DNA of 47,605 bases, from the NCBI GenBank assembly GCA_024642005.1, contig JAHECA010000026.1, positions 1 through 47,605 of the forward strand. The letters are read 5' to 3'. Positions 1-47,605 of the stretch are shown in pieces; position 1 is the first letter of the stretch; every line of letters starts with the position of its first letter. The stretch comes from Robiginitalea sp. Its GTDB lineage: Bacteria > Bacteroidota > Bacteroidia > Flavobacteriales > Flavobacteriaceae. The position numbers and the translations under genes were made by a program. The notes beneath the pieces were generated by a model. That model did not search any database, was not told the DNA's origin, and worked only from the letters and a program-made list of their open reading frames with translations.

Positions 1-15
1 CTTTTTCCCACGAAA

Positions 16-82
16 GGAACCTGGATAAACGCATTCGGAAAGCGCTTTGTCAAAAGTGTATTTTGTTCTCCGGTTCCTTTTT
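16..82 (+). terminator. Possible terminator hairpin
   Basis: GGAACC at 16-21 pairs with GGTTCC at 72-77. GG at 23-24 pairs with CC at 70-71 across a one-base bulge. Five Ts follow. The loop is long (about 45 nt) with a small inner hairpin, so this is a weak call. It could end a rightward gene lying outside the window. Confidence 0.25.
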
Positions 83-475
83 AGCGGAGAAGCAAGAGGG
101 TAACCTGCTCCCGCAGGTTTCAAGTTCATAATCCGCTTATTATTAGCGCATTATATTACTTTCCTTCCGATCCAAAAAGACGTTTTTTACTCAAAAACGC
201 TCTAACGCCCTGATAATCAATTCAAATTTTACTCGAAAATGACTTTGGATGGGTAAAATAGGCCTCGCAAGCAAGTTTTGGTAACCCCGATAGATATCGG
301 GATGGGGATAAAATCCGACCCTGAAATTATTCGAGTACTTATCCATTGAAACCCCACTGAAATCAACCGATTCGAGTCAAAAACTCTTAAATTTTAGGGT
401 GTTTTCAAATTGTTTGCAAAGAAGCGGGTCTGGCAATTGAACCTTGAACCTTGAACGGGAGAGTCCCTCCGCGAG

Positions 476-500
476 GGATTAGGCGCTATGCGCGTGATCC
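476..500. repeat. GGATTA...TGATCC palindromic repeat, copy 1
   Basis: GGATTA and TGATCC arms flank an inner GCGC-TAT-GCGC hairpin. It belongs to the same family as 2719-2743, 2807-2831, 47319-47346 and 47402-47439. Confidence 0.5.
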
Positions 501-591
501 TGACTGCCTACCGCAACTGCAAACTGCCCACTCCGGGAGCACGCCCGAGGCTTGATGCTGAGAGTGCTCCGGCGAGGAAAGTTGATCACCC

Positions 592-2514
592 CTAATTTAA
601 CGGCACCCCGACTTTTTTTGCAAGTGCCGCATACCTAGGATCGCTGATTATTCCAGGAGTTATAATTTTCCAGGTTCCGATTGCAATCGCATGTGCTTCG
701 TGACCTGCGACTCCTTTGCTGTAGTGTTCAAACGCCTCATCCCATTTTTCAAGATACCTATAAACAGTCCCAATAAAGATGTGGCTCTCGTTGGCCAGAG
801 GGCTATTTTCCATTTGCTCCAACACTTTTGACGCTTTTGACTCATCCCCTTGCCTCGCATATGCAAGTGCCAGCGACTCCAGACAGAGCATATCCGGATT
901 CATCTTTGCAACCCATTCAAGCTCAGGTATGGCTAACTCATACTGCCGACCAATATTATAGGCCATACCTGTTAAAAGATAGCCCGCACTGTATTGAGGT
1001 TCCAAGGCCTTCAGTTTAGTACCTAGTTCATGCATCTTTACAATATTGGCATCCCACCAGCAATACAATCCCAGGTAAAACAAATTTAAAAGGGAATATG
1101 GATCCACCTCTTCCGCCTTTTGCATGTAATGATATCCCTTTGAAAAATCTCCTAAGATCATATTGTAAACGCACAATTGTCTAAGCCCTTCCACATGATT
1201 GGGATTGATACGATTTGCCGCTTGAATACTGTTAAAGGCTTCTGATAACCTATACTCATGCCACAACTTGATCCTGCCCAGTGCAATATGACTTTCTACA
1301 CACCGATCATCAAGTTCTAAGGCTTTGTGAGCGGCAGCAATGGCATGGGGCATGCACTGGTCCCTGGGAAGCCATTTGAAATAAGCCGTGTCTGCATAAC
1401 AAATGGCCATCTCGGCATAGGCCAACGCGTAGTTTGGATCTGCCTGTATAGCTGCCTTGTAAAATTCAATGGCTTTGGCAAATGCTTCAGGATGATACTT
1501 GTTGAACCAATACCGTCCCTGCAAGAAGAGCTGATAAGCTCCAAGATTCGTTGTGCCTTTGCTGAGCGTAGCGTCTTTTTGTTCCCCGAGCAGTTTCACC
1601 TTTATCGCATTCAGGATAGACAACGATATCTCGTCCTGGATGGCGAATACATCTTCCAATTCCCGGTCAAATTTCTCTGAGTAGAGGTGAAACCCATCGG
1701 CAACGTTAATCAACTGGGCCGTGATGCGAAGCTTGTTCCCCGCCTTGCGCACGCTGCCTTCCAGTACGTACCGAACAGATAGCAGCTTGCCTATTTCTCT
1801 CAGGTCCTGGTTTTTTCCTTTGAATGCAAAAGAGGAAGTGCGGCCAATAACTTTCATTTCGGGCACTTGCGCTAATACATTAATGATCTCTTCGCTTATG
1901 CCATCACTGAAATATTCCTGGTCTGGGTCATTGCTCATGTTGGCGAAGGGCAATACTGCAATGCTCTTGGCATCTATCGTTTTATCCCTAAGGGCCTCTT
2001 GTTTTACCTGTTCGTCATCTTTGGTGATAACCTGATACAATCGTACCGGTTCACTGACATTCTTGAGCTGCTCTTCCCGCACAAAATTCGTCCTGATATC
2101 ACTTTTATTGGAAATACTTCGATAGACCGATTCTGTAATGAAAATTGATCCCGGGAAGGCCGCAGACTGGACACGGGCGGCGACATTAACCCCATCGCCA
2201 AAAACGTCATCATTTTCAAATACCACCTCCGCCAGGTTTATGCCGATGCAAAGTTGATACTCATTTGCTGCCTGACAACCATCCATGATCTTAATCGCCG
2301 CATTTACCGCATTGGAAACCGTGCTAAAAGTTGCCATTACCCCGTCTCCCATCTCTTTAATCCATCGGCCTCCATATTCACTGATGATGGGCTTATGGAG
2401 TTGCCGGTTCTTCTCCAGGATCTCAAAGGTCCTATGTTCGTCTCTTCCCATCAATGCAGTAAACCCGACAATATCAGTGAACATGATGGCTGCAAGCTGA
2501 CGGGATTGAGACAT
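592..2514 (-). CDS. Class III adenylate/guanylate cyclase with FlgO-like domain and TPRs
   Basis: 640 aa. Residues ~1-165 are a class III nucleotide cyclase domain (FTDIVGFTALM near the start, then GDGVMATF and FGDGVNVAARVQ). Residues ~185-310 are a FlgO/TolB-N-like module beginning SIAVLPFANMS, often found in this kind of fusion. The rest is TPR repeats. There is no signal peptide or clear membrane segment, so it is probably cytoplasmic. The family makes cAMP or cGMP; which one cannot be read here, and some members are inactive. A weak -7 element (TACATTTA, 2536-2543) lies 22 bp upstream. The same SIAVLPF-TPR module is fused to an AraC domain in the gene at 35.1 kb. No neighbour suggests its signal. 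Confidence 0.88.
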   Translation of the reverse strand: MSQSRQLAAIMFTDIVGFTALMGRDEHRTFEILEKNRQLHKPIISEYGGRWIKEMGDGVMATFSTVSNAVNAAIKIMDGCQAANEYQLCIGINLAEVVFENDDVFGDGVNVAARVQSAAFPGSIFITESVYRSISNKSDIRTNFVREEQLKNVSEPVRLYQVITKDDEQVKQEALRDKTIDAKSIAVLPFANMSNDPDQEYFSDGISEEIINVLAQVPEMKVIGRTSSFAFKGKNQDLREIGKLLSVRYVLEGSVRKAGNKLRITAQLINVADGFHLYSEKFDRELEDVFAIQDEISLSILNAIKVKLLGEQKDATLSKGTTNLGAYQLFLQGRYWFNKYHPEAFAKAIEFYKAAIQADPNYALAYAEMAICYADTAYFKWLPRDQCMPHAIAAAHKALELDDRCVESHIALGRIKLWHEYRLSEAFNSIQAANRINPNHVEGLRQLCVYNMILGDFSKGYHYMQKAEEVDPYSLLNLFYLGLYCWWDANIVKMHELGTKLKALEPQYSAGYLLTGMAYNIGRQYELAIPELEWVAKMNPDMLCLESLALAYARQGDESKASKVLEQMENSPLANESHIFIGTVYRYLEKWDEAFEHYSKGVAGHEAHAIAIGTWKIITPGIISDPRYAALAKKVGVPLN

Positions 2515-2718
2515 GGCAGAATATTAGTCCAACCCTAAATGTACGTATTTGTTAAATAAGTCAGTATGCTTGTCTGCGGACTCTTGAACCTTGAGCATAC
2601 TGCCTACTGACAGCAGAGGGATTACGCGCTGCGCAGACCCATGGATAAATCCCAAGCACCAAAATCCAAGCACCAAGTTGGAATTTGGAATTTGGGATTT
2701 GGGATTTCAGTGGCGGAG

Positions 2719-2755
2719 GGATTACGCGCTTCGCTCGTGATCCTGAGAGCAATCC
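2719..2755. repeat. 37-bp direct repeat with palindromic core, copy A
   Basis: The core has GGATTAC and GTGATCC arms around CGCTTCGCTC and is followed by TGAGAGCAATCCC. It matches 2807-2843 with a single mismatch. Confidence 0.75.
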
Positions 2756-2806
2756 CATCTGAATATACATGGCCCGCAAGGCTAGTATGAGAAGTCAGAA
2801 GCGGGG

Positions 2807-2843
2807 GGATTACTCGCTTCGCTCGTGATCCTGAGAGCAATCC
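2807..2843. repeat. 37-bp direct repeat with palindromic core, copy B
   Basis: Second copy of the 2719-2755 repeat, 88 bp further on, with one base changed in the core (TACTCGC for TACGCGC). Confidence 0.75.
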
Positions 2844-2887
2844 CCTTTGCAAATACCAAGTCTGCAAAGCGTATAAACGCTTTACTA

Positions 2888-2946
2888 CTTTTTATTTGCA
2901 TCCAAGCTCTCAGGCAAGCCTGGCGCTTGGAATCACAAATAAAAAG
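2888..2946. repeat. Nested inverted repeat (cruciform)
   Basis: Outer arms CTTTTTATTTG (2888-2898) and CAAATAAAAAG (2936-2946) pair over 11 bp. Inner arms CCAAGC (2902-2907) and GCTTGG (2925-2930) pair over 6 bp. It abuts the tRNA terminator and shares its A/T tract, so it may act as a back-up terminator. Confidence 0.55.
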
Positions 2947-2970
2947 TCCAGCAACGAATCGTTGCTGGAC
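2941..2970 (-). terminator. Rho-independent terminator of tRNA-Arg
   Basis: GTCCAGCAACG (2946-2956) and CGTTGCTGGAC (2960-2970) form an 11-bp perfect stem with a 3-nt loop. On the minus strand it is followed by TTTTTATTT. It starts 13 nt beyond the tRNA 3' end. Confidence 0.9.
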
Positions 2971-2983
2971 TTGGTGCTTGTAG

Positions 2984-3057
2984 CGATCGCGCCAGGATTC
3001 GAACCTGGGACCGTCTGCTTAGAAGGCAGATGCTCTATCCAACTGAGCTACGCGACC
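2984..3057 (-). tRNA. tRNA-Arg (anticodon UCU)
   Basis: A 74-nt cloverleaf on the minus strand. Acceptor GGTCGCG pairs with CGCGATC (one G-U pair) and the discriminator is G. The D arm is GCTC...GAGC. Anticodon stem TCTGC/GCAGA holds loop CTTCTAA, giving anticodon TCT (reads AGA/AGG). The T arm is CCAGG-TTCGAAT-CCTGG. CCA is not encoded. Confidence 0.95.
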
Positions 3058-3080
3058 GGTTTTACGCTTGTAAAGCGGGG

Positions 3081-3112
3081 CAAATATACGAACCTGCCCC
3101 CTTTTGCGCCAA
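3081..3112 (-). promoter_or_regulatory. Promoter of tRNA-Arg
   Basis: On the minus strand TTGG (3112-3109) is followed after 20 nt by TATATTTG (3088-3081). This matches the Bacteroidota -33/-7 consensus TTTG-N~20-TAnnTTTG. The inferred start is about 3077, 20 nt before the mature tRNA. Confidence 0.7.
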
Positions 3113-3156
3113 TTTTTATCCGGAAAGGGATACCGGGCCACAAGGCCCTATTTTCT

Positions 3157-3164
3157 TACCTTTA
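3157..3164 (+). promoter_or_regulatory. -7 element of the CBS-DUF294 gene
   Basis: TACCTTTA matches TAnnTTTG in all but the last position. It lies 15 bp before the ATG at 3180 and supports that start over the upstream in-frame ATG at 3030, which lies inside the tRNA. Confidence 0.5.
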
Positions 3165-3179
3165 GGGAAACCTGAGGGC

Positions 3180-4624
3180 ATGCAACCAGATTTTTCAGAC
3201 GGGTATCCACTGCAACTGGCCGCGCATTCTGAAAACCCGCTTTGCTGCGGGCCTGATCTTTCGCTGCAGGAAGCCGCCCGGCAAATGCAGCAGCGCGGGG
3301 CAGGTTCTATCCTTATTTGCATGGACGGGAAGCCCGAAGGCATTCTCACCGACAAAGACCTGAGGCGTGCCGCGGCCACGGGAGCCAATTCGGCAGCGAC
3401 GGAGGTAAGGGATTACATGTCGGCCCCTGTAGTTACTGTGCACGCCGGCATCCCGGTAGCGGAAGCCCTGACCGCCATGTTGCGCCATGCCATCTCTCAC
3501 CTGGTCATTACCGAAGACGGCAGCGCCCGCACCCGGGCCCTGGGGGTGGTTTCCCAGCACGACCTGCTGGTAACCCGTGGGCAGAGCCCGGCCAGGCTCA
3601 TGCAGGAAATAAGGGAGGCCGAAACCCTTCCGGCCCTTCAGGAACTGAGAGGCAAAGTAACAGCCCTGGGGCATGAATACCTGCAGCAGGGTTTGCCATT
3701 TACGCATGTTGCCAGCCTGCTTACTGCCTTGCACGACGCCCTTACGGTTCGCCTGCTGGACCAGGCCAGACGCGACCTGGCCTTACCGGAAGGAGTGCCC
3801 TTTGCCTGGCTGGCTTTGGGAAGCCAGGGCCGGGGTGAGCAACTGATACCCACCGACCAGGACAATGCCTTAATTTTCGGCGATGTTTCCGCGACAGACC
3901 TGGAAAAAGTACGGGGAGCCTTTCTGGTGTTGGCCAATCGTGTAAACGACGACCTGGAGGCATTGGGTTTTGTGAAATGCCCGGCCGGGATGATGGGGGG
4001 CAACCCGAAGTGGTGCCTCTCGGTGCGGGAGTGGCAGGACTTATTCGGCCGCTGGATTGACTCCCCTGACGATTCGGGCCTGCTTCACAGCACCATCTTT
4101 TTTGATTTCCGGAGCCTTTACGGTCCCCCTGCCCTGGAACAGGTACTGACCGATGCCATACACGAACACCTGACACCTAAGCCCCTTTTCTTGAATTACC
4201 TGGGGGTGGATGCCCTGAAAAACCCGGAACCCCTGGGTATGTTAGGCCGCTTTCGACGGGAACGACGGGGAGAAAACCAGGGCATGTTCGACCTGAAGGC
4301 CCGAATGCTGATGCCGTTGGCAGACATCGCCCGCCTGCTGATCTTGCCTTCGGGCCAGGCAGACCCGAAAAATACCGTGGAGCGCTTTGCGGCCCTTGCC
4401 AATTCCGAGCCACAGAATGCAGAACGCTTCCACACTGCCGGCACCGTATATGCCTTCCTGGCAGGTCTGCGTGCCCAGGTTGGCCGGGAACAGGGCCGTT
4501 CTGGCCGCTACATCGACCTGAAACAGCTGAGCAGCTGGGAACGGGGCGAATTGCGACGCTGCGTGCGGGCTACCCGCGAGCTGCAACAACTGGTACTGGT
4601 ACGTTACCAGCTGGCACAACTGCT

Positions 4625-4628
<4 letters not shown>
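3180..4628 (+). CDS. CBS-domain DUF294 nucleotidyltransferase-like signalling protein
   Basis: 482 aa. Residues ~20-135 are a pair of CBS domains, which in this class usually bind adenine nucleotides. Residues ~145-280 are the DUF294 nucleotidyltransferase fold with the metal-site motif LGSQGRGEQLIPTDQDNAL (about 213-231), resembling GlnD/GlnE. The C-terminus matches the DUF294_C helical region. It is soluble. The gene converges on acetyl-CoA synthetase: the two share the tetranucleotide CTAA (4625-4628), which encodes both stops. DUF294-CBS proteins often sit beside ActP/DUF4212 symporters and acs, so a role in sensing energy or modifying the acetate system is likely but inferred. The start at 3180 is chosen because an earlier ATG lies within tRNA-Arg. 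Confidence 0.85.
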
Positions 4629-6535
<1,907 letters not shown>

Positions 6536-6630
6536 TGTTTGGTGTTCGGTTAAAGCTGAGGCGACGCCATCAGGGGCTTCGCGCAGTTCCTAAAGGTAAC
6601 AAAAGATATGCAATACAGGCCCGGTGACCA

Positions 6631-8343
6631 TCAGTGTTGCGATGCCGGAGGGGCCCCGGCCGGCAGGCGGATATCTTCCACCAGCTGCTGCACCGATTCG
6701 GGAGGAGGCGCTGTAAAACGATTCACCAGCAGGGCGACGGCAAAATTCACGGCCATGGCCACGGTTCCGAAGCCCTCGGGGGAAATGCCGAACCACCAGT
6801 ATTTCTGAAGCCCGGCCACAGCATCCTTTCCGCCGTCGAAGAGCCCAAATTTGAACTTGAGCATGTAAAACAGCATCAGGGAAATACCGACCACCATCCC
6901 GCTAACAGCCCCCTTGCTGTTCATGCGCTTATAAAAAATCCCCATTAAAATGGCCGGGAAAAAGGAGGCTGCCGCCAGGCCAAAGGCCAGCGCCACCACC
7001 GCGGCAACAAAGCCGGGCGGGTTTATGCCAAAATAGCCGGCAACGATCACAGCGGCTGTGGCTGCCACCCGGGCGGCCCACAATTCCTGCTTCTCGGTGA
7101 TGTCGGGCCGGAAGACGCTTTTGATCAGGTCGTGGGAGATGGAGGCCGAAATAACCAGCAACAGGCCGGCAGCCGTCGACAGGGCGGCCGCCAGGCCCCC
7201 GGCGGCAACCAGGGCGATTACCCAGGGGGGCAGGTTGGCGATTTCGGGGTTGGCCAGCACCATGATGTCGTTGTCTACACGCACCTCGTTGCGGGCCGGG
7301 TCTGCCACGTACTGCACCAGGCCGTCGTTGTTCTTGTCGTCATAGGTCAGCAGGCCCGTCCGTTCCCAGTTCTTGAACCAGGCCGGCAGATCGGCATAGG
7401 GCCGCTCGCTCACCGTTTCGATCAGGTTTGTTTTGGCGAAAACGGCCACGGCCGGGGCCGTCGTGTATAAGATGGCGATAAACAAAAGGGCCAGACCAGC
7501 CGATTTGCGGGCGTCGCGCACCCGTTTTACCGTAAAAAACCGGACAATCACGTGGGGCAGGCCGGCCGTGCCGACCATCAGTGCCAGGGTAATGGCGAAA
7601 ACATCTATCATGCTTTTGGACCCACTGGTGAATTCGGCAAAACCCAGGTCGCGCGACAGGCCGTCGAGCTTGTCGAGGAGGTAGGTGCCCGAACCGTCTG
7701 CCAGGGTGGAACCCATGCCGAGCTGCGGAACGGGATTGCCGGTCATCTGCAGGGAGATAAAAATGGCGGGTACCATGAAGGCGAAAATAAGCACGCAATA
7801 CTGGGCCACCTGGGTGTAGGTGATGCCTTTCATCCCGCCCAGCACGGCGTAGAACAATACGATTACCATGCCGATGACCACCCCTGTGTCGATATCCACT
7901 TCCAGAAAACGCGAGAAAACCACCCCTACCCCGCGCATCTGTCCGGCCACATAGGTGAATGACACCAGGATGGCGCAGAGCACCGCCACGATGCGCGCTG
8001 TTCTGGAGTAATAGCGTTCGCCAATGAAATCGGGCACGGTAAACTTGCCGAACTTTCGCAGGTAAGGGGCCAAAAGCAGGGCCAGGAGCACATAACCACC
8101 CGTCCATCCCATGAGGTAAACCGAGCCGTCATAGCCGGCAAAGGCGATAATGCCCGCCATCGACAGGAAGGAGGCTGCCGACATCCAGTCGGCCGCTGTG
8201 GCCATACCGTTGGCCAGGGGGGAAACCCCGCCCCCGGCTACATAAAATTCCTTGGTGGAGCCCGCTCTTGACCAGATGGCGATGCCGATATAGAGGGCAA
8301 ATGAAAGCCCTACCAGCAGGTACGTCCAGACTTGTACACTCAT
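6631..8343 (-). CDS. Sodium/solute symporter, ActP-like (probable acetate uptake)
   Basis: 570 aa, SSS family, with about 13 hydrophobic segments across the chain. The N-terminus reads SRAGSTKEFYVAGGGVSPLANGMATAADWMSAASFL, typical of ActP-type cation/acetate symporters. An extended polar loop (~325-370, rich in D and N) interrupts the membrane domain, as in the subgroup that works with a DUF4212 small subunit. The DUF4212 gene ends 18 bp upstream and acs lies downstream, so acetate or another short carboxylate is the likely substrate. Substrate is inferred from context. Confidence 0.9.
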   Translation of the reverse strand: MSVQVWTYLLVGLSFALYIGIAIWSRAGSTKEFYVAGGGVSPLANGMATAADWMSAASFLSMAGIIAFAGYDGSVYLMGWTGGYVLLALLLAPYLRKFGKFTVPDFIGERYYSRTARIVAVLCAILVSFTYVAGQMRGVGVVFSRFLEVDIDTGVVIGMVIVLFYAVLGGMKGITYTQVAQYCVLIFAFMVPAIFISLQMTGNPVPQLGMGSTLADGSGTYLLDKLDGLSRDLGFAEFTSGSKSMIDVFAITLALMVGTAGLPHVIVRFFTVKRVRDARKSAGLALLFIAILYTTAPAVAVFAKTNLIETVSERPYADLPAWFKNWERTGLLTYDDKNNDGLVQYVADPARNEVRVDNDIMVLANPEIANLPPWVIALVAAGGLAAALSTAAGLLLVISASISHDLIKSVFRPDITEKQELWAARVAATAAVIVAGYFGINPPGFVAAVVALAFGLAAASFFPAILMGIFYKRMNSKGAVSGMVVGISLMLFYMLKFKFGLFDGGKDAVAGLQKYWWFGISPEGFGTVAMAVNFAVALLVNRFTAPPPESVQQLVEDIRLPAGAPPASQH

Positions 8344-8361
8344 GAAGGTTGGTTTGGAGGG

Positions 8362-8622
8362 TTATTCCCGGTAGCCGAATTTGCGGTCCAGGCGGTTCAT
8401 CAGGAAGACATAGACAAAAATCAGGATCACGAACACGTAAATCGAGCCCTGTTGGGCAAACCAGAAACCGAGCTGGAAACCACCCAAGCGAAAGCTATTG
8501 AGCCAGTCTGCCAGGAGGATACCTGCCCCGTACGACACGGCAAACCAGATGCTGAGCAAGATGAGCAGGTACCTCAGATTGATTTTCCAATAGGCAGTTG
8601 CCCGCTGTTGTTTCTCTTCCAT
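8362..8622 (-). CDS. DUF4212 small subunit of sodium/solute symporter
   Basis: 86 aa with two membrane segments: LLILLSIWFAVSYGAGILLA and IYVFVILIFVYVFLMNRLD. The N-terminus (KQQRATAYWKINLRYLL) and the FGYRE end are typical of DUF4212 proteins, which accompany SSS transporters of this type. It is the first gene of the leftward operon with the symporter and acs. The family resembles DUF485 (YjcH) next to ActP in Proteobacteria. Confidence 0.93.
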   Translation of the reverse strand: MEEKQQRATAYWKINLRYLLILLSIWFAVSYGAGILLADWLNSFRLGGFQLGFWFAQQGSIYVFVILIFVYVFLMNRLDRKFGYRE

Positions 8623-8642
8623 GCCGTTCGTGTTTTCCCCTC

Positions 8643-8650
8643 CTAATATA
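8643..8650 (-). promoter_or_regulatory. -7 element of the symporter-acs operon
   Basis: The minus strand reads TATATTAG (8650-8643), near TAnnTTTG. It lies 20 bp before the ATG of the DUF4212 gene. No FNR-type palindrome lies upstream, which sets this operon apart from the stress island. Confidence 0.5.
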
Positions 8651-8848
8651 AGGGTTTGCCCGCAGGTACGGGGAAAAATGATTGAAAGTGGGTGGTTTTG
8701 CCGATCTGAAAATTCAATCAGCCGGCAATTTGAAAAAGCAGGGTTCTGGCATCCTGTTGCTCGGCCAATTTGCCAAAAAGGGAAGCCCCGGGAAACTATC
8801 CCGGGTTGGTTTCTATTGCCCTTTGTGTGAACTGCTCATGCCTCGGAA

Positions 8849-8870
8849 TTAAAAAAGGGGGTAAATCCCC
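8849..8870 (-). terminator. Probable terminator of usp
   Basis: On the minus strand GGGG-ATTTA-CCCC is followed at once by CTTTTTT. The stem is short, but the U-tract is good and it lies downstream of the usp stop. Confidence 0.45.
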
Positions 8871-8982
8871 AAAACCCCAAAGACAAGGTACACCCCCTGT
8901 CTGCAATTTCTTGCCCTAAATACCCAATAGCGCCCACCATGCCGCACCGGCGTGGACCAGGCCAGCTATGGGGATATGGATT

Positions 8983-9843
8983 TCAGCCCACAGGGCGCTC
9001 GCGGTTTTGCATTACCAGCAAGGGAATGTTAACGTGCAGACCCACATAGTCCAGGGTAAACTGCTCAAGGAACCGATCTACCAGGCCATGGCCCGTATTT
9101 ACCATAACCAGCAGCTGGGCACCCCGGCGGCCCAGGTAATCGAGGATGGTCTCGGCCCGTTCAGTACCCGACACAGTTGAAAAAGCGATATGTGCCTTGT
9201 GGAGCGCCTCTTCCAGGAACCTCTTGTTGTCTTGCTGACCCGGGTCCAGGGCGTCTGAATCGGAGACATAGAGCAATTCGATTAATGAGCGGTACGAACC
9301 AGACACCTCACAGAGCAGCTTGAGCTCCCGGCGCTTATAGGGCACCCTGAAATCAGTGGCGAATACCACCCTTCTGGGCGGTTCGTAGGCATAGTTGTAG
9401 GGAATGGCCAGCACCGGGCAATCGAGCCCCTTCAATGCCCGCAGGGTGCGGCTGCCGAAAGAGCGTTCGGCCCGGGCCTTGCAGCCCTGGGTGCCCATGA
9501 CCACTATATCTGCCTCCAATTCGCGTACCAGCGGGTTCAGGCCTTCCTTCAGGGAGGCTTGCAGCAAGCGCTTGTCGAAAGTGTGTCTGGGGTTGTAGAG
9601 TTTTTCAGAAAGGGAAGAACAGGTGTTCTGCAGGGTATCTTCAAGGGCTTTCAGGTGCTCTGCCTCCTGACCGGGCAGCTCGTCTTCCTCAGGGGAGCCT
9701 GCCGCCACAGGCAAGCGCGCTTCGGCAGCGTGCACCAGGTAGAAATGCGCCTGGCGGTATTTAAAAAGCTGGGAAGCAAAATAGGCCGCATTGCGGGCAT
9801 TTTCAGAGAAATCGGTGGGCATCAAAACGACGAGCATGGCCAC
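8983..9843 (-). CDS. Universal stress protein, tandem UspA domains
   Basis: 286 aa with two Usp domains (~1-150 and ~155-280). The first has LMPTDFSENARNAAYFA and a nucleotide-loop motif VMGTQGCKARAERSFGS (like GxxGxxxxxxGS). The second keeps FATDFRV but has NTGHGLVDRFLEQFT in place of the ATP loop, so only the N-terminal domain may bind ATP. The family serves in stress survival and growth arrest. The gene is divergent from archease-rtcB, and one FNR-type operator (9894-9905) has a matching -7 element on each side, so the two units are probably induced together. Confidence 0.93.
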   Translation of the reverse strand: MAMLVVLMPTDFSENARNAAYFASQLFKYRQAHFYLVHAAEARLPVAAGSPEEDELPGQEAEHLKALEDTLQNTCSSLSEKLYNPRHTFDKRLLQASLKEGLNPLVRELEADIVVMGTQGCKARAERSFGSRTLRALKGLDCPVLAIPYNYAYEPPRRVVFATDFRVPYKRRELKLLCEVSGSYRSLIELLYVSDSDALDPGQQDNKRFLEEALHKAHIAFSTVSGTERAETILDYLGRRGAQLLVMVNTGHGLVDRFLEQFTLDYVGLHVNIPLLVMQNRERPVG

Positions 9844-9893
9844 TGGCGTTGTTGGTGATCCCTAAAATTAGGCTTTAGCGCCCGTTCTGGTTA

Positions 9894-9905
9894 TGACCTG
9901 GGTCA
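9894..9905. promoter_or_regulatory. FNR-type operator A, bidirectional (usp / archease-rtcB)
   Basis: Palindrome TGACCTGGGTCA, centre 9899.5. On the plus strand TAtcTTGC starts at 9929, and on the minus strand TAatTTTA starts at 9870. Both are 29.5 bp from the centre, placing the site near -41 for both promoters. The geometry fits a class II Crp/Fnr activator that replaces the -33 contact. Confidence 0.75.
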
Positions 9906-9979
9906 GTGTGCCAGACCGGCAACCGGGTTATCTTGCCGGAAAGCAAAAATCGGAAACAACCCTCTCAAAAGGCGATAGA

Positions 9980-10390
9980 ATGGCTACCCTGCTGGAACAT
10001 ACCACAGATGTTGCGGTACGTGTAACGGGCCAAACGCTGACCGGGGTTTTTGCCTCCGGCCTGGAGGCTATGAATCAAATCCTGGCCCCGCAATGCTGCC
10101 TCAGCCCGAAGCAGGCCGACTGCTGTATGGATGTGGCGCTCAAGGCTCCCGACCCTACCGCCCTGTTGGTCGATTTCCTGTCTGAATGCCTGGCGCTGAC
10201 CTATATCCACAAAACCCTTTTCTGTTTCGTACACTTCGACCAGCTGGAACCAACCCGGCTTCAGGCCCGGTTGTACGGGCACCGCTTCGGTTGCCTCGAA
10301 AACGAGATCAAGGCGGTAACCTTCCACACAGCCGACCTGCGTCAAAATCGGGAAGGCGTTTGGGAAACGCCCCTCCTATTCGACCTGTAA
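9980..10390 (+). CDS. Archease
   Basis: 136 aa. It begins MATLLEHTTDVAVRV, the usual archease start, and ends with the conserved ENEIKAVTFH...GVWETPLLFDL segment. Archease helps RtcB turn over by promoting guanylylation of the ligase. The in-frame ATG at 9893 lies in the FNR-type operator and before the -7 element, so the start at 9980 is preferred. The stop is followed directly by the ATG of rtcB with no gap, indicating tight translational coupling. Confidence 0.93.
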   Translation: MATLLEHTTDVAVRVTGQTLTGVFASGLEAMNQILAPQCCLSPKQADCCMDVALKAPDPTALLVDFLSECLALTYIHKTLFCFVHFDQLEPTRLQARLYGHRFGCLENEIKAVTFHTADLRQNREGVWETPLLFDL

Positions 10391-11839
10391 ATGAAAAAGA
10401 TAACCAAAGAAGCCATTGTGCAGCGCAACCCCTACCTCTGGGAAATCCCTGTCGGATTCCGGCCCGACATGCAGGTGCCGGCGCGCATTATCGCCTCGGA
10501 AACCCTGCTCGACGACATTTTGGACGACCGATCGCTCCAGCAACTGGTTAACGTAACCACCCTGCCCGGCATCAGGAAGGCAGCCTTCGTAATGCCCGAC
10601 GTGCACGAAGGCTACGGTTTCCCGATTGGCGGGGTGGCCGCCACCTCCTACCCGCACGGGGCCATCTCACCCGGAGGCATCGGGTACGACATCAATTGCG
10701 GGGTGCGGATGCTGGTCAGCGATTTGAATGAGGGGGAAACACGTCGGTACCTCCCGGAATTGATCCGGGTCCTGAACGAGCATATCCCTTCCGGTATGGG
10801 CACCCCGGGGCACCTGCTGCTGAACGACCAAGAGCTCGACCAGGTATTGGCAACCGGGGCCGAATGGGCCGTCGGGCAGGGTTACGGCTCCCCCCGAGAC
10901 CTGGTCTATACCGAGAGCAACGGCCGCCTGCCGGCAGCCGATCCGTCCAGGGTATCAGAACGGGCGCGCCAACGGGGCCGTGACCAGTTGGGCACCATAG
11001 GCTCCGGGAACCATTTTGTGGAGGTCGGCTATGTGGACGAAATCCTTAATCCCCTGATCGCACATGGGTTCGGGCTTCGGGAAGGCCAGGTAACCGTACT
11101 CATCCACACCGGATCGCGGGGCCTGGGCCACCAGATTGCCACCGATTACATCCGCATCCTCATGGAGGCCATGCCTGCTTACGGCATTGAGCTGCCCGAC
11201 CGGGAACTGGCCTGCGTACCCCTCGATTCACCCGAAGGACAGGCCTATTTCGGCGCCATGTGTGCCGGGGCCAATTTCGCCTGGTGTAACCGGCAGCTGG
11301 TCTGCTGGGAAGTGCGCCAGGCCTGGTCGGCCGTATTCGGGAAAGCCGCCGGGCTGCCCGAGCTGCTGTACGACGTGGCCCACAACATCGCCAAGATCGA
11401 AACCCACACGGTGGCAGGCAAGACAGAGCAGCTCATTGTACACCGGAAAGGGGCGACGCGGGCCTTCGGCCCGGGCCATCCGGAGATTCCGGATGCCTAC
11501 CGGGCCTTTGGGCAACCCGTTTTGATTCCGGGAAGCATGGGCACCTCGTCTTATGTGCTGGCCGGTACCGCCTCCAGTTCGGCGCTCAGCTTTGGCTCCT
11601 GCTGTCATGGGGCTGGTCGCAGGCTTTCGCGTACAGCTGCCAAAAAACAGGTGAATGCCCCGGTTCTCAAGGAGGAGTTGCAGGAAGCCGGCATTTATCT
11701 GGAAGCCCCTTTCAGACGTATTGCGGAGGAAGCCCCAATGGCTTACAAGGATGTAAACCAGGTGGTGCGTTCTGTACAGGAGGCCGGTATTGCAGTGCCG
11801 GTGGCCCGGCTCAAACCGTTGGCTGTGATCAAAGGATAA
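10391..11839 (+). CDS. rtcB: RNA-splicing/repair ligase RtcB
   Basis: 482 aa. It joins RNA 2',3'-cyclic phosphate (or 3'-phosphate) ends to 5'-OH ends using GTP and Mn2+. Visible active-site motifs: PDVHEGYG (69-76), GGIGYDINCGVR (95-106, metal ligand Cys103), GSGNHFVEV (204-212), HTGSRGLGH (239-247), DVAHN (His331) and CHGAGR (405-410), whose His406 is the guanylylated residue. All key residues look intact. It is coupled to archease, and both lie behind the FNR-type operator, implying that RNA repair is induced under the condition sensed by that regulator. LOG follows 13 bp later. Confidence 0.97.
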   Translation: MKKITKEAIVQRNPYLWEIPVGFRPDMQVPARIIASETLLDDILDDRSLQQLVNVTTLPGIRKAAFVMPDVHEGYGFPIGGVAATSYPHGAISPGGIGYDINCGVRMLVSDLNEGETRRYLPELIRVLNEHIPSGMGTPGHLLLNDQELDQVLATGAEWAVGQGYGSPRDLVYTESNGRLPAADPSRVSERARQRGRDQLGTIGSGNHFVEVGYVDEILNPLIAHGFGLREGQVTVLIHTGSRGLGHQIATDYIRILMEAMPAYGIELPDRELACVPLDSPEGQAYFGAMCAGANFAWCNRQLVCWEVRQAWSAVFGKAAGLPELLYDVAHNIAKIETHTVAGKTEQLIVHRKGATRAFGPGHPEIPDAYRAFGQPVLIPGSMGTSSYVLAGTASSSALSFGSCCHGAGRRLSRTAAKKQVNAPVLKEELQEAGIYLEAPFRRIAEEAPMAYKDVNQVVRSVQEAGIAVPVARLKPLAVIKG

Positions 11840-11852
11840 CCTGAATCAATAA

Positions 11853-12674
11853 ATGATGCGTACCTTCAATAAAAGCAATATCCCAGTCGATATGGATAGC
11901 AAAAATTCACGCCCGGGGCGGACGGCACAGGTCCCATACAGCCTGATTGCTGAGAAGAAATACCTCGAAGGCCCGCGCAACCGCTTCAAAGAGTTTTGGT
12001 TTACCCTGAAGGTGGCCTATCACTTCATTCGCGGATTCCGGAAACTCCACTTTATCGGACCCTGCGTGACGGTTTTCGGATCGGCGCGTTTCCTGCCCGA
12101 CAACCCGTTCTACAAACAAGCCGAAGAGGTGGGGAAAACGCTGGCAGAAATGGGCTTTACGGTCATGACCGGAGGGGGGCCCGGCATCATGGAAGCCGCC
12201 AACAAAGGCGCCTACCTCAACGGGGGGTACTCCATCGGCTGCAACATCGTTTTGCCCAAAGAGCAAAAGCCGAACCCCTACCTGCACAAATGGGTCGACA
12301 TCCCTTATTTTTTCGTGCGCAAATTCCTCCTGCTCAAATATTCCTATGCCTTTATCGTAATGCCCGGGGGCATTGGCACCCTTGACGAGCTCTTTGAGTC
12401 GCTGACCCTGATACAGACCGGCATGATCAAGCACTTCCCGGTGGTGCTCTTTGGCCGTGAATACCATCAGGAACTCTACCACCACATCCAGGTTATGGCC
12501 AGCAACGAAAGCATTGCCCAGGAAGACATGGATTTGCTTTTTCTCACCGATTCGGTGGCCGAGATGCGCACGCACCTCGAGGTACACGCCGTCAGGAAAT
12601 TCGGGCTGGTCAAAAAACCCATCAAGTCGCGCTGGTGGCTGGGCGAAACCAACCGCCACCCCAAATGGGCCTGA
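11853..12674 (+). CDS. LOG-family protein (TIGR00730-like)
   Basis: 273 aa. The core has the LOG signature GGGPGIMEAANKGA (~110-123) and PGGIGTLDELFE (~171-182), and a long N-terminal extension of ~70 residues. Family members hydrolyse cytokinin riboside monophosphates or other nucleoside 5'-monophosphates to base and ribose phosphate. In a flavobacterium a nucleotide-salvage role is more likely than hormone synthesis (inference). It starts 13 bp after rtcB, so it is probably the third gene of that operon. An alternative start is the next codon (ATGATG). Confidence 0.9.
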   Translation: MMRTFNKSNIPVDMDSKNSRPGRTAQVPYSLIAEKKYLEGPRNRFKEFWFTLKVAYHFIRGFRKLHFIGPCVTVFGSARFLPDNPFYKQAEEVGKTLAEMGFTVMTGGGPGIMEAANKGAYLNGGYSIGCNIVLPKEQKPNPYLHKWVDIPYFFVRKFLLLKYSYAFIVMPGGIGTLDELFESLTLIQTGMIKHFPVVLFGREYHQELYHHIQVMASNESIAQEDMDLLFLTDSVAEMRTHLEVHAVRKFGLVKKPIKSRWWLGETNRHPKWA

Positions 12675-12721
12675 GCGGCTTTCAGCTGGTATACCCCTGC
12701 TGACATAAAAATTTTAGAAAC

Positions 12722-12733
12722 TGACTCAGGTCA
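12722..12733 (+). promoter_or_regulatory. FNR-type operator B, no gene downstream
   Basis: Palindrome TGACTCAGGTCA, centre 12727.5. TActTTCG starts at 12757, 29.5 bp from the centre, on the plus strand. The inferred start is about 12768. The minus strand has no -7 element at that spacing. Confidence 0.65.
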
Positions 12734-12767
12734 TTTCACAAGTCCTGTTTGCCGGCTACTTTCGTTT

Positions 12768-12980
12768 CGTTCCATTCAGGAAACTGTTCTGTGAAATCAA
12801 GAAATGGATAATCCTTAGCGAAAAGGGTTGTCCTGAGAATGTGTCGAAGATGTACCTTGATCCGGAAGCCCTTTCACACTAACTGGAAACAGGGCGTTTG
12901 AAAAGGTCTCGCATGGGGTTATCGCACAAAATCAACACCTTCTCCGAAGCCGGTCCGCCTCGGCGGATCGGCTTCTTTGA
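12768..12980 (+). ncRNA. Candidate FNR-regulated small RNA
   Basis: It is predicted from the promoter at operator B and a hairpin at 12946-12975 (GAAGCCG...CGGCTTC, 13 Watson-Crick pairs plus one G-T, small loop) followed by TTT. This would give about 210 nt. The U-tract is short, so transcripts may read on to the GAAA-loop hairpin at 13136-13165 (about 400 nt). No reading frame here looks protein-coding, and it does not resemble tmRNA, SRP RNA or RNase P RNA. Existence is inferred from signals only. Confidence 0.35.
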
Positions 12981-13045
12981 GGATTTATACGGCAAGGCCC
13001 TTATTTCCTATGGGGAGTGCGGGCCGTGTGGAAGTTCTCAAAATG

Positions 13046-13053
13046 TAACTTTG
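13046..13053 (+). promoter_or_regulatory. Possible second promoter in the orphan region
   Basis: TAACTTTG is a perfect match to TAnnTTTG, but no clear -33 element is seen. It would start a transcript of about 105-110 nt ending at the hairpin at 13136-13165. Confidence 0.3.
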
Positions 13054-13135
13054 AATGACTTTGGTGCTTGCAGTTTTAGCAATAAGACTGTACAAAGCAG
13101 AGGGGACAGATCGTTACTGATTGACAATTTTCACA

Positions 13136-13170
13136 GGAAACAGGAGGCGAAAGCCTCCTGTTTCCGTTTG
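13136..13170 (+). terminator. Strong GAAA-loop hairpin between convergent units
   Basis: GGAAACAGGAGGC (13136-13148) pairs over 13 bp with GCCTCCTGTTTCC (13153-13165) around a GAAA tetraloop. It is followed by GTTTGG on the plus strand. It lies 24 bp beyond the ExoIII stop and probably serves as a terminator, perhaps in both directions. The U-tract is poor. Confidence 0.55.
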
Positions 13171-13189
13171 GGCCCATCCGATGCATGGC

Positions 13190-13954
13190 TCATGCCTGCA
13201 GTTGCAGGGAGATAGGACAATGGTCTGAACCGGTAATGGCTGTATGAATCTCGGCCCGGGCCACCGTTGCTTCCAGTTCGGGGCTCAGCAGGAAATAGTC
13301 AATGCGCCAGCCGATGTTGCGCTGGCGGGCCTGGAAGCGGTAACTCCAATAGGTGAATATTTCCTGCTCCGGGTTGCGGACCCGGTAAATATCCAGCAAA
13401 CCGCTTTGCAGCAAGTTGTCCATCCCATCGATTTCAACCTGGGTATAGCCGGCCGTTTTGTTGTAATTGGCCTTGTCGTTTTTCAGGTCGATCGGCCGGT
13501 GGGCCACATTGAGGTCGCCACACACGACCAGTGGCTTTTTTTTGTGCAAGGCCGAGAGGTAGCCCTGAAAAGCCCTATCCCATTGCTTGCGGTAATCGAG
13601 GCGCTTGAGCCCCTGCCCGGAATTGGGCACATACACGTTCACCAGGTAAAAGGCTCCGAAATCGGCGCATTGAATACGGCCTTCCCCGCCCAGGGGATCG
13701 CTGTCGGGGCCATTTTCGACCGAGAGCGGCTTGGTGCGGCAGAGGATGGCGGTACCGGAATAACCCTTTTTCTCGCCTGCATGGGCAAATACGGTATAAT
13801 CCGAAAAGTTCGAGCAGATTTCGGACACGATCCCGGGATCTGCCTTGGTTTCCTGCAGGCAGATTACGTCAGGGTTTAAGGCGCGCAAGGCTTCCTCGAA
13901 GTTCTTGCCGGCAATGGCCCTAAGGCCATTTACATTCCAGGATACAAGCTTCAT
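13190..13954 (-). CDS. xth: Exodeoxyribonuclease III / AP endonuclease
   Basis: 254 aa, EEP superfamily. It cuts abasic sites and removes 3' blocks in base excision repair. Visible: KLVSWNVNGLRA (catalytic Asn), LQETKAD (metal-binding Glu), YSGTAIL, VNVYVPNSG, CGDLNVAH (Asp/Asn), WRIDYFL and GSDHCPI (catalytic Asp-His). The start at 13954 is chosen because the chain begins exactly at the conserved MKLVSWN. The upstream in-frame ATG would add 15 residues and lie in the promoter. A perfect -7 element lies 18 bp upstream. Confidence 0.95.
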   Translation of the reverse strand: MKLVSWNVNGLRAIAGKNFEEALRALNPDVICLQETKADPGIVSEICSNFSDYTVFAHAGEKKGYSGTAILCRTKPLSVENGPDSDPLGGEGRIQCADFGAFYLVNVYVPNSGQGLKRLDYRKQWDRAFQGYLSALHKKKPLVVCGDLNVAHRPIDLKNDKANYNKTAGYTQVEIDGMDNLLQSGLLDIYRVRNPEQEIFTYWSYRFQARQRNIGWRIDYFLLSPELEATVARAEIHTAITGSDHCPISLQLQA

Positions 13955-13972
13955 AACGGTACAGGGTTTGCG

Positions 13973-13980
13973 CAAAAATA
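13973..13980 (-). promoter_or_regulatory. -7 element of ExoIII gene
   Basis: The minus strand reads TATTTTTG (13980-13973), a full match to TAnnTTTG. It follows directly after the terminator stem of the BON operon and uses the same T-run. No FNR-type site is present. Confidence 0.6.
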
Positions 13981-14009
13981 CATCACCCCGGCGGAACATC
14001 CGCCGGGGT
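13973..14009 (-). terminator. Terminator of the BON-protein operon
   Basis: ACCCCGGCGGA (13985-13995) and TCCGCCGGGGT (13999-14009) form an 11-bp stem with a 3-nt loop. On the minus strand it is followed by GATGTATTTTTG. Confidence 0.7.
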
Positions 14010-14039
14010 ATATCGCCTCCTGCCGGTGCAATTTCAAGC

Positions 14040-14711
14040 TTAGGCGGTTACCGGATAGTAACGCACCTTGAGTTCGTTGATTACTTTGCGCACCCCGGGA
14101 GCCCGGAAGGCAGCGTGTTCCACAGCCTCCTTCTCGATCACCGAGCGAACCGACCCTTTTAAAAATACGGTATCGCCGTGCACATCGACCTCCACGGAGG
14201 TGGCATCGACATCGGCCAGGCGCCCGAGGGCCTTTTCTATTTTGTGCCGAACGTCTACCACCCGTATTTTAGGTTCGACCACCAGGTCTTCGGCATGGAC
14301 CTCGCGCACCCCCTGCAGGTGCCTGAGCACGTTTATAGCTGCGTATTTCTGGTAACCCCATTCGAATTTGCCGGAGAGGTATACATGACCGTCTTCCACT
14401 TTAAAGGCCATCTGCCCTTCCGGGACGGTCGCATTCCACTTAAGGGCATCGGCGGCAGCCCGGGCAATCTCGGGGTCGGTCCTTTTCAGGGCATCGCCGA
14501 AAAGCACCTGCACATCCATGGCCAGCCCACGCACTCCGGCTACTTTTTTAACGGCCTTCTCGGCGGCCAGTTTTTTGGCAAAGCTATCCAGGGTGCCCGT
14601 GAGGGTTACGATCCCGTCTTCCACGATTACGCCGATTTGTGTCTGGTCTATGTCGGGCTGCCATTTCAGCTCTTCCAATACATCTTTTTTAAGTGTTGCA
14701 TCTGTTTTCAT
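14040..14711 (-). CDS. Triple-BON-domain protein (second in operon)
   Basis: 223 aa with three BON-like repeats (~5-70, ~78-145, ~152-220). Each has the pattern V.V.DG.V.L.G.V.....K..AE..A....GVR.V. There is no signal peptide, unlike OsmY, so it is probably cytoplasmic. BON domains bind phospholipid or other hydrophobic ligands, and cytoplasmic multi-BON proteins are common in stress gene clusters with Usp. It is clearly a paralogue of the next gene upstream (both start MKTDA, and domain 2 ends W-G-Y-Q-K in both). The gap between them is 43 bp. Confidence 0.92.
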   Translation of the reverse strand: MKTDATLKKDVLEELKWQPDIDQTQIGVIVEDGIVTLTGTLDSFAKKLAAEKAVKKVAGVRGLAMDVQVLFGDALKRTDPEIARAAADALKWNATVPEGQMAFKVEDGHVYLSGKFEWGYQKYAAINVLRHLQGVREVHAEDLVVEPKIRVVDVRHKIEKALGRLADVDATSVEVDVHGDTVFLKGSVRSVIEKEAVEHAAFRAPGVRKVINELKVRYYPVTA

Positions 14712-14754
14712 GGTGCCTCTTTTTTGTCGGGCAGGGCCTGGTTGCGGCAGGGGG

Positions 14755-15423
14755 TCAGACCAGGGCCTCGGTATAGCGGACGATCAGGTTATTCTTTACC
14801 TCATACACGCCCGGGGCGTTGAATGCCACACGTTCTGCATCTTCTTTCTCTTTTAGGGAATGGACGGTGCCTTCGAGGGTAACCGTATGACCGGATGTGA
14901 GCACGCGAATGCCTTTTGCTTCCAGGTCGGCTGACCTTTCAAAGGCCTCCTTGATGCGTTTTTTGACTTCAAGGGGTACAATGCCCTGACTGATGGTGAT
15001 GCTGTTGATCACCCCTTTTACCCCAGCCAGGTCTCTGACGGCATTCTTGGCCGATTCCTTCTGGTAGCCCCAGCGGACCTGCCCGGTCAGGTATACCCAC
15101 CCATTCTCAACTTTGGGAATGATGGCGTCTTCAGGAACAGAAGCATGCCAGGCCAGGGCGTTCACAACGGCCTTGGCGATATCGGTATCCGTTTTTTCAT
15201 CTTCCAGGCCGTAGCTTACCACAATATCTTCGGCAACGGCCCTAACACCTTTAACCCGCTTGGCTGCCTTTTCTGCGGCAATTTTTTTGGCATAGCTGTC
15301 TACCTCCCCGCTCAGGGTAACCACGCCCTCTTCTACAGAAACTCCGATCTTGGCCTCATCAATGCTGGGTTCCCAGATCAGTTCATCCTGCACATCCCGT
15401 TTGATTTGAGCATCTGTTTTCAT
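14755..15423 (-). CDS. Triple-BON-domain protein (first in operon)
   Basis: 222 aa, the same three-BON layout as its downstream paralogue: IGVSVEEGVVTLSGEVDSYA, VENGWVYLTGQVRWGYQK, then SGHTVTLEGTVHSLKEKEDA. No signal peptide. It is transcribed first in a two-gene unit whose promoter has an FNR-type palindrome (15490-15501) and a -7 element at 15466. The function is a stress-related ligand-binding protein; the ligand is unknown. Confidence 0.92.
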   Translation of the reverse strand: MKTDAQIKRDVQDELIWEPSIDEAKIGVSVEEGVVTLSGEVDSYAKKIAAEKAAKRVKGVRAVAEDIVVSYGLEDEKTDTDIAKAVVNALAWHASVPEDAIIPKVENGWVYLTGQVRWGYQKESAKNAVRDLAGVKGVINSITISQGIVPLEVKKRIKEAFERSADLEAKGIRVLTSGHTVTLEGTVHSLKEKEDAERVAFNAPGVYEVKNNLIVRYTEALV

Positions 15424-15489
15424 GATTTTACTGATTTATATAATTAAAATATCATGGAGTAAGCTACACAACCTGACCCAACTACTAAA

Positions 15490-15501
15490 TGATGTATATC
15501 A
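15490..15501 (-). promoter_or_regulatory. FNR-type operator C2 (BON operon)
   Basis: TGATGTATATCA is a perfect palindrome of the classic FNR half-site TGAT, centre 15495.5. On the minus strand TAgcTTAC starts at 15466, 29.5 bp from the centre. The inferred start is about 15455, 32 nt before the ATG. Confidence 0.7.
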
Positions 15502-15530
15502 GGCTGCAATTCCATGCAGCCCTCCCACCT

Positions 15531-15542
15531 TGACATAAGTCA
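15531..15542 (+). promoter_or_regulatory. FNR-type operator C1 (tlpA-like gene)
   Basis: TGACATAAGTCA, centre 15536.5, lies 41 bp from the centre of C2. Rightward, the expected position holds only a poor -7 element (TAcacacc, one base off). A better TAacTTGG lies at 15592-15599. It could serve the thioredoxin-like gene at 15618 or help at C2. This is the weakest of the seven in promoter geometry. Confidence 0.45.
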
Positions 15543-15617
15543 GGCCGGCAACTGGGTAACGCAGGTTACACACCCTTAATCAGATAACCCGTAACTTGGC
15601 CTGCAAATCGCCTGCCA

Positions 15618-16208
15618 TTGAAAATTCGCTTTAACAAAAGTTGGTGGCCCTACCTGCTGTTGGCCCTGGTTTACCTGGTGCTTTACCTGACTGGGACGCG
15701 GGCCGAGGTTTTCGGCTTCCTGCAGCGCGGCTTGCTGGCCACTGGCCTCATGAGCGCCCAGGCAGTGGAAGCGCCTGTGACAGAACGGGAATTCCTCGAT
15801 GAGCAGGCTTACTCCCTTGTACTGGCCGATTCCGGAGGGCAGCTGCACCGCCTGTCTGAATTCCGCGGCAAGGTGGTGCTGGTGAACCTATGGGCAACCT
15901 GGTGTCCACCCTGCATTGCCGAAATGCCCGGACTCGAAAAGTTGTACCAGCGAACAAAAGAGGATGTTGTCTTCATCATGATAGCCCGCGACCGCGATTT
16001 TGAGTTATCCAGGGTATTCGTTCAGCGCAAGGGCTATGAAGTGCCCATTTACTATGCCCAGGGGCCATTGCCCCGCCAGCTTTCCAGCAACGGCATCCCG
16101 GCCACCTTTGTGATTGCTCCCGACGGCAGGCTGGCCTTTTCGCATACCGGCATGGCCGATTACGACCACCCAGACATCGAAAAATTCCTCCGTGGCCTGA
16201 AAGAATGA
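15618..16208 (+). CDS. TlpA/ResA-like membrane-anchored thioredoxin
   Basis: 196 aa. An N-terminal membrane anchor (WWPYLLLALVYLVLYLTG, ~9-26) is followed by a periplasmic thioredoxin fold with active site WATWCPPC (Cys96, Cys99) and the cis-proline segment GIPATFV. It is likely a periplasmic thiol-disulfide reductase, as in cytochrome c maturation or stress repair. The only good start is TTG at 15618. It lies downstream of FNR-type site C1. A tandem homologue follows with its own promoter. Confidence 0.85.
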   Translation: MKIRFNKSWWPYLLLALVYLVLYLTGTRAEVFGFLQRGLLATGLMSAQAVEAPVTEREFLDEQAYSLVLADSGGQLHRLSEFRGKVVLVNLWATWCPPCIAEMPGLEKLYQRTKEDVVFIMIARDRDFELSRVFVQRKGYEVPIYYAQGPLPRQLSSNGIPATFVIAPDGRLAFSHTGMADYDHPDIEKFLRGLKE

Positions 16209-16239
16209 ACCCGGTTTAAACGTTATTAACGAAACGCGA

Positions 16240-16247
16240 TACCTTTG
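16240..16247 (+). promoter_or_regulatory. -7 element of second tlpA-like gene
   Basis: TACCTTTG, a perfect consensus, 19 bp before the ATG at 16267. No FNR-type palindrome lies near, so the second thioredoxin gene is probably expressed on its own. Confidence 0.6.
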
Positions 16248-16266
16248 TAACGCTGAAGTCTTGTCC

Positions 16267-16863
16267 ATGAAAATAAGCCGTAAGTCGATTTGGAAACTGC
16301 TCGTTGCCGGGGTGCTTCTGTGCGCCGTACTGGTGGCCACCGGGATGCACAAAAAAATCTTGCGCTCCCTGCATTTCCGATTACTCAATGCGGGCATCAT
16401 TACACCCCGAGAAATCGGATTATCTGACTTCGAACAGTTGGAACTGCTTCCCGCATCGGCAGAGGCCCTGCAGTTGATTGATGAAAACGGAGTGATCCAC
16501 CAATTGACAGACTGGGATACAGACATCTTATTTATGAACAAATGGGCCACCTGGTGTGCCCCTTGTATTGCCGAAATGCCCGGTATCCAGAAACTTTATG
16601 ACAGTAATAGTCAAAGTGCCAGCTTCGTGATGGTTACCTTCGATACCGATTTTGAGAAGGCCAAAAAATTCAAGCAACAAAAAGGATTTACATTCCCTAT
16701 TTACCAGATTTACGGGTTCGAACCCGAGGCGTTCAAAACCCCTTCCCTACCGGCGACATTCCTTTTTCCTCCCGGGCAAGCTGTGATGTATCGATACGTA
16801 GGCATGCGCGATTACGACACTCCTGAATTCAAAGAATTCCTGAAGTCGCTCGGCGCCCCATGA
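16267..16863 (+). CDS. TlpA/ResA-like membrane-anchored thioredoxin, second copy
   Basis: 198 aa. Membrane anchor ~9-25 (WKLLVAGVLLCAVLVAT), then a thioredoxin fold with WATWCAPC (Cys97, Cys100) and the cis-Pro segment SLPATFLF. The sequence around the active site (CIAEMPG), the spacing and the C-terminal Y.GM.DYD.P...FL match the preceding gene, so the pair arose by duplication. A TTG two codons upstream is in frame, but the ATG at 16267 is preferred. Role as for its neighbour; the redox partner is unknown. Confidence 0.87.
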   Translation: MKISRKSIWKLLVAGVLLCAVLVATGMHKKILRSLHFRLLNAGIITPREIGLSDFEQLELLPASAEALQLIDENGVIHQLTDWDTDILFMNKWATWCAPCIAEMPGIQKLYDSNSQSASFVMVTFDTDFEKAKKFKQQKGFTFPIYQIYGFEPEAFKTPSLPATFLFPPGQAVMYRYVGMRDYDTPEFKEFLKSLGAP

Positions 16864-17125
16864 TGCGAATGCCTGCAGCCGCTCCGGGGATGCCGCCGGA
16901 GGATCCTTCCGCCGATTACAACTGTTTTAGAGCGGGCCGTGCGTTTGAAAGCACCGAAAGTTAAAATGACTTCCATCATAGCCGAAAGCTGTTTCAGGCT
17001 GTACTTTTAGGGTGAGATTAATCAGGGATGCTGAAACCAAATTCCCTATCTTTAAACGGCTTTCCCGAAACCTGCAAATCGGGGGGCCAGATGAGCTATT
17101 ATTCAACCTTGTAAACCAATCCAAA

Positions 17126-17992
17126 ATGTCCCGTATTTACTCCCTTGCATTGCTCGCCATCCTGTTGCTGACCGGAGGCAAAGCCGAATCCCAAATGCCG
17201 GCTCCCGGCGCCACGCTTTATACGGTGCGCGACCTGATGGATCAGGATGCAAAAGGTGTCCTCAAACAAATCGCCGACCTGGGCTACGTCAACATTGAGG
17301 CGACCAACTACCAGGATGGCAAATTCTACGGTATGGCGCCAGCCGAATTCAAGGCCTATTTGGAAAGCCTGGGCCTGGAGCCTCTGAGCGTACACCAGGG
17401 CGGGGTTACCCTGGAAAACGCCGATCAGTATATCGCAGACACCAGGGCTGCCGGGTTCAAATATTTCGTTATTCCGGTACCTCCAATGGGCATGTTCAAA
17501 TACGATACGAAATCGCGGACCATGTCGATGGAAGGCACCCCGGAAGCGATCACCTCTATCCTCAATACCCTGGCCGCCAAATGCAAGGCTGCCGGCCTGG
17601 AGTTGCTCTACCACAACCATAACTTTGAGTTTGTGCCCGATGCAAACGGGGTGGTACTGCTCGACTACATGCTGGAAAACACAGACCCCGAACTGGTCAA
17701 TTTCCAGATGGACCTGTATTGGGTGACCAAGGCAGGGGCAGACCCCCTGGCCTATTTCGAAAAATACCCGGGCCGGTTTAAAGTCTGGCACGTAAAAGAT
17801 ATGGACGACCAGGGTCGCTTCGCCCCGGCCGGAACCGGCAACATCGACTTCAAACGCATCCTCGCGGAGAAGGAAAAGTCGGGCATGCAATACTATATCG
17901 TGGAGCAAGACATGACCTTTGACGGGATGCAGCCCATGGAGGCCATCCAAATTAGTTACGATAACCTGAAAACACTGGGTTTCAGGAAGTAA
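17126..17992 (+). CDS. Secreted sugar phosphate isomerase/epimerase-like protein
   Basis: 288 aa. Signal peptide SRIYSLALLAILLLTGGKAESQ, then an AP-endonuclease-2/xylose-isomerase-like TIM barrel. Candidate metal ligands are in the strands YHNHNFEF, QMDLYWV and KVWHVKDMD, with a C-terminal YIVEQD. In Bacteroidota such secreted proteins act on free sugars or sugar acids; the substrate is not visible. The start at 17126 is chosen for the signal peptide; an upstream in-frame ATG (17012) would bury it behind 38 residues. A possible -7 element TATCTTTA lies at 17047-17054. Confidence 0.85.
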   Translation: MSRIYSLALLAILLLTGGKAESQMPAPGATLYTVRDLMDQDAKGVLKQIADLGYVNIEATNYQDGKFYGMAPAEFKAYLESLGLEPLSVHQGGVTLENADQYIADTRAAGFKYFVIPVPPMGMFKYDTKSRTMSMEGTPEAITSILNTLAAKCKAAGLELLYHNHNFEFVPDANGVVLLDYMLENTDPELVNFQMDLYWVTKAGADPLAYFEKYPGRFKVWHVKDMDDQGRFAPAGTGNIDFKRILAEKEKSGMQYYIVEQDMTFDGMQPMEAIQISYDNLKTLGFRK

Positions 17993-18052
17993 TAGCCCTT
18001 CAGCAGGGCAGTTCGGCAGGGGGATTCCCCCCTTTGATAAACCAGGTTTGAT

Positions 18053-19153
18053 ATGAAAGGATCCTGGGTATTGGGCAAGGTGGCAGGGATAAAGATCCAG
18101 GTTCACTGGACCTTTACGCTCCTGTTGCTCTGGGTGTTGTTCTCGAACTTCAGGGAAGGGGGCGACGGGGTTTCCGCCCTGTTCAGCCTGGCCCTGGTGC
18201 TGGTGTTGTTTGGCTGCGTGGTACTTCACGAACTGGGCCATGCCCTGATGGCACGCAAATACCAGATCACCACCCGGTCGATAACCCTCCTCCCCATAGG
18301 CGGGGTAGCTGCCCTCGAGAAGATCCCCGAAAAACCAAAGGAAGAACTGGCCGTCGCCCTGGCCGGGCCCGCCGTGAACGCCGGTATTGCCCTGGTGCTT
18401 CTGTTGCTGCTCCCCCTGAGGCACTATGCGGGGTTCGAACCCGAAGACTGGGAAACCTTCTTCAGCCAACCTTCGGTGGCCGGTTTCCTGATCTATTTGT
18501 TTATGGCCAATGCCATGCTGGTGGCCTTTAACCTGATACCGGCCTTCCCCATGGACGGGGGACGGGTCCTGCGCGCCTTGCTGGGTTTTTATTACTCCCG
18601 GGCCCGTGCCACCGAAATTGCCGCCCGCCTGGGACAGGCTGTTGCCTTCCTCTTCCTCTTTCTGGGTTTGTTCCTGAACCCCTTCCTGGTGATCATTGCC
18701 ATTTTTGTGTATTTCGGGGCTTACGCGGAAAACCAGATGGTGCAGCAGGAAGACCGGCTCAAAGGGCATACGGTTCGGGAGGCACTGCTCACCCAGATTA
18801 GCCTGTTGCCCTGTGATGCCACCCTGCAACAGGCCATTGACCTGATCCTGAAAGGGACCGAAAAAGACTTCCTGGTCGTTCGGGAGGGAGGTGTATGCGG
18901 CATCCTGAACAACGCCGAGATCGCCCGTGCCGCCACAAGGCCCGATACCCCGGTATCGGAGCTTATGCTCGGGGAGTTTCCATCGGTACGTCCCGATGCC
19001 GGCCTTACGGAAACCATACAGCTGATGAGCCGGGAAAAACAGAAATTCCTGCCGGTTCTGGAAGACGGGCGGCTATTGGGGGCCATCAGCAGTGAAAACA
19101 TCAGCGAGTTTATCCTGCTGCGCACTGCCGCGGGCCATTCGACCGCTACCTGA
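18053..19153 (+). CDS. Site-2 protease family (M50) metalloprotease with CBS domains
   Basis: 366 aa. Membrane zinc protease: HELGH at 59-63 and the distal ligand in NLIPAFPMDGGRV (Asp168). About six hydrophobic segments fill residues 15-245, then a pair of cytoplasmic CBS domains (~255-355). This is the archaeal/bacterial S2P-CBS type, in which CBS binding of adenine nucleotides may gate proteolysis inside the membrane. The substrate, perhaps an anti-sigma factor, is unknown. It lies among stress-island genes but has no FNR-type palindrome upstream. Confidence 0.92.
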   Translation: MKGSWVLGKVAGIKIQVHWTFTLLLLWVLFSNFREGGDGVSALFSLALVLVLFGCVVLHELGHALMARKYQITTRSITLLPIGGVAALEKIPEKPKEELAVALAGPAVNAGIALVLLLLLPLRHYAGFEPEDWETFFSQPSVAGFLIYLFMANAMLVAFNLIPAFPMDGGRVLRALLGFYYSRARATEIAARLGQAVAFLFLFLGLFLNPFLVIIAIFVYFGAYAENQMVQQEDRLKGHTVREALLTQISLLPCDATLQQAIDLILKGTEKDFLVVREGGVCGILNNAEIARAATRPDTPVSELMLGEFPSVRPDAGLTETIQLMSREKQKFLPVLEDGRLLGAISSENISEFILLRTAAGHSTAT

Positions 19154-19189
19154 TCAGTAAAAGCCATATCACCAGGCAGTTATTTACAT

Positions 19190-19201
19190 TGACACAGGTC
19201 A
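19190..19201 (+). promoter_or_regulatory. FNR-type operator D (hydrolase-phosphoribosyltransferase)
   Basis: TGACACAGGTCA, centre 19195.5. TAccTTAC starts at 19225, 29.5 bp from the centre. The inferred start is about 19236, 46 nt before the ATG. Confidence 0.72.
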
Positions 19202-19281
19202 TTTCCGGGCTGGGAATATGCCCTTACCTTACCTGAACCAAGCTGGCCCAGTGCCATGCTGTTCACTCAAACCCTGAAATC

Positions 19282-19953
19282 ATGAAACGCGAGGAGATGG
19301 CTCCCGGGTCTGTTGAGATTCCCCTGCCCGGGTTGGAGCTGCCCGGATTGCTCTATCTGCCTGCCTTAGCCCACGGGCTTGTACTTTTTTCACACGGCAG
19401 CGGCAGCAGCCGATACAGCACCCGCAACAATTATGTAGCCCGGGTACTCTATCGGCGGGGCCTGGCCGCCCTGTTGTTCGACCTGCTGACCGAAGCAGAA
19501 GATCAAACCTATGAAAACCGCTTCGATATTGATTTGCTCACAAGGCGCCTGATCGCCGTGACCGAATGGGCCGTAAAGAACCCCTTGCTGAAAAACCTGC
19601 CCCTGGCCTATTTCGGGGCCAGCACAGGGGCCGCCTCGGCTTTGAGAGCTGCCGCCTACTTCAAAAAACGAATTGCCGCTGTGGTGTCGAGAGGAGGGCG
19701 GCCCGACCTGGCAGGCGGCGCCCTGCCGCTGGTAAAAGCCCCTACCCTGCTGCTGGTGGGCGGGTTCGACGGGGCAGTGATTGAACTCAACCGCCAGGCG
19801 GCCCGGCAACTGCAATGCCCCTATGAAGTAGTGCTGATTCCCGGGGCCACCCATCTCTTTGAAGAAGCGGGCACCCTGGAGCAGGTAGCCGAGGAGTCGG
19901 CCGACTGGTTCCTCCAAAAAATGGCTAAAAAACAAGATTATGTTTCGGGATAG
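19282..19953 (+). CDS. Dienelactone-hydrolase-like alpha/beta hydrolase
   Basis: 223 aa. Alpha/beta hydrolase with oxyanion region FSHGSGSSR, nucleophile in GASTG (Ser114), acid in GGFDG (Asp163) and catalytic His191 (GATHLF). No signal peptide. The substrate is unknown. It overlaps the phosphoribosyltransferase gene by 14 bp. Hydrolases of this kind are often linked or fused to COG1926 phosphoribosyltransferases in stress clusters, so the two probably act in one pathway. The FNR-type promoter at 19190-19232 serves both. Confidence 0.87.
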   Translation: MKREEMAPGSVEIPLPGLELPGLLYLPALAHGLVLFSHGSGSSRYSTRNNYVARVLYRRGLAALLFDLLTEAEDQTYENRFDIDLLTRRLIAVTEWAVKNPLLKNLPLAYFGASTGAASALRAAAYFKKRIAAVVSRGGRPDLAGGALPLVKAPTLLLVGGFDGAVIELNRQAARQLQCPYEVVLIPGATHLFEEAGTLEQVAEESADWFLQKMAKKQDYVSG

Positions 19954-20593
19954 GACAGAAGCGGGGTACCTGCTCGTACCCCATGTGGAGCACCTCAAGG
20001 GAACCCAGGTTGTTGTGGTGGCCATCCCCAGGGGCGGGCTGCCGATCGGGGCCATTCTGGCCAAGGCCCTGGAGGCACCCCTCGATATAGCCCTGACCAA
20101 AAAAATCGGCCATCCCCTGAACAAAGAATACGCCATCGGGGCTGTGAGCCTCGACCAGCTGGTACTCAGCAAACCGGAAGGGGTTAGCCAGGATTACCTC
20201 GATGCCGAAACCCGGCGTCTGCGCGCCTCACTTCGCGAGCGGTTCGACCAGTTTTACCGGACAAAAGCCCCTGCCGACTGGAAGGGAAAAACGGTACTTG
20301 TAACCGACGACGGCATCGCCACGGGCAATACCCTGCGCGTAACCGTGGCCCTGATTGCCGAATCGGCGCCTAAGGCCATTGTAATCGCCATTCCGGTAGC
20401 CCCCCGGGGGGCCGTTGAAAAATTGGAAGCCATGCCCGAAGTGCAGGAAGTCATTTGCCTGGAAACCCCGTACGATTTTTACGCTGTCGGGCAATTCTAC
20501 GAAGATTTCCGCCCGGTAAGCGACTCGGAGGCCATCCAGATCTTTGAAAGCGGCAGCCCGCAGCCGGGAGTCGCTGCCCGGGCAGGCAGCTAA
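19940..20593 (+). CDS. Phosphoribosyltransferase-like protein (COG1926 type)
   Basis: 217 aa. It has the type I PRTase PRPP loop VLVTDDGIATGNT (~119-131), an N-terminal AIPRGGLPIG loop and the KKIGHP segment typical of COG1926 proteins, whose acceptor base is not established. Similar proteins belong to the mycobacterial DosR dormancy regulon. It overlaps the upstream hydrolase by 14 bp, so translation is coupled. It converges on the methyltransferase, sharing CTAA (20590-20593) as both stop codons. Confidence 0.88.
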   Translation: MFRDRTEAGYLLVPHVEHLKGTQVVVVAIPRGGLPIGAILAKALEAPLDIALTKKIGHPLNKEYAIGAVSLDQLVLSKPEGVSQDYLDAETRRLRASLRERFDQFYRTKAPADWKGKTVLVTDDGIATGNTLRVTVALIAESAPKAIVIAIPVAPRGAVEKLEAMPEVQEVICLETPYDFYAVGQFYEDFRPVSDSEAIQIFESGSPQPGVAARAGS

Positions 20594-21237
20594 GCCTTCA
20601 AGGCACTGACCACCACGAAAGAGCCCCGATCGTGCCCTGCTTCGGGTATCTGAATTTCATGTATGTCATCCAGCGCCCCGAAAAGCGTCTGGTTGTATTC
20701 CGGTTTTTTAAATCCTGTTTCTTTCAGCAGATCGGCAATGCGCGCTACCGAATAGAACCTGGCCTTGCTGTAAAAATCTGACCAGGGTCCCCTCTCGCTA
20801 TAGGACCGGGCTATCGGCCGGTCTTCAGGCAGGAATGCTGCGATTAAAGCCCCCCCGGGTTTTAAAACCCGGTAAGCCTCCTGAAAAGCCCGTTTCGGGC
20901 TGTCGAGGAAACACAGGGTCACAAAGAGGACGAAATCGAATTGCATGGCCGAATAGGGCAATTGCTCGGCCCGGGCTTCCATCACTTCAATACCCCGTTT
21001 GCGGGCTTTTTCACCCATGGGGACCGAAGGCTCCACGCCTTCACGTATTCCCAGGGGGGCGGCAAACCGGCCCGTTCCGAGGCCCACCTCGATGCCGTGG
21101 AGTTCTTCGGGCAAGCGGTTGAAGTGCACCCGGATCGCTTCCAGCTCAGCGGTGTAAACCTCCGCATGTTTTTCATACCAGGCCTCATAGGCATCGACCT
21201 GTTGGTCGAATACTTCATTTTTGCTAATCGTTTTCAT
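20590..21237 (-). CDS. SAM-dependent methyltransferase (class I)
   Basis: 215 aa. Motif I is GIEVGLGTGRFAAPLGI (~48-64), the acidic motif II region is GIEVMEARAEQLPY, motif III is FDFVLFVTLCFLD, and RVLKPGGALIAAF follows. This is a UbiE/COG2226-type small-molecule methyltransferase; the substrate is unknown. It is last in the apparent leftward unit baeRF-dodecin-methyltransferase, 86 bp after dodecin across a GC-rich hairpin. It meets the phosphoribosyltransferase tail to tail with a 4-bp overlap. Confidence 0.88.
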   Translation of the reverse strand: MKTISKNEVFDQQVDAYEAWYEKHAEVYTAELEAIRVHFNRLPEELHGIEVGLGTGRFAAPLGIREGVEPSVPMGEKARKRGIEVMEARAEQLPYSAMQFDFVLFVTLCFLDSPKRAFQEAYRVLKPGGALIAAFLPEDRPIARSYSERGPWSDFYSKARFYSVARIADLLKETGFKKPEYNQTLFGALDDIHEIQIPEAGHDRGSFVVVSALKA

Positions 21238-21251
21238 GGCACAGGGATTTT

Positions 21252-21272
21252 GGCCCGCCTGGCAGGCGGGCC
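21252..21272. repeat. GC-rich palindrome between dodecin and methyltransferase
   Basis: GGCCCGCCTG and CAGGCGGGCC flank a single G, a near-perfect stem. There is no U-tract on either strand. It may stabilise or process the dodecin mRNA rather than terminate it. Confidence 0.45.
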
Positions 21273-21323
21273 CGATTCTGTTTTGTCGGGCTGGCCTGCC
21301 GGCCTGCGCCCGGTTGGGGTCGT

Positions 21324-21527
21324 CTAATGTTTGATGCCAAAGGTTAACTTGGCATTGACGCGGTACTGGGAAATCTTGTTGTCCTTAACAGTTACCTGCA
21401 TATCCTGGATGTATACCGACTTGATATCCTTGACGGTTTTGGCAGCATCATCGATAATGTTCTGAACGGCATCCTCAAAACTCACAGAAGAGTTCCCAAG
21501 AATTTCAATAACTTTTAATACACTCAT
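21324..21527 (-). CDS. Dodecin
   Basis: 67 aa, full length. The dodecin pattern is clear: KVIEILGNSSVSFEDAVQNI and KISQYRVNAKLTFGI. Dodecins form 12-mers that store or shield flavin. The position of the flavin-stacking Trp of known dodecins (SVW) appears as Tyr39 (KSVYIQD), while Gln54 is present, so ligand binding may differ. It lies 53 bp downstream of the baeRF-type gene on the same strand. Confidence 0.93.
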   Translation of the reverse strand: MSVLKVIEILGNSSVSFEDAVQNIIDDAAKTVKDIKSVYIQDMQVTVKDNKISQYRVNAKLTFGIKH

Positions 21528-21580
21528 GTCGCTTCGGATTTAGGGTTAATCACTGATTTATATGTAGTCTGATCTCGGTT

Positions 21581-22759
21581 TTATGCATATCTGAACAAGG
21601 CGGCACAACTCGCCCCGGCAGGCATTTCTTCAGCTGTTTTGCGATACACGCGGCCGCCGTGCTGCAGGGCCTGCGAAACTGCCCAATCCAGGAGGGAAGC
21701 ACTAAACGGGGTGGGGGTTTCCTCCCACCGGATCTGGCCTGTTTCGGCTTCAAACTTACCTAACACGTCGTTTTCGGCATCTACAAAAAGGCTGTCGACC
21801 TTCCCTTCGTACAGGGCAGGCAGGATGGCTGCCAGATCTGCCGAGGCCTTCCCGCTGCCGTGGTACTGCAGGAATTTCTGCCATTTTCTGATCCCTTCCT
21901 TTTCAAAGACCGGTTTCATGCGCTGCCACGAAAGCCTATGGAGTTCCGTATCGGGAGATTCAGAAAGGTTGCACACGATGGGCTCCTCTTCGATTAAACC
22001 GTAGGCGCTTACCTCCCTGTATATGGCTGCAAGGTATTCCTGGGACGCGATGAGCAAAGGCCGGGGTTTTTTAGCTAAAATGGTGAGCAGGCCCTGGTCG
22101 ACCCCGCGGAAATAGCGGGCAATTTCGTCGTGTCGGTCGCGGTCGGCTCCGTCGTGCCCGTGATAGCCGGCACCTGCATAGGCCTGGTGCTGGCTGCGGA
22201 ATTGCAGTACTTTTTGTTCGTAGTCGTACCCAACGCGCTCTTCGAGCCGCTCGGGGATCAGTTCCCGTATATCCAACTGGGTCATCGATTCGCGATTTCC
22301 TTCAAACAAGCGGATACGTTCCAACTCCAGGGACAGCAGATAAAAAGCTCCCGAGCCGGTGAGCATCGGAATCAGGGGCAACAAGTGGAACGACGGTGCC
22401 AGACGATGTTCCTGTTTTACGGCATAGGGCAACCTGAAGGTGAGCAGTTTCCGGGCCGTTGCAAAAAGGGCAAGGCCCTGGGCCTGATGCCTCCAGAAAT
22501 CACTGTCTTCAGTCAATTCAAACAGGGGTGACAACCGCTGTTCGAGGGCTGTCTCTGGCAGGCCGGCAGCTGTTAATTCATTTCGGATCAGCCGCAATTC
22601 GGCATCGAGGGAACGGGCGTCGCGACGATGCTGTACTTCTTCCCCCCTGGCATGCGTCGGCAGAAAAACGGAAATACAGTGGGTATCTTTGGTCGCGATC
22701 AGTTCGAGCATGTCTGACTGATTTATTTTATCCTTGTCAGTGCGTTCTGTAGTCGTCAT
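21581..22759 (-). CDS. Bacterial eRF1-like protein (baeRF family)
   Basis: 392 aa. The layout matches bacterial homologues of archaeo-eukaryotic release factor 1: an N-terminal mixed domain (CISVFLPTHARGEEV), a central domain with LLSLELERIRLFEG, a His/Asp/Gly-rich linker (GYHGHDGADRDRHDEI, ~198-213), a helix (RYFRGVDQGLL), and a C-terminal L7Ae-like domain (ILPALYEGKVDSLFVD). No GGQ motif is seen, so peptidyl-tRNA hydrolysis as in eRF1 is doubtful. The family is predicted to act at ribosomes under stress. First gene after FNR-type operator E, leading to dodecin. Confidence 0.85.
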   Translation of the reverse strand: MTTTERTDKDKINQSDMLELIATKDTHCISVFLPTHARGEEVQHRRDARSLDAELRLIRNELTAAGLPETALEQRLSPLFELTEDSDFWRHQAQGLALFATARKLLTFRLPYAVKQEHRLAPSFHLLPLIPMLTGSGAFYLLSLELERIRLFEGNRESMTQLDIRELIPERLEERVGYDYEQKVLQFRSQHQAYAGAGYHGHDGADRDRHDEIARYFRGVDQGLLTILAKKPRPLLIASQEYLAAIYREVSAYGLIEEEPIVCNLSESPDTELHRLSWQRMKPVFEKEGIRKWQKFLQYHGSGKASADLAAILPALYEGKVDSLFVDAENDVLGKFEAETGQIRWEETPTPFSASLLDWAVSQALQHGGRVYRKTAEEMPAGASCAALFRYA

Positions 22760-22814
22760 GGCATTCGGTTTTTATGGTTAAATGGAAGGTAATGGAACGG
22801 GCCCTACCCCGAAA

Positions 22815-22826
22815 TGATTTGGGTCA
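22815..22826 (-). promoter_or_regulatory. FNR-type operator E (baeRF-dodecin unit)
   Basis: TGATTTGGGTCA, a mixed TGAT/TGAC palindrome, centre 22820.5. On the minus strand TAccTTCC starts at 22791, 29.5 bp from the centre. The inferred start is about 22780, 21 nt before the ATG. Confidence 0.72.
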
Positions 22827-22927
22827 GGGCTTCTTTGAATTCGGAACCGTTACCCATCCGGCCGGGATGCTGTTCCTGCGGGTTCTCTTGGGCTACTGAA
22901 GAAGCCTACAGCATGCATTCCGATCCC

Positions 22928-23584
22928 CTACAGGACAAGGCCTTTGGAGTCTTCGCCACGAATAATTCCGGCCTTTTCCAGTTGGTTCATCAGGCTTTTC
23001 ACATAGTCGTCAACGGTCCTGCGGATGTTGATCGGATCGGTTATGTCGAAGGATCCCACCCAAACCAGGTGGTTCTGATCTGCAACCTGCAGCTGGTAGA
23101 CCGCGGTCTCCACATGGTATACATGGTATTCCCTCACGGCCTGGGGTTGGTAGTAGATGTCCTGGTACCGGTAATAGTAGCGGCCGAACCGGCCGTAATA
23201 GTCGTAGGTATACCCGGTTCCTGTCAGGTGTTGGTGGTGTTGTTCGACCCCTATTACCGAGGTAATCATTACGGCGTCGAAACCCTGGCCTGAGAGGTCA
23301 TCGGCCATCCGGTCGAGCTCCGTTTCGCTCAGGGGACCACTGGTTATGCCTGTCTCGAGGGCGTTATAGGCTTGCATGGCCTGCATGGATCGTCTCTGAA
23401 GGGCGCTGCTGAGCTCGTCCTCAAAAACCTGGCGGGCGGTCAGGTTATCGGTCATGGCCAATACCAGCATTTTTTCTGACCTGAACCCGGGGGCCAGGGA
23501 TTCGTTGCTCCAACTGTCTGCAAAGCGCGTGGAAGAGCAGGAAAACAAAGCAAGGGCAAACAACAGGGAAAGTAGCGTTTTCAT
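22928..23584 (-). CDS. Uncharacterised stress-island lipoprotein
   Basis: 218 aa. Signal peptide with lipobox (LLSLLFALALFSC, lipid-modified Cys14). A Tyr-rich stretch (YTYDYYGRFGRYYYRYQD) sits mid-chain, and the C-terminus ends VDDYVKSLMNQLEKAGII. It resembles small lipoproteins of the DUF4136 kind, but the match is loose and no function can be given. The start at 23584 is fixed by the signal peptide and by the -7 element (23609-23602); the in-frame ATG at 23632 lies upstream of that promoter. It has its own FNR-type operator, and its stop lies 102 bp from operator E. Confidence 0.8.
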   Translation of the reverse strand: MKTLLSLLFALALFSCSSTRFADSWSNESLAPGFRSEKMLVLAMTDNLTARQVFEDELSSALQRRSMQAMQAYNALETGITSGPLSETELDRMADDLSGQGFDAVMITSVIGVEQHHQHLTGTGYTYDYYGRFGRYYYRYQDIYYQPQAVREYHVYHVETAVYQLQVADQNHLVWVGSFDITDPINIRRTVDDYVKSLMNQLEKAGIIRGEDSKGLVL

Positions 23585-23632
23585 CGGACCGTATTTTGGT
23601 CCAAAACTATTGAGGGTTGGGCTGCGAGCCAA

Positions 23633-23644
23633 TGACCTGGGTCA
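23633..23644 (-). promoter_or_regulatory. FNR-type operator F (lipoprotein)
   Basis: TGACCTGGGTCA, identical to operator A, centre 23638.5. On the minus strand TAgtTTTG, a perfect -7 consensus, starts at 23609, 29.5 bp from the centre. The inferred start is about 23598, 14 nt before the ATG. Confidence 0.78.
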
Positions 23645-23789
23645 TTCCGGCCCGGGGAGGAGGATTGGGCGCTGGTTTAAACGGAGGGCCCCCACCCGCC
23701 ACCCGATCAAGATACCCCGGCTCCCTGCAATCTCCCTGCCAGGCCCCGCTCCTTCCCAGCTGTTCCGGCATAAAAGTTTACGGGCCTAT

Positions 23790-24761
23790 TCACCAGGAGG
23801 TCTGGCCCAGCAGCTTCTCGCCCAGGGGCGACAGCCTGGCCGTCTGGTAACGGGTCTGTTCCCAGTTTCTCGGGTCCCCGGGAAACGCATATCCTTCCGG
23901 GGCGATGCGATCGCGCCACGAACTTATGCGCCACTCCCTGAGGGACTGGTTTTCTTCCTGGGCCGGCATCATGGAGATATACTGGGCAATGCGCACTTTG
24001 CTTCCCGAGCGGTTGGGCCGGATGCCGTGGGGCTGCATACTGTGGAAAATCAATAAATCTCCGGCCTGCATGGGCACCTTCACAATCTTGTCTTCCAGGC
24101 CCCGGATATCGGGTTGAAACGGGTTGCGGTCGGCCGGCTGGGTCTGCTTCCAGCTGTCGTAATTCCGGAAAAGCCAGGGAATGCACTGGAATCCGCCCAT
24201 GTGCTCGTCTGTCTGGTCGGCCAGGGCCAGCACGCCCTGCACGTTCTGGGGACGGGTCTCCGGGTCGTAGTCCCAATGAATGAAGCCCTTGTATTCAAAA
24301 CCCGGGCGCATGGGGAAATTCAGGTTGGCCCGGTCAATGGTCACCCAAAGTCTATCGGTGCCCCAGATGTCGGCAAAGGCTTCATAGACCCTAGGGGTCT
24401 GGCGGTTGTCCCACAGGCGTTGGTGGTTGTACACCTCCACCATGCCGGTACCGGCCAGTTCCTTCATCTGCATTTCGGCCCGGGGGGCTGTATACCAGGT
24501 ATCAGGCCTGCCTGGGTCCTTTTCTTCGAATTCCCACAGGAAGTCAGCCGTTTTTTGGGCCTGCTCCCTGGGTACGGCGCCTTTGATCACCACATAACCA
24601 TTGGTTTTCCAGTGTTGCCATTGTTCGGGGCTCAGAACGCGCAGGCTTTCAGGGGTGGCGTCTTCCCTGAGCCTGACCTGGCTGCTCTTAGCTGTGCTCG
24701 GGTTCCCAGGGATATCGGCGTGCTGGTTTTCGGGAACCATGGTTTTGAAGGGCTTTTTCAT
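23790..24761 (-). CDS. Phytanoyl-CoA dioxygenase (PhyH) family oxygenase
   Basis: 323 aa. Fe(II)/2-oxoglutarate oxygenase fold: HxD at His162-Trp-Asp164 (GFIHWDYDPETR), distal His245 (MQPHGIRP) and the 2OG-binding Arg near 257 (SKVRIAQY). The protein begins about 45 residues before the typical ~LSPEQWQHWKTNGYVVI start. No signal peptide. The family hydroxylates lipids, amino acids or other small molecules; the substrate is unknown. It is last in a leftward run of carbohydrate-related genes but separated by 183 bp. Confidence 0.9.
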   Translation of the reverse strand: MKKPFKTMVPENQHADIPGNPSTAKSSQVRLREDATPESLRVLSPEQWQHWKTNGYVVIKGAVPREQAQKTADFLWEFEEKDPGRPDTWYTAPRAEMQMKELAGTGMVEVYNHQRLWDNRQTPRVYEAFADIWGTDRLWVTIDRANLNFPMRPGFEYKGFIHWDYDPETRPQNVQGVLALADQTDEHMGGFQCIPWLFRNYDSWKQTQPADRNPFQPDIRGLEDKIVKVPMQAGDLLIFHSMQPHGIRPNRSGSKVRIAQYISMMPAQEENQSLREWRISSWRDRIAPEGYAFPGDPRNWEQTRYQTARLSPLGEKLLGQTSW

Positions 24762-24944
24762 GTTGCTGCAGATTTAAGGAAAGCCTGATGGTCGCTTAAC
24801 CCGGCATCGTTCCCTGCGGGAAACTTCGGGAAAGACCAGACGGCCTTGCTGCCACCTTTAAATATACAAGGGATTGCCTTATGTTTTACCCATCTACATA
24901 AAATCCCGTTGGGGAGTGCAGTGCTTAATGGCATGTGACTCGTG

Positions 24945-26057
24945 CTAGACCCGCAGGAAAATCTTTTTCCGGTACAGGAAATACAGAAAAGCCCACTCAA
25001 CGGCCAGAAAACATAGTACCATCACCGCCGAATTATAGGGCTCGCCTACCAGTTGGCCCAACCATCCCAGCAGGGCATTCGTGGAATACGACCAGTTTAT
25101 GAACTGCCCCGACATGTAGATAAGGATGGAATTCATGCCTATTACCTTGAAAAAGAAGGCCCATTTCTTATACCCCAGGATATCGATTACGTAGTAAAAC
25201 AGCGCCATGAGCAGCATGCTGATGCCCCCGCACTGCAAAACAAAGGAGCTGGTCCAGAGGTTCTTGTTGATCGGGAATACCAGGTTCCAGGCCTGGGCCA
25301 GGCCCAGGAGGATCACACCAATAATAACCAGCCTGAGGGCGGTGGCCTTTTTACCTTCGGGTGGGGTGTGCCGCAATAACTCCCCGGTGAAAATGCCGAG
25401 CAGGGCGGTACCAATGGCCGGAAGCGTGGCGAAGAGGCCTTCGGGATCGTGAATATCCCGGTAGAAATGACCGGGCAGCAGCAGGCGGTCGAGGTAGGAT
25501 ACCACATTCCCTTCAATACTGAGGTCGCCCCGCGGAAAGCCCGGGGCCGAAAAGAACGACAGCAGGGCCCAATACCCCAGCAACAGGCCCGCGAACCAGT
25601 AGTAACGGGCCCTGGGGGTGGTATACAGGTAAATGATGTTGGCGAACATATAAGCCAGGCCGATCCGCCCGAGGACGCTGGCGTAGCGGATTTCGTCCAG
25701 GGGCATTATCCTCAGGCCATTGTTGTAGACGATACCCAGCAAAACCAGGATAAGCCCCCGTTTCACCACCCTTATCAGGAGTTCCTGCCGGCTCTGCCCC
25801 TTCTCGAGCTGTTTTCCGATGGAGTATGGGGTGGCCACCCCGGCCAGGAAAAGAAAGAGCGGGAAAATGAGATCGTATGAGGTAAAGCCGTCCCACACGG
25901 GGTGCTGGAACTGGCCCGAGAGGAAGACCCAGAAAGGCGCCTGTGTAATTTCGGCCATTCGATGAAAGAGCTCTTCGGCCCCTATGATCCAGAACATGTC
26001 AAAGCCCCGCAGGGCGTCGAGCGAGTACAGCCGCTCGGAGGTGACGGATAGTTTCAT
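24945..26057 (-). CDS. DUF5009 / heparan-alpha-glucosaminide N-acetyltransferase-like membrane protein
   Basis: 370 aa, about ten membrane segments. It opens RLYSLDALRGFDMFWIIGAEE, the signature of the HGSNAT/NagX group, and has YDLIFPLFLFLAGVATPYSIG. Relatives move an acetyl group across the membrane onto amino sugars, and in Bacteroidota they are common in glycan-use loci. It lies 95 bp after the SUMF1-like fusion gene on the same strand. The substrate is inferred to be a sugar; no catalytic proof. Confidence 0.88.
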   Translation of the reverse strand: MKLSVTSERLYSLDALRGFDMFWIIGAEELFHRMAEITQAPFWVFLSGQFQHPVWDGFTSYDLIFPLFLFLAGVATPYSIGKQLEKGQSRQELLIRVVKRGLILVLLGIVYNNGLRIMPLDEIRYASVLGRIGLAYMFANIIYLYTTPRARYYWFAGLLLGYWALLSFFSAPGFPRGDLSIEGNVVSYLDRLLLPGHFYRDIHDPEGLFATLPAIGTALLGIFTGELLRHTPPEGKKATALRLVIIGVILLGLAQAWNLVFPINKNLWTSSFVLQCGGISMLLMALFYYVIDILGYKKWAFFFKVIGMNSILIYMSGQFINWSYSTNALLGWLGQLVGEPYNSAVMVLCFLAVEWAFLYFLYRKKIFLRV

Positions 26058-26152
26058 TGCGGTTTGGTTGGCTTAGTTCCCGACAAGGTACAGCGTTAGT
26101 CCGAAATTTGCGAAAAAAAAACCAGCGATTTTCTGTAAAGCATTCACCTGGA

Positions 26153-28948
26153 TCACTGATCTTTAACACAGCGGAAGCCAACTGTGGCATTCCGTTCAAA
26201 GCCCTGGGAAACCCGCAACAGTTGCTGGCTGTAATGCAGTTCCCGGGGCCCGCCCTGCACGTACCACCAGCTGGACGACGGGTTGTAATACGAGCCCCCC
26301 TTGAGCATGATATAGTCGTAAGAGCCGCTTTTATAGACATCGTTGGTCAGTTGCCAGACCGAGCCCACCAGGTCCTGGAGGCCATAGGGGTTGACCCCTT
26401 TGGGATAGGCACCCACCCGATCCGGAATGCCGTTGCCGGCGTTGCAGAATGCCGGGTCGAGGCCCCTGATGGTAAAACGGGTAAGCGTTTCTGTGACCTT
26501 TTCTTCTTCCCTGTAGATTTTCCCGGGCTGGCCACCCCAGGGCCATTCCCGCAAGTCAGACGTCTGGGCGGCGTACTGCCATTCCACCTCGGTAGGGAGC
26601 CTTTTACCCGCCCAGGCAGCATAGGCCCGGGCATCTTCATAACTCACGTATACCACCGGATAGTCGGCCTGGCCTGCCGGATAGTCCCCCCCTTGCCAAT
26701 GCCGCAGGAAGTTAGCCGGATCGACAGGGCTGTACCCGGACTGATCGAGAAAGGCCTTGAACTGGGCATTCGTTACCGGGTGCCGGTCCATCAGGAAGGC
26801 AGCCATCTGGTATTGCCGGCCCTGCCTGTATTCGGGATAGGGAATAAAGGCATCCCCGTGGGTGGTGCGGAAGGTAAAGGAACCCTGGGGGATTTGGACC
26901 ATTTCGGCCTGTCGCTTACCGGGGGCCGTGCGGGTTACCCGGCTGGAAAGTCGCGGGGTACCGGGTGCAAATTCCACGACCCGCTCGTCGAGCAGGATTC
27001 CTGCTTCCATCAACTGCACCACGAACTTCCCTTCATACCGGCCAAAGCGATCCAGTAAGTGCAGGCTGTGGACCCCGGGGGAAAGCAAAAGCGGTTGGCT
27101 GCCGTACCCAGGCAGGCCGGCCCATACCCTCAGGGAATCGCCCCGTGAGGCTTCCAGATGCAGCTCGTCCCCGTCCAGGAAAACCGACAGCAGTTCGGGC
27201 AGGCGGGCCATGCAGGTCACCGCACCTTCATTGTTGGTGCCCAAATCGGCGCGCGGAAAGGCCCCGGTCTCCACTTCCAGCCAGAAGCGGTCGCCCTGTT
27301 TTACCGGGGCGATTTCCCGGTGGTGCCAGAGGTCCATAAAATGGTAGCCGGGCGATGGCTCCACAGCGAACAACGGCCCCTTGAAGCCCTCCGGCACCAG
27401 GCTCAAAACGGTATAGAGGGTTTTATCGCCGGCGGGCCATTCGTTCACGTATACGCTGTCGCGCGTGGTGGGGAGCAAGGGGGTAAAGCCCCGGGAGTTA
27501 AAGTTATGCGTGTTCTCACGCAGTATGCGGGTGGTTTGCCCCAGGTACCGGTATTGCGCGTCCACCCAGGCAGGCTGGCCGGGGGCAAAGATGTTGAGTT
27601 CTGTGCCGTAGCCATTGAAAAAGGCCAGGGCAAACTCGCGGCGAATCGGTTCTTTATACAGTTCGGCCACCCGGAAAATGGCAAATTCCGGTTTGATGAA
27701 CTTGTTCAGGTTCAGCAGCGGCGGATAGTAGAGGGCGTTGTGCACCCGCCCGGCCACAATGCCCTGCATGTCTTTGGGCACCGCCATCCCCTCGCTGTAC
27801 ATGACCACCCCCGCCTTTACCCCGTCGGCTGCGTCCTGGAATTCCCGGCTCGAATCGCCCCGGGTATCGAGAATGAGCCCCTGGGCACCGGTATCTCGCA
27901 ACAGCCCGGCCATGCCCAAGAGGTGGTCTTCAGGCCGGGTACTGGCGTCCCAGGGGTTGTAGGCCATAAAGAGAACCGTACCTTTTTCACGCGCCTCCCG
28001 GCCCAGTTCCCGGATGCCCGCCACCCCCCCGGGCAGGTCGCGGAACAGGTCAAACTGGTTGCGCGGGTCGAGCCCCAGGGTGGGCCAGGTGGGCCAGAGG
28101 CCTATTACATCGTCGCCCCCGTACAGGGGCTTGCCGCGGTCGAGGAAAGCCCCCAGCTGGTAACCGCCCTTTTCGGCATCGTAAAAGGCCTTGTCCCAAG
28201 ACATCATCAGGTGCATCACGTACGCATTCCGGATCCACTGCAGGTCAGGCCGCTCAAACAGGGCATTGTCGAAGTCTTCCACATCGTACAGATAACGCTC
28301 CTGAAAGACCTTTCGCAAGCCCTCCTGCCAGGGCCCGGCAAACAGGTCGGCGTACAGCGCATAGGCAACGCTGCCCCCCGGGGCCAGCAGGGTTTCGAAC
28401 CGCCGTTTCACCGCCTGGTCCCATTCCACCCGCCGCACCAGGGCGCAAACCGAGGTGCCCTGCTGCAGGGGAATGTCCGAATAGCCCAGCTCCCAGGCAT
28501 TGTCGGGGACGATCACGTTTACGGGCGCCAGTCCCGGCCGGAACAAATGGGTGCGGGAAAGGCGGTGGTCGCCCAGCCCGGTAATATACAGGTGGGTGGC
28601 ATCTTCTCCGAAGGGCACAACGTTGCTGATTGATAGTGTATCCGGGCCCGTGTTGTAAAAGAGCACCCGGCCCTCGAGGCCTTTGGGGCCAAATTCGTGC
28701 CCTTGCCAGGAAACCCTTAGAGTTGGCGCCGTTTCTGCCTCATTACTGCGGTAGGGCTTCCCGTTAATCAGGGCGGAGACCAGCGGGAGTGATCCCTGGG
28801 GAATAAGGAGCTGGTTGAAAGCTTGGACCGAAAGAGACCGGGGGTCTATGTCTGCTGATTTCAGGCCTTGTGTATAAAGGGGCAAACAGCTGGCCAGCAG
28901 CAGCCCCAGTACCCCAATCCTGAACTTGCTTCTTCCGGGGAGGAACAT
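26153..28948 (-). CDS. Secreted TIM-barrel-like protein fused to SUMF1-type domain
   Basis: 931 aa. Signal peptide (FRIGVLGLLLASCLPLYTQG), a beta-rich N-terminal part, a middle region that looks like a glycosidase TIM barrel (LWPTWPTLGLDPRNQFD, VLFMAYNPWD, GLILDTRGDSS), a beta domain, then a C-terminal formylglycine-generating-enzyme-type domain (~683-931: MDRHPVTNAQFKAFL, RLPTEVEWQYAA, GSVWQLTND, KGGSYY, VGFRC). The cysteine pair of active FGE is not evident before GFRC, so this domain probably binds ligand rather than oxidises sulfatases. An ATG 24 bp upstream (28972) would overlap the GH172 gene; 28948 is preferred. Confidence 0.82.
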   Translation of the reverse strand: MFLPGRSKFRIGVLGLLLASCLPLYTQGLKSADIDPRSLSVQAFNQLLIPQGSLPLVSALINGKPYRSNEAETAPTLRVSWQGHEFGPKGLEGRVLFYNTGPDTLSISNVVPFGEDATHLYITGLGDHRLSRTHLFRPGLAPVNVIVPDNAWELGYSDIPLQQGTSVCALVRRVEWDQAVKRRFETLLAPGGSVAYALYADLFAGPWQEGLRKVFQERYLYDVEDFDNALFERPDLQWIRNAYVMHLMMSWDKAFYDAEKGGYQLGAFLDRGKPLYGGDDVIGLWPTWPTLGLDPRNQFDLFRDLPGGVAGIRELGREAREKGTVLFMAYNPWDASTRPEDHLLGMAGLLRDTGAQGLILDTRGDSSREFQDAADGVKAGVVMYSEGMAVPKDMQGIVAGRVHNALYYPPLLNLNKFIKPEFAIFRVAELYKEPIRREFALAFFNGYGTELNIFAPGQPAWVDAQYRYLGQTTRILRENTHNFNSRGFTPLLPTTRDSVYVNEWPAGDKTLYTVLSLVPEGFKGPLFAVEPSPGYHFMDLWHHREIAPVKQGDRFWLEVETGAFPRADLGTNNEGAVTCMARLPELLSVFLDGDELHLEASRGDSLRVWAGLPGYGSQPLLLSPGVHSLHLLDRFGRYEGKFVVQLMEAGILLDERVVEFAPGTPRLSSRVTRTAPGKRQAEMVQIPQGSFTFRTTHGDAFIPYPEYRQGRQYQMAAFLMDRHPVTNAQFKAFLDQSGYSPVDPANFLRHWQGGDYPAGQADYPVVYVSYEDARAYAAWAGKRLPTEVEWQYAAQTSDLREWPWGGQPGKIYREEEKVTETLTRFTIRGLDPAFCNAGNGIPDRVGAYPKGVNPYGLQDLVGSVWQLTNDVYKSGSYDYIMLKGGSYYNPSSSWWYVQGGPRELHYSQQLLRVSQGFERNATVGFRCVKDQ

Positions 28949-28955
28949 TTCTTTG

Positions 28956-30950
28956 TTACTGCGCCGGCCCATTTATGTCAAACTTCAGGTTGTTATTCGG
29001 GTCCAGAATCCGGGCGTAGAAGGCATAGCCCCCAAAATTGTTTTCGGCTTTGATCATAAGTTTATTCCACCCCGGTTTGAGGTGCAACTGTACGGTATCC
29101 TGATCGGGGGCTGCAATCCGGACCGCCAGGAAGCGGTAGAGCTCCCGGTCGTTCAAAAACACTTTGGCCCCGTCGTCACTGCCGATCAGCAGGGGCACCT
29201 GCCGGGCCTCTGGAGCATAGACATAGGTCAGGAAATACGAGACAATAAACTCATAAGGATCAAATTGGCGCGTCAGCCGCATGGCGTAGCCACCCCCTTC
29301 GCCAGATACCCGTTTCCAGGATACTTCCTGACCATCTACCCCGCGATAGGTAGCCGTCAGGTCCGTTTCGCGTTCCGGGGGATAGATGCTATCGAGGCCG
29401 TAGCGCAGGTCATCCGATTCCCTGGGGTTCGGGAAGGGGCCAATCATGTACCACTGCGGGATGTAGGTCCTTTCAGGAGTGAGTATCACAGCGTCGATGC
29501 CCACCCTGGTTACGCCGGGTTTCTGGCTACTATCTGCCAGGGAGAAGGAAAGTGCGATGGCGTTGTCCTCCGGCACCACCCCAACCAGTACCACGGGCGG
29601 GGCCGCCCCGAGCTGTTCGGCGTGACCGTTAAAGAAGGTTTCGACGCCTCCGTTGGCCCGGATCCGCACAGGTCCGTAGGCAGGTCCGCGGGTCATGTAC
29701 AGGGCCAGGTTGTATTTTTTCTCCAGGGCATCGGGGATGTTCAATCGGAAGGAATCACCATTTGCGGCAGTTACGGCCAGTTGGTCCGCCCCACTCCAAT
29801 CGCTCCCGAAATCAGACATATCTTCGACCACACCTTCCGCACCCTCCAGGGCCATAAGCTCGGCCTCCAGGGCCCCGTTGGGTACCGGTCGTTGCAGGGG
29901 GACCCTCAGCCCTGCCTTCAGGAGGGCCGGAAAGGGCTTGTGGGGCTCAGCCTGATACCAAAATGCGGTAGTGCTGAAATCCACCGCTTCCTCGTTCCCA
30001 TGCCCATGTTCCAGGGTTACCTTCAGCGAATCTGAGAACGGGATGGGGTCGGGCCAGTGGTGGCGGTAGGCCGTTATCCGGCCCAGGGTATCCATGAGCA
30101 CCAGGCCGTGGTAGGCGGCATCGAACGGACCATCTTTAAAGTACCAGCCACTGTTGAAGTAATCCTCCAGACCGGTGCCGTGGACCGAGGGCTGCTGTTC
30201 CCCGTCTACGAAGATCATCTCGTCGCCTTCCAGATAAAAGAGGCTCTGGTCGTACGACTGACTGTTGAAATGGAGCCCTACGAAGTGCCCCTGCCCTTTC
30301 GCCTCCAGGGCCACATAGTTTCCAGGCGTTTCTGTACGGTCATCACGCCTCCACTGCGCATGAAAGTAGCCTGTGCCAACGGGTAGGGGCTCATCGAGTC
30401 GGTAATAGCCAATCTGGTAATAAAAGGCATAGACTTCTTCCCCGGTCTCATTCACCACCTCGAGGCGGGCCCTTTTTCCAAAAGGCATGGGGAAATAACT
30501 GTAGTACCCCCCGCTCGACATCCCGACCAGGTTGGGGGTATGGTGCTTGTAGGCAAAAGCACTGCCGAAGAAATCGCCAACGGGCACCTCCACCGAGGGT
30601 TCTTGCTCATCGTCCCAGTACATGCGCAGCACCATACGCCTTAAAAAATGCGGATCACGTGAATCGATGGTTATCCATACCCGCGAAATAAGACCGGGGC
30701 CCTCTATATCAGCTATAGTGGCAGTCTGGCCGGGGTGGATGTTAATCCGGTCGTTATTCCCGCCAGTTGTATCGGCGCTGGAGAGCTGATAAAAACGGGC
30801 TCCCTCCCCCGATAACAGGCTGGCCGTGTCGGGTACCCCGCCATTCGCATTATCACCTCTTTGACAGGCCCCCAACAAGCTCAATAAAAGTGTGCCCCCC
30901 CACAGGAAGGCACGCGTAATTGGGCAGGTCCAAAAGGTTGCACGGTTCAT
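28956..30950 (-). CDS. DUF2961 glycoside hydrolase (GH172-like) lipoprotein
   Basis: 664 aa from the ATG at 30950. Lipobox LLLSLLGAC (Cys29). DUF2961 core: WITIDSRDPHFLRRMVLRMYWD (split here over ~93-112), SVEVPVGDFFG (119-129), SGGYYSYFPMPF, QSYDQSLFYLEGDE, and GTGLEDYFNSGWYF (258-271) with probable catalytic acids. GH172 enzymes act on alpha-furanosides such as fructofuranose or arabinofuranose. The C-terminus has a PA14-like binding region. The start was moved 33 residues from the longest ORF to place the signal peptide first. Confidence 0.9.
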   Translation of the reverse strand: MNRATFWTCPITRAFLWGGTLLLSLLGACQRGDNANGGVPDTASLLSGEGARFYQLSSADTTGGNNDRINIHPGQTATIADIEGPGLISRVWITIDSRDPHFLRRMVLRMYWDDEQEPSVEVPVGDFFGSAFAYKHHTPNLVGMSSGGYYSYFPMPFGKRARLEVVNETGEEVYAFYYQIGYYRLDEPLPVGTGYFHAQWRRDDRTETPGNYVALEAKGQGHFVGLHFNSQSYDQSLFYLEGDEMIFVDGEQQPSVHGTGLEDYFNSGWYFKDGPFDAAYHGLVLMDTLGRITAYRHHWPDPIPFSDSLKVTLEHGHGNEEAVDFSTTAFWYQAEPHKPFPALLKAGLRVPLQRPVPNGALEAELMALEGAEGVVEDMSDFGSDWSGADQLAVTAANGDSFRLNIPDALEKKYNLALYMTRGPAYGPVRIRANGGVETFFNGHAEQLGAAPPVVLVGVVPEDNAIALSFSLADSSQKPGVTRVGIDAVILTPERTYIPQWYMIGPFPNPRESDDLRYGLDSIYPPERETDLTATYRGVDGQEVSWKRVSGEGGGYAMRLTRQFDPYEFIVSYFLTYVYAPEARQVPLLIGSDDGAKVFLNDRELYRFLAVRIAAPDQDTVQLHLKPGWNKLMIKAENNFGGYAFYARILDPNNNLKFDINGPAQ

Positions 30951-31003
30951 ATTTTGGCGTCGGTTACATTTCAGGCAAAACCCCTGTTTCCAACTGGGGT
31001 ACT

Positions 31004-31474
31004 TTATTCCTGCTTTTTGGGATGGATCGATTGCCCTACCAATTTCCATTGCCCGTCCACTTTTTCCAGAAAACGGAACTCGAGGGTGTATGTTTTGGTC
31101 CCATCCGGGGCCGTGGATTCCTCATCGTGGCTTACCCAGGCCATAGGGCCGCTAATTTGAAACCGGTACCCCGAATTGCTGGAGGTGCCCCCCTGCCCCA
31201 TCATCCCCTCGGGCGGGTCGATCATCACCTGGGGAGCGATGTCGTAGGTGGTACCGTCTGCGGTGGTGAACACAATCCTGGAATAAGGCCTTATGGCCCA
31301 GCACGAGGCATGCCCCTCCCGGTCGCCCGAGCGCCAGGTAGCCGATTCCTTTTCGAGCAACTGCCGAATGGCAGCCTCTTCGCCGGCCTGCCCGTAAGAT
31401 GGGGTCAATACTGCCAACAAGGCGAACAACAGGGGTAGCTTTTTTAGTCCGATCATGATAACCTGGCTTCTCAT
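31004..31474 (-). CDS. Secreted NTF2-like (SnoaL/DUF4440-type) protein
   Basis: 156 aa. N-terminal signal peptide (LKKLPLLFALLAVLTPSYGQ), then an NTF2-like fold: EEAAIRQLLEKESATWRSGD at the start and TLEFRFLEKVDGQWKLVGQS at the end, both usual for DUF4440/SnoaL-like proteins. Role unknown; such proteins bind or turn over small molecules. It precedes the GH172 gene by 53 bp and is probably first in the leftward operon. An alternative start is the internal ATG at 31456. Confidence 0.82.
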   Translation of the reverse strand: MRSQVIMIGLKKLPLLFALLAVLTPSYGQAGEEAAIRQLLEKESATWRSGDREGHASCWAIRPYSRIVFTTADGTTYDIAPQVMIDPPEGMMGQGGTSSNSGYRFQISGPMAWVSHDEESTAPDGTKTYTLEFRFLEKVDGQWKLVGQSIHPKKQE

Positions 31475-31501
31475 ATGACCGACAGGTCTTTTTTAGCCAT
31501 T

Positions 31502-31509
31502 CTAAGATA
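31502..31509 (-). promoter_or_regulatory. -7 element of the leftward glycan operon
   Basis: The minus strand reads TATCTTAG (31509-31502), one mismatch from TAnnTTTG, 28 bp before the ATG at 31474. Confidence 0.45.
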
Positions 31510-31655
31510 GGGAAATGTACAGGAAGTTCCACTTTCTTCCCAATCTGCAAAGTGGCATGTAAGGACAGCCTGGCAACATTGCAGGCCGGGCCTGTGCCTG
31601 GCAGACAACCAGCCCCGGAGTTGGCTCATAAAGGGAATGTTGTCTATTTGTGTTT

Positions 31656-31684
31656 ATTTAGACTTATTTTAAACTATATCTTTG
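31656..31684 (+). promoter_or_regulatory. Promoter and possible iron-type operator of TonB receptor
   Basis: TATCTTTG (31677-31684) is a perfect -7 element 22 bp before the ATG. Just upstream, TTTAGAC-TTA-TTTTAAA forms an imperfect palindrome in an AT-rich block over the -33 area, as expected for a metal-dependent repressor site (Fur or DtxR type). The regulator is inferred. Confidence 0.45.
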
Positions 31685-31705
31685 TAAGGACCAGCCACGT
31701 CAGCC

Positions 31706-33958
31706 ATGTTTCGAATGCTCTGCCTCTTTCTCCTTCTTCCCTTCCTGGCTTCCGGGCAACAGACGTTCAGTATTCAGGGTACGGTATACCAGGGCAGCGA
31801 ACCCCTGCCCCTGGTGCATGTTTACCTGAAGGGCACCCCTCTGGGCGGAACAAGCAATGAAAACGGAGATTTTGTAATCGACCATGTCCCGGAAGGCAAC
31901 TACACCCTGTTGGCTTCCTACTCAGGCTTCAAATCTTACCAACAGCACATTCGAGTAGCAGGCGACAACCTGCTTATCCCGATAAGGCTGGAAGAAGCCG
32001 CCTTGCTTGACGAGGTGGTCGTTTCGGGCACCATGAAGGCGGTAAGCAAACTGGAAAGCCCGGTTCCTGTCGAAGTATATTCGGCTAGCTTCTTTCGTCA
32101 GAATCCGACCCCGAATGTCTTTGAAGCCCTGCAAACAATAAACGGGGTAAGACCTCAGATCAATTGCAGCGTGTGCAATACCGGAGACATCCATATCAAC
32201 GGGCTTGAGGGGCCCTATACCCTGGTGCTGATAGACGGCATGCCCATTGTCAGCGGGTTGTCTACCGTGTACGGATTAACGGGTATTCCGTCTTCCCTGA
32301 TCGAGCAGGTAGAAATTGTAAAAGGGCCGGCTTCCTCCCTCTACGGCAGCGAAGCGGTGGGCGGCCTGATCAATGTAATCACCAAAAAATCTGAAAACGC
32401 AAATCTTGTTTTCGCCGACAGTTACCTGACCGATTGGGGAGAGCTCAATTTGGATGTCGGTTTTAAAACGCGAGTGGGAGAAACCTCCCGTATGCTTTTT
32501 GGGGCAAATTATTTCAACTATTCGAACCCTATCGACAACAACGGGGACAACTTTACCGACCTCGCCCTGCAGGACCGGCTTTCCTTATTTCAAAAATGGG
32601 ATTTTGACCGGTCAGCAAACCGGGTGTTGTCGCTGGCCGGCCGTTTTTACTACGAAGACCGTTGGGGCGGGGAAATGCAGTGGACCCCCAAATACAGGGG
32701 CGGTTCTGAAATTTATGGAGAAAGTATTCGCACTGCGCGCTACGAACTTATCGGTAAGTACCAATTGCCGGTGCGCGAGCACATGATGTTCCAATTCTCG
32801 TATTCGGACCATGACCAGAACTCGGCCTACGGCAATTCGTTTTACCTGGCCAGGCAGCGGATCGGCTTCGGACAGCTGACCTGGGACTTTGCCAGCCCGG
32901 GAAACGACTGGCTTTTTGGCCTGACCGGCCGGTACAGCTATTACAATGACAACACTCCGGTTACCCGGCAGGCAGAGCAGGTTTTCGTTCCCTCGATTTT
33001 CGCACAGGACGAGATCTCCCTGGGTACACGACAAAAACTGTTGCTCGGGATACGCCACGATTACGACCGTCGGCATGGTTCTATATTTACCCCCCGTTTG
33101 GCCTACAAATATGCCTCCGAGGCCAACGACATTATACGGTTCAATGCCGGAACAGGCTTCCGGGTAGTTAATTTGTTCGCCGAAGAACACGCAGCACTTA
33201 CCGGTTCTCGCGAGGTGGTCATCGAAGAACAGCTCGATCCTGAACGCTCCTATAACGTCAACCTGAATTACCTCAGGAAATTCTACACAAGGTCGGGTGT
33301 ATTGATCGGTCTCGACGCGTCTGCCTGGTACACCTATTTTACAAATGCCATATTGCCCGATTACGACACCAACCCGAATCAGGTCATATATCGAAACCTG
33401 AATGGATTTTCTACCAGCAAAGGGTTGAGTATCAATTTAGATGCCATGTTTTTGGGTAATTTCAGGGCATTGCTAGGGGCAACTGTTCAAGATGTATCGC
33501 AGCAGGGGAACGGGGTGCGCATTGAACGGTTTTTTACAGAAAATTATTCAGGCACCTGGTCCCTGTCGTATAAAAATTTTAAGCACCATTTCGCCGTTGA
33601 CTATACGGGCAACCTCTACGGGCCCATGCGACTGCCCCTTTTGGGCGAACTTGACCCCAGAATGCCCGAATCGCCAATCTGGAGCATTCAAAATGTGCAG
33701 TTCACTTTCAACGGCCTGTCTCATTTCGAGTTTTACGCTGGAATCAAGAACCTTTTAGATTGGACCCCCAATCGGGGAAATCCCTTCATTATCGCCCGGG
33801 CCGAAGATCCCTTTGACCGCGAGGTCCAATTTGATGAAAGCGGCAACGCGATAGCCACACCAAATAACCCTTATGCCCTGACTTTCGACCCCACGTATGT
33901 GTATGCCCCAAATCAGGGGAGACGCCTGTTTTTTGGGGTGAGGTACCGTGTGGATTGA
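31706..33958 (+). CDS. TonB-dependent outer membrane receptor
   Basis: 750 aa. Signal peptide (~1-17), a carboxypeptidase-regulatory-like domain (~22-100: IQGTVYQGSEPLPLVHVYLKG), a TonB box region (DEVVVSGT), a plug (~115-230: GLEGPYTLVLIDGMPIVSG, VEIVKGPASSLYGSEAVGGLINVITKK), then a 22-strand-type barrel ending GVRYRVD with an aromatic strand. The plug holds INCSVCNTGDIHI, a CxxC unusual for sugar receptors and suggestive of metal or heme handling. No SusD partner is adjacent, so uptake of a metal complex, cobalamin or siderophore is likelier than a glycan. Confidence 0.92.
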   Translation: MFRMLCLFLLLPFLASGQQTFSIQGTVYQGSEPLPLVHVYLKGTPLGGTSNENGDFVIDHVPEGNYTLLASYSGFKSYQQHIRVAGDNLLIPIRLEEAALLDEVVVSGTMKAVSKLESPVPVEVYSASFFRQNPTPNVFEALQTINGVRPQINCSVCNTGDIHINGLEGPYTLVLIDGMPIVSGLSTVYGLTGIPSSLIEQVEIVKGPASSLYGSEAVGGLINVITKKSENANLVFADSYLTDWGELNLDVGFKTRVGETSRMLFGANYFNYSNPIDNNGDNFTDLALQDRLSLFQKWDFDRSANRVLSLAGRFYYEDRWGGEMQWTPKYRGGSEIYGESIRTARYELIGKYQLPVREHMMFQFSYSDHDQNSAYGNSFYLARQRIGFGQLTWDFASPGNDWLFGLTGRYSYYNDNTPVTRQAEQVFVPSIFAQDEISLGTRQKLLLGIRHDYDRRHGSIFTPRLAYKYASEANDIIRFNAGTGFRVVNLFAEEHAALTGSREVVIEEQLDPERSYNVNLNYLRKFYTRSGVLIGLDASAWYTYFTNAILPDYDTNPNQVIYRNLNGFSTSKGLSINLDAMFLGNFRALLGATVQDVSQQGNGVRIERFFTENYSGTWSLSYKNFKHHFAVDYTGNLYGPMRLPLLGELDPRMPESPIWSIQNVQFTFNGLSHFEFYAGIKNLLDWTPNRGNPFIIARAEDPFDREVQFDESGNAIATPNNPYALTFDPTYVYAPNQGRRLFFGVRYRVD

Positions 33959-34213
33959 GATGAGCCATGCCCTTGCTCTACCAGATGCCAGGCCATGAAT
34001 TGTCACTTTAATCCAGTATCAGTTACGTTTCCCGGAAAGCCTCCATCCATACAGGACTTATGAGTATGACGAACAATTTTTGCAAAATCAGGCGTATATG
34101 CCTGATAATGTTGCCACAATAAAATTGAAAACAATAATTCCCGTAAGACTCGTTTAAAATTGTAGGGTATTTTCCCATTCAGTTGTTATTATGCAGAAAC
34201 CCAAATTTTTATT

Positions 34214-34990
34214 ATGAATACCATGCAATTGATTAAAAGAAAGATTACCGTACTGGCAGCTTCTCTATTTCTTGTCATTCTCGGCAGCTGTTCCAAGAAC
34301 GATTCAAATCCCAATTCAGGAACATTAAGCGTAAGTGCCAAGGGCACATTTGGCAGTACCAGCGCCAAAAGCCCCACGGGTAAAGCCGTTAGCGCAGATG
34401 TAGATGTTACCGATTTCAGGATGAACCTGAAGGAATTCAAACTGGAATTGGATGTCGAAGACCCCGGAGACGATTATCAGGATGATGAAAACGATAACTG
34501 GGATGATGACGGCCTGTATGATTTTGAAGACGATATAAAGCTGGCCGGGCCTTTTGAACTCGATCTGATGGCCGGGCAGGTAAGCTTTATGAATGCTTCC
34601 CTCCCTGTCGGGAATTTTGAGGAAGTTAAATTCAAATTCGATGCCGGCACCGATGCTTCCAGCGATTTGTTCGGCAAGTCAGTACTTATAAAGGGTACCA
34701 TTCAGGGGACCCCGTTCATTTTTTGGCACGATTTCGAAGATGAGGTCGAAGTGGATTTTGAAGATCCTACTTTTGACATCGCCATCACTCAGACACCCGA
34801 GGGCATCGTCATCGAATTTGACCTGAGCCAGGTTTTTGACAGTGTTGCAGGGGTAGACCTTACCCAGGCCAACGATGGAAACATGGATGGAACCATCGAG
34901 ATAAGCCCTAAGGATGAAGATGGCAACAATGCCCTGGCCCAGCTTATCCGGGAAGCCATTAAATCGCATATAGACCTTTTAGACGACTAG
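34214..34990 (+). CDS. Acidic DUF4382-like lipoprotein
   Basis: 258 aa. Lipobox LFLVILGSC (Cys26). A very acidic stretch (~80-105, rich in D and E) sits in the first half, and the whole chain is low in Arg. The fold pattern (T/DFRMNLKEFKLEL, FELDLMAGQ, LPVGNFEEVKFKFD) resembles DUF4382 proteins of Bacteroidota. Function unknown; the acidic part may bind calcium. Single gene, ended by a strong terminator. Confidence 0.78.
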   Translation: MNTMQLIKRKITVLAASLFLVILGSCSKNDSNPNSGTLSVSAKGTFGSTSAKSPTGKAVSADVDVTDFRMNLKEFKLELDVEDPGDDYQDDENDNWDDDGLYDFEDDIKLAGPFELDLMAGQVSFMNASLPVGNFEEVKFKFDAGTDASSDLFGKSVLIKGTIQGTPFIFWHDFEDEVEVDFEDPTFDIAITQTPEGIVIEFDLSQVFDSVAGVDLTQANDGNMDGTIEISPKDEDGNNALAQLIREAIKSHIDLLDD

Positions 34991-35027
34991 GCTCGCCGGT
35001 TCCCGGGAACCAGGTGAATTAAAATTG

Positions 35028-35055
35028 AAAAGCCGGCTCGAGCCGGCTTTTTTTT
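35028..35055 (+). terminator. Rho-independent terminator
   Basis: AAAAGCCGGCT (35028-35038) and AGCCGGCTTTT (35041-35051) form an 11-bp stem around CG, followed by more Ts. It lies 38 bp after the DUF4382-like gene. Confidence 0.88.
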
Positions 35056-35110
35056 ATCTCTGATTTTGAAGTCTAACCTCTTTCCTGATCCGAGCCTCGA
35101 AATTAGGGGG

Positions 35111-37171
35111 TCACATCAGGTCCTTCTCTTGAAGGGTTTTTTTGAGTTCCGCCTGATTCTCCCAGAACCGATCCTTGATTTGCTTTAGGATTTCCGGATA
35201 ATCAGGGTGCCTTTTGAGCGGTTCCATCATCGGATCCATTTCCATGAACAGCAAAATCCAGTACTGGTAGTTTTCCTGTCGGGAGAAAATCCTGAGCTGT
35301 TCGATGGCCTGGTCTGGCTTTCCTTCGTGGGCCAGCTTTACAGCCATGCTGGCGCCCTTGTATATCGATTGATCCTTTTCGCAGTAGTCGGCGTATGATC
35401 GAAAAAAGTCGGCCGCCCGCCTGTCAAAGCCCATTTTCTCATAAACGTAGCCGATCTTGGCATCTTCCTGCGGCAGAATATTGAGGCCATTGCTTTCGCG
35501 TGCCCTGACGAATTTGTGGTAATAGTAATAGGCGCTATCGTATTGCCTCTCAAAATAATGGAATTTGGCCACTTCCTGCAGAATGTCGAGGCGGGTGGTA
35601 TCTTTCTGCCATTCCCTTCTGAGCCCCTCCCGGGCCCGCACCAGGTCGCGGTCTTTGGCGTATTTCATAAAAACCTTCAGCAAGGGGGCGTAGTAATTGT
35701 TCCGGTCGTATGCGAGGGACTGGTTGATGTAGATAAGTGCCTCGTCCACAAAGCCCGACTGAACAAGCGCATTGCTCAGGTGCAAATAGGTATAGCTGCG
35801 CGAGGTTGAGTCGTTATCCCCCACCCGGCGTTGCACACCCATCAGCGCATATTCGAGGTACTTGCCGGTATCGGGGATGATGCGGGCGTAGTAATCCGAT
35901 AATATCTGAATTACGGCTGCCGAGTTCGGGTTGTACTCCAGGGCCTTCTCCAGGTGAGGCAGGGCCAGTCGGTATTCCTCGGTATTCATATAGTAGAGGG
36001 CCTTGGCGATGAGGCTTTCGGCCGAATGGGAATCGTAGAGCAGGGCCTTGTCGGCAGCCTCGTTAATCTGTTGGGTATGCTGCTTATCGGCCTTATAAAG
36101 ATCCATGAAAAAGTAGGCAATGGCGATATTGGCGTAAGCCAGGGAGAACTGGGGGTCTTCTTCCACGGCCTTCTCTAACAAGGGAAGGGCCCGCTCGGCC
36201 CCCGGCAGGGGAAAGTCATTCAGGTGTTCCAGGGCCTGCAGGTAGTAGTCGTAGGCCACCAGGTTCTCGGTGGGTACCTTTCCGATTTGTTCGAGCTCGG
36301 CCGGGGTTACCAGTGCTTCGATTGCATCGGCGATTTTCCGGGCCACTTCATTCTGGAGGGCAAAGATGTCGCCGACCCTGCGGCTGTACTGCTCAGACCA
36401 GATGGGCCGGTCGCTGGCGGCCTCGATCAATTGGATGTGAAGGAGCACCTGGTCGCCCACCTTCTGCCCGCTGCCTTCCACAAAGTAATTTACATTGAGT
36501 TCCCTGGCTATTTCGGGGATGGCCTTCTCGGTATTCCGGTATTGCTCTACTGAAGTGCGGCTCACCACGCGCAGGTCTTCGATCTTCTGCAGGTTGTTGA
36601 GGGTCGACTCCATCAGGCCGTTTATGAAATACACATTGGTGGTATCGGCGCTCTCATTCTTAAAGGGTAATACGGCTATGGATTTTTCAAGGGTCGGGTC
36701 AGCGGAAGTCTTTGAAACGGATGGTTTTTTGAAAATAAAAATTCCGGACGTAACCAGCCCCAGCAGTAGTAAGGTCATAACCAGTAATCGTATCCTTTTT
36801 CGACGAGGCGGCGGAAGAGGCTGGTCTTCACGTCCTTTTTTGGCGGCCTCGCCCGGCGGATAGCCATAATATTCCCGGAAACATTTGATAAAATAGGAGG
36901 TGCTGCCGAAACCCACCCGGTACGAAATTTCAGAGACCGTCATGGAACCCTGCTTCAACAAAACCATGGCTTCCCTTAGCCTTATCTGCCGTATGAACTG
37001 ACTGGCCGAGAACCCGGTCTGCTTTTTGATCTTTCGCAGCAGGCTTGAACGACTCATGTGCATGGCTTCAGCCAGTTCCGACACCCCGAACTGCTCGTTG
37101 GAGAGCTGCTCCTGTATCAGGCTTTCTGCCTGCTTTATGAATTCAGTTTCGTGTAAGGAAGTTCCCGACAT
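35111..37171 (-). CDS. AraC-type regulator with FlgO-like domain and TPRs
   Basis: 686 aa from the ATG at 37171. Residues ~20-110 are an AraC-type double HTH (VSELAEAMHMSRSSLLRKIK; MTVSEISYRVGFGSTSYFIKCFREYYG). A membrane segment follows (~128-147, LLVMTLLLLGLVTSGIFIF), then a periplasmic FlgO/TolB-like module (SIAVLPFKNESAD) and many TPRs. So it is a one-component membrane regulator with an N-terminal DNA-binding end. The longer ORF start adds 46 residues of unlikely sequence. Divergent from the ankyrin-acyltransferase pair, which it may control. Confidence 0.88.
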   Translation of the reverse strand: MSGTSLHETEFIKQAESLIQEQLSNEQFGVSELAEAMHMSRSSLLRKIKKQTGFSASQFIRQIRLREAMVLLKQGSMTVSEISYRVGFGSTSYFIKCFREYYGYPPGEAAKKGREDQPLPPPRRKRIRLLVMTLLLLGLVTSGIFIFKKPSVSKTSADPTLEKSIAVLPFKNESADTTNVYFINGLMESTLNNLQKIEDLRVVSRTSVEQYRNTEKAIPEIARELNVNYFVEGSGQKVGDQVLLHIQLIEAASDRPIWSEQYSRRVGDIFALQNEVARKIADAIEALVTPAELEQIGKVPTENLVAYDYYLQALEHLNDFPLPGAERALPLLEKAVEEDPQFSLAYANIAIAYFFMDLYKADKQHTQQINEAADKALLYDSHSAESLIAKALYYMNTEEYRLALPHLEKALEYNPNSAAVIQILSDYYARIIPDTGKYLEYALMGVQRRVGDNDSTSRSYTYLHLSNALVQSGFVDEALIYINQSLAYDRNNYYAPLLKVFMKYAKDRDLVRAREGLRREWQKDTTRLDILQEVAKFHYFERQYDSAYYYYHKFVRARESNGLNILPQEDAKIGYVYEKMGFDRRAADFFRSYADYCEKDQSIYKGASMAVKLAHEGKPDQAIEQLRIFSRQENYQYWILLFMEMDPMMEPLKRHPDYPEILKQIKDRFWENQAELKKTLQEKDLM

Positions 37172-37410
37172 AGTGGTTTTTACTGACCCGAAATTAACAA
37201 AGTTTATCGGATGTGCACAGTCGGCAGCGCAATTGGCGATGATGGGGTTTGAATCGCCCGTTGCGCCATAATTTATATCGCTGCGCCATAGTTTTCCTGC
37301 CCCGACCAAACTTTATGGATTTGGCCGCAACCTTTATTAACCCTGCTTCACGGAGTACCGGAACTTTGTATCAAACAAAAACAAAAGTTGAATTCTAAAA
37401 TAATCAAATC

Positions 37411-37983
37411 ATGAAAACTCTGACAATCAAATCTTTAAAAACAAAAATGAACCTGGCAGTGGTAGCCGTACTGCTTTCTTCCGGGATGGCCTCCTGCCAA
37501 AATTCACAATCCAAGCAGGGAGTTGAAACACCGGGCATGGATATTCACACTGCGGTGTTGTACAACGACCTGGAGGCCGTGAAGCAACATATAAAAGCGG
37601 GATCTGATCTCAACTTAAAGGATGTCTTCGGCGGATCGACCCCCCTGGTTACAGCGGCAACTTTCGGGAAAACCGAAATCGCCAAGGCCCTGATCGATGC
37701 CGGGGCCGACCTGTCGGTTAAAAACAACGACGGCTCCACCGCCCTGCATGCGGCGGCCTTCTTCGGCCGAATCGAAATCGTGAAGATGCTGCTCGAGGCC
37801 CATGCCGATAAAACGGTTCGGAACAACTTCGGACATACCCCCCGCCAATCGGTAGAAGGAAATTTCGAGGAAGTAAAGCCCGTCTATGAGATGATGCAAC
37901 AGCAACTCGGATCGCTCGGCCTGCAGCTCGACATGGCCGAACTTGAAAAATCCCGGCCGGTTATCGCCATAATGCTGCAATAA
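37411..37983 (+). CDS. Ankyrin-repeat lipoprotein
   Basis: 190 aa. Signal peptide with lipobox (VAVLLSSGMASC, Cys29). About four ankyrin repeats fill residues 45-150 (GGSTPLVTAATFGKTEIAKALIDAGADLSVKN and NDGSTALHAAAFFGRIEIVKMLLEA, read in sections). It is a protein-binding module outside the cytoplasm; the partner is unknown. It starts 240 bp from the divergent AraC-TPR regulator and ends 22 bp before the acyltransferase gene, suggesting an operon. Confidence 0.88.
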   Translation: MKTLTIKSLKTKMNLAVVAVLLSSGMASCQNSQSKQGVETPGMDIHTAVLYNDLEAVKQHIKAGSDLNLKDVFGGSTPLVTAATFGKTEIAKALIDAGADLSVKNNDGSTALHAAAFFGRIEIVKMLLEAHADKTVRNNFGHTPRQSVEGNFEEVKPVYEMMQQQLGSLGLQLDMAELEKSRPVIAIMLQ

Positions 37984-38005
37984 CACCCCTGAAAACATTC
38001 ATACC

Positions 38006-39109
38006 ATGACATCCGAAAGAAGACACGACATTGACTGGCTCAGGGTAATCGCCATTGGCCTGCTGTTGATCTATCACATCGCCATCATATTCCAGCCCTG
38101 GGCCATGTTCGTGGGCTTTATCAGGAGCGACGCGCCCATGGAGTCACTGTGGAAGCCCATGACCCTGCTCAATGTATGGCGCATTCCCCTGCTGTTTTAC
38201 GTCTCGGGCATGGGGGTGTACTTTGCCATTCGCAAGCGCAGCTGGCGGGAGTTGCTGCAGGAACGTTCCCGGCGCATACTCGTGCCGTTTGTCTTCGGCA
38301 TATTTGCCATCGCGCCCCTGCACATGTACCTGTTCCAGGCGTATTACAAAATGCCGCTGGGGTATTACCCACATGCCGGGCATCTGTGGTTCCTGGGGAA
38401 TATTTTTGTGTATGTGTTGCTTCTGTTTCCCCTCTTCTTTTACCTGAAGAAAAATGCAGACGGGCGTTTCGCCAGGGGCCTGTCGCGTTTTTTCGGCAAC
38501 CCGCTGGGCCCATTGAGCCTGACTGGTTTCTTTGTCGCCGAAGTACTGCTGGTCAATCCGGGAATTTTTGAAATGTACGCAGAAACCTGGCATGGTTTCT
38601 TCATTGGCCTGCTCGCCTTTCTCTTCGGCTTCCTCTTTGTCTATGGCGGGAAGGCTTTCTGGCAGACCGTTCAGAAATGGAAGTGGGGCTACCTGGCCCT
38701 GGCGGTCGCCTTGTACACCTTCCGCCTGTTGGTATACAACACCCAGGCGCCCGGCGCCCTTATGGCCCTGGAGTCGAACAGCTGGATCCTGGGGCTCTTC
38801 GGACTGGCTCACCAAACCCTGAACAGGCCCGGCAACACCCTGCGTTACCTGAGCCAGGCGGCATATCCGGTGTATATCATCCATATGTTCGTGCTGTACG
38901 CCGGGGCCCGGCTCATATTGCCCCTGGAGATACCTGTCTTTCTGAAGTTTTTAGCCATCTTGGCAGTTACGGCGATCGGCTGCTTTCTCCTGTATGAGCT
39001 CGTCATTCGAAGGATCGGCCTGCTGAGGCCCTTGTTCGGGTTGAAGGGGGTGATCAAAAGCGTCGATAAGGCCAGTATTACCTCGGAAATAACAGGAACG
39101 ACGAGCTAA
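38006..39109 (+). CDS. Acyltransferase 3 family membrane protein
   Basis: 367 aa, about ten membrane segments. It opens RRHDIDWLRVIAIGLLLIYH, the acyltransferase-3 signature with the conserved His of the YH motif, and has RSRRILVPFVFGIF. The family O-acylates glycans, lipids or antibiotics, e.g. MdoC/OpgC-type proteins. The substrate is unknown. It follows the ankyrin lipoprotein by 22 bp and is probably under the divergent AraC-TPR regulator. Confidence 0.9.
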   Translation: MTSERRHDIDWLRVIAIGLLLIYHIAIIFQPWAMFVGFIRSDAPMESLWKPMTLLNVWRIPLLFYVSGMGVYFAIRKRSWRELLQERSRRILVPFVFGIFAIAPLHMYLFQAYYKMPLGYYPHAGHLWFLGNIFVYVLLLFPLFFYLKKNADGRFARGLSRFFGNPLGPLSLTGFFVAEVLLVNPGIFEMYAETWHGFFIGLLAFLFGFLFVYGGKAFWQTVQKWKWGYLALAVALYTFRLLVYNTQAPGALMALESNSWILGLFGLAHQTLNRPGNTLRYLSQAAYPVYIIHMFVLYAGARLILPLEIPVFLKFLAILAVTAIGCFLLYELVIRRIGLLRPLFGLKGVIKSVDKASITSEITGTTS

Positions 39110-39307
39110 CGCGATTCCCTGAACCCTGAATTTTCAACCCTGCGCGACTTTGAAAATATAAAAATGTGTTGATCTGAATACCCGAAGTGCCAGTGGTGCT
39201 TTAGGATCTCACGGCCTGATCGACGAACTTTGAACCTTTGACCCTTACACACGTCTTTGGGCATTAATTCGCGATTGGCCTTCCGGAATATTCTGTTTTC
39301 AATTTCT

Positions 39308-39315
39308 TACCTTCG
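39308..39315 (+). promoter_or_regulatory. -7 element of the PpiC-HupE operon
   Basis: TACCTTCG, one mismatch from TAnnTTTG, 17 bp before the ATG at 39333. It looks like the single promoter for the following genes up to at least 45.1 kb. Confidence 0.5.
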
Positions 39316-39332
39316 ATTCAAAGGAGTAACCT

Positions 39333-40181
39333 ATGAAGACATTCCGGAAACCGTGGTTTCAAATCGCGCTGCTCGGCATACTGGTGGGAACCATCCTGCT
39401 TATTTTGCTGGGCCCACAGGTACCGGGTGAATCCGACCGAAAGATTGTGGTGGACGATGCCGATGTCGCGCAACTGATCGCCTCCTGGCAAAGCACCTGG
39501 AACCGGCTGCCCACCCGGGAAGAGCTCAGTGGTATCCTGCAAAACCATGTCAGGGAAGAAGTCCTGTACCAGGAAGCCCTGAAACTGGGGTTAGACCAAA
39601 AAAATGCGGTTGTAAAGCGCGCCCTGATCACCCAGATGGACATGCTGGCCGAAGGACAGGGAACGCAACGCGAAATCACCGATGAAGACATTCTGGCGTA
39701 CTACAATTTAAGGAAGGACCAGTTTGTCAGCCCGCCCAGATTCTCGTTCCGGCAGGTATATTTCGGGGAAACTATAGACACGGCAGCACTCGCCACATGG
39801 AAAGAGGCATGGAACGCCACCAGCCTTCGATTCGAACAGGCCCAGCAGAAAGGCATGCCCACCATGCTGCCATCCGGCATGGAAAACCTGCGGTCCGATC
39901 AGGTTGACCGGGAATTCGGAGAAGGATTCTCAAAAGCGCTGGAAGGAATGCCTCCCGGGGGGTGGAGTGGTCCCGTCTCCTCCGCTTTCGGATGGCACCT
40001 CATCTATCTGGATACCCTGTTTCCCGCCAGCCCAATGCCCCTGCCGGCTGTTCAGGATGAAATCTACAATCAACTGGAGTACGAAGAAAAGAATGCGGCC
40101 CGGGAACAATTCTACACAGAGCTCATCCAGCAATACGACGTGACCTACAGAGGTCTGGCCAAAGAAATTGTGAATGAATAA
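39333..40181 (+). CDS. Parvulin-type peptidyl-prolyl isomerase
   Basis: 282 aa. One N-terminal membrane anchor (~9-27), a SurA/PpiC-like chaperone part (~40-130: REEVLYQEALKLGLD, VVKRALITQMDML) and a PpiC rotamase domain (~135-250: FSFRQVYF, GGWSGPVSSAFGWHLIYL). It probably folds secreted or membrane proteins outside the cytoplasm. It overlaps the HupE-like gene by 8 bp. Isomerases of this type are found beside HupE/UreJ-like and DUF3604 genes in other bacteria, as here. Confidence 0.9.
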   Translation: MKTFRKPWFQIALLGILVGTILLILLGPQVPGESDRKIVVDDADVAQLIASWQSTWNRLPTREELSGILQNHVREEVLYQEALKLGLDQKNAVVKRALITQMDMLAEGQGTQREITDEDILAYYNLRKDQFVSPPRFSFRQVYFGETIDTAALATWKEAWNATSLRFEQAQQKGMPTMLPSGMENLRSDQVDREFGEGFSKALEGMPPGGWSGPVSSAFGWHLIYLDTLFPASPMPLPAVQDEIYNQLEYEEKNAAREQFYTELIQQYDVTYRGLAKEIVNE

Positions 40182-42327
40182 GCTTTCGAAGTCGCACCTG
40201 AGCGCAGGCCTGTTGTTATTCCTGTTACTGACCGGGTTTCAGGCCCGGGCAGATATTGTGTATCCTGCGCGACTCCAGCTTACGGAAATTGCTCCGGGCA
40301 CCTTCGAAGTGGTCTTTATAATCCCCGTGATTAAGGGAAGAATCCTCAAGGCAACACCCGTTTTTCCCGATTTCTGCCAGGCTGTTTCCGACCCGGTGAT
40401 ACAAGTGGATGCCTTTCAAAGAAAAATGCGCTGGCAAATCCGATGCACAAACCCTTCGCTCTACGGGCAACAAGTGGGGATTGAAGGCTTACTGGGGTAC
40501 CCAATAGATATCATCCTGGAAATCAATACCCTGGAAGGCCGAACCTACCAGACAACCCTGAGCCCGACTGATTCCTACTTTCAGATCCCCCCGCCCCCGG
40601 GTATCCGTTCTTTCCTGGAATCGGGCACCCTGGCAGGCCTTCAGAACGTGCTGTGGCATTGGGAGCTGATACTGGTTTTCCTGGCCTGGTTGCTCCAAAA
40701 GGGGGAGCACCGCCCCGCCCAACTGCTGGTTGTTTCCATCCTGGCCGCGAGCCTCGGGTATTTCCTGAGGGCGCAGGAGTTGTTTCTGGTGCCTTCCTGG
40801 GCGGGTGTCGTAAGCACCCTGCTCATTGGCCTTGCCCTATTGCTGCCCATGGCCCTGCGCCGACAAGACCCAGACAAGGGATATCCCGGACTGCCCATGA
40901 TCGGACTGGGCTGTTTGCTGGTCGGGGGCGGGCTTCCGCTCAAAGCATCGTTTTCCGAATATACCCTGGGCGAACGGGCGGTCCTGAATGGTTTCACAAC
41001 CCTGGGCCTTGCCGTCGGGATCGTGCTGCTGTACTTATTGGCCCGGCAATTCCTGAAAGTTCTTTCCCTCAGATGGGATTCCCGGATGCCGGCCCTGTCT
41101 ACCGGCCTGGCCGGCCTCGCACTTGGGGTTCTCCTCTGGAAGCTGAGCCTGTTCTGGAACTACCCCTCCATGCTCCCATCCCTGCCATGGATCCTGATGG
41201 TCTTTTCACTTGCCCTATCCGCCTGGGCAGCCTACCTGCCCGCTGCAGACCGGTCGATGGTCCCGATGTGGGCGATTCCGGCCTTTTTGCTGGGCTATCT
41301 GAGCGGGAGCCTGGGAATGGCAATCCCCTATGCCTGGTCTGTGATCCTGGCCGCCACCGCAATACTTCCAATCAGCCTGCTACTCGGGTCATCTTTACCT
41401 GGTCCGGTTCAAAGGGTGCTTTATGGCACAGGCGGCATTACAGCCGGGAATTACCTGTTTCTGTATACGGAGGAATTCCTGTCTTATCCCCGGGAACGGG
41501 CTGCCTTCTTCATGGTCCTGCTGTTGCTGACGGCCTGCCTGGTGGTAACCCTGTCGGGATGGGTGAGGCCCGGCAGGGCACAAAAGAGCTTTTTCAAGGC
41601 CGCGGGAGCGACCCTGCTCGTGCTGGCAATTTTATCGGGACTGGCCCTGATGCTGGAAGAGTATCGGCAATCCGTTGCTGCAAAGCTGGCAGCAGGCTTG
41701 CTTCCCCTGCCGCTGCTGTCCCTGGGTTTGTTGCTTATCGCATTTCTGATCTGGCCGCGGTATCGGAAGATCCACAGGTTTATGGGCTTGGACCAAAAAG
41801 CCCCGGTTCGCAGCCTGGCGCTGATGGCTGCTGCTTTTTTCCTGCTTGCTGTTTTGGTGCAGGTCAGAAACCCCTGGCACCAAATCGATTTAATGGACGA
41901 AAAAGCATTGCACAGCCTGCTGGAGCAACGCCTTTGGAATACCTACAGTGCCTTTAACATAGCCGATGAAGCGGCGTTGTTTGAACAATTGTCTGAAAAC
42001 CTGGATGCGGAGCTGCTCGACAACATCTACCTGGACAGCCGCAGGCGGCTTACCATGGGATTGAGGGAAGGCGCTCAGGTAACCATCAAGGAGGTTAGCC
42101 TGGACCTGCCGGAAAAATCAGCTCATGAATCCTTCGGGGCGGAAGGGGTAAAATACCCGGCAACCTGGACCGTAACAGCCCAGGTGAAACACCTCAGGCA
42201 TATTCACTACCGGAAAAACCGCTATACCGGAACCATTACCATGAAACCCATAGCAAATGAATGGAAAATTTCGGAAATCATACTGACCTCGGAAGATCGG
42301 GAAGTGATCGCAGCCAGCACCCTGTAG
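40174..42327 (+). CDS. HupE/UreJ-like membrane protein with C-terminal soluble domain
   Basis: 717 aa. Signal peptide (~1-26), then a soluble domain matching the HupE/UreJ_2 N-terminus (YPARLQLTEIAPGTFEVVF...ATPVFPDFC, ~28-145). The membrane part (~155-585) has about 14 segments, roughly double the family's usual six to eight. The usual GxxHxxxGxDHLLF motif is degenerate (GLQNVLWHWELILVFLAWLL). A soluble C-terminus (~590-717) follows. HupE/UreJ proteins relate to nickel uptake, but the lost His motif argues against simple Ni transport. Overlaps its neighbours on both sides. Confidence 0.78.
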   Translation: MNKLSKSHLSAGLLLFLLLTGFQARADIVYPARLQLTEIAPGTFEVVFIIPVIKGRILKATPVFPDFCQAVSDPVIQVDAFQRKMRWQIRCTNPSLYGQQVGIEGLLGYPIDIILEINTLEGRTYQTTLSPTDSYFQIPPPPGIRSFLESGTLAGLQNVLWHWELILVFLAWLLQKGEHRPAQLLVVSILAASLGYFLRAQELFLVPSWAGVVSTLLIGLALLLPMALRRQDPDKGYPGLPMIGLGCLLVGGGLPLKASFSEYTLGERAVLNGFTTLGLAVGIVLLYLLARQFLKVLSLRWDSRMPALSTGLAGLALGVLLWKLSLFWNYPSMLPSLPWILMVFSLALSAWAAYLPAADRSMVPMWAIPAFLLGYLSGSLGMAIPYAWSVILAATAILPISLLLGSSLPGPVQRVLYGTGGITAGNYLFLYTEEFLSYPRERAAFFMVLLLLTACLVVTLSGWVRPGRAQKSFFKAAGATLLVLAILSGLALMLEEYRQSVAAKLAAGLLPLPLLSLGLLLIAFLIWPRYRKIHRFMGLDQKAPVRSLALMAAAFFLLAVLVQVRNPWHQIDLMDEKALHSLLEQRLWNTYSAFNIADEAALFEQLSENLDAELLDNIYLDSRRRLTMGLREGAQVTIKEVSLDLPEKSAHESFGAEGVKYPATWTVTAQVKHLRHIHYRKNRYTGTITMKPIANEWKISEIILTSEDREVIAASTL

Positions 42328-43001
42328 TTCGGCTGGAAAACCTTTCGTTCTCCTACGGAACCCATGGGTTCCGGCTTGAAATTCCGCTCCTGGAAATCTC
42401 CCTGGGTGAAAAGGTTGCGGTGGTAGGCCCAAGCGGATGTGGCAAAACGACCCTTATCAACCTGATTGCCGGGATCCTCCCCCCCCACAGGGGCAGCATA
42501 CAGGTTGGAGGAACAGATCTGGGGCAATACCCCCCAAGGGACCTGCTCGATTACCGCATTGCCACCATGGGCCTGATCTTTCAGGAATTCAAATTGCTGG
42601 AATACCTCAGTGTGCTGGAGAACATCCTGCTCCCCTACCGGCTCAATTCGGTGCTCAAGCTCGAGGCAGATGCCAGGTCGAGGGGGGCTGACCTGGCCCG
42701 GCAGGTGGGCCTGGGCGACAAACTCGGCCGGTACCCGAAAAACCTCTCCCAGGGAGAGCGGCAGCGGGTGGCCCTCTGCCGTGCCCTGATCACACGCCCG
42801 GCCCTACTGCTCTGCGACGAGCCTACCGCAAATCTGGACCCCGTGAATCGCGACCGGATCGTGGAGCTGCTTTTTGAATATTGCCGGAAGGAGTCGGCCT
42901 CGCTGGTAATGGTAACGCACGATACGGAGATCATGCGGAAGTTTGACAGGCAGCTGCCCATCCGGGATTTCCTCCCTGAACCCAACCCGCTGGCCCTATG
43001 A
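42261..43001 (+). CDS. ABC transporter ATP-binding protein, LolD/MacB type
   Basis: 246 aa. Walker A GPSGCGKTT (~55-63), Q-loop IFQEFKLLEYLS, signature LSQGERQRVALCRAL, Walker B LLLCDEPTANLD and H-loop VTHD. The TANLDP form is typical of LolD/MacB/FtsE ATPases that pair with FtsX-like permeases. It begins inside the HupE-like gene (67-bp overlap), as no later ATG, GTG or TTG precedes the core domain. The permease start overlaps its stop (ATGA). It powers the next gene's permease. Confidence 0.92.
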   Translation: MENFGNHTDLGRSGSDRSQHPVVRLENLSFSYGTHGFRLEIPLLEISLGEKVAVVGPSGCGKTTLINLIAGILPPHRGSIQVGGTDLGQYPPRDLLDYRIATMGLIFQEFKLLEYLSVLENILLPYRLNSVLKLEADARSRGADLARQVGLGDKLGRYPKNLSQGERQRVALCRALITRPALLLCDEPTANLDPVNRDRIVELLFEYCRKESASLVMVTHDTEIMRKFDRQLPIRDFLPEPNPLAL

Positions 43002-44173
43002 AGCATATCCTCTTCCTGGCGTGGAACTACCTGAAATACTACCGGCTGAAGACGGCACTCCTGCTCTTGGCCATCAGCCTTACTTTTTTTATTCCCATGG
43101 CCCTGGGCAAGCTTTCAGAGCAGGGATCCGAAAAGCTTCGGGCACGGGCAGCCAGTACCCCGTTGCTCCTGGGAAGCCGTGGCAGCGCAACGGAACTGTG
43201 CCTGAGCAGCCTCTATTTCCGGGATCCCAAAATAGCGTCTATTCCCTTCGGCAGCATGGAGGAGATACGACAGGAGGGCCTGGCGCAGGCCATCCCACTC
43301 CAGCTGGAGTACCGGGTAAAATCACACCCTCTGGTCGGGACCACTCAGGCGTATTTTACATTCCGGGACCTGGTTTTTGAATCGGGTCGTCCTATGGCCC
43401 TGCTGGGGGAATGCGTACTCGGTTCCAAAGCTGCCCGTGCTTTGGGGGCAACCGTCGGCAGCACCGTTATTTCCACGCCTGCAGGCGCTTTTGATGTCGC
43501 GGGGAGTTTTCCTTTAAAAATGACCGTGACAGGCATCCTGCAGCCCAGTCAGTCCCCGGACGATGAGGCTGTATTCGCCGATCTCAAGACCACCTGGGTC
43601 ATCTCCGGGAAAGCGCACGGGCACCAGGATATCAGGTCGGATACCGCAGACAGCCTGCTGCTTTCCAGGTCTGAAACTTCGGCTGTGGCCACCCCGGCGG
43701 TGCTTTCGTACACTGAGATCACCCCTGAGAATATTGGATCATTCCACTTTCACGGAGACGTGAAGGACTACCCCATCACTGCATTGATTGTGTTGCCCAG
43801 GGACAAACAGTCCGGGCTAATGCTGAGGGGGCGCTACCAGGAAAGCCCTGCTGTGCAGCTACTGGTACCGGGGGAGGTAGTAGACGAACTGGTCAGTACG
43901 GTGGTCACCGTCAGGGAGCTCCTGTTGCTTGCCATTTTCTCCATTGGCCTGGCCACCCTGCTGATCACCGCACTGGTTTTCCTTTTGTCCATACAGTTGC
44001 GGAAGGCGGAGATCGCAACCATGAGACACATTGGTGCCGCCCCGGGAGTCATTCGCGGTATCCTGGTAACCGAAATCCTGCTGATCCTCGGTGCAGGCTT
44101 CCTGCTTGCCCTATCCCTGGTTTGGATTATGGGCCACCTGGGAATATCTTTACTGGAAAATTACCTGACCTGA
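42998..44173 (+). CDS. FtsX/MacB-like ABC transporter permease
   Basis: 391 aa. One membrane segment at ~18-38, a large extracytoplasmic domain (~40-290) and three segments at the C-terminus (~298-320, ~345-365, ~368-388), the layout of FtsX/LolE-type permeases. The 4-bp overlap with the ATPase gene shows coupling. These are mechanotransmission machines or lipoprotein/metabolite exporters, not importers. Next to a ZnuA-like lipoprotein this is unusual. A duplicated FtsX domain, as in LolCE, is not present, so it should form a homodimer. Confidence 0.88.
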   Translation: MKHILFLAWNYLKYYRLKTALLLLAISLTFFIPMALGKLSEQGSEKLRARAASTPLLLGSRGSATELCLSSLYFRDPKIASIPFGSMEEIRQEGLAQAIPLQLEYRVKSHPLVGTTQAYFTFRDLVFESGRPMALLGECVLGSKAARALGATVGSTVISTPAGAFDVAGSFPLKMTVTGILQPSQSPDDEAVFADLKTTWVISGKAHGHQDIRSDTADSLLLSRSETSAVATPAVLSYTEITPENIGSFHFHGDVKDYPITALIVLPRDKQSGLMLRGRYQESPAVQLLVPGEVVDELVSTVVTVRELLLLAIFSIGLATLLITALVFLLSIQLRKAEIATMRHIGAAPGVIRGILVTEILLILGAGFLLALSLVWIMGHLGISLLENYLT

Positions 44174-44180
44174 CAATCCC

Positions 44181-45107
44181 GTGAAAAAATCGATATTCTT
44201 GCTGCTGCTTGCCCTGGTCGCCCTGACAGGCTGCAAAAATGCCCAAACCGAGGCAAACCGCGCTGAAGAACGGGCCGCAAAACCGGTGGTTTATGTTTCC
44301 AACTATCCGCTACTCTATTTCGCCTCCCGGATTGCGGGGCCATCTATCGAACTTCATTTCCCGGGAGCGGTAGCCCCCGATCCTGCCGACTGGAACCCTC
44401 CGGCAGATACTGTGGCAGCCATGCAGCAAGCCGACCTGATCCTGCTAAGCGGTGCCGGGTTCGAATCCTGGCTCATGAACGTAACCCTGCCCGAAAGCCT
44501 GCTCGTAGACACGTCCGAACCCTATGCGAGCCGCCTGCTTCCCGGCGAAGAAAGCTTCACCCACAGCCATGGGGCGGAAGGGGAGCACGCCCATGTGGGC
44601 ACTGCCCGTAACACCTGGCTGGATTTTTCCCTGGCATTGGAACAGGCCGGAGCGGTAAAAAAAGTCCTGACCAGCGTCCAGCCTGACCAAAAGGATACGT
44701 TTGAAACCAACTACCAGGCACTGGCCGCTGACCTGAAGGATCTCGAGGAAGCCTACCGGCAGTTCGCCACGGGCGCTTCCAGCTTGCCCTTGGCTTATTC
44801 ACACCCGCTGTACGCCTATTACCAGCATGCATACGGGTTACAGGGGCCGAGCCTGCACTGGGAGCCTGACGCCCCGCTCGATGATGACATGCTGCACGAG
44901 ATCGCACATCTGAAGGAAGATATGGGTATCCGGTACCTGGTCTGGGAACGTACCCCCCTGGAAACGTCGGTCCAAAAATTGGCGGAACAGGGAATCACCT
45001 CCCTGGTTGTCGAAGTCATGGCGGGCCTGCCTGAATCCGGAGATTTTCTGGACGGGATGCGCCGGAACCTCGATGCGCTTCGCCAGGCAGGGGCACAACA
45101 ACCCTGA
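44181..45107 (+). CDS. ZnuA/TroA-like metal-binding lipoprotein with His-rich loop
   Basis: 308 aa, start GTG. Lipobox LALVALTGC (Cys18). Cluster A-I (ZnuA/TroA) fold: YVSNYPLLYFASRIAG, QADLILLSGAGFESWL, a His-rich loop HSHGAEGEHAH (~128-138) typical of zinc binders, and TWLDFSLALEQAG. Late on, YSHPLYAYYQ and LVVEVMAG match the second lobe. It begins 7 bp after the FtsX-like permease. No ZnuB/ZnuC is near, so it is likely a metal (Zn, Mn or Ni) receptor or chaperone working with the HupE-like protein or the FtsX-type transporter. Confidence 0.86.
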   Translation: MKKSIFLLLLALVALTGCKNAQTEANRAEERAAKPVVYVSNYPLLYFASRIAGPSIELHFPGAVAPDPADWNPPADTVAAMQQADLILLSGAGFESWLMNVTLPESLLVDTSEPYASRLLPGEESFTHSHGAEGEHAHVGTARNTWLDFSLALEQAGAVKKVLTSVQPDQKDTFETNYQALAADLKDLEEAYRQFATGASSLPLAYSHPLYAYYQHAYGLQGPSLHWEPDAPLDDDMLHEIAHLKEDMGIRYLVWERTPLETSVQKLAEQGITSLVVEVMAGLPESGDFLDGMRRNLDALRQAGAQQP

Positions 45108-45181
45108 TTACATGTAAATTGGCCTCCATGCCGTCAAGCCATCCGCAGGCCTGGACAATTCAGGATGAAACCCCCAGCCTA

Positions 45182-45216
45182 TTGGATTCAAAAACTTTAT
45201 TTATTTGTAACTTAAG
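45182..45216 (+). promoter_or_regulatory. Possible promoter of the DUF3604 gene
   Basis: TTGG at 45182-45185 and TAACTTAAG at 45208-45216, 22 bp apart. It is a weak -33/-7 pair in an AT-rich stretch within the 130-bp gap after the metal-binding lipoprotein gene. Confidence 0.3.
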
Positions 45217-45237
45217 GGAATATATAAACCACCTGAA

Positions 45238-47166
45238 ATGAAACTCCAACTTTTAACGGGAATGGCTTTGCTTCTGGTCTTTTCATTACCGCTCCAGAGC
45301 CATTCGCAAATCCATCCGACCAAGGAATCCCTGTCGGGGCTCTACCCGGGCAAAGCCTATTCGCCCTATGCTTCAAGAAGTTTTCCAGATAAGGTTTACT
45401 GGGGTGATACCCACCTGCACACCCGGCTTTCGGCAGATGCCGGCCTTTTCGGCAATACTTTGGGGCTTGAGGAGGCCTACCGATTTGCGCGGGGCGAGGA
45501 GGTTACCGCAGCCTCCAATCAGCCCGTACGACTTGCCCGGCCCCTTGACTGGCTGGTGATCGCTGACCATTCCGACGCCATGGGATTTGCAGAGGATATC
45601 GCCAGGGGTGCCCCAAACATAATTGCTTATCCTGAAGGAAAGCGCTGGTATGAGGGATTGCAGGCAGGAGGACAGGAATCTGCCGATGCAGCCCTGGACC
45701 TTATCACCACCTTCGCGCAGGGAAAAATGCCCGTGGCGCTCATGGCGGAATATTCCCCAGGCGCAAAAATCTACAGTTCCGTATGGGAACGGGTGGTCAA
45801 TGCCGCTGAGAAATACAACGATCCCGGCAAATTCACCACCATTATCGGATTTGAGTGGACTTCCCTGGTCAAAGGAAACAACCTCCATCGCAACGTATTG
45901 CTCAGGGATGGCTCAAACCGGGCGCTGCAGGTATTGCCCATGGTTACCCAACCTCCCGTTGGCTCGACAGACCCCATGGAGCTGTACAAATGGCTTGAAA
46001 CTTACGAATCCAAAACCGGGGGTTCTGCCCTGGCCATTGCCCACAACGGAAATCTATCCAACGGGCTCATGTTTCCGCTGGATGCAGAATATACAGGGCG
46101 CAAGGTGGATGCCTCCTACGTCAAGCTTCGCAATAAATGGGAGCCCCTTTATGAATGGACGCAGATCAAAGGGGATGGGGAGGCACATCCGTTCCTCTCC
46201 CCTGACGATGAATTTGCCGACTATGAGACCTGGGATGCGGGGAACCTGGACCTTTCCGAAGCCAAAACCAAGGACATGCTCGCAAGGGAATACGCACGGG
46301 AAGCCCTGAAAAACGGCATGATGCTGGAAACCAAATTCGGAACAAACCCCTACAAGTTCGGGGCTGTGGGCTCCACCGACGCCCATACGTCCCTGTCAGC
46401 AGTAGAGGAAGACAACTTTTTCGGAAAGGCGACCAATGCCGAACCCTCCCCAAAACGCATGCAGCATCCGTTCACCAAAACCGACAAGGGGGCCTTTGAA
46501 GGATACCAACTCACAGCCTCCGGGTATACCGGCGTCTGGGCACGCGAAAATAGCCGCGAAGCCATCTGGGATGCCATGTCGCGCAAAGAGGTTTACGCCA
46601 CCACCGGACCCAGGATGATCGTCCGTTTTTTCGGGGGTTGGGACTATGCTGAAAATGATCTCAAAAGCCGTGCTCCCGCCTTCCTGGGCTATGAAAAAGG
46701 GGTTCCAATGGGAAGCGACCTGCGTGCCCGTGCCGGAAGCAAGGCGCCCACCTTTATGGTCTATGCACTGCGGGACCCCATAGGGGCAAACCTCGACCGG
46801 ATTCAGATTGTAAAAGGATGGCTGGATGCCGATGGCAACACCCATGAAAAGAGCTATAATGTGACCTGGTCGGGCGATCGGAAGGCAGACAGGAATGGCA
46901 AAATTCCCGCCGTTGGCAATACGGTAGACCTTAAAAATGCCACATGGTACAATACCATTGGCGCCTCTGAATTGGGAACGGTCTGGACCGATCCCGATTT
47001 TAATCCTGCGCAAAAGGCATTTTACTACGCCCGGGTCCTCGAGATACCAACCCCCAGATGGATCGTTTACGATGCCTTCCGCTTCGGGATCGAGATTCCG
47101 AAAGGAGCCAAAACCACAGGGCAGGAACGGGCATATACCAGTCCTATCTGGTATAATCCGAATTAG
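45238..47166 (+). CDS. DUF3604 family protein (PHP-like, secreted)
   Basis: 642 aa. Signal peptide (~1-24, [19 protein letters not shown]). The core has a PHP-like metal motif [15 protein letters not shown] (~59-73), [14 protein letters not shown], a middle [23 protein letters not shown], and [13 protein letters not shown], all matching DUF3604. The His/Asp set suggests a metal-dependent hydrolase outside the cytoplasm; the substrate is not known. DUF3604 genes are known to me as frequent neighbours of HupE/UreJ-like and PpiC genes, as in this operon. A 130-bp gap may hold a promoter of its own. Confidence 0.9.
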
Positions 47167-47239
47167 GGCCCACCGACTGCCAACTCAGGATTGCGCCCGC
47201 GACGTTAGCCCGGAAGGGTAAGTTGCCCGAGAAGAAAGG

Positions 47240-47270
47240 AAGCCAGGCAAAATCGCCTGGCTTTTCTTTT
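47240..47270 (+). terminator. Terminator after DUF3604 gene
   Basis: AAGCCAGGC (47240-47248) pairs with GCCTGGCTT (47255-47263), loop AAAATC, followed by TTCTTTT. Confidence 0.85.
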
Positions 47271-47318
47271 GCTTTTCATTTCAGCTTTCAAAAGCAAGCT
47301 TTTGCACTGATAAACCCA

Positions 47319-47346
47319 GGATTACCGCCCTGACGGTCGGTGATCC
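47319..47346. repeat. GGATTAC...GTGATCC palindromic repeat, copy 4
   Basis: GGATTACC and GGTGATCC arms flank GCCCTGACGGTC. It is followed by TGTAAGGGGG. Confidence 0.55.
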
Positions 47347-47401
47347 TGTAAGGGGGGAACTAAATCTAAACCCTGAGCAGCGTAGGGCGCTGATGAAACC
47401 A

Positions 47402-47439
47402 GGATTACCTCTCCCGATAGTTATCGGGATCGGTGATCC
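47402..47439. repeat. GGATTAC...GTGATCC palindromic repeat, copy 5
   Basis: GGATTACC and GGTGATCC arms enclose a second palindrome CCCGATAGTTATCGGG. It is followed by TGTAAGGGAG as in copy 4. Confidence 0.55.
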
Positions 47440-47548
47440 TGTAAGGGAGCGTTGCTCGAGAAAAGCCAGCGCCAAGCCAAAGGCTTGGCCGCTTTCTGCG
47501 CTTCCAGATGCTTTCAAAAACAAGCTTTTGACGCCTTCTGGAAACGCG

Positions 47549-47576
47549 AAAGCCAGACATTTTCATGTCTGGCTTT
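47549..47576 (-). terminator. Terminator of tRNA-Pro
   Basis: AAAGCCAGACAT (47549-47560) and ATGTCTGGCTTT (47565-47576) form a 12-bp stem with a 4-nt loop that reads GAAA on the minus strand. It lies just beyond the tRNA 3' end. Confidence 0.7.
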
Positions 47577-47582
47577 TCTCGG

Positions 47583-47605
47583 TCGGGGTGGCAGGATTCG
47601 AACCT
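47583..47605 (-). tRNA. tRNA-Pro, 3' part, cut by window edge
   Basis: The minus strand shows AGG-TTCGAAT-CCTGC (T arm), then CACCCCG (acceptor) and discriminator A. The CACCCCG-A end is typical of bacterial tRNA-Pro. The anticodon lies outside the window, so identity rests on the acceptor stem. Confidence 0.75.

Follow-up and report, generated by a model that had tools for sequence, protein, structure and literature searches.

Eight promoters in a 47.6-kb stretch of Robiginitalea DNA (the window) carry a TGAY-N4-RTCA palindrome at one fixed distance from a Bacteroidota -7 element. The survival genes that follow share both the site and the spacing, and related genomes suggest that a two-part signal system, resembling one that sends some other bacteria into dormancy, turns them all on. 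In our favored reading, to which we assign a probability of roughly 0.6, the activator of the window promoters is a hybrid of a receiver and a Crp/Fnr-type output that is phosphorylated by a PAS/GAF kinase and controls a survival program, and a separate Fnr-like protein acts at A-rich sites.

A pattern scan of the whole window found eight TGAY-N4-RTCA sites, all within 9894-23644, with no match in the remaining part. The original prediction had listed seven palindromes, each of which we recovered at its given position, and had seen none in other intergenic regions. That held beyond 9894-23644, but the site TGACTTCCATCA (16967-16978, plus strand) had been overlooked. Such palindromes were far rarer by chance: 100 dinucleotide shuffles of the window gave a mean of 1.79 and a maximum of 5. 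At seven of the eight sites, a TAnnTT element has its first T exactly 29.5 bp from the palindrome center. The resulting promoters are at 9894 (both strands), 12722, 16967, and 19190 (plus strand), and 15490, 22815, and 23633 (minus strand); the 15531 site has no TAnnTT at this distance. With 16 site-strands, 0.036 promoters are expected per offset, and the probability of eight or more at 29.5 bp is 7e-17; every other offset had 0 or 1. The fixed geometry was more extensive than claimed, with eight promoters rather than seven. Class II activators occupy a rigid position at -41.5. In Flavobacterium psychrophilum, the flavobacterial -7 box covers -12 to -5 (PMC9723704). Together with the 29.5-bp spacing, a box start at -12 predicts a site center at -41.5, matching the earlier placement near -41, and the window sites can be assigned on this basis the class II geometry of Crp/Fnr-family promoters.

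As originally proposed, the promoters generally lead into the adjacent units. Site TGACCTGGGTCA (9894-9905) is shared by two divergent promoters. Its minus-strand -7 element, TAATTT (9865-9870), leads at 29.5 bp into a universal stress protein gene (Usp; 8983-9843, minus strand; PF00582). The plus-strand element, TATCTT (9929-9934), leads at the same distance into genes for archease (9980-10390; PF01951), the RNA ligase RtcB (10391-11839; PF01139), and a LOG-type protein (11853-12674; TIGR00730), all on the plus strand; the archease start is as read here, in a frame open from 9893, inside the site. Site TGATGTATATCA (15490-15501, minus strand; TAGCTT at 15466-15461) belongs to the promoter of two BON-domain proteins, protein 1 (14755-15423) and protein 2 (14040-14711), both on the minus strand and matching PF04972. 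A second site, TGACATAAGTCA (15531-15542, assigned to neither strand), has its center 41 bp farther from the BON promoter. The 16967 promoter, with TACTTT at 17002-17007, serves a TIM-barrel protein (17126-17992, plus strand; PF01261; start as read here) and an M50 metalloprotease with a CBS domain (18053-19153, plus strand; PF02163 and PF00571). Site TGACACAGGTCA (19190-19201, plus strand; TACCTT at 19225-19230) is followed on the same strand by a weakly assigned alpha/beta hydrolase (19282-19953; PF00561, under its cutoff) and a phosphoribosyltransferase (19940-20593; PF00156). On the minus strand, TGATTTGGGTCA (22815-22826; TACCTT at 22791-22786) precedes genes for a BaeRF (Balon-type) protein (21581-22759; PF18849), dodecin (21324-21527; PF07311), and, 3' of dodecin, a methyltransferase (20590-21237; PF08241). 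The BaeRF protein scored 92.5 bits against the hibernation-factor model, under its 330-bit cutoff. A second copy of TGACCTGGGTCA (23633-23644, minus strand; TAGTTT at 23609-23604) precedes a putative lipoprotein (22928-23584, minus strand; no Pfam match). This stress or low-oxygen type of gene set agrees with the proposed redox or low-oxygen program, for which the signal is a presumed one.

The geometry extends well beyond the window. The whole genome contains 201 TGAY-N4-RTCA sites, compared with 56 for the reversed control pattern. The genome scan for composites suggested earlier gave a sharp spike, with 35 promoters at 29.5 bp versus 0 to 3 at each other distance in approximately 770 kb, consisting of stretches selected for holding sites (103 of the 201) plus all of contig C9. 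Two further sets, picked by the regulator gene and not by sites, behaved likewise: stretches from nine relatives had 106 promoters at 29.5 bp versus 0 to 9 elsewhere, and a third set had 96 versus a mean of 6.8. The regulon is not a 14-kb unit, as had been thought; its members are dispersed among several contigs, and other genera have counterparts. Composites were found upstream of orthologs of YtxH (7 of 7), Hsp20 (9 of 13), the M50-CBS protease (2 of 2), dodecin (2 of 3), and the BON proteins (4 of 7), and many ortholog rows had none.

The leading candidate for the activator is a 356-amino-acid protein (C21:27837-28904) with a receiver, a cNMP-binding fold, and an HTH_Crp_2 domain. Its receiver residues D9, D52, and K104 are invariant in 17 of 17 sequences, and a histidine kinase gene (HisKA, HATPase_c, PAS, and GAF_2 domains) overlaps it from upstream. 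These residues, matching the phospho-acceptor Asp, acidic pair, and Lys expected of a receiver, and the adjoining kinase identify the hybrid as a two-component response regulator, which the kinase would phosphorylate. Among the best 60 of 362 structural chains, each matched the receiver or the Crp part and none matched both. A composite site lies at the kinase-regulator operon itself (C21:24164), which is therefore probably autoregulated. Kinase genes have composites in this genome, at four of five same-genus loci, and in several relatives, and composites cluster near the hybrid gene (22 sites in 100 kb). No composite was present at 36 of 80 named hybrid loci, nor at locus L218 of G042.

Gene linkage ties the hybrid to the window families. 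At one locus (L108), genes for the kinase, hybrid, Hsp20, ribonucleotide reductase, Usp, phosphoribosyltransferase, archease, methyltransferase, and dodecin lie inside approximately 14 kb. In G056, a composite precedes the row BaeRF-methyltransferase-archease-RtcB, and more than 1 Mb separates archease from the hybrid; a short locus (L097) alone had suggested a site-less archease-RtcB pair there, which the wider region with its composite before the BaeRF row corrected. Archease proved unusable as a marker, being present in just 2 of 60 genomes, including that of the window. Within the genus, BaeRF has a composite in four hybrid-carrying genomes. In hybrid-less G061, a single genome whose BaeRF is only 38% identical, we found no composite in the 55 kb around BaeRF, and its cbb3 gene retains an A-rich composite.

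The sites had been called FNR type. Escherichia coli FNR recognizes TTGAT-N4-ATCAA and holds an Fe-S cluster bound by cysteines. The base preceding TGA in the window is A in 9, C in 4, and T in 1 of 14 half-sites, and it is T in 4 of 46 half-sites in the islands of this genome and 0 of 20 in its other sites. With A or C and rarely T before TGA, the window box differs from that of FNR, and a strict FNR box is ruled out. The best candidate also appears to differ: the hybrid has only Cys 40 and Cys 51, which would leave it without a cysteine cluster. What remains in common is a predicted Crp/Fnr-family activator palindrome at the class II position.

The main competing explanation is that the Fnr-like protein (C9:226216-226791), which adjoins a Usp gene and ccoN, is the principal activator of all of these promoters and that the hybrid plays a lesser or overlapping part at these sites. 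This protein has cysteines at 5, 8, 54, 107, and 194 and scored 102 bits against an Fnr cutoff of 228. It belongs to the classical type in low-oxygen control, and it and the hybrid have a common E-x-x-I-R recognition motif. Further, composites at second-tier Usp promoters were equally frequent in genomes with and without the hybrid (10 of 20 each; top tier, 2 of 30 with and 4 of 30 without), indicating that the 29.5-bp geometry does not require the hybrid and leaving unsupported the idea that the hybrid alone makes the Usp composites. We nevertheless consider this explanation, a live competitor, less likely than the favored one, as composites cluster at the hybrid gene and the site subtypes diverge. 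Half-site position 5 was C in 22 and A in 8 of 46 in the islands of this genome, versus C in 1 and A in 16 of 20 at its other sites. Within the genus, A occupied this position in 12 of 64 half-sites of hybrid-linked and BaeRF regions versus 8 of 10 in Fnr/ccoN regions (p 3e-4). Loci with hybrids of at least 50% identity were C rich (C 43, A 14 of 80), and Usp promoters of hybrid-less genomes were A rich (C 0, A 37 of 44). The subtypes overlap across loci: regions around orthologous hybrids in G056, G037, G011, and G001 had A 67 and C 42 of 154, those around hybrids of approximately 40% identity had A 65 and C 17 of 124, and a C-type site, TGATCGAGGTCA, lies upstream of a ccoN-like gene in G007. 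The C-rich subtype of the window matches promoters around the response regulator with Crp/Fnr output and PAS kinase, and the A-rich subtype at the cbb3 oxidase fits a separate, putative Fnr-like regulator.

Activation by another Crp-family protein (L005, L006, or a protein in which no domain was detected) seems improbable: the genome has six proteins with a cNMP-binding fold and L005 has, by eye, an E-x-x-S-R motif, but the L001, L004, L005, and L006 loci had no 29.5-bp composite (approximately 3.3 kb), and the other two of the six are linked to composites. Although so short a pattern can recur and a single window site of the eight lacks a promoter at 29.5 bp, a repressor or structural site is scarcely credible given the rigid class II position, and chance is rejected on the shuffles, the window probability, and the spikes in three sets.

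Across genomes, the genome-wide site excess over the reversed control reached a median ratio of 2.25 in the 25 that carry the hybrid, against 1.30 in the 35 that lack it (p 0.001, uncorrected for kinship). It failed as a hybrid marker, with exceptions both ways (e.g., G054, 1.19 with; G020, 3.50 without). Usp domain matches had a median of 14 with the hybrid and 6 without (22 genomes each, uncorrected for kinship).

From the sites, spacing, gene families, linkage, conservation, and site subtypes, we infer how the hybrid might bind, be phosphorylated, receive its signal, and regulate. A drop in oxygen or respiratory energy would activate the kinase, and the phosphorylated hybrid would bind the window promoters as a dimer centered at -41.5 on the eight class II promoters, while the kinase-regulator operon would reinforce itself through its own composite. 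The protective program raised in this way would comprise Usp, Hsp20, Balon-type ribosome hibernation, archease-RtcB RNA repair, dodecin, BON proteins, the M50-CBS protease, and ribonucleotide reductase. The Fnr-like protein would use the same spacing with an A-richer site at the cbb3 oxidase.

Parallels to this system exist in other phyla. DosR (DevR) of Mycobacterium tuberculosis is likewise under two-component control (PMC5309233, PMC4082495, PMC2275270), and by family names alone, rather than by comparison with mycobacterial sequences, its regulon shares Usp, Hsp20 (HspX), an M50 protease (Rip3), RtcB, PfkB, B12 ribonucleotide reductase, and phosphoribosyltransferase. Rv2629, a Balon homolog (PMC10901736), sits in the block Rv2623-Rv2631, and one chemostat study of hypoxia saw no response of Rv2631 (RtcB) (PMC5309233, PMC4082495, PMC2275270). 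However, DosR is a NarL-type regulator with heme GAF sensor kinases, whereas the hybrid has a cNMP-binding and HTH_Crp_2 output and its kinase PAS and GAF_2 domains. The lxa locus of Burkholderia cenocepacia, with six Usp, a heat shock protein, and a BON protein, resembles the window set and also involves a Crp-family regulator and a two-component system, FixK/Anr-like under FixLJ in a relative (PMC6127331). FixLJ-FixK and lxa divide the receiver and the Crp-family activator between two proteins, whereas here they are fused. The NmpRSTU oxygen regulon of Myxococcus xanthus is similar in its two-component control, oxygen limitation, and Usp and CBS proteins but has an NtrC-like regulator with a sigma-54 site (PMC11841059). 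Balon hibernation operons place a BaeRF homolog close to stress genes that include RtcB and Hsp20, as here, and the available portion of PMC10901736 names no regulator of the hybrid kind for them. Our best reading is a Bacteroidota phosphosignaling system that would drive a DosR/lxa-like survival regulon. We give even odds to the more specific proposal of a one-protein "phospho-FixK" in Bacteroidota, acting on a TGAYC...GRTCA subtype of its own at a rigid -41.5 (in other lineages, a tandem pair 22 bp apart). It would control a dormancy regulon similar to that of DosR, to which Balon hibernation, RNA repair, and a candidate small RNA would belong, and an Fnr-like protein would act beside it on A-rich sites with identical spacing.

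If this is true, a phylum often found in the sea and in soil would have a defined dormancy or low-oxygen program with a simple sequence code, placing many Usp, BON, dodecin, hibernation, and RNA repair genes under one switch. A similar survival set would then be run by different activators in different phyla: NarL, NtrC, and FixK types and, in this case, a receiver-Crp fusion. With so rigid a geometry, members of the regulon can be predicted from sequence and tested directly.

One promoter departs from the pattern of leading into an adjacent unit. Site TGACTCAGGTCA (12722-12733, plus strand; TACTTT at 12757-12762) enters about 400 nucleotides without an evident gene, a candidate untranslated transcript (12769-13170, plus strand) with a hairpin close to its end. 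This region had no Rfam match and a fold z of -6.9, and its promoter and hairpin are also present in one same-genus genome.

The window, which is the entire contig C4 (47,605 bp) of a genome of 3.44 Mb assembled into 78 contigs, had been predicted to contain seven 12-bp palindromes (TGAY-N4-RTCA) marking an FNR-type regulon at 9862-23644. Searching it with TGAYNNNNRTCA returned eight matches, every one inside 9894-23644, including a site at 16967 that had been overlooked; shuffled versions of the sequence gave a mean of 1.79 matches and a maximum of 5. Seven of the eight sites are accompanied by a -7 element (TAnnTT) whose first T lies exactly 29.5 bp from the site centre, and one is two-sided, giving eight promoters where 0.036 are expected at one offset (P for at least 8, about 7e-17); each other offset yielded 0 or 1. 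The clustering and rigid spacing thus stood, with 16967 also obeying the 29.5-bp rule, but the site at 15531-15542 lacks a -7 element at that distance. Its centre is set back from the BON-promoter site by 41 bp, roughly four turns of the helix. In flavobacteria, the sigma-A box TAnnTTTG is reported to span -12 to -5 (PMC9723704), which puts the site centre of these composites (site plus -7 element) at -41.5.

The whole genome contains 201 sites, compared with 56 for a reversed control pattern. We examined about 770 kb, window included, consisting of stretches picked for containing sites plus all of contig C9 and covering 103 of the 201 sites; selection was by palindrome, not by -7 element. The composite scan that had been suggested produced a spike in this set, 35 promoters (33 sites) at 29.5 bp versus 0 to 3 at each other distance. 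On contigs C21, C64 and C74, composites precede genes for Usp, Hsp20, a PAS kinase, a protein that we take to be YtxH-like, a ribonucleotide reductase (RNR; presumably class II), a flavodoxin-type protein, TauE and thioredoxin. Outside these three contigs, a composite precedes a gene for a fused cbb3 oxidase (COX1 and FixO domains). Also preceded by composites are genes named by resemblance as hemN-like (Radical_SAM on a 272-aa piece) and rnfB-like (Fe-S domains). The window's putative lipoprotein (22928-23584) has, by eye, a paralogue on C74 (L013:10401-11069), downstream of the composite at C74:10008 with a small frame in between.

Six proteins in this genome have a cNMP-binding fold. One, here called the hybrid (C21:27837-28904), is a response regulator whose output consists of cNMP-binding and HTH_Crp_2 domains; it has two cysteines, and its D9, D52 and K104 are kept in 17/17 aligned sequences. 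The overlapping upstream gene has its own composite at C21:24164 and encodes a kinase with PAS, GAF_2, HisKA and HATPase_c domains that is nowhere strongly hydrophobic (a 19-residue mean of 1.32 at most). A second candidate, an Fnr-like protein on C9 (226216-226791; 102 bits against an Fnr cut-off of 228), adjoins a Usp gene, and the ccoN composite is some 2.6 kb away. An E-x-x-I-R motif in the recognition region is common to both.

Counting our own, 25 of the 60 genomes of the family had a best match to the hybrid that was full-length and below 1e-60. In nine relatives, the stretches surrounding it (133 sites) held 106 composites at 29.5 bp versus 0 to 9 elsewhere, and those in nine further relatives held 3, 4, 3, 4, 7, 9, 0, 8 and 2. 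In two relatives (L084:12117 in G011 and L080:14975 in G037), an M50-CBS gene is divergent from a PfkB-type kinase gene (Pfam check for G011) across one site that forms a composite in both directions. Among the best 80 of 584 named relatives, 78 locus titles are Bacteroidota groups, the others being "uncultured bacterium" (L125) and "Alphaproteobacteria bacterium" (L135). These 80 loci contained 96 composites at 29.5 bp versus a mean of 6.8, with at least one in 44 loci, and a second peak of 59 at 51.5 bp spread over 36 loci. In 20 of the 59, an exact TGA-N6-TCA is placed exactly 22 bp closer to the promoter and hence again at 29.5 bp, and 24 more have one with a single mismatch there; fifteen other shifts gave no exact match and at most one with one mismatch. 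Such tandem arrangements, seen among L099-L178, pair a full site at 51.5 with a looser one at 29.5 and lead to cbb3 oxidase (confirmed in L117 and L163), Usp and kinase genes, among others. About 14 kb of an Allomuricauda sp. MAG (L108) unites kinase and hybrid with Hsp20, RNR, Usp, phosphoribosyltransferase, archease, methyltransferase and dodecin.

The orthologue check called for by the prediction gave a divided result. Counted as upstream composites per match in 20 + 1 + 80 loci, the matches being BLAST places and not curated orthologues, footprints accompanied YtxH (7/7), Hsp20 (9/13), M50-CBS (2/2), dodecin (2/3), BON1 and BON2 (4/7 each, same loci), Usp (32/62; the full pattern in 27 and TGA-N6-TCA alone in the others), CbpA (2/5), TrxA (2/10), TauE (1/1) and phosphoribosyltransferase (1/4). 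The single beta-CASP case (1/8) falls off the locus edge and is not credible, and kinase matches (12/121) are mostly other PAS kinases. No composite preceded archease (0/2), RtcB (0/2), LOG (0/3), ExoIII (0/4), hydrolase (0/3), methyltransferase (0/2), BaeRF (0/1), lipoprotein (0/5), RNR (0/5) or ATP-cone (0/5), nor the hybrid itself (0/94), whose gene follows the kinase; TlpA, TIM-barrel, AckA, Pta and flavodoxin had no BLAST matches in these loci. Some of the missing composites are explained by the query being an internal gene of its row. One example is G056, where the row BaeRF-methyltransferase-archease-RtcB has a composite in front of it at L209:11301 (-), within a 20-kb stretch that contains 12 composites and lies over 1 Mb from that genome's hybrid. 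Archease (window archease-RtcB, 9980-11839) is rare in the family (2/60 genomes, own included).

The hybrid cannot be the only user of this geometry. Usp genes were searched for in 22 of the 24 hybrid-bearing relatives and in 22 of the 35 hybrid-less ones. Top-scoring Usp genes had a composite in 2/30 and 4/30 cases, respectively, and lower-scoring ones in 10/20 and 10/20 (20 consecutive rows each, E 1e-21 to 3e-20 with and 4e-22 to 2e-16 without the hybrid, a few being second domains of one gene). Because Usp composites are equally frequent with and without the hybrid, the composite geometry must also serve a second activator, for which the Fnr-like protein is the simplest candidate. The two classes of site differ at half-site position 5. 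Usp loci of hybrid-less genomes had A 37 and C 0 (n=44), and own sites outside the islands had A 16 and C 1 (n=20). The own islands (C4, C21, C64, C74) had A 8 and C 22 (n=46; Fisher 6e-4), with the window at C 7, T 3, G 2 and A 2 (n=14), and named loci L099-L107 (50-60% hybrids, 36% G+C) had A 14 and C 43 (n=80; Fisher versus hybrid-less, 2e-11); these tests take half-sites as independent, ignore kinship and use islands delimited after seeing the data. Islands of G056, G037, G011 and G001 were intermediate (A 67, C 42, n=154), loci with only ~40% hybrids had A 65 and C 17 (n=124), and in G007 one C-type site stands before a ccoN-like gene.

Within the genus, seven of ten genomes, own included, encode a full hybrid (relatives' hybrids 65-69% identical), G060 has a piece at a contig end, and G061 and G062 have none; for regulon loss, these two offer a ready-made comparison. 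Across 100 kb, five same-genus hybrid loci yielded 22 composite sites, located ahead of Usp, YtxH, kinase and Hsp20 genes. BaeRF matches occurred in 5/10 genomes, with the composite in own, G068, G063 and G067; 55 kb around the BaeRF of hybrid-less G061 (38% identical) contained no composite, and its cbb3 gene retains TGACAAATATCA-29.5-TAGTTT. Position 5 was A in 12/64 cases in hybrid and BaeRF regions versus 8/10 in Fnr/ccoN regions (p 3e-4). Since the genomes are few, this comparison lends support without being decisive.

In the likely course, of which we infer every step beyond the geometry, the kinase would sense oxygen or respiratory state and phosphorylate the hybrid, whose dimer would activate from -41.5. 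The low-oxygen idea stems from the gene set and the accompanying cbb3 oxidase, which F. psychrophilum is reported to raise in oxygen limitation (PMC9723704). By family names, the gene set resembles the DosR regulon (PMC5309233, PMC4082495, PMC2275270) and the lxa locus (PMC6127331). Comparable gene sets controlled by two-component systems or Crp-family proteins are already known; new here are the fusion of receiver and Crp output, the subtype of site, the fixed spacing and the occurrence in this phylum. A search of titles and abstracts found no description of the hybrid regulator or regulon in Bacteroidota, which is weak evidence of absence as subscription papers were mostly outside its scope. 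Archease is reported to speed RtcB (PMC3973293), and the RtcB protein Rv2631 showed no hypoxia response in one chemostat study, as reported. Balon, a BaeRF homologue described as a ribosome hibernation factor, is encoded beside RtcB and Hsp20 genes (PMC10901736); the window BaeRF protein scores below the curated cut-off of the hibernation-factor model.

The promoter at 12722 leads into about 400 nt (12769-13170) without an evident gene. This segment, a candidate RNA, has a strong predicted fold (z -6.9) with a hairpin at its end, which may be no more than a terminator belonging to the convergent ExoIII gene. We saw no small reading frame common to the segment and its counterpart in same-genus G068, where a composite and the same hairpin occupy the corresponding place.
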